Below are positions 1 through 64,000 of a stretch of 64,000 nucleotides of DNA, piece by piece. The translations under genes were made by a program, and so were the position numbers. Origin of the DNA: Paludibacteraceae bacterium (lineage in GTDB: Bacteria > Bacteroidota > Bacteroidia > Bacteroidales > Paludibacteraceae); contig JAFSMP010000015.1 of NCBI GenBank assembly GCA_017447875.1, positions 1-64,000 of the forward strand. The letters are read 5' to 3'. Under the pieces are notes generated by a model. It made no database searches. It saw only the letters and a list, made by a program, of their open reading frames with translations, and was not told where the DNA came from. How positions within the stretch are numbered: position 1 is the first letter of the stretch; every line of letters begins with the position of its first letter.

Positions 1-452
1 AAAGGACGCTGTCCTGTTCGCCGCCCGGTGAGTGCCATCGTGCGGGCTATATCGCGATAAGCGCAAGCCAAATAAATGGTGTTGCTGTCCGGATTCAGTA
101 GCGGAATAGCCTTGCGGTAATAACTCTGTGCGATGTCATACAACATCTCGCTTTCCGAGGTGTTGCCTAATCGGAACCATGTTAATCCCAATAACCGGTT
201 TCTCCTCTCGGACTGCTGATGGTTGATGTCGGAAGGCTGAATAGTAAGCAAAATCTCCTCCGAACGCTTCAAGTATTCGGTTGAACTCTCGTACTGACTA
301 CTGCTGTTGGAGTATGTTCCCTGACGATATAATTCCTCCGCTTCTTCAAGCCGATTTTCTACGTTTGTAGAGCCAAATTGGCAACTCTGCAAGCAAAAAA
401 TCAAGCCCCAAAGCGCTATTTTTGAAACGCGTACAACTTTATTTTTAGTCAT
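1..452 (-). CDS. Lipoprotein with helical (TPR-like) repeats, 5' part only
   Basis: Open frame running off the left edge; about 150 residues are visible. The start is the ATG at 452-450. The N-terminus is a lipoprotein signal: a short basic stretch, a hydrophobic core and the lipobox LQSC. The mature part is rich in Glu, Leu, Tyr and Arg, with segments such as EEAEELYRQG and AQSYYRKAIPLL that look like tetratricopeptide helices. Bacteroidales have many such lipoproteins, some continuing into a membrane segment and a DNA-binding or kinase domain, but that part lies outside the window. It is divergent from the surface-protein cluster. The family is inferred only from composition and helix pattern. 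Confidence 0.75.
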   Translation of the reverse strand, partial: MTKNKVVRVSKIALWGLIFCLQSCQFGSTNVENRLEEAEELYRQGTYSNSSSQYESSTEYLKRSEEILLTIQPSDINHQQSERRNRLLGLTWFRLGNTSESEMLYDIAQSYYRKAIPLLNPDSNTIYLACAYRDIARTMALTGRRTGQRP

Positions 453-519
453 ATTTTGTAAGTTATTGATTATCAATGGTCTTTATTTTGTTAAAATCGG
501 CACTCGTACAACACCTAAA

Positions 520-551
520 TTTGCACATGTCAAAAAAAAGCAGTACCTTTG
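520..551 (+). promoter_or_regulatory. Bacteroidota promoter, A-tract/GCAG class
   Basis: Upstream element TTTG at 520-523, 20-nt spacer, TACCTTTG at 544-551. The spacer carries eight A followed by GCAG directly before the -7 box. Expected transcription start is near 556, giving a leader of about 55 nt for the 615 gene. Confidence 0.8.
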
Positions 552-614
552 CACCGGATTTCAAAATTTATTTTGGAGCGCAAAATTAGTAAAACTTTTT
601 AACATATGCAAATT

Positions 615-3600
615 ATGGAAAAGAAAAATTGTTTTTGTCTGCTTTTTGTAGCCTTTTTACTATTAAAAGGAACGTGTGCGTACGCGCAGGAGGATATATC
701 CGATCGTTACGCATGGCGTTTGGACAGTATCCGTATTAACACGCTCTTGACGGGTGGCGAAGGCGGAGGAACAGAGTATAAGCACGTGAATTATTTCTAC
801 GCGCCGGATAGTATGGTAGAAACCAATACTACCATCTATTATGTCAATGCGACAGAGTATTACTACCGCATCAATCCATATTGCGCTACATACGTGTATC
901 GTGATTTTGGCAAAGATGGAAAGCATACTACGTATGAGTACTCGTTTCCGGTTACCCATTGGACTTCAGAAAACATAGTAGATTCCGCGCTCAACATCTC
1001 CGATTTGCAGAAACCGGACGAGGCTGCATTTGAATTGAGCCATCGTTATGACTATGCGTATGACACCTATCGTAATATTTTTGACGAGGAAGGTCATCTG
1101 ATCCGACAAATCCGTAACTATGATTACTCGGTTTATCGTTTGGACTCTGCGGGAAACTGGCTACCGTCTTCGCGCTATTACCATGCGGAGACGGATAGCA
1201 CGTTGGAATCCATCAGTTATTATTTCAATACGAACGAGCAGAAATGGAAAAACCAATGGGGTACATACGGTCGCAGCAAATATCGCAATCACCGGTTGTG
1301 GATAGAGGAAAAAGTATTGGACTACAATGGAAGTGTAGATAGCGGTACGGAGTATAATGAGAATGGCGGAGTGATTCGCACATACAAAGGCGACAGCTAT
1401 AACGGTAACGAGACCTATTACCGCAGCGGACGTATCATCGGAAAAACCACATGGTCAACCAGATCCAGCGTAAAGACCACAACCAAAGAGATGTATCTGG
1501 ACGATGTGTTTACGCAGAAGACGGTGACGGGCGATGAGCGCGACGAGGAATATCTGGTGGAGAAAACCGCAACCGGCAACAAGGAATATCCGCAACACGT
1601 GCGTTCATGGAGATATAATGAGGATAGTGTGCTGACGGCTTATTCCAACTCCGTTTATACATACGATGCGGACCACCATTGCACCTTGCGATTAGACACA
1701 ACTCTGCAAAACGGCACATGGACGGTCAAGCGCACAGAGTATGGCAACGAGGGTGAAGTGGTTTATTCCAAGACGCAGGAGAAACGTGAAGCTATAGACG
1801 AATGGATTACAACTTCGGAAAGGACACCGGAATTCACGCTCACCACGAGCGTTCAATGGAATTACAGCCCGATACAGCGTACCACGACAAAAAAATACCA
1901 CTATGGTTTTGACAATGAGTATTCCATCCGTGAGACGTGGAATGCGGAGTTACAAAAATGGATTACCGCGTATAATTCCTGTCGTTATACACAGGTAAGT
2001 TTCGGTGAAAACGGCGAACCCATCTCCTCTATCCGATACGACGGACTAAGCAATAACGGGACTTGGAACACGGGGTTGATATATACCTTTACATATAACG
2101 AAGCGCTGCAGGCGTATGAGCGGATTCCTGTTGCAACGACAAGCGGCATTTCGATAGTAGATTATGATGAAGGTTACCACGTCAACAACCGCGCCTATTA
2201 TAATGCGGTTGGTGAGTATCTGGGCTACTTCTACAGCCCGTATGGGGAGAACAGAGGATTCTTCACAGTTGTCAAAAAAGATGCCTACAACCGCACAACG
2301 GAAAACATTGAGTATGTCATAGACATAAATCGCCAGTTAGGAGATACCTTGCGCTGGAAACAATTCACCTACTTCCCCAATGATATAACCGCAGATGTAG
2401 CAAGGATGTTCTATCAAGGCAAAGACACGGCTTCCGGCACATGGAGTGTCTATCAGGATACCAAATATACCAAAGATTATAGTACCTATTCGAAGGAAGG
2501 TATTCTGCTGTACGTAGATACCTACGGCTGGGAAGGAGACGAAATTGTTCTAACGCAAACCATGCACCACAATGATGTGATTTACGATGAACAGGGACGA
2601 ATAAAAGAGCGTATCACATATTACACAGCGAATATCGGATATAATGTGCCTAACATGCGATATGTCTATTACTATCGCAATGACGAAGACCCGAAATGGT
2701 ATGGTGTGATTCAGTGGGGTACATATGACAGGAATGATGAAACATGGAAATCGCAGCATGTGCCTGAGTATCAAGACTATGTCGTATTGGACGATTTGCA
2801 GCGCGTGGTGGAGCGAACGACCTTTGCCCTTAACGCGGACAATACTGCTTTGAGACCTGATGCACGAGTCGTTTATTACTATCCCGGCGAAGCAGAGGAT
2901 TGGACGACGGCGGACAACTACACTTGGAACACAGTTAAAAACGAGTTCTATTGCTCCGGCGTGTCCAACAATGCCTATAGCAAGCGGGCGGAGTTTGACG
3001 AGGAGGGCAATGTGCTGTCTCTGATTGCACAAGGCGGGACCTGCGAACGCGGAATAGAAGATGCGCAACAATGGGCGTTCAGTTACGGCAATTCTTTGTC
3101 GGAGGAACCGGTACTTTCTCCGGCATCGTACGGCATGAAAGAAGAGCGCGTCAATATAAACAACAGACCATCTTTCAGTCCCGTAGCAGACAGACGTATC
3201 AAACAGATCCAATATGTTGATTTTACCAACCATTACGCCAACTCGATAAGCGAGTATCATTACACGGCATTGCGCGAAGGTCTCCAAGAAGACAGAATGC
3301 CCGTATCCATCGAGCCGGAAGAGACGAGTGCGATGTTTACATGGGGAGCAGTAGAAGGCGCGGAGACATACGTGCTGCATGTGTACAGAGACGCAGCGCA
3401 AGCAGAAGAGATTTGCTATGTGGTGTTTGACAAAACAGGAAGGGTGATTTCTATCAATTTTGTACGTCATGCACCGAAAAGAAATGCCGAAGTGGAACAA
3501 TTCACCTACACCTTGGACGGCTTGATGCCCGGAACGCAGTATTGGTACACCGTTGTGGGCCGCAATGCTGAGGAAAAAGCATTTGAATCCACCCACGGTT

Positions 3601-3755
3601 CATTCCGCACAAAAGGAGAGGGCGAAAATACGGAAAGTATCGATTTTATCGGGGAAAATGGTACAAATACTCCTGTCAAATTCCTCCGCAACGGACAAAT
3701 CATCATCCGTCGTGGTGACGCAGAATACAGTATTCAAGGAAATCAACTGAAATAA
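615..3755 (+). CDS. Large exported protein with Tyr/Trp-rich repeats, FN3-like domain and shared C-terminal tail
   Basis: About 1046 residues. The start at 615 gives a typical signal peptide (two Lys, hydrophobic core, cleavage near YAQ); an in-frame ATG at 606 is possible. Residues about 30-880 are a long run of imperfect segments rich in Tyr, Trp, Asn and Thr, many of the form Y-N-E-x-G, resembling the YD/Rhs-like or MORN-like beta repeats of secreted proteins; no enzyme motif was seen. Residues about 895-1000 form a fibronectin-III-like module also present in the genes at 3765, 5748 and 12251. The last 25 residues are the tail shared by eleven exported proteins here (KFLRNGQIIIRR then YSIQG). 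First gene of the surface cluster, 9 bp before the next gene. Function unknown; surface exposure is inferred. Confidence 0.85.
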   Translation: MEKKNCFCLLFVAFLLLKGTCAYAQEDISDRYAWRLDSIRINTLLTGGEGGGTEYKHVNYFYAPDSMVETNTTIYYVNATEYYYRINPYCATYVYRDFGKDGKHTTYEYSFPVTHWTSENIVDSALNISDLQKPDEAAFELSHRYDYAYDTYRNIFDEEGHLIRQIRNYDYSVYRLDSAGNWLPSSRYYHAETDSTLESISYYFNTNEQKWKNQWGTYGRSKYRNHRLWIEEKVLDYNGSVDSGTEYNENGGVIRTYKGDSYNGNETYYRSGRIIGKTTWSTRSSVKTTTKEMYLDDVFTQKTVTGDERDEEYLVEKTATGNKEYPQHVRSWRYNEDSVLTAYSNSVYTYDADHHCTLRLDTTLQNGTWTVKRTEYGNEGEVVYSKTQEKREAIDEWITTSERTPEFTLTTSVQWNYSPIQRTTTKKYHYGFDNEYSIRETWNAELQKWITAYNSCRYTQVSFGENGEPISSIRYDGLSNNGTWNTGLIYTFTYNEALQAYERIPVATTSGISIVDYDEGYHVNNRAYYNAVGEYLGYFYSPYGENRGFFTVVKKDAYNRTTENIEYVIDINRQLGDTLRWKQFTYFPNDITADVARMFYQGKDTASGTWSVYQDTKYTKDYSTYSKEGILLYVDTYGWEGDEIVLTQTMHHNDVIYDEQGRIKERITYYTANIGYNVPNMRYVYYYRNDEDPKWYGVIQWGTYDRNDETWKSQHVPEYQDYVVLDDLQRVVERTTFALNADNTALRPDARVVYYYPGEAEDWTTADNYTWNTVKNEFYCSGVSNNAYSKRAEFDEEGNVLSLIAQGGTCERGIEDAQQWAFSYGNSLSEEPVLSPASYGMKEERVNINNRPSFSPVADRRIKQIQYVDFTNHYANSISEYHYTALREGLQEDRMPVSIEPEETSAMFTWGAVEGAETYVLHVYRDAAQAEEICYVVFDKTGRVISINFVRHAPKRNAEVEQFTYTLDGLMPGTQYWYTVVGRNAEEKAFESTHGSFRTKGEGENTESIDFIGENGTNTPVKFLRNGQIIIRRGDAEYSIQGNQLK

Positions 3756-3764
3756 TATACGATC

Positions 3765-5738
3765 ATGAAAACGAAAGTATCTATTATTCTTGTTTGCCTG
3801 ATTTGGATGGCAAGCAGCCTATCCGCGACGGTATATAACGGCGTGTGCGGTAATGAGTTATCATGGAGGCTTGACACCAATGACAGCATCGTTGTTATCA
3901 CCGGACGTGGAGAAATGTCCAACTTCCAGTTCGATGAAGACAAAAGGCCTTACGTCAAGAGTGTTGTGTTCCCGAAAGGTATAACTCGCATATCTCCCCG
4001 TTCGTTCGAGTATTGCTACAATTTACAATCAGTTACCTTGCCTGATAGCGTAATGTCAATAGGCTACTATGCGTTCAGGAAATGTACCGGTTTGAAGGAA
4101 TTCCATATGGGGAAAAATGTCCGAACTATTGAACTGAATGCATTTCGTGACTGCACTTCACTGCAACGTCTGGTCTTATCGGACAGCCTTGAGACAATAG
4201 GCGTTCATGCCTTTGACGGTTGCAGTGCGATTACTGATACCGTTGTTTTCCCTGAATCTCTTGTTTCTCTCGGAGATAATGCATTCGCGGGAGCGAGTGG
4301 ACCAAATGCCGTAGCCGTGTGGAAAGCAAGGCATTGTAAGAGCGGAGCTAGACCCATGAGTCATTTCACAAAGGTCATATTTGGCGAGAATGTGGAATAT
4401 ATAGGTTCCTATTTGTTCTGTAGTGCACCGTTGGATACGGTTATATTGCCCAATGGCGTGGATACAATCGAACATTATGCATTTTACAAGTGCAGCCTGA
4501 AGTACATTGAGTTGCCGCAGTCACTCAAATATATTGGATCGGTTGCTTTTTACGGAGCTGCATCATTGACTTCTCTGATTGTTCCTGAGAATGTGTCAAA
4601 CATCCCAAGTTCTATGTGCTCCGAATGTAGTTCACTCAAATCTGTCACTTTGCCGGAAGGAATAACGACTATTGAAAATTATGCATTCTATCATTGTAAA
4701 TCGTTATCAAACATCAATATACCGCAAAGTGTGCAGTCTATCGGGGAGCTTGCATTCGCAGGATGTAGTTCTCTGACTTCAGTCTCTATTCCAGAAGGTA
4801 TAACCGGTATATCCGACTGTGCTTTCAGCCTTTGCTTATCCCTGAGAGAGGTGCATTTCCCGAAGTCGTTGACCAGCATTGGTGAAGGAGCATTTCAGGA
4901 TTGTGCAATTGATTCGCTCGACTTTCCTGCATCACTGCTATCAATCGGTGAAAATGCGTTTTCGCGTTTGCTAAACCTCAAGGAATTGTTCATTCCTGAC
5001 GAAGTTCGTCAGATCAAGAGTGGAGCATTCGAAGGGTGTACCGCTTTGCAGAATGTAACGTTCGGCAGAAAAGTTTCCATGATTGATACTGATGCATTCA
5101 AGGGAGATAACCGCCTGACTGAAATAACCTGCAATGCCGTTGTTCCCCCGTTGGCGCAGAGCAGTGCATTCAGCGGAGTGCCCGACACGGCGACATTGAT
5201 TGTTCCCTCACAAAGCATAGAGGAATACACTGCCGATGAGGTTTGGGGACGTTTCCGCATTCAGCAGAATCAAGAACCTGGTCATGTTACAACCGAGACG
5301 ACAGAAACAGCAGTTAACTTTACATGGCCTTCCGTGGAAGGAGCCAGTTACTACACACTCATCATCTGGGCGAATGAAGAGCGTACGGAGAAGATTTGTA
5401 CGCTGACGTTCAACTCCATGGGACAGCTCGTTGAGATCGACTTCTCCAAGCACGCACCTGTACGTCGGGCGATGAACACCGCTGCTTCCTTCTCGTTCCG
5501 TTACAACGGTTTGAGTGAGGGCACCGACTATTGGTTCACGATGACAGCTTCCGATGCCAATGATACGGAACTCTTCAATGCCTCCGGATCCTTTGCTACG
5601 CTCGGAGCAAACATGCCGACCAACATAGACGATGTACAAAGGGACGATGTACAATGTACAAAGGTGTTGCGCAACGGACACATCTATCTGATGTACGAAG
5701 GACGGATGTACGATGTACGAGGAAACAAAATCAAATAA
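3765..5738 (+). CDS. BspA-like leucine-rich-repeat surface protein 1
   Basis: 657 residues. Signal peptide (MKTKVSIILVCLIWMASS) followed by A-T-V-Y-N-G at the mature start. Residues about 70-470 are tandem LRR_5 (Treponema pallidum/BspA type) repeats, recognised by I-x-x-x-A-F-x-x-C-x-x-L-x-x-V-x-x-P every 22-23 residues. An FN3-like module (about 507-615) and the short shared tail follow. BspA-like proteins are surface adhesins in Bacteroidota; binding partners here are unknown. The 5' end is almost identical in DNA to the genes at 5748 and 12251, pointing to duplication or gene conversion. Just before the tail the DNA has a near-heptameric repeat (5631-5666) encoding DDVQ twice. Confidence 0.9.
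   Translation: MKTKVSIILVCLIWMASSLSATVYNGVCGNELSWRLDTNDSIVVITGRGEMSNFQFDEDKRPYVKSVVFPKGITRISPRSFEYCYNLQSVTLPDSVMSIGYYAFRKCTGLKEFHMGKNVRTIELNAFRDCTSLQRLVLSDSLETIGVHAFDGCSAITDTVVFPESLVSLGDNAFAGASGPNAVAVWKARHCKSGARPMSHFTKVIFGENVEYIGSYLFCSAPLDTVILPNGVDTIEHYAFYKCSLKYIELPQSLKYIGSVAFYGAASLTSLIVPENVSNIPSSMCSECSSLKSVTLPEGITTIENYAFYHCKSLSNINIPQSVQSIGELAFAGCSSLTSVSIPEGITGISDCAFSLCLSLREVHFPKSLTSIGEGAFQDCAIDSLDFPASLLSIGENAFSRLLNLKELFIPDEVRQIKSGAFEGCTALQNVTFGRKVSMIDTDAFKGDNRLTEITCNAVVPPLAQSSAFSGVPDTATLIVPSQSIEEYTADEVWGRFRIQQNQEPGHVTTETTETAVNFTWPSVEGASYYTLIIWANEERTEKICTLTFNSMGQLVEIDFSKHAPVRRAMNTAASFSFRYNGLSEGTDYWFTMTASDANDTELFNASGSFATLGANMPTNIDDVQRDDVQCTKVLRNGHIYLMYEGRMYDVRGNKIK
5631..5666 (+). repeat. Degenerate 7-bp tandem array, in frame
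   Basis: Units GATGTAC, AAAGGGA, CGATGTAC (8 bp), AATGTAC and AAAGGTG. It lies in the linker before the C-terminal tail of the 3765 gene. Less regular than the other arrays. Confidence 0.5.
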
Positions 5739-5747
5739 TATACGATC

Positions 5748-7724
5748 ATGAAAACGAAAGTATCAATTATTCTTGTTTGCCTGATTGGGATGGCAAGCAG
5801 CGCCTACGCGACGGTCTATAACGGCAGTCTGGGACCGGAGTTGACGTACACGCTGGATTCCGGCACGGGGCATGTAGTGATCGAAGGCCGCGGAGCAATG
5901 ACGTCGGACGATTTGAGTAACTATCCGAAAAGGGAGTATGTGAAGACCGTTTCCTTCCCGGAAGGGCTCACTTCTATCTGCGCGAACGCTTTCCACGGGT
6001 GCTATAACCTCCAATCGGTCGTGCTGCCGGACAGCGTGACAACTATCGGAGCTTATGCTTTTCAGGAATGCACCAAGATGACCAGCGCCGATTTGGGAAA
6101 AGGAATCAAGACCATAAACAGTCAGGCTTTCATATTCTGCTCAAACCTGCGGAAGGTCAGATGGTCGGATTGTCTCGAATCCATCGGTGATATGGCGTTC
6201 TACAATTGCACGAATTTAGGGGATACCGTTTTCTTTCCGAAAACCTTCAAGACGATGGGATGGGGAGCTTTCGGATCGGAGAATTACAACAGCGACTCCA
6301 AGGTGATGGTGTGGGAAGCGATACACGCAAATGATTTCGTTCGGTATGAATCGGACGTCCCGGGAGAGTGCCATTTCAGCTATATCATTTTTGGCGACTC
6401 GGTGGAATATATCCCAAATATGTTGTGCAAGTTTATGTACAACGACTCCATTACCCTGCCGGAGACGGTCAAAGAGATAGGAGCGAGTGCTTTTACCAAC
6501 TGCAGTCGTTTGCAGAAAATCAATATTCCTGAAGGTGTAACGAGTATTGGAGCGAGTGCTTTTGCGGGATGCAAGAAGTTGAAACAACTGGTTCTACCAT
6601 CCGGATTACAGAAAATACCGGAGCAATTATGCAACCTTTGCGAAGCATTGGACTCCGTCAAATTGCCTGCAGGGCTTACGGTTATTCCCCAAAAAGCATT
6701 TACCGGTTGTTCATCCTTACGATCGATAAAAATACCTAACTCGGTGACGAATATTGGCAATAGCGCCTTTTCCGGTTGTCCGTTGGATACGGTGGTTTTG
6801 CCTACTTCGCTCAACGTGTTAGGCGATGCTGTTTTTAACCAGCTGAACTTGACCACCAGCCCAAAGCACCTGGTCCTGAACGACAAGTTGGTAGCCACCG
6901 GTATGAGTACTTTTGCCAACTGGAGCGACCTGGAGAGTATCGTCATCGGCAAGAACGTAGCAATCCTCGGTCAAGATTGTTTCTTGGCGGATTCATCGGT
7001 AACGGATATCACCTGCTACGCCGCGCAACCACCGCTGATCTACGATAGTACGTTTAACGGCGTGCCGGACACAGCGAAGGTACATGTCATGTCAAGCAGC
7101 GTAGCCGCTTATCGGGCAGCGCAGTACTGGTCGCGGTTCCGGATCGTGGCTTTGGATGAGGAAGAAATCATTCAGAAGACCGTGACGGTCGATCCGGGAC
7201 AGACGACAGCAGATTTCACATGGCCCACCGACTCTGCCGCACACTCCTACCAGATAGATATATACAAAGACGGCGCGGTGTTCTGCAAGCTGACGTTAGG
7301 AAACAGAGGACAGCTGTTAGGTATCTCCTTCTCCGCGCCGAAGCGCAAAATGACCAATCACCAATCAGCAATGACCAATGCTGACGGTAGTCAGTCATAT
7401 ACCCTTTCCTTCAAAGTCACCGGTCTGGATGAGGCCTCGCGATACACGTATGTATTATCCGTTTTGGATGAGAACGATGCTCCGCTGCACGTCTATGTGG
7501 GAGATTTTGCGACTTTGGGATACGAGGGTGAGTTGCAATACGACGGTAACGAACTTATCCCGACACCACCGATTATTCCGGGCGATCCGGATGGACAGAG
7601 TGTCATTACCGGCATCGAAAAAACCGATTCGGAAGGCTCAGAGAAAAAAGCCATTATTGAAGGACGACTTCTCTTTTTTACACCGCAAGGTATCTATGAT
7701 ATAACCGGAAAACGCATCGAGTAA
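5748..7724 (+). CDS. BspA-like leucine-rich-repeat surface protein 2
   Basis: 658 residues; same plan as the previous gene: near-identical signal peptide, LRR_5 repeats at about residues 65-445, FN3-like module at about 475-600, a Pro-rich linker (IPTPPIIPGDP) and the shared tail (GRLLFFTPQGIYDITG). The FN3-like module is almost identical in protein to that of the 12251 gene although the DNA differs at many third codon positions, which suggests selection rather than very recent copying. A five-unit heptamer array lies inside this module at 7350-7380. Placed 9 bp after the 3765 gene and 10 bp before the next, so probably co-transcribed. Function inferred as adhesin. Confidence 0.9.
   Translation: MKTKVSIILVCLIGMASSAYATVYNGSLGPELTYTLDSGTGHVVIEGRGAMTSDDLSNYPKREYVKTVSFPEGLTSICANAFHGCYNLQSVVLPDSVTTIGAYAFQECTKMTSADLGKGIKTINSQAFIFCSNLRKVRWSDCLESIGDMAFYNCTNLGDTVFFPKTFKTMGWGAFGSENYNSDSKVMVWEAIHANDFVRYESDVPGECHFSYIIFGDSVEYIPNMLCKFMYNDSITLPETVKEIGASAFTNCSRLQKINIPEGVTSIGASAFAGCKKLKQLVLPSGLQKIPEQLCNLCEALDSVKLPAGLTVIPQKAFTGCSSLRSIKIPNSVTNIGNSAFSGCPLDTVVLPTSLNVLGDAVFNQLNLTTSPKHLVLNDKLVATGMSTFANWSDLESIVIGKNVAILGQDCFLADSSVTDITCYAAQPPLIYDSTFNGVPDTAKVHVMSSSVAAYRAAQYWSRFRIVALDEEEIIQKTVTVDPGQTTADFTWPTDSAAHSYQIDIYKDGAVFCKLTLGNRGQLLGISFSAPKRKMTNHQSAMTNADGSQSYTLSFKVTGLDEASRYTYVLSVLDENDAPLHVYVGDFATLGYEGELQYDGNELIPTPPIIPGDPDGQSVITGIEKTDSEGSEKKAIIEGRLLFFTPQGIYDITGKRIE
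7350..7380 (+). repeat. Heptamer array in FN3-like module
   Basis: Units ATGACCA, ATCACCA, ATCAGCA, ATGACCA and ATGCTGA (the last unit runs into coding sequence to 7384), in frame. The equivalent position of the 12251 gene also has five heptamers, but of different sequence. Shares an exact 18-base run with the array at 33544-33592 (minus strand). Confidence 0.85.
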
Positions 7725-7734
7725 GCAAGATTTT

Positions 7735-10700
7735 ATGACACGCCTATTTATGTGGATCAATACTGTGCTGATAAGCATGGTATTAGGGGCGACCCATACC
7801 TCTGCGCAGAGTCTGACCCCTTGGAGCGGAGGTACACAAATGCCCGATTTCAACGGAGAAACATACACTGTCCGGACGGCGGAGGAGTTAGCCTGGATAG
7901 CCTCAGCGAGCCGTACGGATGACTTTGCGGGGAAGACCGTTCGTCTGGCTGCAGACCTTGATTTAGGCGGCAGCAGCGCGACTCCGCCGAGTTGGGAACC
8001 GATAGGCAGCGCTGCCAGACCGTTTCAGGGCGAGTTAGACGGAGCCAACCATGTGATTTATAACCTGTATATACTCTCTTCGCTCCTCCCCTCCGGCGCA
8101 GGGTTGATAGCCGAAAGCGGAAACGCGGCGGTCGTTCACCATATAGGCATCGCGCAAGGACAAATCATGACGGATGGCGCAAGTAACGTAGGATGTCTGG
8201 TAGGAACGAACCGCGGGCAGATACACCACTGCTTTAATATGACGCAGATCATCGCGCACAACGGCAATGATATCGGTGGTCTGGTGGGTACTAACTACGG
8301 CGGGATCAGCTTCTCATACAACGCCGGCATCATCACCGACGGCAATAATCATGTAGGCGGGTTAGTGGGCTATAACAAAGCCTCGGCAGTCCTGAACAAC
8401 TGCTATAGCATGGGTTATTGCAAGGGGTCCGACCATGTAGGAGCGTTATTCGGCAAGAACGAAGCGCCGGAAGACAACTTGACGATGGTTTATTTCGACC
8501 AGCAGTTAACGCGTATGTATGCCACAGGGTACGGAGGGGCGGATCCTATCCTCACGGACAACACCCGATACGCGATAGCCAAATCGTCCGATTTCATCGG
8601 GAGTAACAGCCCCTATTATGAGAATCCTGAGAACGAATGGCGTTGCTCTGCCGGAGGGTATGAGAGCCACCCGCAGTTGGTTTGTTTTGCCAACCACATT
8701 GCCTCGGAGATGTCGGTCAAGACCGTTATACTGGATGCAGAGAGCGTACCAATCATGCGTGCCGAGGGCGTTGGCGCTCCGACTGACGGAAACTCCCCCC
8801 GTACCGGTATCGGGTTGGAGAGACAGAACAGCAGTGCTTTCGGTTCCGGCCAATGGTACTCGCCGAGTCCGGATGTCATTTATATTGCAAACCCCAAAGG
8901 CGCGTCGGCGGAAGTGAAGCGTCCCTGCGGCAATCAGGAGGTGATCCTGACCATTAGCTGTGGTCCGGCAGTGAAGCAGGTATATACCATCGTGAAGGGC
9001 TACGAAGCCTTCGATGCCGGCATCTTGAGCGGGGCTTATACGGCTTGCTGGAATGAGGAGGAGGTAAAGTTTAAAGAAAAGAACAACAACGGCAAGGAAG
9101 CCACAGGCGGCAAAGACGACGAGCAGAAGGACGGGCAGTACAGCTACCAATACCGGCTCATCCGCGATACGGTGATCACCGCGGAAGACGGCACCAAGAC
9201 CTACCTGCCGATGGATACTATCCGACTCTGTCAAGAGGATTATAACGCATGGGCAATGCCGACCGACGTGCCGGGCGACTATGCCTTCCGCCGCGATGTA
9301 CATGACGTACAGTGCAAGACAGAGTGGACCCGCTCGCAAGGGAGGTTGTACCTGACCGTGAGAAAAGAGTTCGACCCGGGAGAACTAAAAGAGCAACCCG
9401 ACACGCTCTACGGCATACTGCCGATGACGACTACTATACAGAGTATTCAAGACGCGTCCGGAGGAGGAGAGGTGTTCCACTATAAATGGATGCTCAAAAG
9501 AAGCGAATGGATGGTAGAAGAACGGACCTGGAAACCCGTACCGGAAGACACCCGAAACCCCTTGTATATCGACGGAGAACAAGTGGAAACACCTTCGATG
9601 ACTTATAGCTTCGACAAACCCGGCTCATATACTTTCACGCGAAGCGTCCGGGAAGAGGCGTGCAAGGCCAGTATGACCGAGTCCCGGAATCCGCATGTAG
9701 TGGTGGTTTTTGAAGCAATAAACCCCGGTTCCATCGAGAGTTTCAACCGAAACCTGTGCTCACCGGAATGTCTGGAAACGATTCATGAGACAGACACCGT
9801 CTCCGGCGGAAACGGGATTTACTCCTACCGATGGCTCTGCAACGGAGAGGAGATTCCTCAGAGCGACACGACCTCCCTTCCCTTGGAAAACATACTAATG
9901 GAGGCGGGTAATACGTATGTCTTCACTCGCCAAGTAAAAGACGATACGGGTCTGATGGACTGGCTGACCTCAAGGGGCAGTGTTACTATCACCGTTTACG
10001 GTGGATATAGCGCCGGCAGTATTGAGCCGTTTGATTTGCAGGTTTGCTCAGATGCCGGCGTACCGAGCGAAGTGACCGCCCATATCCGCGAAGAGGAGTC
10101 GGCGCAGGGTAGCGCGGGCAGTGTGTTCACCTATTGCTGGCTGCTCTATCGCGGCAGTACGGACACGAAGCCGTTTGACACACTCCATATAGACGCGCCG
10201 ATACTGAACACAGCTATCCCGTTAGAAAAATATCGCCTAACGGCGCCGATGAGTATCTTCTTGCAAAGAGCAGTAAAGAACGTCCTCTGCGAGGGCGAAT
10301 GGCAAGTCTCGGAGGGCAAAGCCTCATGGCGTTTCGGCAGAGCCGAGAAGAAGACAGAGCGTATTATTATCTGCGCAGACGATCTGCCGTACGAGTACAC
10401 CTATACGTTTGCAGACGGACATACGCAGACCTTCCGTTTTACAGGAGACGAAGAGCAATTTGTAGCCGCAGATGAGACCCACGAAGGCTGCCCGATGGAT
10501 GTGACGCTGGTGAGTGAGGTACTGCCGGTGCCGGCAGTGGAGGTCGTACCGAAAGTGTCGGTATGCGAGACGGAGAACCATCTGAAGATTGCCTACACGG
10601 TCGTCAGCGGTACGCCGGAACGCTTCGATCTCTATTTCCCGCAAACCTCCAAAGAAGCAGGTTTCCGCGATTCCATCGGTGCTTTTCTGCCGGAAGAGGA

Positions 10701-11193
10701 TGTCATAGAAGTACCTCTACCCAAGCGTGTGCCCCTGGGGCCGCAGGAGGTGACAATCCGCTTTTATACCGATGAAGACGTGCCGGAGAAATGCAAGCAG
10801 GCGAAGCCGCAGAAGATGACCTTTACCATTAACCTGGACGGCTACGTACGGCGCAAGGGCGAGGACGTACTATACGTAGATAACAGCGGCATGCACACCG
10901 AGGGTGAACTCACTTTTGTGGCATATCAGTGGTACCGCGACGGGGTGATGCTAAGTGGTGAGACCGACCAGTTTCTCCATGAGAACCCTTCGTTGGACGG
11001 GATCTATCAGGTGGAGATGACGACGCCGGACGGTATCGTTTATCGCAGTTGTCTCTACGCGATGTACCCCACGCAAGGGGAAGAAGAGGTGCTAAGCGAC
11101 CAACGGCCATGTAGAAAAATCATCGAGAACGGGCAATTAGTGCTGGTGGTAGGCGATCAACGATATACGGCAACGGGGCAAAAGATACAATAA
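7735..11193 (+). CDS. Large exported GLUG-motif protein with Ig/PKD-like domains and shared tail
   Basis: 1152 residues. Signal peptide ends near TSAQS. Residues about 35-95 resemble the domain that often precedes GLUG repeats (Y-x-V-x-T-A-E-E-L-A-W, then D-L-D-L-G-G). GLUG-type repeats follow at about 140-250 (VGCLVGTNRG, IGGLVGTNYG, VGGLVGYNK). The rest (about 350-1120) looks like consecutive Ig/PKD-like beta domains rich in Cys, Trp and Tyr, with recurring phrases such as YSYRWLCNG and FTYCWLLYRG. It ends in the shared tail (IIENGQLVLVVGDQ). GLUG proteins are surface or adhesin proteins; no catalytic motif seen. Lies 9 bp before the beta-barrel gene, so probably one transcript. Confidence 0.85.
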   Translation: MTRLFMWINTVLISMVLGATHTSAQSLTPWSGGTQMPDFNGETYTVRTAEELAWIASASRTDDFAGKTVRLAADLDLGGSSATPPSWEPIGSAARPFQGELDGANHVIYNLYILSSLLPSGAGLIAESGNAAVVHHIGIAQGQIMTDGASNVGCLVGTNRGQIHHCFNMTQIIAHNGNDIGGLVGTNYGGISFSYNAGIITDGNNHVGGLVGYNKASAVLNNCYSMGYCKGSDHVGALFGKNEAPEDNLTMVYFDQQLTRMYATGYGGADPILTDNTRYAIAKSSDFIGSNSPYYENPENEWRCSAGGYESHPQLVCFANHIASEMSVKTVILDAESVPIMRAEGVGAPTDGNSPRTGIGLERQNSSAFGSGQWYSPSPDVIYIANPKGASAEVKRPCGNQEVILTISCGPAVKQVYTIVKGYEAFDAGILSGAYTACWNEEEVKFKEKNNNGKEATGGKDDEQKDGQYSYQYRLIRDTVITAEDGTKTYLPMDTIRLCQEDYNAWAMPTDVPGDYAFRRDVHDVQCKTEWTRSQGRLYLTVRKEFDPGELKEQPDTLYGILPMTTTIQSIQDASGGGEVFHYKWMLKRSEWMVEERTWKPVPEDTRNPLYIDGEQVETPSMTYSFDKPGSYTFTRSVREEACKASMTESRNPHVVVVFEAINPGSIESFNRNLCSPECLETIHETDTVSGGNGIYSYRWLCNGEEIPQSDTTSLPLENILMEAGNTYVFTRQVKDDTGLMDWLTSRGSVTITVYGGYSAGSIEPFDLQVCSDAGVPSEVTAHIREEESAQGSAGSVFTYCWLLYRGSTDTKPFDTLHIDAPILNTAIPLEKYRLTAPMSIFLQRAVKNVLCEGEWQVSEGKASWRFGRAEKKTERIIICADDLPYEYTYTFADGHTQTFRFTGDEEQFVAADETHEGCPMDVTLVSEVLPVPAVEVVPKVSVCETENHLKIAYTVVSGTPERFDLYFPQTSKEAGFRDSIGAFLPEEDVIEVPLPKRVPLGPQEVTIRFYTDEDVPEKCKQAKPQKMTFTINLDGYVRRKGEDVLYVDNSGMHTEGELTFVAYQWYRDGVMLSGETDQFLHENPSLDGIYQVEMTTPDGIVYRSCLYAMYPTQGEEEVLSDQRPCRKIIENGQLVLVVGDQRYTATGQKIQ

Positions 11194-11202
11194 GTATAAC
11201 CG

Positions 11203-12159
11203 ATGAAAATTCGTGCAAGTCATAGGATATGGGCGCTTGTTCTCTGGTTGTTAGGAACCGGAGGAGGCATGAGCTGGTCGCAAAACGCGTTCTCTCCGAG
11301 TCATTATATCGACATAGAGATCGGTGGCGGCATAGGCGGCCTGGGTTATGAGTTAGACGGCGGAAGGACGTTTGTCTCTCCTTCGTTCTCTGTCGGCGCG
11401 GGCTATACGTGGTTCTTCCTTCCGATAGCGGGTCTGCAGACAGGAGTCCGGCTCACGCGTATCGCCACCACCGCCATGCTGACCGAACCGATGGAATGGC
11501 GTACCGGTGCCGATGACGGACGACTGCGAGACTACATGGGCGAAGAATACACCCACCGGGCATCCTTCAACGAATGGAAAGAGCGTGAGCAGATGTGGTT
11601 GTTGCAGATACCGATAGGTCTGCGTTTCCGCCATTTCGCCAGTACCGACGCCCGCTACGGGCTACATGCGGCAGTAGGAGCTTTGCTCTCTGTCCCGCTG
11701 CGATCCTCCTATACCCTCCTCTCAGGCGAAGTGACCCATACGGGATGGTATGAACAATGGAGACTGCTGCTCCATGACCTGCCCGGACGGTTCGAGACAG
11801 AGAGCTATCCCCGCCATGAGGCTTCGTTCGGTTCCAGGATCCGACCGCTGGGTTTATCGGCGTGCGGGGAAGCAGGTATGGTCATGCGTTTAGGAGAGAG
11901 GGCACAGCTGGTGGTGGCAGCTTATGTACAATGGATGCCGATGGATTTTGCAGCGATGAAATCGGGCAAACATATTCCTATCGGTTTTGCTACCGAGCGC
12001 AATCACTATACCTTCATGAGCGAATATCAAGGCTTGGTCGGAACGGATAAGACCAGTGCTGTCCGGCCTTGGTCAGCAGGGGTAAAAGTGGCAATCTCTC
12101 TTTGGCCCGGTCAGACTACCGTCCAACGCAGGCGATGCATGTGCGCAATGATGAAATGA
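11203..12159 (+). CDS. Predicted outer-membrane beta-barrel protein
   Basis: 318 residues. Signal peptide with a Trp/Leu-rich core, cleavage near WSQN. The mature chain alternates Gly/aromatic strands (IDIEIGGGIGGLGYEL, FSVGAGYTWFFLPIAGLQTGVRL), typical of small outer-membrane barrels. It lacks the shared C-terminal tail. Ending the surface operon, it could be an anchor or assembly partner for the tailed proteins, but this is inference from position only. No named family could be assigned. Confidence 0.75.
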   Translation: MKIRASHRIWALVLWLLGTGGGMSWSQNAFSPSHYIDIEIGGGIGGLGYELDGGRTFVSPSFSVGAGYTWFFLPIAGLQTGVRLTRIATTAMLTEPMEWRTGADDGRLRDYMGEEYTHRASFNEWKEREQMWLLQIPIGLRFRHFASTDARYGLHAAVGALLSVPLRSSYTLLSGEVTHTGWYEQWRLLLHDLPGRFETESYPRHEASFGSRIRPLGLSACGEAGMVMRLGERAQLVVAAYVQWMPMDFAAMKSGKHIPIGFATERNHYTFMSEYQGLVGTDKTSAVRPWSAGVKVAISLWPGQTTVQRRRCMCAMMK

Positions 12160-12189
12160 TATAGAAAATAATGATTTAATAGCGATTTA

Positions 12190-12221
12190 TTTGCGCGTGT
12201 CAAAAAAAAGCAGTAATTTTG
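12190..12221 (+). promoter_or_regulatory. Bacteroidota promoter, A-tract/GCAG class
   Basis: TTTG 12190-12193, 20-nt spacer with eight A then GCAG, TAATTTTG 12214-12221. The start codon is 29 nt downstream of the -7 box. Shows that the third LRR gene has its own promoter. Confidence 0.85.
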
Positions 12222-12250
12222 CAGCCAGTTTATCGAGATAATATACGATT

Positions 12251-14260
12251 ATGAAAACGAAAGTATCTATTATTCTTGTTTGCCTGATTTGGATGGCAAG
12301 CAGCATGTACGCAACGGTTTATAACGGCGTGTGCGGTGAGAATGTGAGCTGGACGCTGGACAGCGAGACCAAGGTACTCACTATATCCGGGACGGGTGAG
12401 ATGTACCATGACGGCCACTTTTCCGATTCTCTTCACTGGCAGGGTCAAAAGCTTACCACTACTATTCAGTCGGTAGTGATAGAACCCGGAGTGACTTCAA
12501 TCGGGTACTGGGCGTTTGCCAATTGTACAAATCTCAAGACCATCAGCCTACCGGATGGTATAACGGTGATAGAAGCCGATGCGTTCTACAATTCAGGTCT
12601 CACATCCATCGTGTTGCCCAATAGTGTCACGGAAGTGCAGGAATCAGCGTTTAGCAACTGCAAACAACTGGCCTCTTGTGATTTGGGACGAGGTATAAAG
12701 CATATCGGCAAGAACTGTTTCTGGGATTGTACTGCGCTCAAATCCCTCAAATGGTCGGATTGCTTGGAGACGATAGGCAGCGGGTGTTTCATTTCCTGGG
12801 GCTCCGGTTCTTCTTCTGACGTCGGTAAGATTCCTTTGCAGGACACATTGGTTTTTCCGGCAACGTTCCGTTCCATGGATGCAATCTTCGATTGTAAGAC
12901 GAACGTCAAAGTGGTCGTATGGAATGCCCGCCGTCCTGAAGGAAGCGGGATGGGTCCGCTGTATAACTACTATCATAGTTATGATGAGATTATCGTGGGA
13001 GACGAGGTAGAAGTTATTCCTAATAATTTGTTCCGCGATCAGAAGAAGATAGACACCATTATGTTGCCGGAAAGTGTCGAATCCATCGGGCAAAATGCGT
13101 TTAACGGGTGTACGAAACTCCAATATATCAACATTCCCGAAAATGTACAATCTATCGGCAATGCAGCCTTCTATAATTGCGCTGCGTTGACGTCATTGGA
13201 ATTGCCGGAAAGTATCAGCGAAATATATGGCACTACATTCTACGGCTGTAAGAGTCTGACGCGAATTCATATTCCAGGAGGCGTGACGACTATCGGCGAG
13301 AGTGCCTTCGTGAGCTGCCCCGCATTGGATTCAATCGTGTTACCTTCAGAACTTACGATGATCGGCGGAAGTGCTTTCTCGGGCATTGAACTGCAGGATA
13401 CGCTCGTTATCCCAGACAAAGTGGTAGCTATCAGTAGCAATGCTTTTGAGAATTGGTCTTCACTCGAATATCTGTCAATCGGTAAGAATGTCACACTTAT
13501 TGCAGACAATGCCTTCAAAGGGGATAGCGCCATTAAGAAAATCACTGTTTGGGCAGCTGTGCCGCCGATGGTATCAGAAGGAACACTCGCTGACATCCCG
13601 GATAGCGCTTGGCTCTCCGTGCTGCCCGATAGCCGCAAGCTCTATCGCGAACATACGTACTGGGGACGTTTCCGCATGGCGGATGTACCGGACTCGGCGA
13701 TGATTCAACGTACTGTGACCGTCGATGCCGCAGAGACGACAGCCGACTTTACATGGCCGACAGATAGTGCTGCACATTCTTACCAAATTGATATTTACAA
13801 GGATGGAGCAGTCTTCTGCAAACTGACGTTAGGCAACAGAGGACAGCTGTTAGGAATCTCCTTCTCCGCGCCGGGCAGAAAAATGTCCAATATGAAATCT
13901 CAAATCTCAAATGCTGACGATAGTCAGTCATATACCCTCTCCTTCAAAGTCACCGGTCTGGATGCGGCTTCGCGATATAATTACGTGCTCTCTACGCTCG
14001 ATGCAAACAGCACGCCGATACACGTCTATACCGGTGCGTTTGCCACTACGGGCTATACGGGCGACAAGCCGGTCGGAGGAGGTGACGAAATCATTCCGAC
14101 TCCGCCGATCATCCCGTCTAACCCGGAAGCATCCGTTCCAACGGACTTGGAGAACACGGAAGATGCCAAAGGACAGCACGGAAAAATGTTCCTCAACGGA
14201 CAACTTTTCATCCTGCATGGCAACCAACTCTATACGATCACGGGGCAACGTCTATTTTGA
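12251..14260 (+). CDS. BspA-like leucine-rich-repeat surface protein 3
   Basis: 669 residues. The 5' leader and signal peptide DNA nearly repeat those at 3765 and 5748. LRR_5 repeats cover about residues 70-460 (FANCTNLKTISLPDGI type), followed by an FN3-like module (about 480-605) nearly identical in protein to that of the 5748 gene, a Pro-rich linker and the tail (FLNGQLFILHGNQLYTITG). A five-unit heptamer array at 13883-13917 occupies the same site as in the 5748 gene. Transcribed from its own promoter and converges on the Nudix operon. Adhesin role inferred from family. Confidence 0.9.
   Translation: MKTKVSIILVCLIWMASSMYATVYNGVCGENVSWTLDSETKVLTISGTGEMYHDGHFSDSLHWQGQKLTTTIQSVVIEPGVTSIGYWAFANCTNLKTISLPDGITVIEADAFYNSGLTSIVLPNSVTEVQESAFSNCKQLASCDLGRGIKHIGKNCFWDCTALKSLKWSDCLETIGSGCFISWGSGSSSDVGKIPLQDTLVFPATFRSMDAIFDCKTNVKVVVWNARRPEGSGMGPLYNYYHSYDEIIVGDEVEVIPNNLFRDQKKIDTIMLPESVESIGQNAFNGCTKLQYINIPENVQSIGNAAFYNCAALTSLELPESISEIYGTTFYGCKSLTRIHIPGGVTTIGESAFVSCPALDSIVLPSELTMIGGSAFSGIELQDTLVIPDKVVAISSNAFENWSSLEYLSIGKNVTLIADNAFKGDSAIKKITVWAAVPPMVSEGTLADIPDSAWLSVLPDSRKLYREHTYWGRFRMADVPDSAMIQRTVTVDAAETTADFTWPTDSAAHSYQIDIYKDGAVFCKLTLGNRGQLLGISFSAPGRKMSNMKSQISNADDSQSYTLSFKVTGLDAASRYNYVLSTLDANSTPIHVYTGAFATTGYTGDKPVGGGDEIIPTPPIIPSNPEASVPTDLENTEDAKGQHGKMFLNGQLFILHGNQLYTITGQRLF
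13883..13917 (+). repeat. Heptamer array in FN3-like module
   Basis: Units ATGTCCA, ATATGAA, ATCTCAA, ATCTCAA and ATGCTGA, in frame. Same length and register as the array at 7350 in the paralogue, but three of five units differ strongly. Confidence 0.85.
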
Positions 14261-14288
14261 CGTCCCCGTCTTTTCTTTCTTCCATTTC

Positions 14289-14307
14289 CGGCGGATTCAA
14301 TCCGCCG
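14289..14307 (+). terminator. Possible bidirectional hairpin between convergent genes
   Basis: 7-bp stem CGGCGGA / TCCGCCG with loop TTCAA, in the gap between the 12251 gene and the leftward Nudix operon. No strong T-run follows on either strand, so terminator function is uncertain. Confidence 0.45.
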
Positions 14308-14425
14308 CTTTCATCTCCCTGTAGATCTGCACGTACGTATAGGTGTACAAACTTCCGTATCCCTTTTCGCCTTCCTTCAGCCCCGCGCGGCAACTCGCAA
14401 TTGATATAAATAATTTTCTGTTCAT
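14297..14425 (-). CDS. Possible 42-residue small protein downstream of Nudix gene
   Basis: Starts 4 nt after the Nudix stop codon. Begins MNRKLFISIASC and ends in a Tyr-rich and charged segment (GSLYTYTYVQIYREM). The tight spacing would allow translational coupling, and the frame ends inside the hairpin at 14289-14307. No family recognised; could be a chance frame. Confidence 0.3.
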   Translation of the reverse strand: MNRKLFISIASCRAGLKEGEKGYGSLYTYTYVQIYREMKAAD

Positions 14426-14429
14426 GGTT

Positions 14430-14999
14430 TTATTCTCTATTTGCGTTTTCCGCGAAATATTTCCAAAGCGGGGCGGCATGGAGCGCCTGAATAATCTCGC
14501 CGTCGCGGAGCATCTCCAGCACCTGTTCCGGTTCCATGACATCGACATGGATGTCCTCGGTTTCTTCTTGATGCTGGTCACGCACTTTCTCCACACCCGT
14601 TGCCAGGAAGGTATAGGAGAGGTTATTATGGTTCGTCGGATTCGGGGAGAGCGTCATGAATAGTTGCCACTCGCCGCCTTCATAGCCCGTCTCTTCGGAC
14701 AACTCGCGTTGGGCGGCTTGAAGGGGCGTCTCTCCCGGATCAATGACACCGGCCACCAGTTCGTAATGGGTCTCACCGAGGGCATGGCGGTACTGGTCTT
14801 CCATCACCATCTTACCGTCTTTGGTGATAGCGATGACGTTGATCCAATCGGGAAACCCCATCACAAACCACGTAGGTATCTGCTTGCCGCTCGGTAACTC
14901 GACACACTCCTGCCGAACGGACAACCAGGGTCCGAGGTGCAGGATATTTTCGGATTTGACCACCTTCCACGGGCGGTTGATTAATTTCGGATAGGCCAT
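14430..14999 (-). CDS. Nudix hydrolase (ADP-ribose pyrophosphatase-like)
   Basis: 189 residues. A complete Nudix box at about residues 94-116: G-V-I-D-P-G-E, then R-E-L-S-E-E-T-G-Y, matching GX5EX7REUXEEXGU. The flanking sequence (LSVRQECVELPSGK, DQYRHALGE, LSPNPTNHNNLSYTFLA) resembles the ADP-ribose/nucleoside-diphosphate-sugar branch, which hydrolyses NDP-X to NMP and X-phosphate in the cytoplasm. The substrate cannot be fixed from sequence. Lies 3 bp after the hemerythrin-LuxR gene and probably shares its promoter. Confidence 0.9.
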   Translation of the reverse strand: MAYPKLINRPWKVVKSENILHLGPWLSVRQECVELPSGKQIPTWFVMGFPDWINVIAITKDGKMVMEDQYRHALGETHYELVAGVIDPGETPLQAAQRELSEETGYEGGEWQLFMTLSPNPTNHNNLSYTFLATGVEKVRDQHQEETEDIHVDVMEPEQVLEMLRDGEIIQALHAAPLWKYFAENANRE

Positions 15000-15002
15000 G
15001 AT

Positions 15003-15899
15003 CTATTCAAGGGTATTGATATCCACCAGCTTGTTGACGATCGCATAGATGGTCAAACCGGCGGTGGAGTGGATGTTCAGTTTGCGGGCGATGTTCTTGC
15101 GGTGCGAGATGACGGTATGGGTGGAGATAAAGAGCACGTCAGCTATTTCTTTATTACTCAGACCGCGTACGACCTGCACGAGCACATCCTGCTCGCGGTC
15201 CGAGAGCTCTTCGGTCTGCGGCAGTTGGTGCCGGCGATTGGCGGCAGACTGAATCTTAGTGAGGGCCGGCCGCAGGATGTCATCTTCGATGGCACAATGG
15301 TCTTCGAAGTCCTGTTGGGTGTGCCAGAGGTCAGACATGACGCTTATCAAAAGATAGGTGATAGTGCCCTCCTCGGCGGATGCCGCTCCTCCCGTTTGTC
15401 GGGAGGACGCTCCGGGATAATACTTGATAATCAGGTTCTTAATCTCCGTCAACTTGTCCGTGATACGCTGGTCATCGTGTTCGTGTTCATCGTAGAGTCC
15501 TTCGTTCTCGTGCTCGATATGGGTACGGATCTCCTCCACGAACTCATCGTAACAGCGCAAGATCAAACCCGGAATCTTGGTCGTGGGATCCGCAGGGATG
15601 ATCGCTTCGATAAGTGCCCTTCGCAGACGCGGCAGACGGAAGTCCAGAAAATAGGTGTGGGCATTCTGCAGGTAACGCTGCAGGGTAGGGAGGTCGATAT
15701 CTTGTGGAATAGCCCGCTGATGAAAGACCTTGTAATTGACGATGGCGAGGAAAGTAGGCGTGTGTACAGCATGTGCCTCGCAGACCTGTTCTATCGTCTG
15801 ATCACCTACACCCATCTCCAGCCCGAAACGGCTGATGATCTGAATGGCATCTTCTTCGTGTGCCATCAAATCGCATATCTTATCGGTAGCTTTATACAT
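15003..15899 (-). CDS. Hemerythrin-domain LuxR-type transcriptional regulator
   Basis: 298 residues. The N-terminal part (about 1-60, KICDLMAHEEDAIQIISRFG) resembles the short domain before hemerythrin in ScdA/RIC iron-sulfur repair proteins. About 70-215 is hemerythrin-like with spaced His/Glu (HIEHENEGLYDEHEHDD, LWHTQQDFEDHCAIEDDIL) suited to a di-iron site. About 228-290 is a LuxR/GerE helix-turn-helix (LSDREQDVLVQVVRGLSNKE then ISTHTVISHRKNIARKL). A cytoplasmic sensor of O2, NO or iron state controlling transcription is the natural reading, but ligand and targets are inference. First gene of the operon with the Nudix hydrolase. Confidence 0.88.
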   Translation of the reverse strand: MYKATDKICDLMAHEEDAIQIISRFGLEMGVGDQTIEQVCEAHAVHTPTFLAIVNYKVFHQRAIPQDIDLPTLQRYLQNAHTYFLDFRLPRLRRALIEAIIPADPTTKIPGLILRCYDEFVEEIRTHIEHENEGLYDEHEHDDQRITDKLTEIKNLIIKYYPGASSRQTGGAASAEEGTITYLLISVMSDLWHTQQDFEDHCAIEDDILRPALTKIQSAANRRHQLPQTEELSDREQDVLVQVVRGLSNKEIADVLFISTHTVISHRKNIARKLNIHSTAGLTIYAIVNKLVDINTLE

Positions 15900-15921
15900 A
15901 AAAAATCACCAAATTTGGCTG

Positions 15922-15953
15922 CAAAATTACAAAAAAAAATCGATATATGCAAG
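15922..15953 (-). promoter_or_regulatory. Bacteroidota promoter, T-tract class
   Basis: Read on the minus strand: CTTG (15953-15950), 20-nt spacer ending in nine T and a G, TAATTTTG (15929-15922). Spacer almost identical to that of the ABC operon promoter at 25151-25182. Confidence 0.8.
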
Positions 15954-15983
15954 TAAGCATACTATTTTTCCCAATTTTTAGGT

Positions 15984-16015
15984 ATTGCGTATGTTGCAAA
16001 AAAGCAGTAATTTTG
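15984..16015 (+). promoter_or_regulatory. Bacteroidota promoter, A-tract/GCAG class
   Basis: ATTG 15984-15987, 20-nt spacer with six A then GCAG, TAATTTTG 16008-16015; the gene starts 20 nt later. Confidence 0.8.
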
Positions 16016-16034
16016 CACCGGAATTTGAAAAGTT

Positions 16035-17582
16035 ATGGATATGAGAAAGTTTTTACTTAGTACGATGGCATTTGTAGCTATGTCAGTTAGCACGGTACAC
16101 GCTGCCGGTTTGGATTATTACCAAACGTTGTTAACCAAACAACAGGCTGCACCCACGGGACAGTCGCATGTGTTTGGTTTGGATTACTACACCGACGGAA
16201 GTTTGCTGCTGTTGGCTAACTACCAGACTGACACTACTGCCGGAGAAGGCGTCATGGAATTTGCCGGAAAGACGTACGGAGCGGCTTTGGGAAACAGGAA
16301 AGGGAATGGGGGATCCCGTTATAAATTGAAGAACTACCGTAATGCGTTCTTTGCCAAACTGGACAACCAGGGTGAACTGCTTTGGGCGGTGGTTGATTCG
16401 ACGTTCGACTATGATGTTAGTGCCAGCGCTATCATGCCAACCGAGAACGGAGGGGCTGTCTTTGCGGAAAAAGGCAAAGATGCTGAAGGGCGTTATTGGA
16501 CCTATATCAATATCTATTCCAATACCGGTCAGTTCGTGGACGGTGGTTACGTAATGGCCGATTATGAGCAGAAGCCCTTTATGACAAAGGAGCCCAAAGA
16601 TACTTATGCATGGACAGGTCTTGTACAGGACACAGCGGGTAATACTTATCTTGCCGGCTATCAGGCAGGGGATCTTATCCCGCGCGCGAATAAAGATACG
16701 GTACTTGCGCGTACGAGAGAATGGAACGGTGATGGCAGTAAGAAAAGTTCATTCGCCAATACGGTCATTCTTAAGTATGACAAGAATATGTTTTTTGTCG
16801 GTGCCACGAGTTATATCGAAGGCTTGGCGTACGATCGCCCGAGTGGTATTCACTACGAAGAAGGCAAATTGTATGTAGCAGGCGTGTATAACAATAAGAC
16901 GGATAGTGGTTTCTATGCGGCTCGTTACAATACTGATCTGGAGTTGGAGAATATCCAATATCATCCGGTAACGGGTTCGATCCATTTGCTTCAGACCAAG
17001 TTCGCGGATGGTAAGATATATGTCTGTGGCGGCCTGGGAAAGAACGGCAGTATTACCATCGGTGACAAAACAATCACAACCGGCAATGCCAATAATAACA
17101 ATGGTTTGGTATTCGTTATCAACCAGGCAGACGGTAAAGCGCTTGCCGCTGCGGTTAAAGGCGATGTGTTTGGACTGACCATCGCTGCTTATCCGGAAGA
17201 GGATGGAGTAGTGGCATACTACTATGGTCCGATGGGTAAAAATATGGAGCTCCATTATGATGCGGACATGAATCTGGTGAAGCAGGATACGTTAGCAACG
17301 GGTGGTGGTCTTTCTATCACTACTTGCGTCGCTCAAAGTAGAGATGGTGCTCAAACGGCTCTGGGGCTTCGTGCTCAAAGCAGTTCGGTCTTTGACCTTA
17401 TGGGTATCAAAATGCAGCCGGAAAATACCAACTGGTATAGCGTCGTGGCGGTACTCAAAGAGGGCGGAGAGCAAGGTTGTGAGCAAGTGAAGAGTGAGAA
17501 CGAAAAGACCGTCAAGTTCATCCGCGACGGACACCTCTATATCCGTCACAATGGAAAAGTATATAACATCTTAGGATATTAA
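16035..17582 (+). CDS. Exported protein with beta-propeller-like repeats and shared tail
   Basis: 515 residues (an alternative ATG at 16041 removes two). Signal peptide with cleavage near VHAAG. The mature chain has recurring motifs such as FFAKLDNQGELLWAVV, ILKYDKNMFFVGAT and TYLAGYQAGDL, resembling the SBBP-type beta-propeller repeats of secreted Bacteroidota proteins. Ends in the shared tail (KFIRDGHLYIRHNGKVYNIL), nearly the same as that of the next gene, 18 bp downstream. Own promoter of the exported-protein class. No catalytic residues recognised; role at the cell surface is inferred. Confidence 0.8.
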   Translation: MDMRKFLLSTMAFVAMSVSTVHAAGLDYYQTLLTKQQAAPTGQSHVFGLDYYTDGSLLLLANYQTDTTAGEGVMEFAGKTYGAALGNRKGNGGSRYKLKNYRNAFFAKLDNQGELLWAVVDSTFDYDVSASAIMPTENGGAVFAEKGKDAEGRYWTYINIYSNTGQFVDGGYVMADYEQKPFMTKEPKDTYAWTGLVQDTAGNTYLAGYQAGDLIPRANKDTVLARTREWNGDGSKKSSFANTVILKYDKNMFFVGATSYIEGLAYDRPSGIHYEEGKLYVAGVYNNKTDSGFYAARYNTDLELENIQYHPVTGSIHLLQTKFADGKIYVCGGLGKNGSITIGDKTITTGNANNNNGLVFVINQADGKALAAAVKGDVFGLTIAAYPEEDGVVAYYYGPMGKNMELHYDADMNLVKQDTLATGGGLSITTCVAQSRDGAQTALGLRAQSSSVFDLMGIKMQPENTNWYSVVAVLKEGGEQGCEQVKSENEKTVKFIRDGHLYIRHNGKVYNILGY

Positions 17583-17600
17583 TTAAACAAATTTAAGCTT

Positions 17601-19607
17601 ATGAAAAAATTATTTACATTTGTTAGTGCACTTGTATTGACGATCGGTCTGCAAGCTGCAAAATTAGACACTATTCAAGTGGATGGTATCTACTATCAGA
17701 TCAATGCGGAGGATTCTATTGCAACGCTTATTCGTTACAATACAAACTCTAAGTATGAGATCGAAGACATCGTGATTCCTGTTAACGTGGTAAAAGATGA
17801 AGTATCTTATCCCGTCGTTGCTCTCGGCCAAGGTGCTCTCCGTAACACAACTGCCAAGACCATCACTTTTGCGAAAGGCAGCAAAGTAAAGAACCTTGGT
17901 ATGCAGGCTTTCCAGGCTGCCGTTAACCTGCAAGAATTGGAATTGCCGGAGGGTATTAATTTAATCCCGATGACTTGTATCCACAACGCGACAGCAACGA
18001 ATCCTATGCAGATGAAGAAACTGGTGCTGCCAAGTACGCTGGATTCTATTGTACGTCTTTCTATCTGTTTGCCGCAATTAAAAGTTTTGGAGTTTAAGGG
18101 TGCTGTTCCACCGTCTATCAATACGTTCACGGTGGCTGCTACGGGATACGTACAAAATCCGTGGGAGGTGAATGTAGGTAATGCATGCAACACCGCTAAA
18201 ACTGCTGTCGTAATTGTTCCCAAGGGTGCAGTAGAGGCTTACCGCAATACCGCATGGATCGGTGATTATTTCACAATTATCGTTGATGCGCACAAGGATA
18301 CCGTTCAGGTGGATGGTATCTACTATGAGATGAATAACGAAACGCAAACAGCTACCTTGATTCGTTACAACGCGAATTCCAAATATGAGATGGATACCAT
18401 CGTAATTCCGGTTACGGTAAGCAAAGAGGGTCGCGAGTATCCGGTGGTAGCGCTGGGTCAGGGAGCACTCCGTAACACAACTGCCAAGGCGATTATCTTT
18501 GCAGAAGGCAGTCAAGTGAAGGAATTAGGTATGCAGGCTTTCCAAGGTGCAGCTAATCTTCAAGAATTAGAGTTACCGGAAGGTATCAAACTGATTCCGT
18601 TGACCGGTATCCACAATGCGACAGCTACTAACCCTATGCAGATCAAGAAACTTGTTTTGCCGTCTACCGTAGACTCGTTGGCGCTCTTCTCGATCTGCCT
18701 GCCGCAACTGGATACCCTGGTGTTTAAGGGCACTGTTCCTCCGAGTATCGCTACCAAAGAGACCGCTACTTGGACGCAGAATCCGTGGCAGATCAGTACC
18801 ACCAACGTTTGCAACACCGCTAAAACAGCTGTGGTTATTGTGCCGGAAGGAGCTGTAGAAGCCTATCGCAAGACTGCTTGGATCGGTGATTATTTCTACG
18901 CTATCACCGATAAAAAGGTCGCTACCGCTGCCAATATCGCAGCCTTCAATGCATTACCGGATGGTGTAACGGTTACTCTGACTCTGACGAATGCAAAAGT
19001 GAACGCATCTAATGATCTCTTTGATGATTATTATGTAGAGGATGCAACAGCTGCTACCGTTATTACAGGTACTACGCTTACCGTAGGTACTGCGCTTAAT
19101 GGTGTGATAGCGGGCACAAAGAGTATCAGTAGTGTGGATTATGTCAATGAACCGGCTATCTATGTAGAGCACAAACTGACCGTTACGGACGCTACGGGTA
19201 TTGCCGCCACACAGACCACACTCACTCCGACCGTAATGACTATTCCGGAAGCATCCGCACAAGTCAACTATGCGAAACTTATCACGATCGAGAACGTCAC
19301 GATCTCCGGCAGTGGTCGCAACAAGACCCTCACCGATGCGAATGAGAACACCATCAAAGCGCGTGACCTGTTCGGCGTGCTTTCAAGTGAATATGTATGG
19401 CCTGCCGAAGCCGCTTCTATCACCGGTATCTGCCTACACTACATGACCGGCTGGTTCATTATGCCGATTTCCGAGGAAGCAATTGTAAAGAAAGAAGCAA
19501 CCGCTATTGAGAACATAGAGGCTAACGGCAAGACCGTTAAGTTCATCCAAAACGGACAACTCTATATCCGTCACAACGGTAAAGTATATAACGTATTAGG
19601 ATTCTAA
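17601..19607 (+). CDS. Exported LRR-like protein with internal duplication and OB-fold-like domain
   Basis: 668 residues. Signal peptide MKKLFTFVSALVLTIGLQA. Residues about 24-230 and 231-437 are tandem copies of one module (each starts with DT-x-QVDGIYY and contains PVVALGQGALRNTTAK and TAVVIVP-x-GAVEAYR), which looks like a divergent LRR_5 unit. Residues about 440-630 (LPDGVTVTLTLTNAKV, DLFDDYYVEDA) resemble the OB-fold-like domains of exported Bacteroidota nuclease-associated proteins. Ends with the shared tail (FIQNGQLYIRHNGKVYNVLG). A strong terminator follows. Function unknown. Confidence 0.82.
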   Translation: MKKLFTFVSALVLTIGLQAAKLDTIQVDGIYYQINAEDSIATLIRYNTNSKYEIEDIVIPVNVVKDEVSYPVVALGQGALRNTTAKTITFAKGSKVKNLGMQAFQAAVNLQELELPEGINLIPMTCIHNATATNPMQMKKLVLPSTLDSIVRLSICLPQLKVLEFKGAVPPSINTFTVAATGYVQNPWEVNVGNACNTAKTAVVIVPKGAVEAYRNTAWIGDYFTIIVDAHKDTVQVDGIYYEMNNETQTATLIRYNANSKYEMDTIVIPVTVSKEGREYPVVALGQGALRNTTAKAIIFAEGSQVKELGMQAFQGAANLQELELPEGIKLIPLTGIHNATATNPMQIKKLVLPSTVDSLALFSICLPQLDTLVFKGTVPPSIATKETATWTQNPWQISTTNVCNTAKTAVVIVPEGAVEAYRKTAWIGDYFYAITDKKVATAANIAAFNALPDGVTVTLTLTNAKVNASNDLFDDYYVEDATAATVITGTTLTVGTALNGVIAGTKSISSVDYVNEPAIYVEHKLTVTDATGIAATQTTLTPTVMTIPEASAQVNYAKLITIENVTISGSGRNKTLTDANENTIKARDLFGVLSSEYVWPAEAASITGICLHYMTGWFIMPISEEAIVKKEATAIENIEANGKTVKFIQNGQLYIRHNGKVYNVLGF

Positions 19608-19628
19608 AAATCTCTTTTGTCTATACGA

Positions 19629-19659
19629 AACGACCCGCCTGCAAAGACGGGTCGTTTTT
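19629..19659 (+). terminator. Rho-independent terminator
   Basis: 9-bp stem AACGACCCG / CGGGTCGTT with a 10-nt loop, followed by T residues. Lies 22 bp after the 17601 gene; the A residues on the left side may make it serve the convergent gene too. Confidence 0.8.
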
Positions 19660-19687
19660 CTGAATACGGATCGCTGAATACGGATTA
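19660..19687. repeat. Heptamer array over a stop codon
   Basis: Units CTGAATA, CGGATCG, CTGAATA and CGGATTA (period 7, with a stronger 14-bp repeat). Includes the stop codon of the leftward gene at 19685. Confidence 0.75.
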
Positions 19688-20161
19688 CTCAGCAATGATC
19701 TCGTAAGAAACGGCATCGAGGAAGTATTTCTTGACGGACGAACAAACGCCACAAGCCTCTTCACCTTCTTCATGGTGATGCTCTTCTTCTGCTGCAGCCT
19801 GTTGCGTAGCGCCGCTCTCGGCCTCTACTTTCGGTTGCTCTACCGGGATCTCCATAGCACGGAGAACACCGTACACGCGAACCTTGTTGTTGATGCACTC
19901 ACCGGCAAAAGCCTCGAAGTCCACTGCATTCGCGCGAATGAACTCACCTTCTTCGCTACTCTGAAGGAAAGCTTTTTTACCGCCGTGCTTGCAGAGATGC
20001 AAACAGTTGCCTTCTACATAAATCGTGTCATTTACCAGACCCAGCGAGTCTGCTTGTGCATACACTTCGTCCACCGAATAAACGGTAGGCGCTACTTCTG
20101 CCTTCTGGCAAGCAGTCAGAGCAAACAGCCCTGCTGCCAAAATAAATAAGATCTTTTTCAT
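19685..20161 (-). CDS. His-rich lipoprotein, probable metal-binding partner
   Basis: 158 residues. Lipoprotein signal with lipobox LTAC. The centre (NDTIYVEGNCLHLCKHGGKK, later VRVYGVLRAMEIP) looks like a small OB-fold. A C-terminal linker is rich in Glu and His (EEEHHHEEGEEACGVC) with a CxxC pair, suited to binding transition metals. Last gene of a leftward operon with a TonB receptor, so a periplasmic or surface metal-binding role is plausible. Family name not known; the metal is not determined by sequence. Confidence 0.78.
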   Translation of the reverse strand: MKKILFILAAGLFALTACQKAEVAPTVYSVDEVYAQADSLGLVNDTIYVEGNCLHLCKHGGKKAFLQSSEEGEFIRANAVDFEAFAGECINNKVRVYGVLRAMEIPVEQPKVEAESGATQQAAAEEEHHHEEGEEACGVCSSVKKYFLDAVSYEIIAE

Positions 20162-20175
20162 AAATGTTTAAAATA

Positions 20176-21321
20176 TTAAAAAGTTAAACCTGTTGCTAAA
20201 ATGATTTGCCAAGCCTGCGCGTGGTCATACTGATGCAGCGCGGCTTGAGGTGCCACGAACCACGAGTAGCGGTTCTTGATAGGGAACGTATACCGGATCT
20301 GCACCTGTTCGGTCCAATGCTGCAAGAACTGATCGTAGTTCGCTATTCCGACAAACAGCATATCGCCTATCGGTAGCGGCAGGCGGTAGTCTCCATAGAT
20401 ATTCGCAAAGATATAATTCTTGCTGTAGTTCTGCGTGACAAGCAGCAGCTGGTAATAGTTGTTGGAGTTGTCGCCGTATATGTACTGCTCGCCTCGTTTG
20501 AGTTCCATGCCGGCCGTTCCGTGTAACCGCCAACGTTGTGCCACATAGCCAAACTGCGCAGATACCGTGTGGGAGTTCAATCGCACGATCGGCACTTGGG
20601 TGTTGATGGTCAACTCTTTGGTGAAGGTAAACCAATCGTACTGGACACCTGCCATAAAACCGGTAGTAGGCAGCAGTTGTAGTCCGGCGCCTGCTCGATA
20701 GCCGCTATAATAACTCTGTTTGTTATTACTCGAGAACCGTGCGTAAGGTTCGGTATCGTTAGCCATATGGTAGATGGTGGTCTCGCCAAGTTCGGAATAG
20801 AACCGTATCTCGTTATTCTGTTTATAGCGTCCTCCGTAGCCCATAAGGCTGAGCGCATATTTGTTCCATTGATACCCGATACTGGCTTCTACGCGTAAGT
20901 CCGACACCTTATTCTTCGCGCGCGGGTCACGCATGCGATAACTCTGTTCAGCGCGGAATTGAAGCGCCGCATGCCACAAGATATGATTCTTAAGCATACG
21001 ATAGCCGCCTCGGAAATAATAGGTCTCCCGACGCATGTCACCGCCAACCGTATCCATCGTCCAGTAAGGAGCGATCATCCGATAATCGGCATTATCGACT
21101 CCGCGCATCTGCTTGCAGTCCTGCCAAGTATATGACGCTTCACCGAACACGCGGCTGACAGGATTGATGTCATACACCGATCGTGCTTCTACCGCAAAAC
21201 CTGCCGTCTGCCGACCTTCCAGCACTTGCGTACCTTGCCCGAACTGTCCGGAAAGGAACAGGTCCGTGCGTGCCGTGTCGGTCACCAAGGCAGTTAATAT
21301 GACGAGAATAGTTGTCAGCAT
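20176..21321 (-). CDS. DUF6850-like outer-membrane beta-barrel protein
   Basis: 381 residues. Short hydrophobic N-terminus (MLTTILVILTALV), then a chain of alternating aromatic strands (VFGEASYTWQDCKQMRGVDN, YYFRGGYRMLKNHILWHAAL, YRAGAGLQLLPTTGFMAGVQ) ending in IILATGLTF, as expected for an outer-membrane barrel. From memory it matches the family annotated DUF6850, usually found next to DUF4876 lipoproteins and a TonB receptor. The start codon lies inside a heptamer array. Function unknown; the operon suggests a metal or cofactor uptake role. Confidence 0.78.
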   Translation of the reverse strand: MLTTILVILTALVTDTARTDLFLSGQFGQGTQVLEGRQTAGFAVEARSVYDINPVSRVFGEASYTWQDCKQMRGVDNADYRMIAPYWTMDTVGGDMRRETYYFRGGYRMLKNHILWHAALQFRAEQSYRMRDPRAKNKVSDLRVEASIGYQWNKYALSLMGYGGRYKQNNEIRFYSELGETTIYHMANDTEPYARFSSNNKQSYYSGYRAGAGLQLLPTTGFMAGVQYDWFTFTKELTINTQVPIVRLNSHTVSAQFGYVAQRWRLHGTAGMELKRGEQYIYGDNSNNYYQLLLVTQNYSKNYIFANIYGDYRLPLPIGDMLFVGIANYDQFLQHWTEQVQIRYTFPIKNRYSWFVAPQAALHQYDHAQAWQIILATGLTF

Positions 21322-21343
21322 TCAGTATTCAGCATTCAGTTCT
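21316..21343. repeat. Heptamer array bridging stop and start codons
   Basis: Units CAGCATT, CAGTATT, CAGCATT and CAGTTCT. Contains both the stop codon of the DUF4876-like gene (21336-21338) and the start codon of the DUF6850-like gene (21319-21321). Confidence 0.85.
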
Positions 21344-22529
21344 TAAAATAGAACGGATTGGCCGCTACGCCCATCTCAAAATCATCGGTGGAGTTATTGG
21401 TATCTTGTAATACACGCACACCGTTCATGATGGCTTTGGTCTTGCGTCGAACGGCTTTGCCGAAGCGCGTCACATCGCTACCCGTTGGTGCTACATAGGC
21501 ATAACCGGCATCGATCTTATCGCTAAACGTAAGCCATTGAAAGGTCTCGGAGGGCGACATATTCACGCCATCAACTATCCACTCGTTGGGTAAGACATAG
21601 GATTTCTTTGATTGCGAGAACGTACCGGCAGCTGTCACGAGTTCATAATTATATTGGAGCAGGTAGGTGTCGTCCGCAAAATAGTCTTCGGCGGTCATCC
21701 CTTCGGGGAAACGTGCCAGACCAAAGGACTTATGTCCTTGGTTATGGGGCACCCAGATGGTCTGCGTGTAACAATAGAGTTTGTCCAAGTTCGTCACTAC
21801 AGGATTATCCACGTCGGTTGCTCCGGCACTCGAAGACACATCGTACCACTCAAAATCTGCCGTACTCAAGTCAAAAGAATTGATATTGGCTTGGGTATGA
21901 TCCATACCGTTGTCGGCTATGAGTATCATCTGACCGGGTGCCATGCGATAGGTCTGACCATCACCCGGAATACGATACATAGCATCGACAGCGAAATACG
22001 TATCTCGAAAATCATGATCACCCAGGTCATATTTCTGTACCGAGTTCAGATCTGCTTCTACTAAGATCAACCCGTCTGCAGCCAAGGTATCAGTAGCGTT
22101 ATTAAAAATAACGAAGTACTTATCGCCTATATACCGTTTGCCTTCGGGTGTCTCTGTTCCGGCAAAGAAGATCTCTGCCAATACAAAATTACCGTCTCCT
22201 TGCGGAACGAAAGATGCTTTCATCTCGATCGTACAGTCATGTTCCACTTTCACGCCTCGTTTGTACGCACGGATAGCTTGACCGTCTCCTAAGGCATGGA
22301 CTGACAAGTCATAATAACCTACCGGCACGGTGATCACCAACGCACTATCCGTATAATCTTTATTCATATTGATATCGTGTGCCGTGAACGCAATATGGCT
22401 CACTTCAGAGATACCGTCAGCATGTAACACGACCGTCACTTGCGCGGTACCGGTAAGCCCTTTCTTCTCACAAGCTATCATCAGCATCGCGCATAAGGCG
22501 AAACCTATAACCTTTAACCTATAACCCAT
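21336..22529 (-). CDS. DUF4876-like lipoprotein
   Basis: 397 residues. The N-terminus MGYRLKVIGFALCAMLMIAC is a lipoprotein signal whose first ten codons come from a heptamer array. Residues about 25-115 form an FN3/transthyretin-like domain (TAQVTVVLHADGISEVSHIA), and about 130-390 a larger beta domain (NFVLAEIFFAGT, KYFVIFNNATDTLAADGL, GQMILIADNGMDHTQ) typical of the DUF4876 family as I recall it. Placed between a TonB receptor and a barrel protein; such lipoproteins are probably exposed on the cell surface and feed ligand to the receptor. Ligand unknown. Confidence 0.82.
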   Translation of the reverse strand: MGYRLKVIGFALCAMLMIACEKKGLTGTAQVTVVLHADGISEVSHIAFTAHDINMNKDYTDSALVITVPVGYYDLSVHALGDGQAIRAYKRGVKVEHDCTIEMKASFVPQGDGNFVLAEIFFAGTETPEGKRYIGDKYFVIFNNATDTLAADGLILVEADLNSVQKYDLGDHDFRDTYFAVDAMYRIPGDGQTYRMAPGQMILIADNGMDHTQANINSFDLSTADFEWYDVSSSAGATDVDNPVVTNLDKLYCYTQTIWVPHNQGHKSFGLARFPEGMTAEDYFADDTYLLQYNYELVTAAGTFSQSKKSYVLPNEWIVDGVNMSPSETFQWLTFSDKIDAGYAYVAPTGSDVTRFGKAVRRKTKAIMNGVRVLQDTNNSTDDFEMGVAANPFYFKN

Positions 22530-22538
22530 AACCTTTAT
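22504..22538. repeat. Heptamer array bridging stop and start codons
   Basis: Units CCTATAA, CCTTTAA, CCTATAA, CCCATAA and CCTTTAT. Contains the TonB receptor stop (22535-22537) and the start and first codons of the DUF4876-like lipoprotein, so part of its signal peptide is repeat-encoded. Confidence 0.88.
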
Positions 22539-25066
22539 ATAGATAAATTTATTTCCATTCCAAAATAGGGACTTGCGGTGCGGTGAATCGTTACTTGACT
22601 TCCGTTGGCACCACTCACTTTATAATCAGGCAGCACGTCTAACAGTCGGTTCACATACAGCGCGATGGTGGCGTACTTGGTGATCGTTTTCTGCACACGC
22701 AGGTTCAGGTAGCCCTCAAACGGCACGGTACGCCGCTCAAACAATCCCGTGTTATAATCGAAAATCAGCGTCTTGAGAATCGGATCCTGTTCCGCCGCGG
22801 CATCGTAAGGGTGCAGTTGACCGTCCGACGATGCTATATACGACTCCGGACGACCGTTCTTCTCGAGTGTCTTCGAGGCGGTGAAGAAAGTCATCTCAAA
22901 CGTAGCACTAACCGTCAGACCGATCTTCGGGATATGTACGTCGGCTACGATATTGGAGTTAAGACTCTCACGGATATAGCCTTCCGTCCAGTTGTAGAGA
23001 CCGATATAATGGTCTTGCACATTGATGCCGTTCACGACACCCGGACTCTTCTCGGTGGAGAACATCCGTTCGCTGTTACTATAGACCGTTCGTAGCCAGG
23101 CTCCGTTGATCGTGAAACGCGTACATATCGCCTTGATACGCGGACTCTGGTACTGCCATTCTACGCCCTGTTTGTAGATTCGGCTGCCGTTGGTGGTGGT
23201 AGAATAGGTGAGTAGTTTGTCATACGCATTGGAGGTGATGGTATAATCGAATGCCTCCACTTGCATCAAGCCACGGAACGCGTTCCGCATATCTTCCTCG
23301 AAATAGGTGACGCTCAGTTTATGCTTGTTGATGTCGAATCCTGCCCGCACTTCCCATTTCAGGTTCCGCGCCGGTTGCAAGTCGTAATTGGTCGGATTGA
23401 TGATATGCGTGTATATCTGCATAGTCGTGTCCGTTGGCGCGATAGGGATATCGGTGGCTTGCAGATCCATGTACAGCAGATTCGGTGACAACTGCAGCAA
23501 TGTCGGCATCTTCGTGTGCTGACCTATCGCCGCAGCGACGTAGAACTTACCCTCCGAGAACGGGAAGTTGAATCCTATATTCGCGCGGGGATCCAGGTAA
23601 CACTTGCCGCTGATGGCATATTCGCTGCTGAGGCCTAAAAGAGACGTTCCTCGCAAACCGATATTGAGGTCCAAACCGAAATGTTCGTGTATCGGCCATG
23701 AGATATCGTCTTGTATATACCATGCCAACTGGTTGGAGGCCGGTATGTCATAGTACGCACGAGGTCGCAACGAAGAGGAGTAGTTCAGCGGTCGGCTCAA
23801 GTCATATATCTGACCTCTACCGAAATTCTTGGCGTACCGCCATTCGATACCTGCACCGGCTTTGTGTTCGAGTTTCCATGTGTTAAAGAAAAACTCCGCT
23901 TTAGGTCGCACGAACACATTCATCGGTAAACCTTCCACCTCATGATTCGCGACGTATTTGTAGGGCAACAGACTGACAGTTGCCTCACCTTCCTGCATGT
24001 TGTCGATAGCCGGATTCTTTGGAGTCGTCAGTTGTACAAAACGCGTCTGACGGATACGGTCCATCTCACAGGACACGTTCGCTTGCGTACAGAAACACCA
24101 CCAATGTACCTCTGCCTGATGCAAACGCAAGGTGTTGTTCCAACTGAGCTTATGATACTCGCTCTTGTAACTGTCTTCACGGTTTCGGTGAATATCCGGG
24201 TCTATCTTATCGTTGTCGATACTGCCGGTATAATCCAGATGACTCTGCCAACGAATGCGCAGATCCTCCGCCTGCCATTTCTGCTGCAGTCGCACGGAGC
24301 CCGTGATACGCTGATAATTTTCGAGGGTGTTAGTAGGATCCGCTTTGGCGTTCAGGTAGTCCAAACCGAAATTGAGGACGGTGTTCTCATTGTTCCATCC
24401 GAGACCTTTGCCGAGGAAAAGTAACTTACTGAACCCGTCTGCTTTGAATCGTGCCCGCCAAGGAGTCGGTTTGCTGGTGCGTTCGATCTTCACCACGCCG
24501 GAAGTCACATCACCGTACTCTGCACCCGCTATACCACGAATGATCTCCACTTTCTCGATGTCATCGGTAGAAATCGTACGCATGTCTACACCGGCTCCTA
24601 CACTGGTACGCTTGGCATCTGAACCACTGACGTCGGACTGCACATACTGCATGTTGGCATCTGTGTTCACCGGCGCACCATCGATCACGAAAGAGGTGCC
24701 TAAGGACGAAGCATCGTACTCGCTACTGGCGGCACCATTGGTGGCTTCCCGCAAACGGATGGTGTTGGTGCTGGTCAGGTTCGGATCCTTGGTCGTTCCT
24801 CCGGGAAGAGTCTGTAAGATATCCGTGAAAGAAGAAGGTTGGATATGCTGCATGGCCTCTTTATTGATGATAGAGGCACTACTGCGTTCTATCTTCTCTT
24901 CGGCTGTTACTACCACTTCTTGAATGGTAAACATCCGCTCTAAACTATCCAGCAACGCCTGCTGGGCACTGTCTAAACGCAAAGAATCCGGACGCGTAGT
25001 TTGCGCCAGACTCGTCATCGCGAATATATGCGCGATAATCACTGATATGAACCACCTTTTTACCAA
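22535..25066 (-). CDS. TonB-dependent outer-membrane receptor (leftward operon)
   Basis: About 843 residues from the start chosen here. Plug domain near the N-terminus (IQEVVVTAEEKIERSSASII, then DIEKVEIIRGIAGAEYGDVT), followed by a 22-strand-type barrel ending YFGMEINLSI. There is no SusC-type N-terminal extension, so it resembles metal or cofactor receptors rather than glycan ones. The frame is open back to an ATG at 25117, but that lies upstream of the -7 box; I therefore place the start at TTG 25066 (MVKRWFISVIIAHIF, a good signal peptide), or less likely GTG 25042. First gene of the operon with the DUF4876, DUF6850 and His-rich genes. Substrate inferred to be a metal complex. Confidence 0.88.
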   Translation of the reverse strand: MVKRWFISVIIAHIFAMTSLAQTTRPDSLRLDSAQQALLDSLERMFTIQEVVVTAEEKIERSSASIINKEAMQHIQPSSFTDILQTLPGGTTKDPNLTSTNTIRLREATNGAASSEYDASSLGTSFVIDGAPVNTDANMQYVQSDVSGSDAKRTSVGAGVDMRTISTDDIEKVEIIRGIAGAEYGDVTSGVVKIERTSKPTPWRARFKADGFSKLLFLGKGLGWNNENTVLNFGLDYLNAKADPTNTLENYQRITGSVRLQQKWQAEDLRIRWQSHLDYTGSIDNDKIDPDIHRNREDSYKSEYHKLSWNNTLRLHQAEVHWWCFCTQANVSCEMDRIRQTRFVQLTTPKNPAIDNMQEGEATVSLLPYKYVANHEVEGLPMNVFVRPKAEFFFNTWKLEHKAGAGIEWRYAKNFGRGQIYDLSRPLNYSSSLRPRAYYDIPASNQLAWYIQDDISWPIHEHFGLDLNIGLRGTSLLGLSSEYAISGKCYLDPRANIGFNFPFSEGKFYVAAAIGQHTKMPTLLQLSPNLLYMDLQATDIPIAPTDTTMQIYTHIINPTNYDLQPARNLKWEVRAGFDINKHKLSVTYFEEDMRNAFRGLMQVEAFDYTITSNAYDKLLTYSTTTNGSRIYKQGVEWQYQSPRIKAICTRFTINGAWLRTVYSNSERMFSTEKSPGVVNGINVQDHYIGLYNWTEGYIRESLNSNIVADVHIPKIGLTVSATFEMTFFTASKTLEKNGRPESYIASSDGQLHPYDAAAEQDPILKTLIFDYNTGLFERRTVPFEGYLNLRVQKTITKYATIALYVNRLLDVLPDYKVSGANGSQVTIHRTASPYFGMEINLSI

Positions 25067-25074
25067 ATCGGGCA

Positions 25075-25106
25075 CAAAATTACTGCTTTTTTTTGACATA
25101 TGCAAG
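25075..25106 (-). promoter_or_regulatory. Bacteroidota promoter, A-tract/GCAG class
   Basis: Minus strand: CTTG (25106-25103), 20-nt spacer with eight A then GCAG, TAATTTTG (25082-25075). The predicted start site is only a few nt before the TTG start codon, so the leader would be very short. Confidence 0.8.
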
Positions 25107-25118
25107 CATAAGTGCACA

Positions 25119-25138
25119 AATCCCTATTTTTAGGGATT
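25119..25138. promoter_or_regulatory. Palindrome centred between two divergent promoters (candidate operator)
   Basis: Perfect 8-bp arms AATCCCTA and TAGGGATT around TTTT. It sits 13-14 nt from the upstream promoter element on each side, so one bound regulator could control both operons. No T-run pattern favouring a terminator role. Confidence 0.6.
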
Positions 25139-25150
25139 TTGCTTCCGACT

Positions 25151-25182
25151 ATTGCTCATATCGATTTTTTTTTGTAATTTTG
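25151..25182 (+). promoter_or_regulatory. Bacteroidota promoter, T-tract class
   Basis: ATTG 25151-25154, 20-nt spacer ending in nine T and a G, TAATTTTG 25175-25182; the ABC gene starts 24 nt later. Confidence 0.8.
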
Positions 25183-25205
25183 CAGCGTTTTTTATAAAAG
25201 GCACT

Positions 25206-25922
25206 ATGACACAGGATGTAATGATAGAATACGATCATGTGACGCACTATTACGGGAAACGGTTGATTTATGAAGACCTGTCCTTCTCCGTGCCGCGTGG
25301 TCGGATATTGGGATTGTTGGGCAAGAACGGTACCGGTAAGACCACTACCATCAATATCTTATCGGGTTTTATTCAGCCGCACGCAGGTTCGTGTCGGTTG
25401 TTGGGGTATGACACGCGCACGATGCCGGCGAAAGAACGGGCACGGATAGGACTGTTACTCGAAGGACATGTCCAATATCCGTTCATGACTATCGCCCAGA
25501 TCGAGCGGTTCTATGCACCTTTCTTTCCCAAATGGAACAAGGACGCGTACTATGAGTTAATGCGGCTCTTGAAAGTCAAAGACTATCAACTCCTTAGTCA
25601 GATGTCTAACGGTCAACGCAGCCAAGTTGCGTTAGGCTTACTCATGGCGCAAGACCCGGAATTATTGATATTGGATGATTTCTCGCTTGGTCTTGATCCC
25701 GGTTACAGACGTCTGTTCGTGGAGTATCTGCGGGACTTCTGTAAGAAAGGCGAGAAGACCGTCTTCCTTACTTCCCATATCATCCAAGACCTCGAGCGAC
25801 TCGTCGATGATTGCATCATTATGGACTACGGACGAATTCTCAAACAATGTCCTGTTTCAGAACTGATCACACCGGACAAAACATTAGAAGATACATTTAT
25901 TGATTTAACAGGAAAATACTGA
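25206..25922 (+). CDS. ABC transporter ATP-binding protein
   Basis: 238 residues from ATG 25206; earlier frame extension would overlap the promoter. Walker A at about residues 36-47 (GLLGKNGTGKTT), a degenerate signature MSNGQRSQ, Walker B LLILDDFSLGLDP and the H-loop TSH. The residue after the Walker B Asp is Asp instead of the usual catalytic Glu, which may slow hydrolysis. Closest in look to the ATPases of ABC-2-type exporters. Precedes a membrane subunit by 1 bp. Substrate unknown; the divergent metal-receptor operon suggests a role in metal or cofactor homeostasis. Confidence 0.9.
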   Translation: MTQDVMIEYDHVTHYYGKRLIYEDLSFSVPRGRILGLLGKNGTGKTTTINILSGFIQPHAGSCRLLGYDTRTMPAKERARIGLLLEGHVQYPFMTIAQIERFYAPFFPKWNKDAYYELMRLLKVKDYQLLSQMSNGQRSQVALGLLMAQDPELLILDDFSLGLDPGYRRLFVEYLRDFCKKGEKTVFLTSHIIQDLERLVDDCIIMDYGRILKQCPVSELITPDKTLEDTFIDLTGKY

Positions 25923-25923
25923 T

Positions 25924-26592
25924 ATGTTGCGCGCACTATTTTATAAGGAATGGTTAAAACTGAGGCTTTTCTGGTGCCTTGCCTTAGTGGTACATATAGG
26001 TTTGATCGTCTATCTGCTTTTGTCCCTTCGCTCTACACTCTTGGCCTCAGGAATCGTTGAGACCTGGGCTACAATGATCGGCCGCGATGTACTGATGGTG
26101 AACGCGCTGATGTACCTGCCGCTCATCACAGGTGTTTGTATCGCCCTCTGTCAATGGTTGCCTGAGATGCAAGTCAAACGAATCCGTCTGACGTTGCATT
26201 TGCCGGTTGATTACACGATGAGTATCGGGGCGATGATCCTCAGCAGCTTGATATGTCTGACTGTTATTTTCTCGATGGATTCGGTGGTTTTGGCACTTGT
26301 GGAGCAGGTTTGGCTGCCGCGAGAGCTCGTTTGGCGGACGTTTTTGACTTGCTTACCTTGGTATATAGGCGGACTATTAGGATATAGCGTGACGTCTTGG
26401 TGTTTGCTTGAACCGCAATGGAAGATTCGTTGTGTCGATTTTCTAATCGGAGCACCGCTCGTAGCACTCTGTTTCCTGACCGCTCAACCGGCTTGCTACA
26501 TCACTATGTGGCCGTGGCTGTTGTTGGCGTTGCTTGCTACCGTTTGCTTGCCTTTCTATTCGGTCTATCGTTTTAAACTTGGAAAACAATGA
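25924..26592 (+). CDS. ABC transporter membrane subunit (ABC-2-like)
   Basis: 222 residues with about six hydrophobic segments (for example LFWCLALVVHIGLIVYLLLS, ILSSLICLTVIFSMDSVVLA, LLLALLATVCLPFYSVYRF). The start MLRALFYKEWLKLRLF is typical of ABC-2-type permeases: a short cytoplasmic helix rich in K/W before the first span. Stop overlaps the start of the next gene by 4 nt, so translation is coupled. Works with the preceding ATPase in the inner membrane; direction and substrate unknown. Confidence 0.82.
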   Translation: MLRALFYKEWLKLRLFWCLALVVHIGLIVYLLLSLRSTLLASGIVETWATMIGRDVLMVNALMYLPLITGVCIALCQWLPEMQVKRIRLTLHLPVDYTMSIGAMILSSLICLTVIFSMDSVVLALVEQVWLPRELVWRTFLTCLPWYIGGLLGYSVTSWCLLEPQWKIRCVDFLIGAPLVALCFLTAQPACYITMWPWLLLALLATVCLPFYSVYRFKLGKQ

Positions 26593-27656
26593 AGAACTTA
26601 AAATACGTCATATTTGCTTTGGGATTCATCGTGTTAGCATGGATGTTACCTGCTTTATACGAGTTAGTCTCGCCGCGTACCGACAAGACTCCCTTTGTCG
26701 TCTATTCTTGTTTGGATAGCACGTTCATCAAGATGGAAGTACAGGACAAACAAGTGCATTATATCGACTTCCGTGGACAAGAGTTCACCAAATCCGAAGC
26801 CGACAGCCTCCTGCCGCTCTTTGCTTTCCGCCAACTGGTAGCTGAAGGACGATTGCCTGATTCCTTGTATGGGGTAGCCCTTACACCCAAACTCATTCAA
26901 CAGAATAGTTTCCATTTTAAGACTTCGCCTAAACAACTCAACAAACCAGCTGTCGGTCTTTACACCATGCTTGAATCGGCGTCGGGTAGGGTAGATTTAA
27001 CCCTTCCTCCTGATGTCTTCCGGCTTACCAAAGAGGGACTCGAATTTATTGATTGCGAGACGAATGCGGCTAACCGAGCCAAATCGCTCTCCTTCTCACG
27101 CGAACTAGCCAAACACGGATTTACTTTCCCTGTACAACTAATCTGGGGAAACGGCACCACCCGCAAAGATTATGATAACGGTTTCCTGCTCACCGACGCC
27201 AACAACCGCCTCTTCCAACTCAAAATGGTCAAGGGCACGCCTTGGGTTAGAGAAATTAAAAATGAAGAATTTAAAATTATGAATTATATTCAAGTGTTCA
27301 CTCTTGAGCCGGCGAATAGGCAACTCATCGGATTGGTGGTGGACGATGCTTACCAACTCTATGCGGTACGTTCGAACGGAGAGTTGGCACATATCGGTAT
27401 CGGTGCTTACGACCCGCAGGAAATGCAGATTACGATCACCGGTGATCTTTTTCATTGGACTATCACCGAATATACGGCAACGGACTCGCGCTATTATGCG
27501 GTCGATGCCAATACTTTCGAACAAGTGGCATGTGCTATTATCCCGGATCCGGAGAGACCTCTGACGCAAAAAATCGAGCGGATCATGCTCCCCGTTCGAC
27601 TTCGTTTCACGTCTTGGCGCACACAACTCATATACCCCAATATTAACGATGATTAA
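26589..27656 (+). CDS. DUF4857-like membrane-anchored protein
   Basis: 355 residues. A single N-terminal hydrophobic segment (YVIFALGFIVLAWMLPALYE) anchors a periplasmic domain. Motifs such as KMEVQDKQVHYIDFRGQEFT and LLPLFAFRQLVAEGRLPDS match, from memory, the family DUF4857 that accompanies ABC and TonB genes in Bacteroidales. In the second half, beta-propeller-like phrases occur (GFLLTDANNRLFQLKMVKG, GLVVDDAYQLYAVRSNGEL). An in-frame heptamer array (27252-27286) inserts residues rich in Lys, Asn and Glu. Probably a third component of the ABC system; mechanism unknown. Confidence 0.8.
   Translation: MKNLKYVIFALGFIVLAWMLPALYELVSPRTDKTPFVVYSCLDSTFIKMEVQDKQVHYIDFRGQEFTKSEADSLLPLFAFRQLVAEGRLPDSLYGVALTPKLIQQNSFHFKTSPKQLNKPAVGLYTMLESASGRVDLTLPPDVFRLTKEGLEFIDCETNAANRAKSLSFSRELAKHGFTFPVQLIWGNGTTRKDYDNGFLLTDANNRLFQLKMVKGTPWVREIKNEEFKIMNYIQVFTLEPANRQLIGLVVDDAYQLYAVRSNGELAHIGIGAYDPQEMQITITGDLFHWTITEYTATDSRYYAVDANTFEQVACAIIPDPERPLTQKIERIMLPVRLRFTSWRTQLIYPNINDD
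27252..27286 (+). repeat. Heptamer array inside the DUF4857-like gene
   Basis: Five units: GAAATTA, AAAATGA, AGAATTT, AAAATTA and TGAATTA; in frame, residues about 222-233, much more AT-rich than the surrounding gene. Confidence 0.85.
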
Positions 27657-27671
27657 AAAATGGGTATTCCG

Positions 27672-29684
27672 ATGAAACGTTGGTTGCAGATAGTCTTCTC
27701 ATTGGCGATAGCGACATCCATTTGGGCGCAGGAGGCGAGTGACTTCCAGATAGAGGAAGTGACCGTTGTGCAGCGCAAGAAAGGGAAAGTGAAAAGCCGT
27801 GTGGAAGCGTTTGATACGGAGAAAATCAACAGTGAGGAACTATGCCGTGCGGCGTGTTGTAACCTCAGTGAAGCGTTTGAGACCAACGCTTCGGTGGATG
27901 TGGCGTACTCAGATGCGGCGACCGGTGCCAAGCAGATACGTCTGTTGGGGCTGAGCGGCACGTACGTGCAGCTGCTGCAAGAGAACACGCCCGGTGTACG
28001 CGGTCTGGCGCAGAATTTCGGACTCGAGTATATACCCGGTCCGTGGATGCAATCGATCCAGGTGAGCAAAGGTACCTCGTCGGTCATCAACGGCTACGAG
28101 GCAACGTCCGGACAGATCAATGTGGAACTGCTTAAGCCCCAAACGCAAAATCCGCTGAGTCTCAATCTCATGGTTAACTCCGAAGCGATGGCAGAGGCAA
28201 ATATCATGGGAGGATGGCAACTCAAAGACCACCTCTATACCGGCATTCTGGCCCATTATGGCGGTGGGTTCATGGCGATGGACGGTAACCACGACTCGTT
28301 CGCGGACATGCCGAAGACCCAGAATGCCAACCTCGCTAACCGTTGGTTCTACAAGCAAGGCAACTATACCTTCCAGGCTTTCGTGCGGGGGCTCTATGAT
28401 CGTCGCCGAGGTGGACAGATAGGGCATATGGCGGACACGATTACCAATCCGTATTTAATTAATTTAAATACGTGGCGTGTGGAGGGATTCATGAAGAACG
28501 GCTATGTGTTTGACGAGGAGAGCGGTTCATCTGTAGCTGTCATTACCGCGGTCAGTTACCATGATCTTAACAACAGTTATGGTCTGCGAAATTGGAAAGC
28601 CAACCAACTCAATGCCTACCTCAATGCGCTCTGTCAACTCAATTTTGAAGGCAGCGGAGAGGTGGACAACGACCATCGTTTGACGACCGGTCTATCTGTC
28701 AATTTCGATCGCTACGAAGAAAATCTCAACTTTCAACCTTCAACCTTCAACTTGAATCGTTACGAAGTAATTCCCGGCATCTTCGCGGAGTACAACCTCA
28801 AATACGACGAGATGTTGAGTCTGGTAGCCGGTGTACGGGCGGATTACAGTACGCGGCACGGGTTCTTTGTCACTCCGCGAATGAACATCCGTTATACGCC
28901 GTTCGAGTGGTGGACGCTCCGTGGAAGTGTAGGAATGGGTTACCGCAGCCCGAATGCCATCGCGGATAATGCGTTCTTCCTGCCGTCGAGTAGGGTACTG
29001 CACCTGGCGGACGAGATCAAACAGGAGCGTGCGGTCAATACCGGTCTCTCAACCACCTTCTATATCCCGCTGGGCAGCAAGGAGTTACAATTGTCGATGG
29101 AGTATTACTACACGCATTCCCTCAACTCGCTCATCGTCGATATGGACCAAGACAAACATGCCGTCTATATCTACAACCAGACCGACCTCGCAGCTGCCAA
29201 ATCGTTTGCCCACAGCGCGCAGGTTGAACTGTCGATGGAGGTGTTGCGCGGATGGACATGGACGGCTGCTTTCCGTTATACCGATGTAGAGCAGACCACG
29301 ATTAATTCCGATGGTATCGCGCGCTTAAGGCCAAAGGCCTTGACGAACCGTTTCAAAGGTGTCGTAACAACCTCTTACCAGACGCCGCTCAAGAAATGGC
29401 AGTTCGATGTAACGGCCCAGTTCAACGGCGTGAGTAGGGTACCGGACGGTTTTGAACAACCTTTCACCTGGTATCCGCAACTCATGGCGCAGATCACCAA
29501 GTATTTCCGTACCTGCAGCATCTACTTGGGCGCGGAGAACATGACGAACTTCCGCCAAGACCCTTCCATCGTGGACAGTTACCACCCCTGGGGCCCGGAT
29601 TTCGATGCCTCGATGGTCTGCGGTCCTACTACCGGATGGAAAGTGTACCTTGGTTTCCGATATGATTTAGAAAAACCCGAATGA
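27672..29684 (+). CDS. TonB-dependent outer-membrane receptor (rightward operon)
   Basis: About 670 residues; start taken at the second ATG (MKRWLQIVFSLAIATSIWAQ), a clean signal peptide; ATG 27660 is possible. Plug: EEVTVVQRKKGKVKSRVEAF, a Cys-containing LCRAACCNLSEAFETNASV, QIRLLGLSGTYVQLLQENTP and SIQVSKGTSSVINGYEATSG. The barrel ends GWKVYLGFRYDLEKPE. This resembles the smaller receptors for metal complexes in Bacteroidota, commonly followed by an HMA protein, as here (1 bp gap). A heptamer array lies in a predicted loop at 28726-28753. Substrate inferred as a metal such as copper or a chelate. Confidence 0.88.
   Translation: MKRWLQIVFSLAIATSIWAQEASDFQIEEVTVVQRKKGKVKSRVEAFDTEKINSEELCRAACCNLSEAFETNASVDVAYSDAATGAKQIRLLGLSGTYVQLLQENTPGVRGLAQNFGLEYIPGPWMQSIQVSKGTSSVINGYEATSGQINVELLKPQTQNPLSLNLMVNSEAMAEANIMGGWQLKDHLYTGILAHYGGGFMAMDGNHDSFADMPKTQNANLANRWFYKQGNYTFQAFVRGLYDRRRGGQIGHMADTITNPYLINLNTWRVEGFMKNGYVFDEESGSSVAVITAVSYHDLNNSYGLRNWKANQLNAYLNALCQLNFEGSGEVDNDHRLTTGLSVNFDRYEENLNFQPSTFNLNRYEVIPGIFAEYNLKYDEMLSLVAGVRADYSTRHGFFVTPRMNIRYTPFEWWTLRGSVGMGYRSPNAIADNAFFLPSSRVLHLADEIKQERAVNTGLSTTFYIPLGSKELQLSMEYYYTHSLNSLIVDMDQDKHAVYIYNQTDLAAAKSFAHSAQVELSMEVLRGWTWTAAFRYTDVEQTTINSDGIARLRPKALTNRFKGVVTTSYQTPLKKWQFDVTAQFNGVSRVPDGFEQPFTWYPQLMAQITKYFRTCSIYLGAENMTNFRQDPSIVDSYHPWGPDFDASMVCGPTTGWKVYLGFRYDLEKPE
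28726..28753 (+). repeat. Heptamer array inside TonB receptor gene
   Basis: Four units alternating TCAACTT and TCAACCT, in frame; encodes N-F-Q-P-S-T-F-N-L, probably in a loop of the barrel. Confidence 0.85.
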
Positions 29685-29685
29685 T

Positions 29686-30006
29686 ATGAAAAAGATAGTA
29701 TTGTTTCTCGCCCTTTGTGTGATGCCGCTCTGTTATGCGGTAGATAATAACCAACCTGCTGAACCGCAGGCAAAAACCACCAAACAGTCCTATAAAAAGA
29801 CGGTGGTGCTATCGTGCGACCTGCATTGCCAGGGTTGTTGCGACAAGATTATGAAGAATATCGCCTTCGAGAAAGGAGTCAAAGATCTTGTCTGCGACCT
29901 CAAGACCAAGACCGTCACGATGACCTACGACACGCGTAAGACCGACCTGGAGACCTTGCTCAAGGCGTTCGAGAAGATCGGCAAACCTGCTACAGTTATA
30001 GAATAA
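29686..30006 (+). CDS. Periplasmic heavy-metal-associated (HMA) domain protein
   Basis: 106 residues. Signal peptide (MKKIVLFLALCVMPLCYA), short linker, then one HMA fold: VVLSCDLHCQGCCDKIMKNI carries the metal loop (H-C-x-x-C-C), followed by KGVKDLVCDLKTKTVTMTYD and a final helix. HMA domains bind Cu(I), Zn(II) or similar ions through the two Cys of CxxC. Directly follows the TonB receptor, so it may take metal in the periplasm or sense it. Which metal is unknown. Confidence 0.88.
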   Translation: MKKIVLFLALCVMPLCYAVDNNQPAEPQAKTTKQSYKKTVVLSCDLHCQGCCDKIMKNIAFEKGVKDLVCDLKTKTVTMTYDTRKTDLETLLKAFEKIGKPATVIE

Positions 30007-30024
30007 TCAAAAAAATTTAATACT

Positions 30025-31470
30025 ATGAGTTGGATCATGATTCTTCAGCTCCTCATTGTGTTGGGAGCCTTGTGGGTCGGTTCACGGTACGGTAGTCTGG
30101 CGCTCGGCGCTATCTCCGGTATCGGTCTGGCGATCCTCGTCTTTGGCTTCGGCATGAAGCCCGGTACTCCTCCGACAGACGTCATCTACATCATCATCGC
30201 TGCCGTCACCTGCGCCGGTATCATGCAGGCTTCGGGCGGTATGGATTGGTTGATTCAGTTGGCGGAGAAGATGTTGCGTAAGCACCCGGATCGTATCACG
30301 TTCCTTGCGCCGCTGACTACTTTCTTTCTGACGGTTTTGGTAGGTACAGGTCATGTGGTTTACACGCTGATGCCAATCATCTGCGATATTGCGCTCAAGA
30401 AAGGAATCCGTCCGGAACGTCCGTGCGGCGTAGCCTCTATCGCTTCGCAGGTAGGTATCACTTGTTCGCCGATTGCAGCAGCGGTGGTGGCATTTGTGAG
30501 TATTTCCAATGCGAACGGTTTTGATATCACGATTCCGCAAGTGCTGATGATCACGATTCCGGCATGTATCTGCGGTCTGATGGCAGCGGCGGCAGCGTCC
30601 TACAAACGCGGTTTGGACCTCGACAAAGACCCGGTCTTCCAAGCGAAGATAGCCGATCCCGAGCAACGCGCGTATATATATGGTAATACGGCGACGACCC
30701 TCGATCGCGAGATTCCGCAATCAGCCAAGAACAGTGTGTTTATCTTCCTCGGCGCACTGGCTGTCATCGTTATGTTCGCTATTTTCCCACAACTCCTGCC
30801 GAGTTTTGAGGTAGTCAAAGCAGTCAAAGGAGCCGGAGATATCACGCTGGCGAGTGGTGTAACCATTACCGCCAAAGAACTGGCAAAAGCCGGTGTCGTA
30901 GCGGAGAACTTTACGGAGATGGGCATGGTGACGCTCAAGATGAACCTCGTCATTCAGATTATCATGATTACCGCGGCGGCGCTGATGATCATCTTCTGCA
31001 AGGCAAGCCCGAAAAAAGCGGTAGCAGGCCCTGTATGGCAAAGCGGTATGGTGGCAGTCGTAGCGATCTACGGTATCGCGTGGATGGCAGACACCTATTT
31101 CGGCAACTACATGCCGCAGATACAAGATATGTTAGACGAGGTCGTGACTAAGTATCCGTGGTCGATTGCCTTAGTGTTCTTTGCAGTGTCAGTACTGATC
31201 AACTCGCAAGGTGCGGTAGTGGTAGCGATGCTGCCGCTGGCATATAAACTCGGAATCTCGGGTGTCGTATTGCTTGGTGTACTGCCGTCGGTGTATGGGT
31301 ATTTCTTTATCCCGAACTATCCGTCGGATATTGCGACCGTTAACTTCGACCGCTCGGGTACAACCGTCATCGGTAAGTACCTACTCAACCACTCGTTCAT
31401 GATGCCGGGCCTCATCTGCGTGACGGTATCCACGATTGTCGCCTACCTCCTGACCCTGCTGATCTTCTAA
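30025..31470 (+). CDS. Anaerobic C4-dicarboxylate transporter, DcuA/DcuB family
   Basis: 481 residues, slightly longer than the usual 430-450, with about 11-12 membrane spans. Family-specific stretches: VTCAGIMQASGGMDWLIQLA, LAPLTTFFLTVLVGTGHVVY, SIASQVGITCSPIAAAVVAF. These carriers exchange fumarate, malate, aspartate and succinate across the inner membrane in anaerobes, which fits succinate-producing Bacteroidales. DcuA and DcuB cannot be told apart by eye. Located 18 bp after the HMA gene, so possibly read through from the metal operon, though its role is unrelated. Confidence 0.9.
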   Translation: MSWIMILQLLIVLGALWVGSRYGSLALGAISGIGLAILVFGFGMKPGTPPTDVIYIIIAAVTCAGIMQASGGMDWLIQLAEKMLRKHPDRITFLAPLTTFFLTVLVGTGHVVYTLMPIICDIALKKGIRPERPCGVASIASQVGITCSPIAAAVVAFVSISNANGFDITIPQVLMITIPACICGLMAAAAASYKRGLDLDKDPVFQAKIADPEQRAYIYGNTATTLDREIPQSAKNSVFIFLGALAVIVMFAIFPQLLPSFEVVKAVKGAGDITLASGVTITAKELAKAGVVAENFTEMGMVTLKMNLVIQIIMITAAALMIIFCKASPKKAVAGPVWQSGMVAVVAIYGIAWMADTYFGNYMPQIQDMLDEVVTKYPWSIALVFFAVSVLINSQGAVVVAMLPLAYKLGISGVVLLGVLPSVYGYFFIPNYPSDIATVNFDRSGTTVIGKYLLNHSFMMPGLICVTVSTIVAYLLTLLIF

Positions 31471-31471
31471 G

Positions 31472-31511
31472 GAGTAAATGAGAAAATGTGAAAATGAGAA
31501 AATAATTAAAT
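31472..31511. repeat. Octamer array in intergenic gap
   Basis: Five 8-bp units: GAGTAAAT, GAGAAAAT, GTGAAAAT, GAGAAAAT and AATTAAAT, starting 2 nt after the Dcu stop codon and ending 6 nt before the next start. Same style as the heptamer arrays but with period 8. Confidence 0.85.
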
Positions 31512-31517
31512 GTCTTT

Positions 31518-32144
31518 ATGAATATCAATAATAAATTCATCATCACGATCAATCGTGAATTGGGAAGCGGCGGCCGCACGGTCGGTCGTAAGTTAGCCGA
31601 GAAATTAGGTGTCGAGTACTTCGACAAAGCCGTCATCAACGCCCTGCAGGAGCGGTATAATCTTTCTGTCGAGCAGATCGAGCAGCTCAAAGGTCAGGAA
31701 ACCGGTTGGTGGGAGCAGTTCAAGCGCAAGATGACCTTCTCGGAATCGGAGTACGAGCTCAACCAAATGAACATCGAGACCGAGGATGTGTTCCGCGCAG
31801 AGACTCAGGTGCTCAAGGCCCTTGCCAAAGATCAGTCCTGCGTCATTGCCGGCCGTACGGCGTGCTACGTCTTCCGTGAGCACCCGAACCATCTGAGTAT
31901 CTTCATTCAGTCTTCGATGCCTTGCCGCATGGCGCGTGTGGCGCGTGAGCAGAACATGAGCAAAGAGGAAGCGCGTCTCACCATCGAAAAGGTCGATAAA
32001 ATGCGTGAGAACTACGTGCAGGAGTTCACCGGCACGTCCCGTTACGACACACGTAATTACCACCTCGTCATCAACATGGACGAAATAAACGAGGACGCGG
32101 CGGTGGAGCTGATACTTGCTTATATTAAGAGCATGGCTGCTTGA
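31518..32144 (+). CDS. Cytidylate-kinase-like protein
   Basis: 208 residues. N-terminal P-loop variant INRELGSGGRTVGRKLAEKL and a central GRTACYVFREHPNHLSIFIQ with SSMPCRMARVAREQNMSKEE, as in the cytidylate-kinase-like family (PF13189) common in anaerobes. These are small P-loop kinases distinct from the true CMP kinase; the physiological substrate is not established. Its stop codon abuts that of the convergent dehydrogenase fusion with no base between them. No terminator is visible. Confidence 0.88.
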   Translation: MNINNKFIITINRELGSGGRTVGRKLAEKLGVEYFDKAVINALQERYNLSVEQIEQLKGQETGWWEQFKRKMTFSESEYELNQMNIETEDVFRAETQVLKALAKDQSCVIAGRTACYVFREHPNHLSIFIQSSMPCRMARVAREQNMSKEEARLTIEKVDKMRENYVQEFTGTSRYDTRNYHLVINMDEINEDAAVELILAYIKSMAA

Positions 32145-34763
32145 TTAGCGTTCAAACAGACGTAACAGACGCATTTTCGTTTCACCGGCTTTACCGGTAT
32201 AAGGATGTTCGCGCAACGAGAGATTGAAGCGCGAACTTCCTTTTAGTACGGTCTGCGGGTGTGTGAACTCGCGGAAACCCCATTCGCCGTGGTACGCGCC
32301 CATGCCCGAATGACCGGTACCGTTGAATGGAACACCCTTCACCATCATATGTACACACACTTCGTTGATGCAACCGCCGCCAAACTGCTGGGTCTGCATG
32401 ACGCGTTTGGCCCATTTCATGTTTTTCGTGAACACATACATCGCTAAGGGGTGCTCACGGTCGGCTATCACGTCCATGAGGCTGTCCACTTCGGCATCTT
32501 TGAACGGCACAATCGGCAACAGCGGACAGAAGAGTTCGTGTTGCACGATCGGTTCGTTGCTATCGACGGGATAGATGATGGTCGGAGCGTATCTGCGTGC
32601 AGTCTTGTCCCCTGTTCCGCCAAAGACGATACGCTCGCGATGAGCCTCCGCTAACTTAGCGCACTTGTCGTACGCCGTGTCTGTAATCAGTTTCGGGTAC
32701 TCCTCGTTTTGCTCCGCATGTTCGCCGATCTGCGCCACAAAAGCCGCTTTCAGTTCCTCTATGAACGCCTCTGCCACCTCTTCAGCCACGGCTATCTGGT
32801 TGATGTTGATGCAAATCTGCCCTGCGTTGAGGAGCTTGAAGAACGCTATCTTGCGTGCCGCGTCTTTGAGGTCTGCGTCTGCCCGTACCACACACCAGTT
32901 ACCTGTCTCGCCGCCTAACTCCAGCGCTACCGGTGTGAGGTTCTTCGCTGCTTCGGCGAGTACGTGTTTGCCTACCGACGGACTACCGGTATAGAAAATC
33001 TTATCAAAGCGTTGCGCAAGACACATATCCGCCACGTCGTGACCGCCGTCGATAAGCGTGATATATTCCGGCGGGAACACTTCCGCAAAGAACTTCTTGA
33101 GCGCTGCCGTGCTGGCAGCGGACTTCGAACTGGACTTGATCACCACCGTGTTACCGCCGCACATGGCTGCAGCTACGACGCCTATCGTCAGCAGAATCGG
33201 GAAGTTAAACGGACTAATCACCAGCGTCACGCCGTACGGCATTTTATAGACCTTCGTGAAGATACTCGGCCAACACATGAGTCCGCTGAAATGGATCTCC
33301 GGCCTCGACCATCTGCGCAGACCCGCAATCATCTCATTCACTTCGGTGATAATCGGCCCTATATCGCACAGATACGCCTCCATCTCACTTCTACCAAGGT
33401 CCTCGCATAACGCGCCGATTAACTCGCCTTGATGAGCTACCACGGCTTCTTTGAGGCGCTTGAGTTGTTTGATACGCCATTTAATCGGCAATGTCTCGCC
33501 GGTCCGGAAGAACTTTCTCTGCGTTGCCACGATGTCACGAATCTGCGATTCGTTATTTGTGATTGGTGATTGGTCATTGGTGATTTGGTCAAGTATCGCC
33601 TTGATATCCGCATTGTTGAGTGTCACCGGCGCCGAATAGTTGATCGAATCGGCGGCAATCATCGGAATCAGTTGTTCGTGATCGCAAGCGCGTACCGGCG
33701 AGACGATTTGGTCCATTCCGCATGTTGCCATCAGTTCGCGTATCGCTTGCAGGAAATCAGGCACGTTGCAGTATTTCGCCAAGGCCTCATAGTGCGCCTT
33801 GCAAGCTTCTTTCTGAAACTCCAGCACCGGCATCAGCATCAGCGAGATAGCTTGCCCGTGCGAGAGATGGTACATAGCCCCTATACTGTGTGCGAATGCG
33901 TGCACATATCCAGCCAGTTGCGTGTTGATGGCGTTACCACCATACATCGCCGCCTTCGCCATATTCAACCGTGCTTGCTCTGCTCCTTCACTCGTTAATT
34001 CTTTCACTCCTTCACTCGTTAATAACGGTAGATTCTCCAGAATCAACTTCACGCCTTCCATGGACATGCGCATATCTTCTTCATCGACCTCCGTATCACT
34101 CACCGCCCCTTCGATACAATGACTCAGCGCGTCGATACCGCACGCCGCAATCACAGGCTTCGGTGCATGTTCGGTCAACTCGCTATCATGTACGACATGC
34201 GTCACCTTCAGGCCGATCAGCACGGTCGAGCCTTTAGCGCCGTGGTCGTTCGTTACCACGGCGCCGACGGTTACTTCCGCACCTGTTCCGGCAGTCGAAG
34301 GCACCATGATTAGCGGCAGCGAGTTGCCGGGAACCGGCAGGAACTTCAGCAGCAGCGCTTTCACCGGCACATGGGGCATCTTGCAACCCGCGGCTATCAT
34401 CTTACAACTATCCATCACCGACCCGCCGCCTAACGCTATGATCGCTTCCGCTTTGGTCTCCAATGCCTGCTGACGCCCTGCTTCAATAATGGCGATCGTC
34501 GGCTCGGAGTGAATGTCGCAGAAGAGCGAAGCGTTCACTCCCGCCTCATTCAAAGACTCTAATATCGCCTCGTCATAGCCCAAACGATGCAAGGTCTCGT
34601 CGGTTACTACCAGCACTTGCTTGTAACCTGCCTTCTTGCACATTGCGCCGATCTCACGACGCGCGCCTTGACCTGCTGTCACCTCCGGTTCCGGCAGTGG
34701 GATGGCGTGTATCACCTTCCCTGGCAATCGGTGAATCTGTTTCCTGAATCGATATGTATCCAT
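32145..34763 (-). CDS. Bifunctional fusion: iron-type alcohol dehydrogenase plus aldehyde dehydrogenase (reversed AdhE order)
   Basis: 872 residues, cytoplasmic. Residues about 1-388: Fe-dependent alcohol dehydrogenase with the nucleotide motif GGGSVMDSCKMIA, STAGTGAEVT and metal ligands in GIDALSHCIEG, YVHAFAHSIGA and LSHGQA. Residues about 410-872: aldehyde dehydrogenase resembling class 3, with VISPFNFPILL, FYTGSPSVGK, the catalytic Glu in ELGGE (normally ELGGK), the catalytic Cys in NAGQICI and the C-terminal SGMGAYHGEWGF. AdhE has the opposite order. The two domains are joined by a heptamer array (33544-33592), and an octamer array lies at 33983-34022. Likely converts an aldehyde to both acid and alcohol or passes it between sites; substrate unknown. 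Confidence 0.9.
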   Translation of the reverse strand: MDTYRFRKQIHRLPGKVIHAIPLPEPEVTAGQGARREIGAMCKKAGYKQVLVVTDETLHRLGYDEAILESLNEAGVNASLFCDIHSEPTIAIIEAGRQQALETKAEAIIALGGGSVMDSCKMIAAGCKMPHVPVKALLLKFLPVPGNSLPLIMVPSTAGTGAEVTVGAVVTNDHGAKGSTVLIGLKVTHVVHDSELTEHAPKPVIAACGIDALSHCIEGAVSDTEVDEEDMRMSMEGVKLILENLPLLTSEGVKELTSEGAEQARLNMAKAAMYGGNAINTQLAGYVHAFAHSIGAMYHLSHGQAISLMLMPVLEFQKEACKAHYEALAKYCNVPDFLQAIRELMATCGMDQIVSPVRACDHEQLIPMIAADSINYSAPVTLNNADIKAILDQITNDQSPITNNESQIRDIVATQRKFFRTGETLPIKWRIKQLKRLKEAVVAHQGELIGALCEDLGRSEMEAYLCDIGPIITEVNEMIAGLRRWSRPEIHFSGLMCWPSIFTKVYKMPYGVTLVISPFNFPILLTIGVVAAAMCGGNTVVIKSSSKSAASTAALKKFFAEVFPPEYITLIDGGHDVADMCLAQRFDKIFYTGSPSVGKHVLAEAAKNLTPVALELGGETGNWCVVRADADLKDAARKIAFFKLLNAGQICININQIAVAEEVAEAFIEELKAAFVAQIGEHAEQNEEYPKLITDTAYDKCAKLAEAHRERIVFGGTGDKTARRYAPTIIYPVDSNEPIVQHELFCPLLPIVPFKDAEVDSLMDVIADREHPLAMYVFTKNMKWAKRVMQTQQFGGGCINEVCVHMMVKGVPFNGTGHSGMGAYHGEWGFREFTHPQTVLKGSSRFNLSLREHPYTGKAGETKMRLLRLFER
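33544..33592 (-). repeat. Heptamer array at the domain junction of the dehydrogenase fusion
   Basis: Seven units on the plus strand: TGCGATT, CGTTATT, TGTGATT, GGTGATT, GGTCATT, GGTGATT and TGGTCAA. Encodes a polar linker rich in Asn, Thr and Gln exactly between the two enzymes. Shares 18 bases with the array at 7350. Confidence 0.9.
33983..34022 (-). repeat. Octamer array inside the alcohol dehydrogenase domain
   Basis: Five 8-bp units: CTCCTTCA, CTCGTTAA, TTCTTTCA, CTCCTTCA and CTCGTTAA. In frame, residues about 248-260, encoding LTSEG twice on the surface side of the metal-ligand helix bundle. Confidence 0.85.
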
Positions 34764-34784
34764 AGTTTATCCCATTTTGCGTTG

Positions 34785-34816
34785 CAAAATTACAAAAAAT
34801 AAATGACATATGCAAA
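34785..34816 (-). promoter_or_regulatory. Bacteroidota promoter, T-tract class
   Basis: Minus strand: TTTG (34816-34813), 20-nt spacer ending in six T and a G, TAATTTTG (34792-34785); 21 nt before the dehydrogenase start codon. Confidence 0.8.
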
Positions 34817-34939
34817 TGTTTTACTTCTTATGTAAAAAAATCAGAAGATTTTTCTTGTGTAATTCGAGAAAAACTTTCATCATCGGTGTCGTCCAAGATT
34901 CTGTAGAAACGGCGCTTAACAGTAGCGGCGATGTGTTTT

Positions 34940-36052
34940 TTACGATTTGTCTACGATTATGTACTCCATATAATAAAGCGAATAATTCTTCCTGTCGAAA
35001 CCGTTGATTTCACAACTTACTCCAGATACCTTTACTTCTCTTATCTTTATATCAACACGCAAAGTATTAGCCTTATAATCATTATGGCTTTCTAAATAAT
35101 TTTGTACAAAACTTGTCAGCTCTGGTGCGATATTTTCTATTGGTAAAGAAAATACTATAGATATTCTATTCAAGTCTAGATTCTTTTCATTTAATTCCGG
35201 TACCGAAACAATCCATTTGTTAGCCTTCTTGTCGAATTTGGTCTTTACATTTATATATTTACCCTTCTCTTTTAAGCAAGAACCAAGATTAGCTTTATTT
35301 ATTTTAATGGTGTGTTTCGTAACAACAGGTAAACTTTTATTAATTGCCTTGTATTCTCTCCTCAAAGGTACTATTTTAGTGAAAGAAATTAACTCAAATA
35401 GCCTTGCACTTTCTATATTGTTCCCCTCGTCTAAATTAACACGTCCTGTTGTGTCAATTTTGCAATAAATAGTATATTCATTTTCCTTGCTTTCTTTCAT
35501 ATATTGGAAAAGAGCACCTATATCCACAAAAAGTTGAGAAGCATTTCCTACTTCCGTTAAGCCCGATATACTATCTGATTTGTATTGTTTTATTTCCTTG
35601 AGATTTTTCTTCAGTATTTTGTATGAACTAACCTCATAAGCATTCAATAAACTTACAGAAAAGCCGTCCCCTCTTAGATAAAAATCGGTATATTCTTCAC
35701 CACTCTTATGCGCTTCTAACGTTGCTTCGTTTGTGAATCGTACTCCATCGTACATCATACCAAAATATGTATCTAACGTATCGGTACGAACTATGTGCAC
35801 ATTTTGAGCGAAGAAAATAGGAATATTATCAAACCCTTTACCCTTCAAAATAAATGCCAATCCTGCGGATCCTCCTAATACACATGGAGAAAAAGAAACT
35901 TTACAAACAACCGAATCTGATTCTATCGAATGTTCTTTCATTCGGGGTTCATAAGCGCCTTTATACATTTCTAATGTCTTAAAAACATAATATTCTTCTG
36001 CACTCAAAGAAAGTGCGAGGATGGAAAAAATGAACAGGATAATCTTTTTCAT
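34940..36052 (-). CDS. Exported protein of unknown function, AT-rich
   Basis: 370 residues. Signal peptide MKKIILFIFSILALSLSAEE. Mature chain mixed alpha/beta with many Lys, Asn and Ser and no motif I recognise. The DNA is clearly more AT-rich than the neighbours and uses AT-ending codons, as does the next gene, which suggests recent acquisition. It lacks the shared C-terminal tail. Follows the 36062 gene by 9 bp, so probably one transcript. Function unknown. Confidence 0.75.
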   Translation of the reverse strand: MKKIILFIFSILALSLSAEEYYVFKTLEMYKGAYEPRMKEHSIESDSVVCKVSFSPCVLGGSAGLAFILKGKGFDNIPIFFAQNVHIVRTDTLDTYFGMMYDGVRFTNEATLEAHKSGEEYTDFYLRGDGFSVSLLNAYEVSSYKILKKNLKEIKQYKSDSISGLTEVGNASQLFVDIGALFQYMKESKENEYTIYCKIDTTGRVNLDEGNNIESARLFELISFTKIVPLRREYKAINKSLPVVTKHTIKINKANLGSCLKEKGKYINVKTKFDKKANKWIVSVPELNEKNLDLNRISIVFSLPIENIAPELTSFVQNYLESHNDYKANTLRVDIKIREVKVSGVSCEINGFDRKNYSLYYMEYIIVDKS

Positions 36053-36061
36053 AACTAAATA

Positions 36062-36337
36062 TTATTTTACTTTAGTCCATTTTGTGCATTCGCTTTTATA
36101 ACCTTTGATGTTCATGGAAATTGTCTTAACTCCTTTTGAGAGAGAAAGCCTTGTGCTCCATAAAGAAACTCGTTTCGCGATTTGCCCATCTGCTATGCGA
36201 GCATCACCATTATACTCCCATAAGATATTGAGATACGAAAGGGTATAAGCACAAGCATAAACCAAAATGAAATCGTGAGAATCAAATTCATCTTTCATCA
36301 TAGAAACAATTTGTCGAGCTTCATCTATAGTAATCAT
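36062..36337 (-). CDS. Small hypothetical protein, AT-rich
   Basis: 91 residues, no signal peptide. The N-terminal half is helical (ITIDEARQIVSMMKDEFD), the C-terminal half basic with Ser, Lys and Trp. AT-rich like the gene that follows it. No family recognised. The upstream region lacks a clear TAnnTTTG box and contains three inverted repeats up to the tRNA gene. Confidence 0.6.
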   Translation of the reverse strand: MITIDEARQIVSMMKDEFDSHDFILVYACAYTLSYLNILWEYNGDARIADGQIAKRVSLWSTRLSLSKGVKTISMNIKGYKSECTKWTKVK

Positions 36338-36401
36338 AGGTAGATTTTTTAATTCATGGTTATTAATTTTCGTTATACTAGAAGCGTTTATAATTTCACG
36401 T

Positions 36402-36479
36402 GTGATACCAAATTAGTATCATAGAACTAATTTTGCTGCGCAACGCTTTGCGCTTGGTTGATCGGTCAAGTTTGACCGA
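36402..36479. repeat. Three successive inverted repeats next to tRNA-Ala
   Basis: TGATAC/GTATCA (36402-36420, 7-nt loop), GCGCAA/TTGCGC (36437-36452, 4-nt loop) and ATCGGTCAA/TTGACCGAT (36460-36479). The last could end the tRNA transcript, although the T-run follows it only on the plus strand. Alternatively they mark an integration border. Confidence 0.6.
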
Positions 36480-36492
36480 TAGATTGTTTTTG

Positions 36493-36566
36493 TGGAGTAT
36501 AGCGGACTCGAACCGCTCACCTCAACACTGCCAGTGTTGCGCTCTAGCCAGATGAGCTAATACCCC
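36493..36566 (-). tRNA. tRNA-Ala (GGC anticodon)
   Basis: 74 nt, all arms foldable: acceptor GGGGTAT/ATACTCC with the G3-U70 wobble that identifies alanine tRNAs, D arm, anticodon stem CAACA/TGTTG with loop CTGGCAG, T arm AGCGG-TTCGAGT-CCGCT and discriminator A. CCA is not encoded. The mature 5' end is 2 nt after the stop codon of the upstream gene, so it is probably cut from a shared transcript. Confidence 0.95.
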
Positions 36567-36568
36567 GA

Positions 36569-37576
36569 TTATTTCTTAATAAACTTAACGATACAATCGA
36601 TACAAATTGGTTTGCCGGATTGCGGGTCGATGAAGACGTTCGCAGGGTGCATGTCTTCAAGGTGCAGGCGTTCGCTGATATAGTTTACTCCGTTACCGTC
36701 ACCATTGTCATGGAAGCCCTTCGAGCCTACCATCTCGTCTATCTCTACTTTAGTAGCGAGTCGTTGGCAGTCAATATAAGGCTGTGTGAGGATGATTCTG
36801 AACAATCCGTCTGAATCACGAGTGAAGCCAATAGTAGTCATCTGCGTTTCCGGGAACAAGGCATTGTGGAGCACGATAGCTTCCAATGCTTTGTCCAACG
36901 TGGAGTAGATAGACGTGCGCTCTTTGATGACAGACGTATCTCCTGCCTTGTAATACACTTTGGCTTCCGCTCCTTTGGCAATCATAGGTCCATAGACGGA
37001 CGTGAAAACCTTCTCGGGATTCGAGAACCATATACCTTTAGCACGAGCCCATTGTTCAACAGCCTCCTCTTGTTTGGCGTCTATTTCCCAATTTGCTGGG
37101 CTGCCTGTTTTGCTTTTAAGAGAAAAGCGACCTGGTTCAAAGCTTGTTCGCGCGTAGCCACATACGGTGTACGCCCCAATGAGCGGCGAATCTGCAAGGC
37201 AGAGGCCTGCATGCTCTTGTTGATTAAATCGATCAAGATTTGTTCTTCCATTGAGTATATCGTTTATATAGTTATCAATCAATTGGAGCGTGTGCTCCGA
37301 AAAACCGTTGTAGGTGATAGAGGTGTTGATTTGTTCTTGGCGCGTAGGCCACATGTCATCACTCATTTCTATTCGATCGGTTGAGTTCCATTCGGCTTCC
37401 CCGAAGAGCACTTCATTAACAACCTCAATTATCTCCTCGTCTGTCCATCCAAGACCTGAACGTCTAAACTCCTCCAATAACTGCGGAGCCCAGCGCGGAT
37501 CAATCAGCTCTGTCCAGCCTCTGTCTTCCAGATAATTGTCGGCTACGCATATCGCTGTCGGATATTGTTCGTTCAT
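36569..37576 (-). CDS. Polyvalent-protein-type kinase-like protein
   Basis: 335 residues from ATG 37576 (an upstream ATG lies in the promoter). N-terminal half unassigned, with acidic helices. The C-terminal half looks like the serine/threonine/tyrosine kinase domain of polyvalent proteins: glycine loop and Lys in KGAEAKVYY then SVIKERT, RIILTQPYIDC, catalytic-type LEDMHPANVF and CIDCIV. Those domains are known from mobile-element polyproteins, but here the protein stands alone. Its stop is 2 nt from tRNA-Ala. Biological target unknown. Confidence 0.78.
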   Translation of the reverse strand: MNEQYPTAICVADNYLEDRGWTELIDPRWAPQLLEEFRRSGLGWTDEEIIEVVNEVLFGEAEWNSTDRIEMSDDMWPTRQEQINTSITYNGFSEHTLQLIDNYINDILNGRTNLDRFNQQEHAGLCLADSPLIGAYTVCGYARTSFEPGRFSLKSKTGSPANWEIDAKQEEAVEQWARAKGIWFSNPEKVFTSVYGPMIAKGAEAKVYYKAGDTSVIKERTSIYSTLDKALEAIVLHNALFPETQMTTIGFTRDSDGLFRIILTQPYIDCQRLATKVEIDEMVGSKGFHDNGDGNGVNYISERLHLEDMHPANVFIDPQSGKPICIDCIVKFIKK

Positions 37577-37596
37577 GTCTTTGCAACTTTTGGCTG

Positions 37597-37628
37597 CAAA
37601 GGTACTAAAAAAAAATGATATATGCAAG
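37597..37628 (-). promoter_or_regulatory. Bacteroidota promoter, T-tract class
   Basis: Minus strand: CTTG (37628-37625), 20-nt spacer with nine T then AG, TACCTTTG (37604-37597); 21 nt before the kinase-like start and presumably also driving tRNA-Ala. Confidence 0.8.
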
Positions 37629-37675
37629 AAAAAAACGAGGAAATATCATTTTTATCACAAAACGGAGGGCAGAAA

Positions 37676-37707
37676 TTTGCATATGTTAAAATTTTGTTGT
37701 ATATTTG
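37676..37707 (+). promoter_or_regulatory. Bacteroidota promoter
   Basis: TTTG 37676-37679, 20-nt spacer, TATATTTG 37700-37707. The spacer has mixed A and T runs and fits neither class cleanly. Confidence 0.75.
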
Positions 37708-37747
37708 CACAGAATTTGAAAAGTGAAATAAAAACCGATAGAGAACT

Positions 37748-38104
37748 ATGAAAGTACAATGGACGAGTTTGGCAGATGAGGTGCGGGGACATGTGGATCA
37801 AAGACATTACGCACGGAGGATTCCCGGAAATGGGGAATGGGCAGCTGTGTGTGAAAAGCCGGAGCTGAGCAAGAAAACCAAGAAAAAGAAAGCAAGTCTG
37901 CCGCATGTAAAGGAGTTTGGCGCGCTGATTGCGACATGCAAGGAGATTCTCCATGACCCGGAGCGCAGGGCGGCATGGCAAGCCAAATATGATGAGGCAA
38001 AGCGGAAAGCACGCAAATATAACAAGCCGATTCAAGGGCGACTGTGCGATTATGTGCGGCACGAGGTGAGCGTAGCACTCAAAAAGGGTGAGGAAATCGC
38101 TTAA
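37748..38104 (+). CDS. Small basic hypothetical protein
   Basis: 118 residues, no signal peptide, rich in Lys and Arg (LSKKTKKKKASLP; YDEAKRKARKYNK) with predicted helices and a Trp-rich start (KVQWTSLADEVRGHV). Has its own promoter 41 nt upstream. Basic charge suggests nucleic-acid binding, but no known domain was recognised. Divergent from the kinase-like gene. Confidence 0.7.
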   Translation: MKVQWTSLADEVRGHVDQRHYARRIPGNGEWAAVCEKPELSKKTKKKKASLPHVKEFGALIATCKEILHDPERRAAWQAKYDEAKRKARKYNKPIQGRLCDYVRHEVSVALKKGEEIA

Positions 38105-38170
38105 TTCTCAGGTTATTCTTACCTATACTATATACATTTAACGAACGCGCGTACATACGCGCTTGTCATC

Positions 38171-38240
38171 ATTTCCACCTTATTTCCACCTTGTCACAAT
38201 ATATGCTCAATATATGCTCAATATATGCCGAATATATGCT
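38171..38240. repeat. Two 11-bp tandem arrays
   Basis: ATTTCCACCTT twice (38171-38192), then four units CAATATATGCT with two substitutions (38197-38240). Intergenic, after the small basic protein gene. Confidence 0.85.
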
Positions 38241-38287
38241 TTACCCGACATCACCATAACCAAACTACAAGAATGACATAGGGTCAA

Positions 38288-38326
38288 TAAAAACAGAAAC
38301 GCTCGAATGAGCGCCCCTGTTTCTAT
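38288..38326. terminator. Compound hairpin, possible terminator
   Basis: Outer stem AAACAG/CTGTTT and inner stem CGCTC/GAGCG separated by a 3-nt internal loop. The left flank is A-rich, giving T residues after the hairpin on the minus strand. Confidence 0.45.
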
Positions 38327-38337
38327 TTAGATGCGGA

Positions 38338-38439
38338 TTAACCCCCGAAGTTATCGAAACGGATGTCTGCATCATCGACGCCCAGCGAGTGGAGTAGGTC
38401 GAGGACGGTCTTGGCCATCATAGAAGGACGCTCCGGGTT
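38338..38439 (-). pseudogene. Remnant of the 3' end of nqrF
   Basis: 33 codons between two stops on the minus strand read NPERPSMMAKTVLDLLHSLG and end in IRFDNFGG before the stop. NqrF (FAD/NADH subunit of the Na+-pumping NADH:quinone reductase) ends in P-P-M-M, a helix with LGV, then D-[DN]-F-G-G at the exact C-terminus, so this looks like the last ~30 residues of that gene left without the rest. Upstream sequence shows no further homology. A chance match is possible but unlikely given the exact end. Confidence 0.5.
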
Positions 38440-38591
38440 TTACTTGTGCCATTGTATTTTGCCATAAAATCACTTGATATTTAATCGTTATTTATAATAA
38501 GCTGCATGATATGCTGCATTATAAACATATACAGCAACAATATTTGGCGGTGCGCGGGGAACAGATGATAATTTAGGAAAAGACAAGACAC

Positions 38592-38621
38592 AAAAAAAGC
38601 CCACGCAATGAGCGTGAGCTT
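38592..38621 (-). terminator. Rho-independent terminator of the pectin operon
   Basis: Minus strand: stem AAGCTCACGC / GCGTGGGCTT (one mismatch) with a 5-nt loop, followed by a run of T. Lies 27 nt after the stop of the GH105-GH106 gene. Confidence 0.88.
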
Positions 38622-38648
38622 GTATCAGCCAACTATGATAAATGGGTT

Positions 38649-41600
38649 TTAGCGGTTTGGTTGGATCAGACGCAAGGTTACGGAATCAAGTCCGCAGGGC
38701 ATGACATCCCAATTGCCGTAATAGGAGACTTTGCCTCCCTTGAGGTTGGCGATATTGGCATCTTTGAAATTGCGCCAGACGATGCCGCGGCGGTCCATCT
38801 CGGCGAGGTAGTTGGCCGCCAGCGAGGAGACCTCGATACGAAGGGAGTTCTTGCCGGGACGGAGGTACGGAGTAATGTCCAGCAGGAAGGGGGCACAGAA
38901 GAGCGTACCGGCATCGTGGCCATTGACATATACATGCGCCGACTCGCGGACTCCGGACAAGTCAAGTAATTGACGATTTGACGATTTACGATTTACGATT
39001 TTCTTGCTTAGGCGGAAGGTAGTCTCATAGGCAAACGTACCGACGGCATCGGGATAGAGTGAACTCCAATATTGAGGATCTTTGATTGATGATTTAGGAT
39101 TTACGTTTTGGAAAGAACGCACGTCAACAGGGGTCACGGTCCAATTATTTACCGTTTGGACATTTACCATATGGTCATTTAGCATAGGTGCATGCGGGAG
39201 CGGATATGTGATTTGGCAGCCATCGGGTGAGACGGTGAGGAAGCAGGATTCGCCGCTATGAAGGGAGAGGCGAACGCTGTCGTTAGTGACCGAAGGATGA
39301 ATAAACGTATCCACCGCTACGGGTTGCAGGTTCGTGATAAAATAGAGCCAACCGTTATCCGTTCGGCGGCGGATAGTCTTGACACCGAGGTTTTTCATCG
39401 TCTCGGGCCGGATGGATGTGCGCGCAAGGGCGGCTTGGTAATCGCCGTCGGAGACACGTATGATTTTGGCGCCTTGTGCCTCCAACGCGGCAATACGTGC
39501 CGCAGTAGAGGGCGGCAGACGCTTGACCTCGGGCAAGACGAGTGCCGCATAGGTAACGCCCGAAGGAGCGATGAGTCTGCCCTCTGCATCGACACCGCGG
39601 ATGGAGTCAATCATCCGGTCGGACACATAGTCGGGGTCATAGCCGGCGTTGTATATCTCATTGACCGCCCGGATGAAACGCGGGGCGACCTTGTCCATCT
39701 TATGGATATCAAAAAGCAGCAGCCGTCCGGGATACTCCGCCCAGATGTCATAGACGGGCAGATAGAGCAACAGATCATTGTCGGGTGTGCCGGACTGCAT
39801 CGCTTCCTGCACACGCTGCATGTACGAGAGGAACGCCGGTGCGTCGCGCCAGATGGTGTTCTGCGGGTTCATCTCCATAGCGGCGTAGAACAGATAGCCG
39901 GGCCATGCAGCGGACTGGGGCGAATAAGCCGTACCGTGGAAATAGCAACGGTTGACACCCGCCACCATCATCAGGTCGAAATCCGGCTTACATTGGCTGA
40001 ACGAAGTACGGAAATGCTCGGTGAGCCAAGTGAACGTCTCCGCCGTGACAAGCGGTTTGCCATAGAAATGCGCGACGGACGCGGGGTATTTGAGCATGGA
40101 GAGATCGGAGTAGTTGGGCCGTGTGAGGGTGTCGGTACGGAGACCCTTGATCCCGAAATCCGAGAGTCCGAAGCCCTCTATCTCGGGAATATCGACTGCG
40201 GCATACATATCCAGCAGGTTCGCCGGCGAGCCATGGGACTGGTTGCGCACCTGCACGCCGTGGCTATGGCACCAGTTGACCCAGACCTCGGCAAAGTTCT
40301 CCATGAGCAGTTCGGCAAGGGTCTGCCGGTAATCCATCTTGACCTGCTCCTGCTCGTCCAGCAGTTCGGCATAATGATCTTGCAGCCGGTATCCACGCCG
40401 CCGCTCGAACTCCACCAGAAGACTGTCTGTCCAGTCGGCGCCATAGACCTCGTAGGAGTCGTTGAAGAAGGTATGGGGGAACGGTACGCCGGAGCGGGCA
40501 AAAGCGGTATCGAACTTGGAGAGGTAAAACTCCACCGCTTCGCGTGAGAAATGATCAAGCACGAAACCCTCGCCGCCGGGTGCAGCCCGTTTGACTTTCT
40601 GGCGAGTAGGCACAATCTCAAGGCGGATAGAGTCTCCCTCACGGTGGAAGACCGCTTTCTTGGCGGCATACCGGGCGGAGATCTCCGGTCCTCCGAAAGG
40701 CCAGCCGGTGCCGTTGTTCATATCTATCTGCACGCCGAGCCGTGCACCCTCGGTCTCGCACCAGCCGAGCATATTCATCCACCGCGGCGAGAGATAAGGG
40801 ATGTCGTTCTGTTCGTTACCCTTGACGCCATAGATAGGGGTAATCTCCACCGCGCCTATACCGGCTTTGCGGAGGGTCTCCAACTGGTAAGTGATACCGG
40901 CTGAATCAACTGCCGAACCGAGCCACCACCAGCAGGTACCGGGGAGCGTTCTGTTATGGGCTGATTCGATAGACGTCTGGAGTTTCTGCACCTCCGTAGC
41001 ACAGAGAAGGAAACATCCTACTCCATAGTCCTCGAAATCGGGCAAGCGGTCATAGGTGACAGGTTGTGAGTCTTTGGGCTCCTTGCCGGTACCCTGCTGG
41101 TAGCCTAACATACCATCGGGGTGGACACAGTCCCGCACCATCGCCTCCCAGGTAGCAAGGATCATCGGTTCGTATTCCGCACGCGGTAGCAGCCCGCGGT
41201 TGACACACCATGCATAGCCATAGATAAAGAGCGAGGTGCCGGTCACTTCTTTACCTCCGAAATCGGTAGAGTCCGCGAGAGAGCAGTTCCAGAAATAATC
41301 CTGCCGCTGCAATGGACGCAGTCCTTCGAGCAGGGAGAGGAGATCGGAAACATATTCGTTGTAGTGCGGATCGGAAGGTTGCATCTCGTCGAGCACGCGG
41401 CATAACGCCGCCACTACCCATCCGTCGCCACGGGACCAGTAACAGTCTTTTCCGCCCGGAGTCTGGTATGGCGGATTGAAATCACGGTCCCGCCACCAGA
41501 GTCCGTTAGCAGGGTTTCGCAGGCCTCCGTCCTGCCTGTTACGGGTATATTCGTACATGCGCCACGCTTTGTCGGCATAGCGGGTGTCGCCCGTTGTGCG

Positions 41601-42080
41601 CGATAGTTTATAGAGAGCAGGCATACCCATCTGGATTGCATCAATCCACCACCAGTCATCGTCCGTCGTGTCCGCCAAGAGGAGATTCGCGTGTTCGATG
41701 ACATGGTCAAGCGTACCATAGCCGAGGCGGTACATGTCGATATAAGTCTGACAGCAGCAGTAGTCATCGGCATCGCGGGTGGTGATACCGTTTCGCGGCG
41801 TCCAATGATGTGCATTTGCCCATGTGAGCGTATAGTCCCTGTACTCAGGACGCGGATCGAGCTCGTAGAGCGCCATGAGTCCTTCGTAATAGACCGCGCG
41901 CGTCCAGAGGGAAGAAGGGCGTTTCTTATTGCGCACGAAAGTGACTGCCGCCGGATCGGGACAGTAGTTCATGAACCACGCGTTGACACGCGTAGCCACA
42001 TCAAGTCCTTCTTCCGCCTTTACACACAAAGGCAGGATACTACTTAGAAGCAGGAAGAACAGTAAGCATGTTTTTCTCAT
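38649..42080 (-). CDS. Bimodular GH105 unsaturated rhamnogalacturonyl hydrolase plus GH106 alpha-L-rhamnosidase
   Basis: 1143 residues with signal peptide (MRKTCLLFFLLLSSILPLC). Residues about 25-370: GH105 (alpha/alpha barrel) motifs WTRAVYYEGLMALYE, WWIDAIQMGMPALY, YWSRGDGWVVAAL and DFGGKEVTGTSLF. Residues about 385-960: GH106 motifs WWWLGSAVDSAGITYQLETL, TPIYGVKG, MNNGTGWPFGGPE and HTFFNDSYEVYGADWT. A jelly-roll region (about 980-1143) follows. GH105 removes the unsaturated uronate left by lyases and GH106 removes rhamnose, so the fusion performs consecutive steps on rhamnogalacturonan oligomers, probably in the periplasm. Overlaps GH28 by 41 nt. Three heptamer arrays sit in its C-terminal part. 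Confidence 0.9.
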   Translation of the reverse strand: MRKTCLLFFLLLSSILPLCVKAEEGLDVATRVNAWFMNYCPDPAAVTFVRNKKRPSSLWTRAVYYEGLMALYELDPRPEYRDYTLTWANAHHWTPRNGITTRDADDYCCCQTYIDMYRLGYGTLDHVIEHANLLLADTTDDDWWWIDAIQMGMPALYKLSRTTGDTRYADKAWRMYEYTRNRQDGGLRNPANGLWWRDRDFNPPYQTPGGKDCYWSRGDGWVVAALCRVLDEMQPSDPHYNEYVSDLLSLLEGLRPLQRQDYFWNCSLADSTDFGGKEVTGTSLFIYGYAWCVNRGLLPRAEYEPMILATWEAMVRDCVHPDGMLGYQQGTGKEPKDSQPVTYDRLPDFEDYGVGCFLLCATEVQKLQTSIESAHNRTLPGTCWWWLGSAVDSAGITYQLETLRKAGIGAVEITPIYGVKGNEQNDIPYLSPRWMNMLGWCETEGARLGVQIDMNNGTGWPFGGPEISARYAAKKAVFHREGDSIRLEIVPTRQKVKRAAPGGEGFVLDHFSREAVEFYLSKFDTAFARSGVPFPHTFFNDSYEVYGADWTDSLLVEFERRRGYRLQDHYAELLDEQEQVKMDYRQTLAELLMENFAEVWVNWCHSHGVQVRNQSHGSPANLLDMYAAVDIPEIEGFGLSDFGIKGLRTDTLTRPNYSDLSMLKYPASVAHFYGKPLVTAETFTWLTEHFRTSFSQCKPDFDLMMVAGVNRCYFHGTAYSPQSAAWPGYLFYAAMEMNPQNTIWRDAPAFLSYMQRVQEAMQSGTPDNDLLLYLPVYDIWAEYPGRLLLFDIHKMDKVAPRFIRAVNEIYNAGYDPDYVSDRMIDSIRGVDAEGRLIAPSGVTYAALVLPEVKRLPPSTAARIAALEAQGAKIIRVSDGDYQAALARTSIRPETMKNLGVKTIRRRTDNGWLYFITNLQPVAVDTFIHPSVTNDSVRLSLHSGESCFLTVSPDGCQITYPLPHAPMLNDHMVNVQTVNNWTVTPVDVRSFQNVNPKSSIKDPQYWSSLYPDAVGTFAYETTFRLSKKIVNRKSSNRQLLDLSGVRESAHVYVNGHDAGTLFCAPFLLDITPYLRPGKNSLRIEVSSLAANYLAEMDRRGIVWRNFKDANIANLKGGKVSYYGNWDVMPCGLDSVTLRLIQPNR
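38969..39003 (-). repeat. Heptamer array in GH105-GH106 gene (1)
   Basis: Plus strand units ATTGACG, ATTTGACG (8 bp), ATTTACG and ATTTACG, then partial; in frame, encoding a short K/S/N/R-rich stretch near residue 1030. Confidence 0.82.
39071..39105 (-). repeat. Heptamer array in GH105-GH106 gene (2)
   Basis: Plus strand units ATTGAGG, ATCTTTG, ATTGATG, ATTTAGG and ATTTACG; in frame near residue 995. Confidence 0.8.
39144..39185 (-). repeat. Heptamer array in GH105-GH106 gene (3), degenerate
   Basis: About six loose 7-bp units (for example ACCGTTT, TACCATA, TGGTCAT); in frame near residue 970, just after the GH106 domain. The most degenerate of the three. Confidence 0.55.
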
Positions 42081-43326
42081 ATACGAAATTGGTAAGGAGG
42101 TATTGGTCGGGTTGCTCGATGATATCGAAGTCCTTGCGCGAACAGGTCATGGTGCAGCGGCGCATGGTGATATGGTCAGCATAGGACATAGGTATGTCCT
42201 TGCGGTCTTTGAGGTCGTAGAACTGGGTCCAGGGATGGATGAAGAGGAAGTAAGCCACTTCTCCGGTAATGTCTTCGACGGTGATGTACTCATATCGTTG
42301 CGGTGTGTCGGGACGCATTTTGAGCCAAAGGAGCCGAGCGGCTTTATTGACCTGAATACGGCGCATGAGGAGGTTGCGGTTATGCACGGATTCGGATCCG
42401 CAGGTGAGGCAGCCGTGGCAGAAACCATAGACGCAGTCCTCGATGAGGACCCTTTCGTTGGAGCCGTTGCCTTCGGATTTGGAAGGATTGTCCGCCCAAG
42501 GTCCTTTGCCACCTTTCATGGCGATTGCATCATCGTTGACTTCCATATAGCAGCGGCGGATGAGGATATCGTGCACCACATCCAGGTCGATAGCATCGGT
42601 GGAAGGTCCTTTGTGGGTCTTCGGTTCGGCAAGGGAGAAGATGCTGACGCCTTGCAGACGGACGTGATGGCTGTTGTAGATATGGGTGGTCCAGAAAGCA
42701 GCGTTCTGCAGACGCACGTTCTCTATCCGGACGTTTTGGCAGTTGCTGATATAGAGAAGCCGCGGGCGTTGCTCGTCCTTGTTGGTGCATTTGGGGTTCC
42801 ACTGTCTGCGAAGCCAGAAAGCACGGTGGTATCGGAGTCCGTTGCCATCAATCGTACCGGGGCCGAGGATCGTGAAGCCGTCCAGTCCATCGGCGTTGAT
42901 GAGTGCGCCGAAATAGGTGCAGGTCTCCCCTTCGATACGGGTCTTTCCTATCGGGTAATCGGCAATGTTATCCGAGCCGAGCAAGGTAGCTCCCTGCATC
43001 AAGCAGAGGTGTACACCCTGCCGGAAGTGTATGCCGCCGGTAACGAAGGTACCAGCCGGAACGACCAGCACTCCGCCGCCTTCGGCAGCAATGCGGTCGA
43101 TAAGGGACTGGATGGCTTCGGTATGCAAAGTACCATCCGGAAAAATACCATAATCCGTCAGCCGATATTGGCGTCCGAGCGCAGAGAGCGAGACAGCTGT
43201 CGTATCCGCGAACCACGCATCCATCGGCGTTGCGTCCGGCCACAGTTCGGGTGAAGGTTGGCGTTTCTTGGCAAAGCCCGGAGCAAGAAGACTCAGGGCA
43301 AGGGTGAAGAGAAGGAATCGTTTCAT
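42040..43326 (-). CDS. GH28 polygalacturonase-family glycoside hydrolase
   Basis: 428 residues. Signal peptide MKRFLLFTLALSLLAPGFAK. Right-handed beta-helix with the family signatures in order: STDAIDLD (about 242), NDDAIAMKGG (about 262, catalytic Asp pair), CHGCLTCGSE (about 302) and WLKMRPDT. GH28 enzymes hydrolyse galacturonan or rhamnogalacturonan by inversion; exo action or use on rhamnogalacturonan is likely here because of the PL11 and GH106 partners. Start overlaps the PL11 stop by 4 nt (ATGA), and the 3' end overlaps GH105-GH106. Confidence 0.92.
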   Translation of the reverse strand: MKRFLLFTLALSLLAPGFAKKRQPSPELWPDATPMDAWFADTTAVSLSALGRQYRLTDYGIFPDGTLHTEAIQSLIDRIAAEGGGVLVVPAGTFVTGGIHFRQGVHLCLMQGATLLGSDNIADYPIGKTRIEGETCTYFGALINADGLDGFTILGPGTIDGNGLRYHRAFWLRRQWNPKCTNKDEQRPRLLYISNCQNVRIENVRLQNAAFWTTHIYNSHHVRLQGVSIFSLAEPKTHKGPSTDAIDLDVVHDILIRRCYMEVNDDAIAMKGGKGPWADNPSKSEGNGSNERVLIEDCVYGFCHGCLTCGSESVHNRNLLMRRIQVNKAARLLWLKMRPDTPQRYEYITVEDITGEVAYFLFIHPWTQFYDLKDRKDIPMSYADHITMRRCTMTCSRKDFDIIEQPDQYLLTNFVYEKNMLTVLPASK

Positions 43327-45119
43327 TTTTTCCAGGGTATTTTATCCGCTCCTGCCCCGAGCCAGAAGCTCAAGTGCGGCGGTTGGTTATAACTCACGTT
43401 CTGCCATACGACAGACATTCGGTACTGGTGGTCCTCCATAAGGGAGAAGATGCGGTAGTCGGTGGGATACGGCGTGGCATAGAGATGCAAGACCGACGGG
43501 TCGGATTTATCGAATAGCAGCACTTCTTCGCGCCAGTCGCCCATGATATCCGCCATGAGACAGGGGGTATATTTGCTCCAGTTGCACGTGCTGTCCGACT
43601 CAAAATGCGCAATGGTGTTGAGTTTGCCGGCTCCTTTCCATTTATAGATTTTATTATGGTCGAGCAGTTCGTCCTGCAAATCCCCGTCCCAATAAATCCG
43701 GAAATTGGTTTTGGGTCTGGAGTCGGCTATCTTCTCGCCATTACAATCAAAAGTCTCCCTTGCCGCCCATGACCACATCTCATGTCCGGGGTATGTAGCA
43801 TCTATATCGGCAGCAAGTCCGCGTCCGTTATCTATAGGAGACGGCATATACCATATTATCTCACCCGTCCGTGCATCATGCACCTCCGCGCCATAAGTAG
43901 CATAAACCTTGGGGTTCTCATGCACATCGAAGACCTGCAACCCTTTGCGGGAAGGGATGAGTTTGCCTACATGGATGGCATCGCCGTGTCCGAGTCCCGT
44001 ATCGTAAAGGAGACTGCCGTCATCGTCAAAAGCGCAAGAACCATAGATGATCTCATCGCGTCCGTCTCCGTCCACATCTGCCACCGAGAGGTTGTGGTTA
44101 CCTGCACCGTAACCGGGCTGAGAAGGATCGTCGTAGCGGCGGAGCCAGCGCAGGGTGAGGGTCGTTCCGTCGAAGTCATAAGCCGCCAGATGCTGCTTGG
44201 TATAATAACCACGGCACATGACGATACTGGTAGTGCGTCCGTCCAACGAAGCAGCGCACGCGAGGAAACGGTCGCAGCGGTTTCCATACGAGTCTCCCCA
44301 TGAGGCGACTTCTCCACGTTGCGGTTCGAAGGGTACGGTAGCTATATTCGCCCCGTCGCGTCCGCGAAAAACGGTAAGGTATTCGGGGGTGGTAAGAATA
44401 TACCCGTATGAGCGGCTGAGGGTGTCCGTAATACGGTAGTCATCCGTCACCTTGTCCTCGCCCAGAAAGACGGGTTTGCCCGTTCCGTCAATACATCCGG
44501 GAGCGGTACGCACCGCCACCTCGGCACAGCCGTCCGCATCGAAGTCATAGACCAAGAACTGGGTGTAATGAGCACCCGCCCGGATGTTTTGCCCCAACCG
44601 GATCCTCCATAACTGCTCTCCGTCAAGGCGGTAGGCATCGAGTATCACCTCGCCTGTCAGTCCGCGGTGGGAGTTATCATGCGCATTGCGCGGATCCCAC
44701 TTGAGCACTATATCGGGTTCGCCGTCTCCATCAAGGTCGCCCACCGAGCAGTCGCCCGGATAGTAGGCATACTCACCCTCTCCTTCCGGACGTGAAGTTT
44801 GGATAGTGAGCCGCCCGTCCTGCCAGGCTCTGACCACACGGGAGGAATCCACATTAGCGCCCTTCATCCTGCGGCACACCCGGTATTCGGTATCCGGCTT
44901 TCCCTCCGCATCTACAAGACAAGAAGCATGGTCGGAGCCCACCATACGCCAAAGCCGGTTATCCCGATAGACGGCAAACTCGGCATTCTTCTCCGACTTG
45001 AGCAACCGCCACGAGACTACATTCCCCCGCGGGGAGGGAATCACCACCAGCCCTCTATACTCCGCCCACAAGGGAAGCACCGAAAGGCATATAAGCACTA
45101 TTGAGGCAAGACGTTTCAT
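43323..45119 (-). CDS. PL11 rhamnogalacturonan lyase
   Basis: 598 residues from ATG 45119, which gives the signal peptide MKRLASIVLICLSVLPLWAE; an upstream ATG at 45167 lies before the -7 box. The eight-bladed propeller family PL11 is recognised by YYPGDCSVGDLDGDGEPDIV, LKWDPRNAHDNSHRG, AGNHNLSVADVDGDGRDEII, YGAEVHDARTGEIIW and the end HLSFWLGAG. Acidic DxDxDG loops bind Ca2+. PL11 cleaves the rhamnose-galacturonate bond of rhamnogalacturonan I by beta-elimination, endo or exo. First gene of the leftward operon, divergent from the regulator that probably controls it. Confidence 0.93.
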   Translation of the reverse strand: MKRLASIVLICLSVLPLWAEYRGLVVIPSPRGNVVSWRLLKSEKNAEFAVYRDNRLWRMVGSDHASCLVDAEGKPDTEYRVCRRMKGANVDSSRVVRAWQDGRLTIQTSRPEGEGEYAYYPGDCSVGDLDGDGEPDIVLKWDPRNAHDNSHRGLTGEVILDAYRLDGEQLWRIRLGQNIRAGAHYTQFLVYDFDADGCAEVAVRTAPGCIDGTGKPVFLGEDKVTDDYRITDTLSRSYGYILTTPEYLTVFRGRDGANIATVPFEPQRGEVASWGDSYGNRCDRFLACAASLDGRTTSIVMCRGYYTKQHLAAYDFDGTTLTLRWLRRYDDPSQPGYGAGNHNLSVADVDGDGRDEIIYGSCAFDDDGSLLYDTGLGHGDAIHVGKLIPSRKGLQVFDVHENPKVYATYGAEVHDARTGEIIWYMPSPIDNGRGLAADIDATYPGHEMWSWAARETFDCNGEKIADSRPKTNFRIYWDGDLQDELLDHNKIYKWKGAGKLNTIAHFESDSTCNWSKYTPCLMADIMGDWREEVLLFDKSDPSVLHLYATPYPTDYRIFSLMEDHQYRMSVVWQNVSYNQPPHLSFWLGAGADKIPWKK

Positions 45120-45142
45120 TATAGCAAACTTCAAAAACTGCG

Positions 45143-45150
45143 CAAAGATA
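45143..45150 (-). promoter_or_regulatory. -7 box of the PL11 operon
   Basis: TATCTTTG on the minus strand, preceded by six T and a G. No TTG-type element at the usual 20-nt distance, as expected for an activator-dependent promoter. Confidence 0.7.
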
Positions 45151-45161
45151 CAAAAAATATC

Positions 45162-45186
45162 GTACATTCATATGTAATTTTGTACA
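45162..45186. promoter_or_regulatory. GTACA / TGTACA pair, candidate regulator site
   Basis: GTACA at 45162 and TGTACA at 45181 within the divergent PL11/regulator gap. The 15-base run ATGTAATTTTGTACA (45172-45186) recurs exactly at 57653-57667. Confidence 0.5.
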
Positions 45187-45255
45187 AAACTTTGTTTTTT
45201 TATTCAAAATTGCCCCTAATAAGTGGTATAATTTTCTACTTTCATTTTTTTTTCG

Positions 45256-45263
45256 TATCTTTG
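45256..45263 (+). promoter_or_regulatory. -7 box of the hybrid two-component gene
   Basis: TATCTTTG preceded by nine T and CG; no clear upstream element. The start codon is 20 nt downstream. Confidence 0.7.
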
Positions 45264-45282
45264 CAGGCAAATCATGTGAGTC

Positions 45283-48200
45283 ATGAAAAAGAAGTTTTTT
45301 TTGTTTCTCTCTGCGCTTTTCGTTTTCATACAAACGACAAGCGGTCAGCAGTTGGTTATTCAGCGTCATCTGACTACGGCGGATGGTCTTCCCTCCAACA
45401 CGGTACGCCATATCATGCAGGACAGCTACGGCTATCTGTGGTTTTCTACAACAAACGGTCTGAGCCGATATGATGGTTATTCCATCCGTAATTACCGCCG
45501 TGCAGAGGGTTTGCAGGACGTTCGCATCAGTTACACCCGCGAGCAGGCGGATCACAGTATCGCCATCGTGACCACCCGGGGTGAGGTGTATCGTCTGGCG
45601 CAAGGAGCAGATACGGTTGTCTGGCTGATGAACGACCTACATGAGTTGCGTCCCGAGGACTCCGCCGCGCTACGGGATTCGGTTATTGCGGTCTATTCGG
45701 CATTGGGCGGAGACCACGCAACGATGGTAAACGCAATACGATATGTGATACGTGACCGCAGCGGATCGGTGTGGGTAGGAACGGAACAGTTCGGTTGTGA
45801 GCAGTTGGTGGACTACCAGCAGCAATGGGCTACTGTGCTTCACCCGATGGGAAAGAAAGCGAATGATCCGCATAGCGATGATGACAACTGGCGGTACTTG
45901 AGCCGCGTCGGGGACCGGATAGAGACGGGCAACCACCATGCCGATATTGTGGTGTATGACAGCACAATGACGAAAGTTGTGCAACACAAAAAGATGAGCG
46001 GCAATGTGTATTGCTCCGCACAGGACCACCGCGGAAAGACGGTCTATGGTATCCGTAATGAGAACGACATCTATGATTTTCTAACCGACCGTAAGGGGCG
46101 TTTATGGACAGCCACGTTAGGGAAAGGACTGAGTGCTTACAGCCCTAACGGCGAGCTAATCGGCACGTATCTGACAGAACGGTACAGTCTGTCGCGTGTC
46201 CGATCCCTACAGGAAGACAAGCACGGCTATCTATGGGCAGGCACCAGTGAAGGTCTGGTCATCCTTCACCCGGACAGTATTCTGCGGAATCCCTCCGCCT
46301 ACCGGCAATACACGACCCGAAGCGGTGCGCTCCGATCGGACGAGATCCGATGCGTATATATCTCCACAGACGGAGAGGTTTATCTATCCGAGGCCGGCGA
46401 GGGTTTCTCCCGTACACGGGTGCCCGAAAAAGCCGAATATACGGATCTGGTATTCGAGCACTATAACCAGACGCAGGGGCTTGCCAATAACATGGTACAG
46501 AGTTTTCTCTCCGACAAAGAGGGCAATATATGGATGAGTACGGAATACGGACTGAGCCGGTTTGACAAGCAGAGCAAAGCCATCGAGAGTTACATGCCGA
46601 TGAGGCAGATGAGCAATATGGTGTTCTCGGAGCAGAGTGCGCTTCGTCTGCCGGACGGGAAACTGGTCTTTGGTAGCAGCAACGGATTAATGATGATTGA
46701 TCCGGCGCAGATTCCTCCCGTGAAAGCCGCGGTTGTGCCCCGTATAGTGGATTACAAAGTAACGGAGGACGGCACACTGACAGCCTCTTTCTCTACATTC
46801 CATTACGCCGCCCATATACGCGACCAGTATGCCTTCCGTCTGGCTCCCATAGAAACTACTTTCTCACCTGCTTCGAGTCAAAACAGCGTTGTTTATCCCC
46901 AGTTAGAGCCGGGAGAGTACCAGCTCTATGCAAAAGCATTGAATGAAGACGGGCAATGGAGCGAAGCCGTCGTAATGAAGATTGTAGTACCTGCTATGTG
47001 GTGGGAAAGCCGGTTGGCTATCACCCTTTACTGGGTAGGCGGATTGATTGTACTGGCGTTGCTTATTTACCTGACATGGTCGCGAGTGCGACTGCACGAC
47101 AGGATGAAGATGGACGAGAAGATCACCGAAGCGAAGTTGGTATTCTTCACCAATATCAGCCATGAGTTCCGCACACCGCTTACGCTCATTCACGGCGCTA
47201 TCGAACACCTACAGAAAGCGGATGGAATACCGGCAGACGAGCAATCTCAACTGAAGGTGCTCAAACGCAATTCCGACCGTCTGATGCGGCTGATAGACCA
47301 GTTGTTAGAGTTCCGCAGAATGCAGAATAAGGTGATGGCCGTACGCGTTGAGCCCATAGAGGTAATCGGATTGCTCCGGGAGTTAGGCGAGAGTTTCAGG
47401 CAGACTGCGGAGAGCAAGAATCTGCAATACCGCTTTGTATGCAGTCAGGATGCCCAGCAGGCGTGGGTAGATAGGAGTAATCTGGACAAGGTGTTCTATA
47501 ACCTGCTGAGCAATGCCATCAAATACACGCCGGCTGGAGGAGAAGTCAGCATGGAGTGCATCATCTTCCGCAACGATGAGGGCAACCGGTGGCTGCGCGT
47601 AGCGGTGAAAGATACGGGTGTGGGTGTAGATAAGGCCAAGCGCGACCATATCTTCGACCAGCGATTTGTACAGAGTATGCAGTTGAGGAGGAGTATGGGT
47701 ATAGGTCTCAATCTATGCGCCGCGTTGGTGGATGTACACCATGGTACTATCCGTCTGGAGCCCAATTCGCCTCAGGGAAGTGTCTTCATCGTAGAGATCC
47801 CGATAGAGCGGAGTGCGTACAGCGAGTCGGAGATCATGCAACACACTACAAACGAGCGTTTGATAGAGGAAACGGAGAATGCCGTTGTAGAGAAGCCGCT
47901 CAACACCCAGCGTATTCTGCTGATAGAGGACGATGACGACATGCGCGAGTTTGTCAGGCAGGAGTTGAGCACCTATTTCGAAGTGCAGACTGCTCCCGAC
48001 GGCGAAAGCGGATTGAAGGCACTGGAGAAAGAGCACTATGACTTGGTAGTGACCGATCTGATGATGCCGGGTATCTCGGGAATGGAGGTTATCCGCGCTA
48101 TCCGAGACAATATCGCAATCTCCCATCTGCCGATAGTGCTGCTGACCGCCAAGGACAGCGTAGACAGCAAGATAGAAGGTATGCAGAGCGGCGCTGACGC

Positions 48201-48666
48201 CTATATTACCAAACCTTTCTCTACGCGTCTGTTGGTAGCGACAATTGTCAACCTGATCAACCAGCGGGCACAACTGAGAGAAAAGTTCTCTAATGACCTG
48301 AGTATGTTGCATCCCGTGGTAACTACCAGCAATGCAGATAAGGCATTCTTCGAACAATTGGATGCTTTAGTGGATGAGAATTTGGACAATAGCGAGATCT
48401 CCGCCGATGTCTTTGCCCGGAAGATGCTATTAGGGCGAACGGTGTTCTTCCGAAAAGTAAAGGAAGTTACCGGTTACAGTCCGAAAGAGTATCTGCGGGT
48501 ACGAAGGTTGAAGCGAGCCGCCGAACTGCTACAGGAGGGTAAGCTGAGTGTGAGCGAGATAGCTTACACCGTGGGAATGAGCGATCCGTTCTATTTCTCC
48601 AAGTGCTTCAAACAGCAATTTGGCATGGCTCCTTCCGCTTATCAGAAAGAATGTACAAAAAACTAA
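45283..48666 (+). CDS. Hybrid two-component system regulator (HTCS) of the pectin locus
   Basis: 1127 residues, shorter than the usual 1300-1400. Signal peptide, then periplasmic propeller repeats (MQDSYGYLWFSTTNGLSRYD, LQEDKHGYLWAGTSEGLVIL, NIWMSTEYGLSRFDKQS), a Y_Y_Y domain, one membrane span near 580-602, HisKA with FFTNISHEFRTPLTL (His about 627), HATPase, a receiver (ILLIEDDDDMREF; Asp in VVTDLMMPG about 922) and an AraC-type HTH (about 1050-1122). HTCSs bind an oligosaccharide in the periplasm and activate their locus; rhamnogalacturonan fragments are the expected signal. The sensor seems to have fewer blades than typical. Confidence 0.93.
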   Translation: MKKKFFLFLSALFVFIQTTSGQQLVIQRHLTTADGLPSNTVRHIMQDSYGYLWFSTTNGLSRYDGYSIRNYRRAEGLQDVRISYTREQADHSIAIVTTRGEVYRLAQGADTVVWLMNDLHELRPEDSAALRDSVIAVYSALGGDHATMVNAIRYVIRDRSGSVWVGTEQFGCEQLVDYQQQWATVLHPMGKKANDPHSDDDNWRYLSRVGDRIETGNHHADIVVYDSTMTKVVQHKKMSGNVYCSAQDHRGKTVYGIRNENDIYDFLTDRKGRLWTATLGKGLSAYSPNGELIGTYLTERYSLSRVRSLQEDKHGYLWAGTSEGLVILHPDSILRNPSAYRQYTTRSGALRSDEIRCVYISTDGEVYLSEAGEGFSRTRVPEKAEYTDLVFEHYNQTQGLANNMVQSFLSDKEGNIWMSTEYGLSRFDKQSKAIESYMPMRQMSNMVFSEQSALRLPDGKLVFGSSNGLMMIDPAQIPPVKAAVVPRIVDYKVTEDGTLTASFSTFHYAAHIRDQYAFRLAPIETTFSPASSQNSVVYPQLEPGEYQLYAKALNEDGQWSEAVVMKIVVPAMWWESRLAITLYWVGGLIVLALLIYLTWSRVRLHDRMKMDEKITEAKLVFFTNISHEFRTPLTLIHGAIEHLQKADGIPADEQSQLKVLKRNSDRLMRLIDQLLEFRRMQNKVMAVRVEPIEVIGLLRELGESFRQTAESKNLQYRFVCSQDAQQAWVDRSNLDKVFYNLLSNAIKYTPAGGEVSMECIIFRNDEGNRWLRVAVKDTGVGVDKAKRDHIFDQRFVQSMQLRRSMGIGLNLCAALVDVHHGTIRLEPNSPQGSVFIVEIPIERSAYSESEIMQHTTNERLIEETENAVVEKPLNTQRILLIEDDDDMREFVRQELSTYFEVQTAPDGESGLKALEKEHYDLVVTDLMMPGISGMEVIRAIRDNIAISHLPIVLLTAKDSVDSKIEGMQSGADAYITKPFSTRLLVATIVNLINQRAQLREKFSNDLSMLHPVVTTSNADKAFFEQLDALVDENLDNSEISADVFARKMLLGRTVFFRKVKEVTGYSPKEYLRVRRLKRAAELLQEGKLSVSEIAYTVGMSDPFYFSKCFKQQFGMAPSAYQKECTKN

Positions 48667-48709
48667 ATCATTTGAACAATCATACGGGGTGCAAACCAAG
48701 ATAAAGTTA

Positions 48710-48717
48710 TACTTTTG
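48710..48717 (+). promoter_or_regulatory. -7 box upstream of the fimbrillin-like gene
   Basis: TACTTTTG followed by CACC; no TTG element 20 nt upstream, so activation by a regulator is likely. Confidence 0.55.
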
Positions 48718-48721
48718 CACC

Positions 48722-48749
48722 GTGAATTAGTTGATAGTTGACAATTGAT
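48722..48749. repeat. Heptamer array before the fimbrillin-like gene
   Basis: Units GTGAATT, AGTTGAT, AGTTGAC and AATTGAT, in the 5' leader between the -7 box and the start codon at 48760. Confidence 0.75.
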
Positions 48750-48759
48750 ATTAAAAGTT

Positions 48760-50283
48760 ATGATAAAACGTATTTTTCAATCCATTATTATTTGTACCGC
48801 CGTACTGAGCCTTGTTGCTTGCGAAGGCAAGAAACAGGAAGAGGTAGCCAGTGAGGCATTAGGTGTCAAAGCCCGTATAATGGGTTTTGAGAGCAACAGC
48901 GAGTCATGGAGTGCCGGAGACACGATAGGTGTCAGTATTCCGGCGGTGAACAACAATTTCAATGTGCCTTACCGGACGGATGGTGACGGCGCTTTCAGCG
49001 CGGTGGGTTCGCCGGTGTATATCGTCGGTACGCAGGAGCATGAGGTGGCTGCCTATTATCCGTATTGTGCAGTTGCGACTCAGAGTGCGCCGGAGGTTGC
49101 ATTTGAAGAGCCGGTAGATTGGCTTTTCGCCAAGACGACTGCGGACAGGGGACATACCGCTTTGCAGTTAGAGTTCCACCACGTTATGTCGCGTCTGACG
49201 ATACAGTTTTCCGAAGAGGTAAACTATCAGATATTCGGTATCGTGCAGTCCGGTAAGATTAATACGGCTACCGGAGCGGTTACTGTTACCGGTTCGCCGC
49301 AGGAGATTACAGGTAGCGGCAAACAAGTGGATATACTGGTACCGGGGCAGACTATAAACGGCTCGGCGAATGTTGTATGGGGTGAGCGCACGTTCATCGT
49401 CAGTCTCAACATGACATTAGAAGCCGGCAAACGGTATTCGTACCGTGCCACGTTAGACGAGGAGACAGAGTCTATCGCTTTGGAAGGTATCAGCGGCAGT
49501 ATCGTGCCGTGGGAAGAAGTGGACGGAGGCGAACTGGTAGTGACCGAGAAAGAGCCGGATCTGAGTGTAGGCGACTATTACTTGGCGGACGGTACTACGG
49601 TGAGTCACCTGCGTACGCTGAGCGCAGCGCAGAAAGCACAAGTAATCGGTGTAGTATGCGAGTTAGGGGTTAATTCCGACGACTCCACCCGCTTGGCGGA
49701 TTTTCCCGCATGCACCACCGGTAAAGTCATTGCATTGTACGACGCTACGGCTCGCGCATGGAACACCGAGAGTGTATCCACCACCATGTGCGCATGGATG
49801 ATCAATCAGGGACTGGAGAACCAGTACCTCTGGCCGGCAAGATACAAGAAAGATGCGAGTGCCGAGGGTATGATCTCGTCTTCCGCAAGCGCCAACCGCG
49901 ACAAGGTATGCCAAGGTTATAATAACACCAAGTTATGGAAACAACATGTAGGTTCAACTACCACGTACGCCGCTCTGTCGGCTCTCGGCAGTATGAGTGC
50001 ACCGGACGGTACAACCGGATGGTATATAGCCTCGGTAGGCGACCTGAGTGCGTTGCTGGTGGATGCGTCTATTGATCCCACCGTGCAGGCTTCACTCAAT
50101 GAGTTAGGGGCGGCATTGCCTTACGGTCAATCTATATGGAGCAGTACTGAGTCATGTCTCAATAACGGCAGCCAGGCTTCCATGACCGTTAACTTCAAGA
50201 ACGGCGAGGGAAATGCTACTATTGGTCTGGGCAAAGCAATCCACACCAAAACTTATCCGGTGGTGATGATGCTGAACTTTTGA
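48760..50283 (+). CDS. Fimbrillin-like lipoprotein with C-terminal Fibrobacter-paralogue-like domain
   Basis: 507 residues from ATG 48760. Lipobox SLVAC. Residues about 25-250 match the fimbrillin/Mfa-like pattern: W-x-x-G-D-T-I-G-V near the start, AAYYPYCAV, DWLFAKT and LEFHHVMSRLTIQ. The second half (about 270-507) has DYYLADGTTVSHL, the Trp/Gly-rich GTTGWYIASVGDLSAL and QSIWSSTESC, like the domain of Fibrobacter succinogenes major paralogous proteins. Placed in a pectin locus directly after the regulator, it may be a surface glycan-binding protein rather than a fimbrial subunit; that is inference. Confidence 0.82.
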   Translation: MIKRIFQSIIICTAVLSLVACEGKKQEEVASEALGVKARIMGFESNSESWSAGDTIGVSIPAVNNNFNVPYRTDGDGAFSAVGSPVYIVGTQEHEVAAYYPYCAVATQSAPEVAFEEPVDWLFAKTTADRGHTALQLEFHHVMSRLTIQFSEEVNYQIFGIVQSGKINTATGAVTVTGSPQEITGSGKQVDILVPGQTINGSANVVWGERTFIVSLNMTLEAGKRYSYRATLDEETESIALEGISGSIVPWEEVDGGELVVTEKEPDLSVGDYYLADGTTVSHLRTLSAAQKAQVIGVVCELGVNSDDSTRLADFPACTTGKVIALYDATARAWNTESVSTTMCAWMINQGLENQYLWPARYKKDASAEGMISSSASANRDKVCQGYNNTKLWKQHVGSTTTYAALSALGSMSAPDGTTGWYIASVGDLSALLVDASIDPTVQASLNELGAALPYGQSIWSSTESCLNNGSQASMTVNFKNGEGNATIGLGKAIHTKTYPVVMMLNF

Positions 50284-50316
50284 TAATTGATAATTGACAA
50301 TTGATAATTGAGAATA
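50282..50316. repeat. Heptamer array over a stop codon
   Basis: Five units: GATAATT, GATAATT, GACAATT, GATAATT and GAGAATA. Starts inside the stop codon of the previous gene and ends 2 nt before the next start at 50319. Confidence 0.92.
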
Positions 50317-50318
50317 CT

Positions 50319-51092
50319 ATGAAAAAGATGATTATGGCTGCCATGCTGATGGCAAGTAGCGTGCTGAATGCACAAGTGGTTAAACAGGATCTGCTGAACG
50401 GTTACGCAGATGGTGACGTATTGGAGAAAGGCGCATATACGAGCAAGGAAGACGCTCCTAAAGAGGGTGTCTGGATGGGTGCTTTTACCAGCAAGGAAGA
50501 GAGTGCCGCTCTGCCTTCTCCTACTATCACCGCCGGTGTTGAATATACCGGTTATCCAGAGAAAGGCGTTGCTATCCAATTAGGTTTCAGTAATGGAGAG
50601 AAAGGCAGTCGCCACTCGTGCTGTGCCTTAGGTGACAACAAGAAAAAGGGTGTATATTACCTTAGTGCGGTAGTCCGCATGGACAAGGTGGGTAATACAG
50701 GAGACAGTGAACTGTTCGGTCTTACTCCCTCTCGCACCGGCGGAGCCGGCAAAGTGCGTGCGATGATCGTTCGCGACGAGGAGAACAAGAAAGTGATGCA
50801 TTGGGGCGCTTCGCTGGGTAAGAATGTGGTGATGAGTCCGAAGGCGTTTGCTGTTGGCGAGACGGTGTTGGTTGTGCTCAAGGTGGATTACACAAAGAAC
50901 AGCGTCAGTCTGTTTGTCAACCCGGATCTGAGTGCTGCTGAACCGGAAGCGTTAGTAAGCGTCAATTCCGATGAGGAGAACATGTTGAGCAAATGGCCTA
51001 TTCGTACGCTGACCTTGCGCAACCGCAATGCGTATCAGGGAGCAGTCGGCAGTTTCCGTCTGACCAACTCGTGGGAACAATTGGCTAATTGA
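50319..51092 (+). CDS. Exported lectin-like (LamG/concanavalin-type) protein
   Basis: 257 residues. Signal peptide MKKMIMAAMLMASSVLNAQ. The mature part has beta-strand patterns of a LamG-type jelly roll: GVYYLSAVVRMDKVGNTGDS, VLVVLKVDYTKNSVSLFVNP and AVGSFRLTN. No catalytic residues recognised. Sits between two fimbrillin-like lipoproteins and ahead of PL9, so glycan binding at the cell surface or in the periplasm is plausible. The start is ATG 50319; the 5' leader is a heptamer array. Confidence 0.78.
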   Translation: MKKMIMAAMLMASSVLNAQVVKQDLLNGYADGDVLEKGAYTSKEDAPKEGVWMGAFTSKEESAALPSPTITAGVEYTGYPEKGVAIQLGFSNGEKGSRHSCCALGDNKKKGVYYLSAVVRMDKVGNTGDSELFGLTPSRTGGAGKVRAMIVRDEENKKVMHWGASLGKNVVMSPKAFAVGETVLVVLKVDYTKNSVSLFVNPDLSAAEPEALVSVNSDEENMLSKWPIRTLTLRNRNAYQGAVGSFRLTNSWEQLAN

Positions 51093-51111
51093 AAATTGTG
51101 AATTGTGAATT
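51084..51111. repeat. Heptamer array over a stop codon
   Basis: Units GCTAATT, GAAAATT, GTGAATT and GTGAATT. The stop codon of the lectin-like gene (51090-51092) lies inside it, and the next start (51114) is 2 nt after it. Confidence 0.9.
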
Positions 51112-51113
51112 AC

Positions 51114-51923
51114 ATGCGTAGTAAATTCATTCTATATGGTTTGGCAGTAGCGGCGTTGTGTGCATGCACGAATAATAAGGACGTGGGAGCGCGCATCAGC
51201 ACGCGCATGAGTGCGCAGGCTTCGGCTCCGACGGATTTCCACGACGGCGACCGGATAGGCGTCAGTGCACGGGAGTTCAATGTTCCCGTTTGCACGAATC
51301 AGGCATGGCAGTACAGCAACGGCGTGTTTACGAGTGCAGACAGTATCCTTGTGGAAGCGGGGAGCGAGTTGCGTCTGAGTGCTTATTTTCCCTATGAGGC
51401 GGCTTTGGATGAAGCGGCTCCGACAATCACTATCGACACGCGTACTGATGGCTATACCGATTACCTGTGGGCTGCGGACACGCTGACGATGAGCAGCAGC
51501 GGAATGCAGGCCGAGTTAAGGTTCCGCCACGTGTTGGCGCGTATCGAGTGCGTCTTCCGTCCATCCGCCGAGTATCCGCAGGACGGGACGCTGTCGTTCG
51601 TCTTGAGCGGTATGCAGACGAAGGTGGAGAAGAACGTACTGAACGGCGCAGAGACGCTGTCGGGCGAAGCTGTTATCACCCGAAGCACACAGCCCGGGCA
51701 ACCGATTCTGATAGAGATACCGGCACAGAGTGCGCGTCCCGTTATCTCCTACGAATACGCAGGAAACAGCTATAGCGTAACGCCCGTCACGGATCAGCAG
51801 TACGAAGCGGGACGCAGTTACCGCTATGAAATAGCATTTGGTCCTGAGAGCGATCCTACTATCTCGCTCATGCAGGTCAGCGAACAGAGTACTAACTTTC
51901 AATTACTTCCTCCCCGCCGATGA
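51114..51923 (+). CDS. Second fimbrillin-like lipoprotein
   Basis: 269 residues from ATG 51114 (a GTG at 51105 lies in the repeat). Lipobox ALCAC. Mfa/fimbrillin-like pattern: FHDGDRIGVS, a strand region with SAYFPYEAAL, YLWAADTLT and ELRFRHVLARIECVF. Shorter than the 48760 protein, lacking its second domain. Overlaps the PL9 gene by 4 nt, so translation is coupled. Possible surface glycan-binding role with PL9. Confidence 0.82.
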   Translation: MRSKFILYGLAVAALCACTNNKDVGARISTRMSAQASAPTDFHDGDRIGVSAREFNVPVCTNQAWQYSNGVFTSADSILVEAGSELRLSAYFPYEAALDEAAPTITIDTRTDGYTDYLWAADTLTMSSSGMQAELRFRHVLARIECVFRPSAEYPQDGTLSFVLSGMQTKVEKNVLNGAETLSGEAVITRSTQPGQPILIEIPAQSARPVISYEYAGNSYSVTPVTDQQYEAGRSYRYEIAFGPESDPTISLMQVSEQSTNFQLLPPRR

Positions 51924-53851
51924 GAACTTTCATTACTTTGGCATTGGCTTTGGCGTTGGCGTTCACGACCTCGTCACAGGCTGCATGTTATTATATCGCA
52001 CCTACGGGCAGCGACAGTAACCCGGGAACCGAGTCCGCTCCGCGAGCCACACTGGGCGGAGGCCAGCAGTTGCTCTCTGCGGGCGATACGCTGTATATGC
52101 GCGGGGGAACGTATCAGGTAGCTATGAGCGAGATTATGTCGCTTTCTGACAAAGGTGCCAGCGCATTCTCATACGTCTATCAGCTCAACAAAACCGGTAT
52201 CAACGAAACGCGCAGGACGTGCTATTTCGGTTATCCGGGCGAGAGACCTGTGTTTGATTTCAGTCATGTGCTGCCCAACTCTCGTGTGAGTGCTTTCAGT
52301 CTTGTGGGGGACTATCTGCATCTGAGAAATTTTGAGATAGTGGGTGTCAAAGTACCGGTAACGGGTCACGCGCAGAGCGAGTGTATCTCTGCGCGCAAAG
52401 GCAGTTACTGCATCGTGGAGAACATTGCGATGCACGACGGCATGGCGATCGGTTACTATCAGACTTCGGGTCATAATAACTTAGTGCTCAACTGCGATGC
52501 ATACTGCAATATCGACACCGTGTCTGCCAAGGGCGTGAGCGGAGAGACCTTGGGAGGCAACGTGGACGGTTTCGGTTGTCATGTCACCAACGAGGCAAAA
52601 GATACGGCGAATGTGTTCCGCGGTTGCCGCGCATGGTGGAATTCCGATGACGGTTTTGACCTCATCAACTGCAAGTGCAAAGTGGTGATTGACTCCTGCT
52701 GGTCGTTCTACAACGGCTATATCCCCAACGGCAACAAGGCGATTGCGGACGGTAACGGCTTCAAGGCAGGAGGGTATGGAATGTCTTCGCCCATAAGCGG
52801 CAATCCCGCAGTTATTCCTATGCACGAGGTGAAGAACTGCGTAGCGTTCTACAACCGCGCCAACGGTTTTTACGCCAACCACCATTTAGGCGGTCTGCTG
52901 ATAGCCAACAACACGGCGATGTACAACTCCAACAACTTCAGTATGACCAACCGCAAGACGGCTAATACAGACAGTACTCCGGCGGAGAATGTAAGCGGCT
53001 ACGGACATATACTGATCAATAACGTGTCGTACAATCCCAATAAGGGGTTAGACTACGGGTCTATCGACAGCGCGAAGTGTGAACTAAGGAACAACCACGT
53101 AGTGAGCGATGAACACGTGTTCATCAATGCCACACGTCTCAGTCCGAGCAATATGTACAAGATCAGCCTGACTGCAGCGCGAGAGGCGGACGGACGGTTG
53201 CCCGAACAGACATTCCTGGTAGCACCTTTAGGAGGCGTACTGGAACAAGCAGGTGCCGGCTATGCCTATACGCCATGGGCGTATGATCTGAGTATTGGCG
53301 AGACTACATGGGCATCGCTGTACTTGGAGCACCCGGTGCGTCTGCCTCAAGCGATAGAGGCGTACTATGTGATTAAGATGGACAGCGTAGCGACGATGCG
53401 CCGCTTGCCGGCAGGGTGTATTCTGAACCGAGAGACACCTGTCTTCTTGCATAGCGAAGAGGCTGCAGGGCTGACACTCCCTTATGCCGTCGCTACGGCA
53501 TATAAGGCAGATACGGCAGTTGTACAAGGCAATCTGTTGTCCGGAACATTGGCAGACAGTATCGTAGCAGGCGGTAGGACGTATGTGCTCAGTTCGTCCT
53601 CGCCCACCAACAGCGAGGATGTAGGGCTATACCTCTACGGCACGTTAGGCAGTACGGTCACGCTTCGTAACCATAGTGCTTTTCTGAATGTTCCTTCGCC
53701 GTCCGCTGCTCCTGCGCTGTTGCGTATGAGGACAGAAGAAACCGAAGTTCCGAATGAGAACTCCGGTAATAGTGCAGCACGCAAAGTGCTGAAGAACGGT
53801 CGGTTGTACATTGAATACAACGGCAGATGGTACGATCTACTCGGCAGATAA
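51920..53851 (+). CDS. PL9-like pectate/rhamnogalacturonan lyase with shared tail
   Basis: 643 residues. Signal peptide ending SSQAAC. Residues about 24-400 form a right-handed beta-helix as in polysaccharide lyase family 9: YYIAPTGSDSNPGTESAPRA at the start, then NVDGFGCH, WWNSDDGFDLINCKCKVVID and DGNGFKAGGYG, where the paired Asp residues bind Ca2+ and a Lys acts as base. C-terminal part (about 420-610) beta-rich, then the shared tail (VLKNGRLYIEYNGRWYDLL). Cleaves uronate-containing backbone by beta-elimination; the locus points to rhamnogalacturonan I. Its tail suggests export to the surface. Confidence 0.88.
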   Translation: MRTFITLALALALAFTTSSQAACYYIAPTGSDSNPGTESAPRATLGGGQQLLSAGDTLYMRGGTYQVAMSEIMSLSDKGASAFSYVYQLNKTGINETRRTCYFGYPGERPVFDFSHVLPNSRVSAFSLVGDYLHLRNFEIVGVKVPVTGHAQSECISARKGSYCIVENIAMHDGMAIGYYQTSGHNNLVLNCDAYCNIDTVSAKGVSGETLGGNVDGFGCHVTNEAKDTANVFRGCRAWWNSDDGFDLINCKCKVVIDSCWSFYNGYIPNGNKAIADGNGFKAGGYGMSSPISGNPAVIPMHEVKNCVAFYNRANGFYANHHLGGLLIANNTAMYNSNNFSMTNRKTANTDSTPAENVSGYGHILINNVSYNPNKGLDYGSIDSAKCELRNNHVVSDEHVFINATRLSPSNMYKISLTAAREADGRLPEQTFLVAPLGGVLEQAGAGYAYTPWAYDLSIGETTWASLYLEHPVRLPQAIEAYYVIKMDSVATMRRLPAGCILNRETPVFLHSEEAAGLTLPYAVATAYKADTAVVQGNLLSGTLADSIVAGGRTYVLSSSSPTNSEDVGLYLYGTLGSTVTLRNHSAFLNVPSPSAAPALLRMRTEETEVPNENSGNSAARKVLKNGRLYIEYNGRWYDLLGR

Positions 53852-54000
53852 AACCCAGCGGTGGCGAGATTGCCGGCGTTCGGAAGAGCGCAGTTCGGGT
53901 CCCCATTCGCATTCTATGGTCATGTCGGGGAGTACGCAATTAGCGCGCTCAGCAAGAGCAAAAGCGCGATATTAAGAAGACATTTCATAGTTTATTTACA

Positions 54001-54028
54001 GAAAGCCGGCATGTACGTGCCGGCTTTC
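54001..54028. terminator. Strong hairpin between convergent genes, bidirectional terminator
   Basis: 11-bp perfect stem GAAAGCCGGCA / TGCCGGCTTTC with a 6-nt loop, between the PL9 gene and the leftward 53-residue gene. Confidence 0.75.
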
Positions 54029-54091
54029 CTTACCAATCTTTTTCGTTTTAACTTTAATATCAACCTTTTTATGAAGTTGCAGTGAGGGAGT

Positions 54092-54253
54092 TTATTTGAA
54101 TAAACTCTCATCGGGGTTGTAATCATTCACCGGCGTTCCTATCTGCAGGGTTTTGGTGCCGGAGGCAGCGCAGATAGTAGCAGAGGGAGTGACGGAAAGG
54201 ATCTCCGTACGAGGAGATGTGTAAGCGTTCTTATGATTGATTGTTGTTTTCAT
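54092..54253 (-). CDS. 53-residue conserved-type small protein with a Shine-Dalgarno site
   Basis: Starts MKTTINHKNAYTSPRTEILS, continues with a Ser/Thr/Ala/Gly stretch containing one Cys and ends acidic (NDYNPDESLFK). From memory this resembles a family of roughly 50-residue Bacteroidales proteins (pattern Y-x-x-P-x-x-E-x-L) of unknown function. Nineteen nt after the stop of the 54273 gene. Unusually for this genome it has a strong AGGAGG 8 nt before the ATG. No signal peptide; could be a regulatory or ribosomally made precursor peptide. Confidence 0.7.
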   Translation of the reverse strand: MKTTINHKNAYTSPRTEILSVTPSATICAASGTKTLQIGTPVNDYNPDESLFK

Positions 54254-54267
54254 CGTTGTGTCCTCCT
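54254..54267 (-). promoter_or_regulatory. Shine-Dalgarno site of the small protein
   Basis: AGGAGG followed by an 8-nt spacer before ATG 54253. Nearly all other starts in the window lack such a site. Confidence 0.7.
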
Positions 54268-54272
54268 ATTCA

Positions 54273-56252
54273 TTATTTAACAATCTGTCCTTGTACGTTA
54301 TACTTCACGCCGTCGCGGATGATGATGAGTTGTCCGTTCTCGAAGCGTTTGTTTGTTTGCGCGGTGGAAGTTTGCACTTCGTCAATCGCCGTTGGAGTAT
54401 TGTATGGTCCTACATGCACGCGCATTCTCGGAGCCGCAGCTCCTCCTCCGCCGTAGTTGAGGTATGCCTTGTTCGCCGGTATGTATGCACCGGTGTAGCG
54501 AATGAGGCACACGGTGCCGTTGTCATCATAGAGGCTATAGGTAGTGCCTGATTCGGTATCAGTGCTCGGGTTCGCAGTACGGGCTACGGTACCTGTGAAG
54601 AGGTTTTTCGCGATAGCGGGTGCACCGAGCGTATATGGGAGTTGATAATCACCATCTGTTTCGGAATAGAGGAATACGCCGGTGTTCGCAGGTATAGCGG
54701 AGTTCTCCACCTTGTTGATATAGAGTACATCTTCGTCTCCCTCTTCATCGCGAACGATGTCCGCTACGTAGGCATACACGCCGGATGGCAGTTCTACATC
54801 CTGCGGAGCGCAGAAGGAAGCCCAGTTGTTAGAGATGGTAACGGGGTAATAATCATTTACGTAGCCGAAGAGCGTAATGATAAGGTACATTGTGCCGGAA
54901 GTGCTTACTTCCAGATGATTAGACGGTGTAGCCAGTTCCCACTCATAATATGGTGATTCCGTATTCGCAACTGCCGGGCCATAATTTTTACCATTAGCAC
55001 CGTTCACTTTGATAGTACGGGTTCCAGAGCTTGCTCCAGTAGCAGCACGGATACCGATTTTCTCAATGACATAATTACTTGGTGCAGCGATTGTAATTGT
55101 AGAAGCATCTTGTACACGGAGAGCTTTTGTTCCTGTGGCATCACTTTCGCTTGTATATAGAAGGATGTTATTTGCAGTAGAAAAGCCTTGTTTACCTGCT
55201 TCCTGCGAAACTGTGACCGTAGAGAGTGCGATATTGCCGCTATAGATAATTACAGCATTTTTGTCGAAAGATAGCGATTCACCACTCATGGCAGGAGCAA
55301 TAGGTTCCAAATCTTTCTCTACAATGAAAGCAAGCGGATAGACAGCTCCACCAACACCTTTAATAGAAATGATATTTACCACGCCATCCACCATCGTCAG
55401 TTCTTTCTCTACGTTTGCTTCACTTCCTGTTGAGTTTGTTACGTTCTCTGCGGCTGCTCCATTGAGCGAAACAGCAAAGCCACGTTCACTCGCTGCACGA
55501 CCGACAAAAGTCACTTTCTTTGCATTCTTTACACGGAAAGTAAGGTTAGTGTTTGTGCCCAATTGCCATGGTTGAACATTGTTATAGGCAGTGCCGTCAA
55601 TTGTGTAGTTTTTTGCTTCGCGGCGCGTAGTGCAAGTTGTTTCTACGCCCGTGATATCATCCTTGAAGAGGGTTACTACTGCTTTCGTTGTTGTAGCTGC
55701 ATATACGGATTTTGGTGTTACTTCAATGCTGCGAACATATCCTGTACCGGCACTCATGTTGATGACTACATTGCCATCAGTGAGAACCATAGAAGTATAT
55801 GTCTGATTGTTTCCATCCAAAGCAAGCGAAGAAGTTAAGGCGTTAGACACCGCCATCGTAGCCGCATTTTCTCCGTCGCGCTTTACTGTGATGGCGAGAT
55901 CCGATCCGGCTTTGCAGTTCGGAATAACGATTGAAGGGTTCACACCTGATGCTTGAGAAATCAGACGAATACCTGAACCATTAAAGAAGACACGGAACGT
56001 GTTGCCACGAGTCAAGAACTTGAGTCCTTCCGTTGGAGCAAACTTTTGTCCGTCGGCTACGTAGAGTTCTTCCGCCGTGTCCTGACTTTTGTAATAATAA
56101 GATGAGCTTTTGAGGGTCCAATAATCTGTGTTCACTTCTGTAGCTCCTTCGGGATAGAAGTCCGTTTGTGCAATGGACGTGAAAGTCCATGATGCAGCAT
56201 TCAACGCAAGGGAGAGAAGTGCTGCTGTTACGATTAATATTGTTTTTTTCAT
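54273..56252 (-). CDS. Exported beta-rich protein with shared tail
   Basis: 659 residues. Signal peptide MKKTILIVTAALLSLALNAA. Several beta domains: about 20-180 (WTFTSIAQTDFYPEGATEVN), about 190-310 (VTLFKDDITGVETTCTTRRE, then VTFVGRAASERGFAVSLNG) and about 330-470; around 470-620 a domain with PVTISNNWASFCAPQDVELP and GVYAYVA often seen in exported Bacteroidales proteins. Ends in the shared tail (FENGQLIIIRDGVKYNVQG). No catalytic motif; pectin binding is a guess from the neighbours. Probably co-transcribed with the 56413 gene upstream. Confidence 0.82.
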   Translation of the reverse strand: MKKTILIVTAALLSLALNAASWTFTSIAQTDFYPEGATEVNTDYWTLKSSSYYYKSQDTAEELYVADGQKFAPTEGLKFLTRGNTFRVFFNGSGIRLISQASGVNPSIVIPNCKAGSDLAITVKRDGENAATMAVSNALTSSLALDGNNQTYTSMVLTDGNVVINMSAGTGYVRSIEVTPKSVYAATTTKAVVTLFKDDITGVETTCTTRREAKNYTIDGTAYNNVQPWQLGTNTNLTFRVKNAKKVTFVGRAASERGFAVSLNGAAAENVTNSTGSEANVEKELTMVDGVVNIISIKGVGGAVYPLAFIVEKDLEPIAPAMSGESLSFDKNAVIIYSGNIALSTVTVSQEAGKQGFSTANNILLYTSESDATGTKALRVQDASTITIAAPSNYVIEKIGIRAATGASSGTRTIKVNGANGKNYGPAVANTESPYYEWELATPSNHLEVSTSGTMYLIITLFGYVNDYYPVTISNNWASFCAPQDVELPSGVYAYVADIVRDEEGDEDVLYINKVENSAIPANTGVFLYSETDGDYQLPYTLGAPAIAKNLFTGTVARTANPSTDTESGTTYSLYDDNGTVCLIRYTGAYIPANKAYLNYGGGGAAAPRMRVHVGPYNTPTAIDEVQTSTAQTNKRFENGQLIIIRDGVKYNVQGQIVK

Positions 56253-56323
56253 TGTATTAAGTTGTTTTTATTATTCCATGTTATCCGATTGCCGTTCCTT
56301 TTTCGTGCCGGAGTCGTTCCGGC

Positions 56324-56367
56324 AATCCTGTGTTAATGCTGTGTTAATCCTGTGTTAATCCTGTGTT
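56324..56367. repeat. 11-bp tandem array
   Basis: Four units AATCCTGTGTT (second unit has one change) in the gap between the 56413 and 54273 genes. Same period as the arrays at 38171-38240. Confidence 0.9.
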
Positions 56368-56412
56368 GAAGACAGCAGTTTGGATTAGGGTTCGAGGCAT
56401 GCACGGGTTATG

Positions 56413-57534
56413 TTAGAGTTTAGCGCCAGTGAGGGAATAGCGGATGCCGTCACGGATGATGACGAGTTGTCCGTTCTCGATGGCTTTAACGGCTTTGTGT
56501 GTTGCCGGTGTATTGTCGATAGCGGTCGGTATTACCGGGTCATCACCGGGTTCTTCGGTGGCTTTCTTGACGACACTGAAGCCGAAGAGGTACATACCTC
56601 CGTCCACGCTGAAATAGAGCGTTGCAGCCTGTGCACAGTCGTAGGTGCCTACTTGTATTACCTGCGAGTCCGCAGTGCCATCGGTAGTATGGGTAATGAC
56701 AGCCGTCTTGTCGCTCAGCGAGCCTTCGGAGAGATAGAGACTGCGGGTAACGTCAGCATTCTTGGTAGAAGACATCGCATAGACTGTAACGGTAGCAGGG
56801 TACTGTACATCGACCGTAGCGATGCGTCCGTTGCTCTTGGGTGAACCCGCGAAATAGAGTGCTTTGGTGAAAGAGAGCGACTCGTAGCTGCGTTTTACGG
56901 AATGAATCCTCATGAGGTTCTTGGAATCCGTTTCTTCTGCCGAGTAAACATGTACGCCGTTGGAGAAGAGGGAGTCGGTCCAAACGGTGTCAACGGAGTA
57001 CGCCTCGAAGCTATAGAAGATGCTGTCCGAAACGACAGGAGCTGTCTCTCCGTTAGAGGTGAATACCACTTTGTAGAGATAGATGCCGCCGTTGCTTTTA
57101 AGCTCGGTTGTACCATACTTGATGTCGAAAGAAATCACATTGTAGAAATCGCGATTGTTTACATCATCGTGTTCTTTTTTGGTATCTTTGGTAACATCGC
57201 CAACCGTAATATGACGTTCAGCATCTGATCCACTGCAAACGTATAGTTCCAGTGTTCCGGAATAAGTAGAAGTAAATGTACATGTACGAGATTCCGAGCC
57301 AATTGATCCCGAACCGGAAGCAATCATACCTACAGACTTTTTATTGTCCTCAGCGGTTCCGAAATAGCGTCCGGAAGTAGCACTGTGCGAACCATCCCAT
57401 CCAGCCACTGTCATTGTGAAGTCTCCTTCACCATAGGTTTGATTACCCGTAGAACCCTCACCGAACGTGAGTGTTTGTGCATTCATGCTGCCTGCCATGA
57501 GTGCGGCAGCAAAAAAAGTAAAAATCTTCTTCAT
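56413..57534 (-). CDS. Exported beta-rich protein with shared tail
   Basis: 373 residues. Signal peptide MKKIFTFFAAALMAGSMNAQ. Two similar beta domains (about 20-165 with CTFTSTYSGTLELYVCSGSD, about 170-330 with VTVYAMSSTKNADVTRSLYL and GGMYLFGFSVV), like pectate-lyase-associated or CBM-type jelly rolls. Pro-rich linker and the shared tail (IENGQLVIIRDGIRYSLTG). Own -7 box at 57602-57609, 67 nt upstream. Probably a surface-attached carbohydrate-binding protein; inference from context. Confidence 0.8.
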   Translation of the reverse strand: MKKIFTFFAAALMAGSMNAQTLTFGEGSTGNQTYGEGDFTMTVAGWDGSHSATSGRYFGTAEDNKKSVGMIASGSGSIGSESRTCTFTSTYSGTLELYVCSGSDAERHITVGDVTKDTKKEHDDVNNRDFYNVISFDIKYGTTELKSNGGIYLYKVVFTSNGETAPVVSDSIFYSFEAYSVDTVWTDSLFSNGVHVYSAEETDSKNLMRIHSVKRSYESLSFTKALYFAGSPKSNGRIATVDVQYPATVTVYAMSSTKNADVTRSLYLSEGSLSDKTAVITHTTDGTADSQVIQVGTYDCAQAATLYFSVDGGMYLFGFSVVKKATEEPGDDPVIPTAIDNTPATHKAVKAIENGQLVIIRDGIRYSLTGAKL

Positions 57535-57601
57535 GATATAAAATTGTTATTTTTTATTAGTTGCAGATTAAACAGATTAAGCAAATTTCCAAAGTGCGAT
57601 G

Positions 57602-57609
57602 CAAAGGTA
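57602..57609 (-). promoter_or_regulatory. -7 box, A-tract/GCA class
   Basis: TACCTTTG on the minus strand preceded by AAAAAGCAC, a variant of the GCAG extension. Confidence 0.65.
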
Positions 57610-57652
57610 GTGCTTTTTGTGAATATTCATAGTATATGCTCGTTCAAAAGGC

Positions 57653-57667
57653 ATGTAATTTTGTACA
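57653..57667. promoter_or_regulatory. Copy of the ATGTAATTTTGTACA element
   Basis: Exact 15-base match to 45172-45186, here 43 nt upstream of the -7 box of the 56413 gene. Confidence 0.5.
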
Positions 57668-57674
57668 GATGTCC

Positions 57675-58325
57675 TTATTTCAGTACTAATTTACCTTCTT
57701 TCTCGTACTGTTTGATGAGGATGAGGCAATCTCGGAAGATGTCCAGGGGGGATTGTTGCGTGAGGGTGTCCGTGCGGAACGCATCATAGCCGATTGTGAT
57801 GCCGTGGGTCATGGTAGTGATGTCACCGCCCCGGCTGACCTGTTTGTCGAGCCATGTACGGAACGCCTGTACGGAAGGCACGTTCTTTCCTCCGAACGAG
57901 AACTGTTTGAGCCGTGGGGAGAGTCCGAGCGAGTCGCAGAGAGCGAGCAGAGAGTCGGACTTATGGTTGTAGGGCAAAGCGAGTGCCGTAGGATGGACTC
58001 CGAGACGGGCAAAGACAGCGCTGTCTCCTTTCCGTATTTCCTGCGCGGCTTCGGCGAGGGACATTTTGGTGAGATCCCGATGGGAGAAAGTGTGGTTGCC
58101 GATCGTGTGTCCGTGCCGGTACAACAAGGCAGCCTGTTCCCATGTACAAGCAGCCGCTCCGCGTATCTCTTTGCGGCGGTCAATATTCCGTGGAATCAGA
58201 TAGAACGTCCCTTTCATTTCCAGCGAGTCGAGCAAAGGCATGACAACCGTAGCGTGCTCCGCCAAGCCGTCATCGAAGGAGAGCGTCAGTTGCAACACGG
58301 ATGCCAGTAAGAGTATAGATTTCAT
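57675..58325 (-). CDS. CE4-type polysaccharide deacetylase
   Basis: 216 residues from ATG 58325. A short hydrophobic start (MKSILLLASVLQ) runs straight into NodB motif 1, LSFDDG. Motif 2 is GNHTFSH (metal-binding HxxxH type), followed by ALPYNHKSD and MTHGITIG. CE4 enzymes remove N- or O-acetyl groups using Zn or Co. With two other acetylesterases upstream, action on acetylated pectin side chains is possible, but N-acetyl glycans cannot be excluded. The start overlaps the upstream gene by 56 nt. Whether the N-terminus is a cleaved signal is unclear because motif 1 follows so closely. Confidence 0.85.
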   Translation of the reverse strand: MKSILLLASVLQLTLSFDDGLAEHATVVMPLLDSLEMKGTFYLIPRNIDRRKEIRGAAACTWEQAALLYRHGHTIGNHTFSHRDLTKMSLAEAAQEIRKGDSAVFARLGVHPTALALPYNHKSDSLLALCDSLGLSPRLKQFSFGGKNVPSVQAFRTWLDKQVSRGGDITTMTHGITIGYDAFRTDTLTQQSPLDIFRDCLILIKQYEKEGKLVLK

Positions 58326-61300
58326 GATTGCGGATGATGAATATTTGTCCGTTACGCAGCACTTTGGTTGTCTGCGGAGTATCAACGGCTGCGTTGATGT
58401 CTGTTGTTACTCCGCCTCCTTCCCCCGGCAGTTCATCGTCTCCTCCGTCGGGTATGGGTTTAGGCAAGTATTGCAGGGAATGGAGATAGTAGGCATTGTC
58501 GGAAGTGAGATAGACGACACCGGCTACAGCCGTTGTGAAACGCAAGGTAGTGCGGTGGGACTCGCTCTCTGCAGCTATCTCTCCGAGGGTCTTGGAAGCC
58601 ACGGTGTCTCCGTTCATCCATAGGGTCATACGCCGGGCGGTGTTGCTGACATTGGAGGGTTGCACCTCCGCGATGATGGTACCCGGATAGGCTATATTGA
58701 GGGCATAGCAGCGGTCGTTCGCCGAGCTGACAACCATGCCTGCCGTGCTCGTAGGAGAGACAAAACCGGCAGGACTGGAGTTGGTATAAGCAGCGCCGGA
58801 TTTCTTGACGATAGCGTGCGAACCCGTATAACCGCGGAGGTAGAGACCGTTCAAACAGACGAGCGATTTTGCAATCGTATCGCCGTTGGCGTAGGCAGAG
58901 AAAGTCCAAGTGGTGGTATCGGTCACCACCTGTTCGTCGCCGAAATCAATACCCAGTTGTGCTTCGGGTACTCCGGGAAGGGTGTCCTCGACGGTGATGC
59001 CGTAATCGCTCAGGAGTCCGAGCTCGCAGAGACGGTTGTAAGCGCGGTGACCATAGAGTTCCTGCGAGGGTGCGTCAAAATGCTTGAGGTCGGACAGCAT
59101 CGTACCGTCCTGCATATCGATGACATAGACATTCGTCATAGTCCGGGCAAGGCTGTATTGCGCCCGCTCGATAGTAGCGTTATAAAGCGAACTACGCTTA
59201 CTGACCGTTCCCATGATGAAAGGGAGCGTGGCGTAGTCGGTGTTGCCGGTGATAGCGACCAGCGAGTCGCGGATATAGGTGATGAGGTCGCGGAGGTTCT
59301 GTTCATACTGCGCAGCGGCGGACGAAGGCGAGCGGTCACTCTCGCCCTGATGCCAAAGGACACAACGGATGTCTGCGTCCAGGTCTTGGTTCGCCAGTGT
59401 GGCGAGACACGCACGCGCGTTTGCAAGAAGCGCAGGTGCAAGTGCTTTGCCGTCCAGTCCGGAGGATGTAGGTTGTAGCCCCACTATACCCGCTGTGTCC
59501 AGATAGGAAGGCTCAACCGACCAATGACGGTTGCCTGAAGAAGCACACGCCGGCGAGATAGACGAGCCTCCGGCTGACTCCTTAATAATATACACGTTAT
59601 GCGCAGGCGCGAGGTGTTGCGCCAGTTCGTAATAGACAATCGCATCATACGCCCATCGTCCGAGCGTTGTTCCATTACTGCCCTCGGCTGCGGGGATGAA
59701 AGGGGCGAAAGCGCCCAGCCCTCCGGTGTAGTCCCACCCGGCGCTGTTGCCATAACTCCAGAAGACACACTCCATACCTGTCTCACCCACAGCAGCCGTC
59801 AGATAAGCCGGCTGCGTCTCCAGTTTGCCTCGCCCGTCCGTATTGCTCTGTCCGGCCGTAATGATCACGGGAACACGAGTCTTGGCGGGCGTCTCTCCTC
59901 CTTCATGCAAGCGATCCTCCGAGTCATCAGCGTCCGGCACGTATTTGACGGCATAGACGCGATAGGCTACCGTGGCTCCGAAGAAGAAAGTACCTCCGGT
60001 AGAAGCGTGTACCTGATACGTTGCCGGGGTGGAGGCGGAGGAGAGAGTGTTGGTCTCGATGCTCACGGAGTCTGCGCCGTTGAAAAGGATCTTGAGGAAA
60101 CGTCCGGCGGTGGTGATGTTTTCCGGCGCCATAGAGACGAAGAGCGTACCCTGTCCTGCGGTGTTGAGTGCAAAAAGCGGCGTGGTCGTGTTAGAGGCTG
60201 CTATCCCTGCCGTAGCGTCGGCGTCGATGCCGGAGAAATTACCGGCAGCCACACGGGCGTACATGGTTGTTTGCTCGTTGAGGAAATCCACCGTGGATTT
60301 GCCGCTGCGGACGGAGATAGAGCGGTTATAACTGCCGTTGCTGCTGCGGGTGTTATGTCCGCGCAGGTAGAGCCCGTCGAGAAGCACGACAGAGGTGGCG
60401 ATAGTGTCTTTGTCGGCATAGCCGCGATTGTCAAAACGCCAGACGATTGAATCCGTCACCACGGCTTCCTGGCTCGCAAAATCACTTTTCTGCGGGATAG
60501 TGATGTTCGGTTTCATCGCATCAATAAGCGGCTGGTAGTCGGCGATAGCAGCTCCGTTGATGGACGCGGCAGTCCATGAGGCAATGTCGTTATTCACCCA
60601 CGCACACACGGCACGCGCACCGGCTTCGCTGGTATGGGTGGTACCACCGGCAGGGAAGAAGACCGCGCCCGTGATACTCTTGCCGCAGGACTCCCAGATG
60701 GTTTGGCTACCGAGGTTCATATCGAGACAGGGGATCTGCAAGGACGCTGCTAACTGACGCGCTTGCAGCGGGTAGTTGAGCTCGTTGTTACCGGGTTCGC
60801 CTGCTGCATCTCCGGCGTCTATACGCCCGAGTGCGGTCAGTGTATTACCACTCCAGAGACTACGGCAGATGCTGGTACCGAGAATCGGGTACGCGCCGGC
60901 TGCTTTCACCTCATTGACCATGCGCGTGAGATAGGTCAGGTATTCGGATTCCGTGACGGTCTTATAGCCGTTGTGTACTGAAGAAGGACCGCCTTTCTGG
61001 TCGTTGTGACCAAAGGTGATGATGACATAATCGCCAGCCTCCACAGCGGTGAACCCCGCTACGTAAGGACGCTCCAGCAGGTAGGTCTGATAGCCAGAAG
61101 AGTTATAATCGGTGATGCCCATAACCGCTTTCCAGTAGTTGGCGGAGGAATAGAAACCCTTTGCCGTTGTGCCGGTGTGCGCCCAGTCCTGAACGGTCAT
61201 GCCGTTGATGTACTCCCCGAAGAACTGCCCCCAACCGCGCATTCCGTCCGTGTAGTCTTTGTTCGCGGACGCCTGATTAGACTGATCGCCGTAGATACTG

Positions 61301-61392
61301 GACATGGAGTCGCCGATGATGTGCACCTTGGCGGCGGAGAGTTGTCCCACTGCGAGGGAAAGCAAAATTGCTAAAAAGAAATGTTTTTTCAT
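58270..61392 (-). CDS. Double acetylesterase: CE12-like plus CE6-like modules, with shared tail
   Basis: 1040 residues from ATG 61392 (signal peptide MKKHFFLAILLSLAVGQLSA). Residues about 22-290: SGNH fold like rhamnogalacturonan acetylesterase CE12 (IIGDSMSSIYGD, FGHND near 124, THTSEAGA near 254). About 300-480: beta module (VVLLDGLYLRG). About 507-790: CE6/sialate-esterase-like (VIITAGQSNTDGRG, CVLWHQGESDR, DLKHFDA). About 830-970: a second copy of the beta module (LVCLNGLYLRG). Tail VLRNGQIFIIRNHEIYTLTG. It would remove acetyl groups from rhamnogalacturonan so lyases can act. In the first module the Asp expected three residues before the catalytic His reads Gly (GTTH). Confidence 0.9.
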   Translation of the reverse strand: MKKHFFLAILLSLAVGQLSAAKVHIIGDSMSSIYGDQSNQASANKDYTDGMRGWGQFFGEYINGMTVQDWAHTGTTAKGFYSSANYWKAVMGITDYNSSGYQTYLLERPYVAGFTAVEAGDYVIITFGHNDQKGGPSSVHNGYKTVTESEYLTYLTRMVNEVKAAGAYPILGTSICRSLWSGNTLTALGRIDAGDAAGEPGNNELNYPLQARQLAASLQIPCLDMNLGSQTIWESCGKSITGAVFFPAGGTTHTSEAGARAVCAWVNNDIASWTAASINGAAIADYQPLIDAMKPNITIPQKSDFASQEAVVTDSIVWRFDNRGYADKDTIATSVVLLDGLYLRGHNTRSSNGSYNRSISVRSGKSTVDFLNEQTTMYARVAAGNFSGIDADATAGIAASNTTTPLFALNTAGQGTLFVSMAPENITTAGRFLKILFNGADSVSIETNTLSSASTPATYQVHASTGGTFFFGATVAYRVYAVKYVPDADDSEDRLHEGGETPAKTRVPVIITAGQSNTDGRGKLETQPAYLTAAVGETGMECVFWSYGNSAGWDYTGGLGAFAPFIPAAEGSNGTTLGRWAYDAIVYYELAQHLAPAHNVYIIKESAGGSSISPACASSGNRHWSVEPSYLDTAGIVGLQPTSSGLDGKALAPALLANARACLATLANQDLDADIRCVLWHQGESDRSPSSAAAQYEQNLRDLITYIRDSLVAITGNTDYATLPFIMGTVSKRSSLYNATIERAQYSLARTMTNVYVIDMQDGTMLSDLKHFDAPSQELYGHRAYNRLCELGLLSDYGITVEDTLPGVPEAQLGIDFGDEQVVTDTTTWTFSAYANGDTIAKSLVCLNGLYLRGYTGSHAIVKKSGAAYTNSSPAGFVSPTSTAGMVVSSANDRCYALNIAYPGTIIAEVQPSNVSNTARRMTLWMNGDTVASKTLGEIAAESESHRTTLRFTTAVAGVVYLTSDNAYYLHSLQYLPKPIPDGGDDELPGEGGGVTTDINAAVDTPQTTKVLRNGQIFIIRNHEIYTLTGIRVATDALLR

Positions 61393-61411
61393 GATTCGTT
61401 GAATTTTGGCG

Positions 61412-61419
61412 CAAAGGTA
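61412..61419 (-). promoter_or_regulatory. -7 box, GCAG class
   Basis: TACCTTTG on the minus strand preceded by AAAGCAG; 20 nt before the acetylesterase start. Upstream TTG element not clear. Confidence 0.7.
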
Positions 61420-61449
61420 CTGCTTTATGCGCGTATAAGCATAGAAAAA

Positions 61450-61476
61450 TGTACATTTTAGCCTAAAATATGTACA
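61450..61476. promoter_or_regulatory. Inverted repeat with TGTACA ends between divergent genes
   Basis: TGTACA at 61450-61455 and 61471-61476, 21 nt apart, with inner arms TTTTAG and CTAAAA. Lies between the divergent acetylesterase and SusC promoters; candidate regulator site related to the elements at 45162 and 57653. Confidence 0.6.
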
Positions 61477-61483
61477 AAAGTAT

Positions 61484-61515
61484 ATTGTAGCATTCAAAAA
61501 AAAGCAGTATCTTTG
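61484..61515 (+). promoter_or_regulatory. Bacteroidota promoter, A-tract/GCAG class
   Basis: ATTG 61484-61487, 20-nt spacer with eight A then GCAG, TATCTTTG 61508-61515; SusC starts 25 nt later. Confidence 0.8.
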
Positions 61516-61540
61516 CACCGTCAAATGAAAATTAACGACC

Positions 61541-64000
61541 ATGAAAAGAGTTTTTCTTATATTGATTTCGTTTTTAGCGGCTCTTTGGAGTCTGCCGGCA
61601 ATGTCTGCCGACCGTGTTGTCAGCGGTCGTGTGTTGGATGATACAGGAGAAGGCGCGATTGCCGCATCCGTGCAGATACCCGGAACATCGGTCGGAACAG
61701 TGACGGACTTGGACGGCGGTTTCGAACTCACTGTGCCGGATAAGACACAGCAGTTACAGATCAGTTATGTCGGCTACCAAACCGAAATGGTCACGCTGGA
61801 CAAGCGGAGGGAGTATATCGTTCACCTCAAGCCGGATGTGATCGCGCTGGACGAGACCGTGGTAGTGGGTTACGGAACTGCCAAGAAATCCAGTATATCG
61901 GGTTCGCTGTCTCGCGTTAAGGCCGATGATTTGGAGGATCGGGTCAGCGCAGCCAATGACATTACCCAAGTGCTGCAAGGTGCGCTTGCCGGTGTGCAAG
62001 TAGTCGGCGCTGACGGAGCTCCGGGTAGCACGATGCAGATTGTCGTCCGCGGTACAGCCAGTATCAACGCCGACGCTACGCCGTTATATGTCGTGGATGG
62101 TGTACCCGTCGAGGATCTGAGCGGTTTGAACCCCAGCGATGTAGAGCGGATTGATGTGCTCAAGGACGCTTCCAGCAGCGCTATCTACGGTTCGCGAGGT
62201 GCTAACGGCGTCGTACTGATCTCCACCAAGACCGCTACCAAAGGTGAGAAACTGAAGGTACAACTGACGACCAACTGGGGTTTGCAGCAAGTAGAACGGA
62301 AAGTGGATGTGATGAACGCGGAAGAATGGATTGCTTACCGCACGCGCTACAACGACGCGCAGTACATCGCCAAATATGGCGCTTTGGGCGCACAGGTGAC
62401 GGATGATTACACCACGCGGCTCCAATATACCGGCAAACATAACAACAAGATGATGAACGATCCTCGTTGGGCGAATGGCGGTAAGGGATTAGATGTCTAT
62501 GACTTGGAGGGAAACGTCCTGCCGCAGTTCCAGCAGGATCTGATGTATATCGACTGGCAGGAGGAGATGTTCCGCCTGGCGCCGATGCAGAACTACCAGC
62601 TCTCGGTGTCGGGTAATAGCGAGAACACGACTTATCGTATCTCCGCCGGTTATATGGGGCAAGAGGGTATTGTGATCAATACCGGTTACCGCAAGTTGAC
62701 TGCGCGCGCGAACGTGGAGACGCGTTTCCTCAAACACCTCGTTTTCTCACTCAACGTAGCTCCGACTTATAGCCATTACCGTGGCAGTAACTCCACAAGC
62801 GGTTCTTCCGGTCAGACCAACGCCGCCTTGCAGCGAGTGCCGGTGGTGGAAGCCGAAGCGGGTGTCAACAGCGGCGCAGAGCCTTATGATCATTACGAAT
62901 GGGCGACCACCAGTATCAGTCCTGTTGCCTATATGAACCAAGTGAAATATGATAAAGAGGATTATGGTTCGAACAACAGCGCAGGCCTGACGTTTGATTT
63001 CTCACCGTGGGTGGAAGGTCTGACATTAGAAGGATTAGGCGCGTTCAATTTCGGTTTCACCGGTTACAACCGTTTTATTCCCAGTTCGGTCACCAAATAC
63101 TGGACGAGCGGCGAAGGGTACTACTCTACTGCTACAACGAGCAAAACTTACAAAATGTCATGGCTGGCGCAAGCGCTGGTTCGCTACAAACGTTCGTTTG
63201 ACAACGGTCACGACGTACAAGCCCTTGCCGGTTTCTCAGCGGAAGAGAACCGCTCCGGCTACACCAATGCCTCCGCTACCCATTTCCCGGACAACAGTAT
63301 CTGGAATTCCTTTAACATGCAGGACGAGACGCTATCCGCATTCTCGACGGGTGTTGGTACCAAGACGCGGCTGCTCTCGGGCTTCGCGCGCGTACAATAT
63401 AATTATAATAACCGCTATATGCTGACAGCTTCGATCCGTGCGGACGGTTCGAGCCGGTTAGGTAGGAACAACCGCTGGGGTTGGTTCCCGGCTGTCAGTG
63501 CAGCATGGAATATCGCCGAGGAGAAGTTCTGGCCCTCCCATAGGGTAGTCAACCAGATGAAAATCCGCGGATCATGGGGTATGAACGGTAACCAACGAAT
63601 TGATGCCACTGCCGCCATGGCGATCTTGGGCAGCGCTAACTACTCGCAGGACGGTTCGCTGGTCAACGGTTTTGCTCCTACCTCCCTGGAAAATGCCCAG
63701 TTAGGTTGGGAAAAGACCAGCAGTTGGGATGTGGGTATAGACATGGCTTTCCTCAATAACCGTATTGTACTCGGTGTGGACTACTACGATAAACTGACTA
63801 CGAGTCTGCTTTACCAAGTGTCTATTCCCGGTGCCTCGGGTATGAGCAAGATATGGGATAACGTAGGTAACATCCGCAACCGCGGTGTGGAAATCGAGTT
63901 AAACGCCACACCGGTAGATACCAAGCTATTCCGATGGACGACCTCGTTCAATGCCGCATACAACCATAACAAGATAGAGAGCTTGGGCGACGACAACACC
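61541..64000 (+). CDS. SusC-type TonB-dependent receptor, 5' part (runs off the window)
   Basis: 820 codons visible without stop. Signal peptide MKRVFLILISFLAALWSLPA, carboxypeptidase-like domain (VVSGRVLDDTGEGAIAASVQ, then GTVTDLDGGFEL) at about 25-95, the SusC signature DETVVVGYGT near 103, plug (TQVLQGALAGVQVVGADGAP, VDGVPVEDLSGLNPSDVERI, SAIYGSRGANGVVLI) and the start of the barrel. SusC proteins import oligosaccharides through the outer membrane with a SusD lipoprotein, expected just beyond the right edge. Context indicates rhamnogalacturonan oligomers as cargo. Confidence 0.95.
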   Translation, partial: MKRVFLILISFLAALWSLPAMSADRVVSGRVLDDTGEGAIAASVQIPGTSVGTVTDLDGGFELTVPDKTQQLQISYVGYQTEMVTLDKRREYIVHLKPDVIALDETVVVGYGTAKKSSISGSLSRVKADDLEDRVSAANDITQVLQGALAGVQVVGADGAPGSTMQIVVRGTASINADATPLYVVDGVPVEDLSGLNPSDVERIDVLKDASSSAIYGSRGANGVVLISTKTATKGEKLKVQLTTNWGLQQVERKVDVMNAEEWIAYRTRYNDAQYIAKYGALGAQVTDDYTTRLQYTGKHNNKMMNDPRWANGGKGLDVYDLEGNVLPQFQQDLMYIDWQEEMFRLAPMQNYQLSVSGNSENTTYRISAGYMGQEGIVINTGYRKLTARANVETRFLKHLVFSLNVAPTYSHYRGSNSTSGSSGQTNAALQRVPVVEAEAGVNSGAEPYDHYEWATTSISPVAYMNQVKYDKEDYGSNNSAGLTFDFSPWVEGLTLEGLGAFNFGFTGYNRFIPSSVTKYWTSGEGYYSTATTSKTYKMSWLAQALVRYKRSFDNGHDVQALAGFSAEENRSGYTNASATHFPDNSIWNSFNMQDETLSAFSTGVGTKTRLLSGFARVQYNYNNRYMLTASIRADGSSRLGRNNRWGWFPAVSAAWNIAEEKFWPSHRVVNQMKIRGSWGMNGNQRIDATAAMAILGSANYSQDGSLVNGFAPTSLENAQLGWEKTSSWDVGIDMAFLNNRIVLGVDYYDKLTTSLLYQVSIPGASGMSKIWDNVGNIRNRGVEIELNATPVDTKLFRWTTSFNAAYNHNKIESLGDDNT

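Follow-up and report, generated by a model that had tools for sequence, protein, structure and literature searches.

The window examined here, a stretch of 64,000 nucleotides from a Paludibacteraceae bacterium (contig JAFSMP010000015.1, positions 1 to 64,000), contains short, degenerate tandem arrays of seven-nucleotide units whose sequence changes from site to site, which raises the question of what process could generate them.

Heptamer arrays in the window

The 15 sites listed in the earlier note, which ascribed a strict 7-bp period to all of them, were each rescored at lag 7 and at other periods. Nine sites were strong (7350, 13883, 21316, 22504, 28726, 33544, 38969, 50282 and 51084; score 11-20), three were weaker (5631, 39071 and 48722; score 8, P about 0.01), and site 27252 was marginal (score 6, P 0.03, mixed with periods 14/15). 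Site 19660 is a 14-bp direct duplication and site 39144 a 15-bp repeat. The strict period was thus overstated, since 12 of the 15 sites are strong or weaker period-7 arrays, one is marginal and two have other periods.

The statement that the arrays lie over stop and start codons or in frame was borne out by their placement relative to genes and frame. On the reverse strand, a CTGAATG array (coding strand; 21315..21339, score 12) overlaps both the DUF4876 stop codon (gene 21336-22529) and the DUF6850 start codon (gene 20176-21321), as assigned by Pfam and ortholog alignment, and an AGGTTAT array (coding strand; 22502..22533, score 16) lies between the TonB-plug receptor gene (22535-25117) and the start of the DUF4876 gene, as seen in ortholog alignment. 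On the forward strand, a TTGATAA array (50280..50315, score 20) overlaps both the stop codon of gene 48745-50283 and the start codon of the next gene, 50301-51092, and an AATTGTG array (51087..51111, score 12) the stop of the latter and the start of the fimbrillin-like gene 51105-51923. A weak TAGTTGA array (48728..48748, forward strand, score 8) lies just upstream of, or over, the start of gene 48745-50283, which is fimbrillin-like according to Pfam.

Other arrays are located within genes. On the forward strand, an AATNACC array (7349..7380, score 13) in the LRR_5 (BspA-type) gene 5748-7724 encodes KMTNHQSAMTNA (Pfam and frame), an AAATCTC array (13889..13912, score 11) lies in the LRR_5 gene 12251-14260 (Pfam), and a TCAACCT array (28726..28751, score 16) encodes LNFQPSTFN in a loop of the TonB receptor gene 27660-29684 (Pfam and orthologs). 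On the reverse strand, an AATCACC array (coding strand; 33548..33585, score 16) occupies the Fe-ADH/ALDH interdomain linker of gene 32145-34763, as judged from domain borders and frame, and the GH88/GH106-type gene 38649-42080 (Pfam) carries an AAATCGT array (coding strand; 38978..39001, score 14) and a weaker run (39083-39103, score 8). Two short ATGTACA/GATGTAC runs (5644-5661 and 5690-5720) together with 15-bp higher-order repeats are found at 5644..5720 (forward strand; TRF, lag-7 score 8-9, lag-15 score 12), at the 3' end of gene 3765-5738, and a marginal, degenerate AAATTAA/AATTATG array (7/14; TRF, score 6) at 27253..27287 on the forward strand of gene 26589-27656.

Excess of period 7 and its distribution among lineages

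Ten segments of the window reached a lag-7 score of at least 9, compared with 0.6 expected (mean of five dinucleotide simulations), and periods 6, 8 and 11 gave 2, 2 and 3 such segments. The sample from the same genome comprised 841,530 bp, approximately 37% of 2.25 Mb. At a score of at least 12, this sample yielded 81 arrays of period 7, 58 of period 14, 26 of period 8, 15 of period 11, eight each of periods 9 and 10, six of period 6, and none of periods 5 and 13, and no period-7 array appeared in a Markov-4 simulation of it. We regard the period-14 count as mostly a harmonic of 7. Both of the checks proposed earlier, against periods 6 and 8 and against randomized sequence, came out in favor of period 7 in the sequence sampled, and the head-to-tail arrangement of 7-bp units exceeds chance and neighboring periods, as in heptanucleotide SSRs. 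Arrays of period 11 and period 8 also exist.

Array density in the genus was 96-138 per Mb, compared with six arrays per 800 kb in other Bacteroidota (40 stretches). Within the order Bacteroidales, 400 kb from outside the genus, in its own and other families, contained three arrays, none of which came from the 40 kb contributed by a sister genus in its family. The period-7 arrays are genuine, greatly exceed chance and characterize the genus; a general occurrence of such tracts in the Bacteroidales was not supported. Chance or base composition as their source is ruled out by the simulations together with the counts at other periods and in other lineages. One 50-kb Parabacteroides stretch contained two arrays.

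Placement, array length and adjoining hairpins

Genes as a whole were depleted in arrays (0.51-fold) and short intergenic gaps were enriched: 31 of 128 arrays were found in co-directional gaps shorter than 150 bp (16-fold over background) and five in convergent short gaps (17.6-fold). Twelve of the 128 lay in the first 60 bp of a gene (1.9-fold), and 53 were located deep inside genes. Among the enzymes with internal arrays are MnmE, IspH, MurE and NadA. In this data set of one genome per species, the arrays in conserved enzymes speak against a general role as phase-variable contingency loci, in which repeat length would switch the frame or promoter of surface genes within a population. The arrays are not simple additions to the protein, as the MnmE loops that bear them are shorter than their counterparts in 3gee.

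Arrays of four units are the most frequent, and numbers fall sharply beyond five units. Four units were the commonest length both in intergenic arrays (27 of 56) and in those located deep in genes (32 of 53), which excludes a frame constraint as the cause of the four units. The mode also needs a cause other than G-quadruplex formation, since a run of three G or C within the unit was present in only four of the 128 arrays. Perfect hairpins adjoined arrays at 3-4 times the expected frequency (20 within 3 nt versus 5.0 expected; 12 versus 4.0 at separate loci). Hairpins thus adjoin only 20 of the 128 arrays. In a second set, the hairpin excess extended well past the array edge (34 versus 12.1 within 20 nt).

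Turnover at orthologous sites

The earlier note had proposed a comparison of units at orthologous loci. Made here between species by ortholog alignment, it revealed other units or none at the same junctions and loops, including different units in the TonB receptor loop that holds the array at 28726..28751. At the DUF4876 stop junction, the unit tracks the context of the stop codon at the site (AACTGA, AATTAA or AATTGA in six sequences compared by eye). As in SSRs, copy number shifts by whole units between relatives, in a few events: two relatives with 94.5% identity (L065 and L066) differ by 42 bp, that is 6 x 7, and two others with 87.6% identity (L063 and L069) by two 7-bp differences. The clearest presence/absence pair is that of L155, with an array of approximately 60 bp, and L154 (91.5% identity), where the flanks are intact and neither a seed unit nor any trace of the unit was seen by eye; the pair does not tell gain from loss. 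These differences agree with the proposal that a process creates or edits 7-bp units. Among the indels of nine close pairs, those of 7 bp (seven) were not commoner than those of 6 bp (12).

Variants within an array are mostly two-state, which is the expectation if variant units are copied. Positions with at least three bases were fewer than expected (12 versus 27.4), and a hypervariable letter within single arrays can therefore be rejected. Across loci, variants clustered at certain unit positions in five of eight unit families, which were picked post hoc and have small counts (for AATCACC, 10 of 17 variants at position 4), and were even across positions in the other three.

Unit vocabulary and species dialects

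The view that each site has its own unit holds roughly in the window, but in the genome sample the 81 arrays use 49 units and form 64 same-unit pairs, compared with 3.2 expected from local heptamers and 11 from shuffled letters. Moreover, 35 of 61 intergenic arrays reuse units of in-gene arrays (8.6 expected). In 47 arrays of other members of the genus, the excess over shuffled letters was small (63 versus 48.5). The units are enriched in AA/TT and depleted in TA.

Same-unit pairs made up 31 of 499 pairs within genomes and 222 of 12,320 between genomes. Species of the genus with equal base composition differ in dialect, AATTCAN versus AAATCAN: AATTCAN was found at 23 of 24 places in genome G053 and 27 of 28 in G037, compared with 0 of 31 in G036 and 0 of 34 in G006. 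The variable letter differs as well, with pure AATTCAT at 10 of 11 listed places in G046 and AATTCAC at 8 of 10 in G031. In some genomes the dialect is graded (31 of 93 in G033), and part of the signal may come from inherited arrays at the same loci, which the counts do not separate. This shared vocabulary and these dialects contradict an independent unit at each site.

The 15-bp flanks of 20 arrays with the four commonest units showed no likeness by eye. Same or related units are thus dispersed at unrelated loci, as in SSRs, and one repeat or element transposed with its surroundings is rejected for the arrays compared, in agreement with the earlier note.

Origin of the arrays

We propose, with a probability of about 50%, that the arrays arise from an ongoing mutational process unusually active in this genus, in which copying by slippage is combined with seeding from a pool of units and with retention at neutral sites. 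DNA synthesis would stall, sometimes at a hairpin, and the growing strand would slip back by a 7-nt register and lay down a patch of approximately 30 nt. New patches could also be seeded with a stretch of an existing array copied from elsewhere in the genome, presumably by template switching with little homology, and such seeding would yield both the vocabulary and the dialect. Selection would keep arrays only at harmless sites, namely short intergenic gaps, where stop-bearing units can be tolerated, and surface loops or linkers, provided that the reading frame is preserved overall and that the unit is free of stops when read on the coding strand. The arrays would require no cellular function. 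The period spectrum, the restriction to the genus, the whole-unit differences, the array present in L155 and absent from L154, the unit turnover between orthologs, the two-state variants, the vocabulary, the dialects, the hairpins and the four-unit mode are the evidence for this reading. Against it, free slippage should give a steady fall from two units rather than a mode at four, 7-bp indels are not in excess over 6-bp indels in the close pairs, hairpins adjoin few arrays and in the second set their excess reaches beyond the edge, the vocabulary excess is small in the other genus members, the array-less L154 allele has no seed unit, and the dialects are graded in some genomes. No direct evidence of array-to-array copying emerged: arrays with the same unit have no flanks in common, and a donor-recipient pair was not found.

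Purely local slippage is a possible but rather doubtful alternative. In this view any site can duplicate its own heptamer, efficient slippage is confined to certain heptamers, and the polymerase grips a stretch of 7 nt. It would account for the unit that tracks the stop codon context at the DUF4876 junction, for the whole-unit differences between relatives and for the AA/TT-rich, TA-poor units, and a heptamer excess is reported from many bacteria (PMC4679880, PMC4692102); however, it does not predict the same-unit pairs of the window's genome, the different dialects at equal composition, or a four-unit mode, which is not geometric. The dialects with their variable letter, the four-unit mode, the adjoining hairpins and the clustering of variants at unit positions would fit a trans-acting writer. 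This could be an enzyme guided by a short template of nucleic acid, or a fixed-footprint repair polymerase, that writes patches of about 30 nt of a genome-specific heptamer at stalled or broken ends, in which case a change of template would alter the dialect of the species. Such an RNA- or DNA-templated or fixed-footprint polymerase might add about four heptamers at stalled forks or breaks, leaving a telomere-like templated scar new to bacteria, but we consider it unlikely, and because there are many units per genome a single template would not suffice.

It is still less likely that the arrays are selected regulatory elements, with heptamers before start codons bound by a post-transcriptional regulator (compare the role suggested for TAACTGA repeats in Beggiatoaceae, PMC4679880). 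The enrichment in co-directional gaps and just inside gene starts would fit such a role, whereas the equal enrichment in convergent gaps, the many arrays deep inside genes, conserved enzymes included, and the species with different units or none at one junction speak against it. Least probable of all is the loss, in this genus, of a repair function by which slipped loops or hairpins are normally removed. SbcD (TIGR00619) indeed passed the cut-off in no more than 10 of the 61 genomes of the genus, of which many are incomplete, but MutS is present in the window's genome and in 22 of 24 genomes of the genus. In four of the ten SbcD-positive genomes (G019, G036, G048 and G053) one unit family occupies 24-31 places, compared with 0-9 in the remaining six, and six SbcD-negative genomes (G008, G009, G011, G020, G028 and G056) have no places of that family. 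Of the two functions tested, MutS is thus retained in nearly all the genomes and the status of SbcD does not track the arrays, so that loss of either can be rejected as the cause.

Two matters, the cause of the favored 7-bp period and the way in which units come to be shared across a genome, can be tested by comparison alone in this genus, because it offers at least 121 species genomes, approximately 100 arrays per Mb, species dialects, and conserved enzymes with arrays at corresponding sites. As species favor different words, the genus offers a natural experiment on the origin and spread of repeats. For protein evolution, the arrays are a source of seven-residue-periodic, stop-free linkers (NHQSPIT, VESQKSK) in loops of conserved enzymes.

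Comparison with known heptamer repeats

Cyanobacterial STRRs are dispersed heptamer arrays found in Calothrix and Nostoc, and the earlier note named them as the nearest parallel. The comparison proved fair: Trichormus plasmids contained eight period-7 arrays in 300 kb, followed by three of period 11 and one or two each of periods 6, 8 and 9, and one 50-kb Gloeothece stretch contained three period-7 arrays. The density in both is lower than in the genus described here. For Calothrix, three heptamers are mentioned in PMC4692102.

The earlier note knew of no formal description of such tracts, but heptamer SSRs have been described in other bacteria (PMC4679880, PMC4692102). Heptamers are cited there as the commonest class of long SSRs in most genomes, with slippage and the polymerase footprint as the proposed cause (Mrazek et al. 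2007, via PMC4679880 and PMC4692102). The genus arrays share with these SSRs the dominance of the heptamer period, but they are short, degenerate and dense, often lie in conserved coding sequence and have species dialects. These papers state that no mechanism of heptamer spread is evident (PMC4679880) and that detailed literature on heptamers is lacking (PMC4692102), and a search of the open-access literature yielded, among the matches listed, no account of arrays of this kind from this genus or family.

TAACTGA direct repeats occur in Beggiatoaceae, Cyanobacteria and five Bacteroidetes, many of them near start or stop codons, and provide stops in all three frames of one orientation (PMC4679880). 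The genus arrays resemble them as tandem heptamers near start and stop codons, and TAACTGA itself is present in the genome sample (L039:10605). According to the same source, however, that system has one unit, with related heptamers rarely repeated, and its in-gene copies are mostly at protein ends, whereas the genus arrays use many units and sit inside conserved domains. Identity with the TAACTGA system (MacGregor 2015) is thus rejected, as 49 units rather than one heptamer were found in 81 arrays. The GGGAATC/GGGGAYT repeats of Xanthomonas and Nostoc are dispersed heptamers between aligned genes, with a clear four-unit preference tied to G-quadruplex formation (PMC4692102). The four-unit preference is shared, as are differences in length and sequence between close species; identity with these repeats (Rehm 2015) is excluded by the scarcity of units with runs of at least three G or C. 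A four-unit mode in arrays free of G-runs is also relevant to the interpretation of this mode as a G-quadruplex effect in Xanthomonas and Nostoc. On the best reading, the arrays of this genus belong to the heptamer SSR/STRR phenomenon, as a new form of it with unusually high activity.

Period 7 excess and array length

Arrays were scored by adding 1 for each match at a fixed lag and subtracting 2 for each mismatch. In the window, 10 period-7 segments reached a score of at least 9, as compared with an expectation of 0.6 averaged over five dinucleotide simulations, and at the same cut-off there were 2 segments of period 6, 2 of period 8 and 3 of period 11. Tandem Repeats Finder likewise placed period 7 above every other period in row count. 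The earlier note had listed 15 sites with a strict 7-bp period; nine of them proved strong, three weaker and one marginal, and the two at 19660 and 39144 are actually 14- and 15-bp repeats. The analysis was extended to 61 pieces of this genome totalling 841,530 bp, the window among them, where a score of at least 12 was reached by 81 arrays of period 7, 26 of period 8, 15 of period 11, 8 each of periods 9 and 10, 6 of period 6, and none of periods 5 and 13. No period-7 array arose in 808,055 bp of sequence simulated with a Markov-4 model.

Period 8, exemplified by window positions 31472-31503, is the second commonest short-period class. Period-11 arrays are among the commonest behind 7 and 8; they were observed in the window (38197-38239 and 56324-56367, four copies in the window) and in the compared stretches L059 (10033-10111) and L098 (2119-2174), and are mostly extragenic, as regulator sites might be.

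Arrays scoring at least 9 (n = 187) contained 2, 3, 4, 5, 6 and more than 6 whole units in 33, 51, 76, 19, 3 and 5 cases, respectively. The scaled values for 2 to 5 units in other Bacteroidota were 17.7, 8.9, 1.5 and 1.5, plus one very long array, and the Markov simulation gave 10 two-unit arrays and 1 three-unit array. When the cut-off was lowered to 7, the two-unit class rose to 127, versus 109 for the scaled controls and 87 for the simulation. Above background, the modal length is four units, with the caveat that badly decayed three-unit arrays could escape detection; this mode is not what unchecked slippage predicts.

Unit vocabulary and species dialects

The 81 arrays of this genome use 49 units and form 64 same-unit pairs, as against 3.2 (maximum 11) for nearby heptamers in 400 draws and 11 (maximum 23) for letter-shuffled units. 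The units are a vocabulary rather than local sequence. For other members of the genus, the 47 arrays gave 63 same-unit pairs, versus 48.5 for shuffled units (maximum 57) and 1.5 for local heptamers, the test being weaker there because A+T-rich units easily coincide. Since 35 of 61 extragenic arrays share in-gene units (8.6 expected), coding constraint alone is insufficient to account for the vocabulary. The 15-bp flanks of 20 arrays, representing the four units with at least four arrays each in this genome, look unrelated.

Unit preferences of individual species, here termed dialects, were analyzed using 171 arrays (score at least 10) from 43 additional genomes of the genus. Of 499 pairs drawn from separate loci within a single genome, 31 (6.2%) have the same unit, compared with 222 of 12,320 between-genome pairs, and within-genome sharing reached 3.8% at most in 300 unit permutations. 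Additionally, threefold occurrences of AATTCAN were counted against those of the wider family AAWTYAN in 61 whole genomes; these occurrences overlap inside one array, so that the counts are not array numbers. The AATTCAN share is high in genomes G053 (23/24), G037 (27/28), G014 (13/13), G046 (11/12) and G057 (17/18), nil or low in G036 (0/31), G006 (0/34), G030 (0/27), G049 (0/32) and the genome of the window (1/21), and intermediate in G033 (31/93), G031 (10/31), G019 (10/29) and G005 (9/24). Read backwards as a control, AATTCAN was absent from all 61 genomes, and AAWTYAN was high in G048 (155) and G043 (50). Several AATTCAN users have about equal IspH identity to the genome of the window and may form a clade, and a dialect may arise through inheritance of arrays at the same loci.

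Taxonomic range

The assembly containing the window (2.25 Mb, 70 contigs) is 77% complete. The taxonomic comparison was performed on stretches of genomes rather than whole genomes. Within the genus, 341,653 bp sampled from 20 further genomes contained 47 period-7 arrays, or 138 per Mb. At the order level, 20 stretches from other genera and families (400,000 bp, 40,000 bp of them belonging to a sister genus within the family) yielded 3 arrays; at the class level, 11 stretches (220,000 bp) yielded 1 and, at the phylum level, 9 stretches (180,000 bp) yielded 2; single 50-kb stretches of Parabacteroides and E. coli K-12 contained two and zero arrays, respectively. For one window gene, the related records comprise one Pedobacter and eight uncultured Bacteroidales, two of which are labelled Paludibacteraceae (from a goat reticulum and a roe deer rumen).

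Contig C38 of genome G242 (L120), from a different Bacteroidales family, carries one exceptionally long array, made up of about 46 degenerate heptamer units of the CCCGATT/CTGACTC types. An exact threefold AATCACC is present in twelve IMG/VR stretches (L244-L255, viral_contigs).

Location of the arrays relative to genes

Genes were called with a dicodon method trained on these sequences (coding fraction 88.7%), and 128 arrays in 1,156,644 bp were assigned. Co-directional gaps shorter than 150 bp hold 31 arrays (16-fold) and convergent gaps of the same length hold 5 (17.6-fold), while 12 arrays lie inside a gene start (within 60 bp), 2 no more than 30 bp from a stop, 20 in other gaps and 5 at contig edges. 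The 53 arrays deep in genes represent 0.51 of background, and 40 of them, spread over 36 genes, come from the genome of the window. A Pfam scan covered 22 of these 36 genes and identified, among others, CinA, a MiaB/RimO-type radical SAM protein, a DegP-like protease, TrmO, IspH, NadA and RimP, as well as phosphatidylserine decarboxylase and MnmE with two arrays each; a Mur ligase that also bears an array is MurE by PDB matches. A stop-free heptamer array translates to a seven-residue repeat, e.g. NHQSPIT. One MnmE array sits between the NKxD (G4) and SAK (G5) motifs, and in the solved protein 3gee the loops corresponding to those with arrays are longer. The window array at 33548 separates, within one protein, an Fe-ADH part (to residue 377) from an ALDH part (from 388). 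The gene concerned (32145-34763, minus strand) has the iron-containing alcohol dehydrogenase fused ahead of the aldehyde dehydrogenase; the usual AdhE domain order is the opposite.

Turnover at orthologous sites

The ends of the DUF4876 gene (21336-22529, minus strand) were compared with eight genome records (score at least 10). At the stop, where the window has CTGAATG, three of the eight carry arrays (AATTAAA in L063, AAAACTG in L067 and AATTAAT in L069); by eye, L064, L065 and L066 have shorter or 14-bp repeats there, and L068 and L070 no array or repeat. In the start region, where the window has AGGTTAT, arrays were found in six of the eight (e.g. TTGAAAG, AGTTGAT and AAAGACA). The match to the ortholog in G015 (contig C8, 22381-23558) is split into two pieces that overlap, one of which contains TAA twice; this suggests a frameshift.

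The loop at 28726 of the TonB receptor gene (27660-29684, plus strand) was aligned in 30 orthologs, including that of the window. Six orthologs have, by eye, different seven-periodic sequences aligning to it without gaps (TCAGTAT in L150, TCAATTA in L151, TTAGCGG in L156, CCATTAG in L159, TCAGCCT in L168 and CCAATTA in L170), about half of the 30 have a shorter aperiodic version, and a score of 11 was passed only by the window's genome and L172. The MnmE G4-G5 loop bears arrays (score at least 10) in 6 of 30 orthologs, the window's genome included, with six different units (L185 was read as a partial frame only), and in IspH, arrays occupy one loop in 7 of 30 orthologs and another loop, as judged by its position, in 9 of 30. 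The MnmE loop in which other species have heptamer arrays holds, in L175, L176, L183 and L191, a partly palindromic segment that is similar between these species and encodes SL(H/Q)GET; it may be another small dispersed element.

Among close pairs, one with 94.5% identity differs by 42 bp, equal to six units, one with 87.6% identity shows two single-unit differences, and an array of about 60 bp in L155 has no trace in L154 (91.5% identity). Across nine close pairs (76,062 aligned bases, some pairs overlapping so that some events are counted twice), 7-bp indels (7) were no commoner than 6-bp indels (12), a result at odds with a simple rule of 7-bp slippage across the genome.

Hairpins adjacent to the arrays

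Perfect hairpins with a stem of at least 5 were found no more than 3 nt from the array edge in 20 cases versus 5.0 expected, with little excess past 3 nt; the shares were 0.18 versus 0.041 for intergenic arrays and 0.11 versus 0.033 deep in genes. For periods 6, 8, 9 and 11, the share within 6 nt was 0.00-0.07. At other loci (104 arrays; control positions unmatched for gene or gap, some loci orthologous to the first set), we counted 12 versus 4.0 within 3 nt, 25 versus 7.6 within 10 nt and 34 versus 12.1 within 20 nt, so that the excess is broader there.

Origin of the arrays

None of the analyses made supports the arrays as a function-bearing set, and a mutational origin is the best-supported reading. 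A seven-nucleotide slippage register would lay down patches of about 30 nt, the existing units of a genome would somehow seed new sites, as the vocabulary and the dialects suggest, and selection would leave arrays in the gaps between genes and in tolerant loops.

MutS is present in the genome of the window and in 22 of 24 genus genomes examined. A second MutS_I-domain match (G000, contig C2, 23385-23633) lies within an open frame of 3,328 residues. Of 61 genus genomes, only 10 have a match above the cut-off to SbcD, a hairpin nuclease subunit; its loss does not account for the arrays, because SbcD-positive genomes can be array-rich and SbcD-negative ones array-poor (one unit family counted).

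Among the papers listed by searches of the open-access literature, none describes such arrays in the genus or family. The arrays belong in kind with heptamer SSRs and cyanobacterial STRRs, from which they differ in their density, in their use of conserved coding sequence, and in the coexistence of many units with species dialects.
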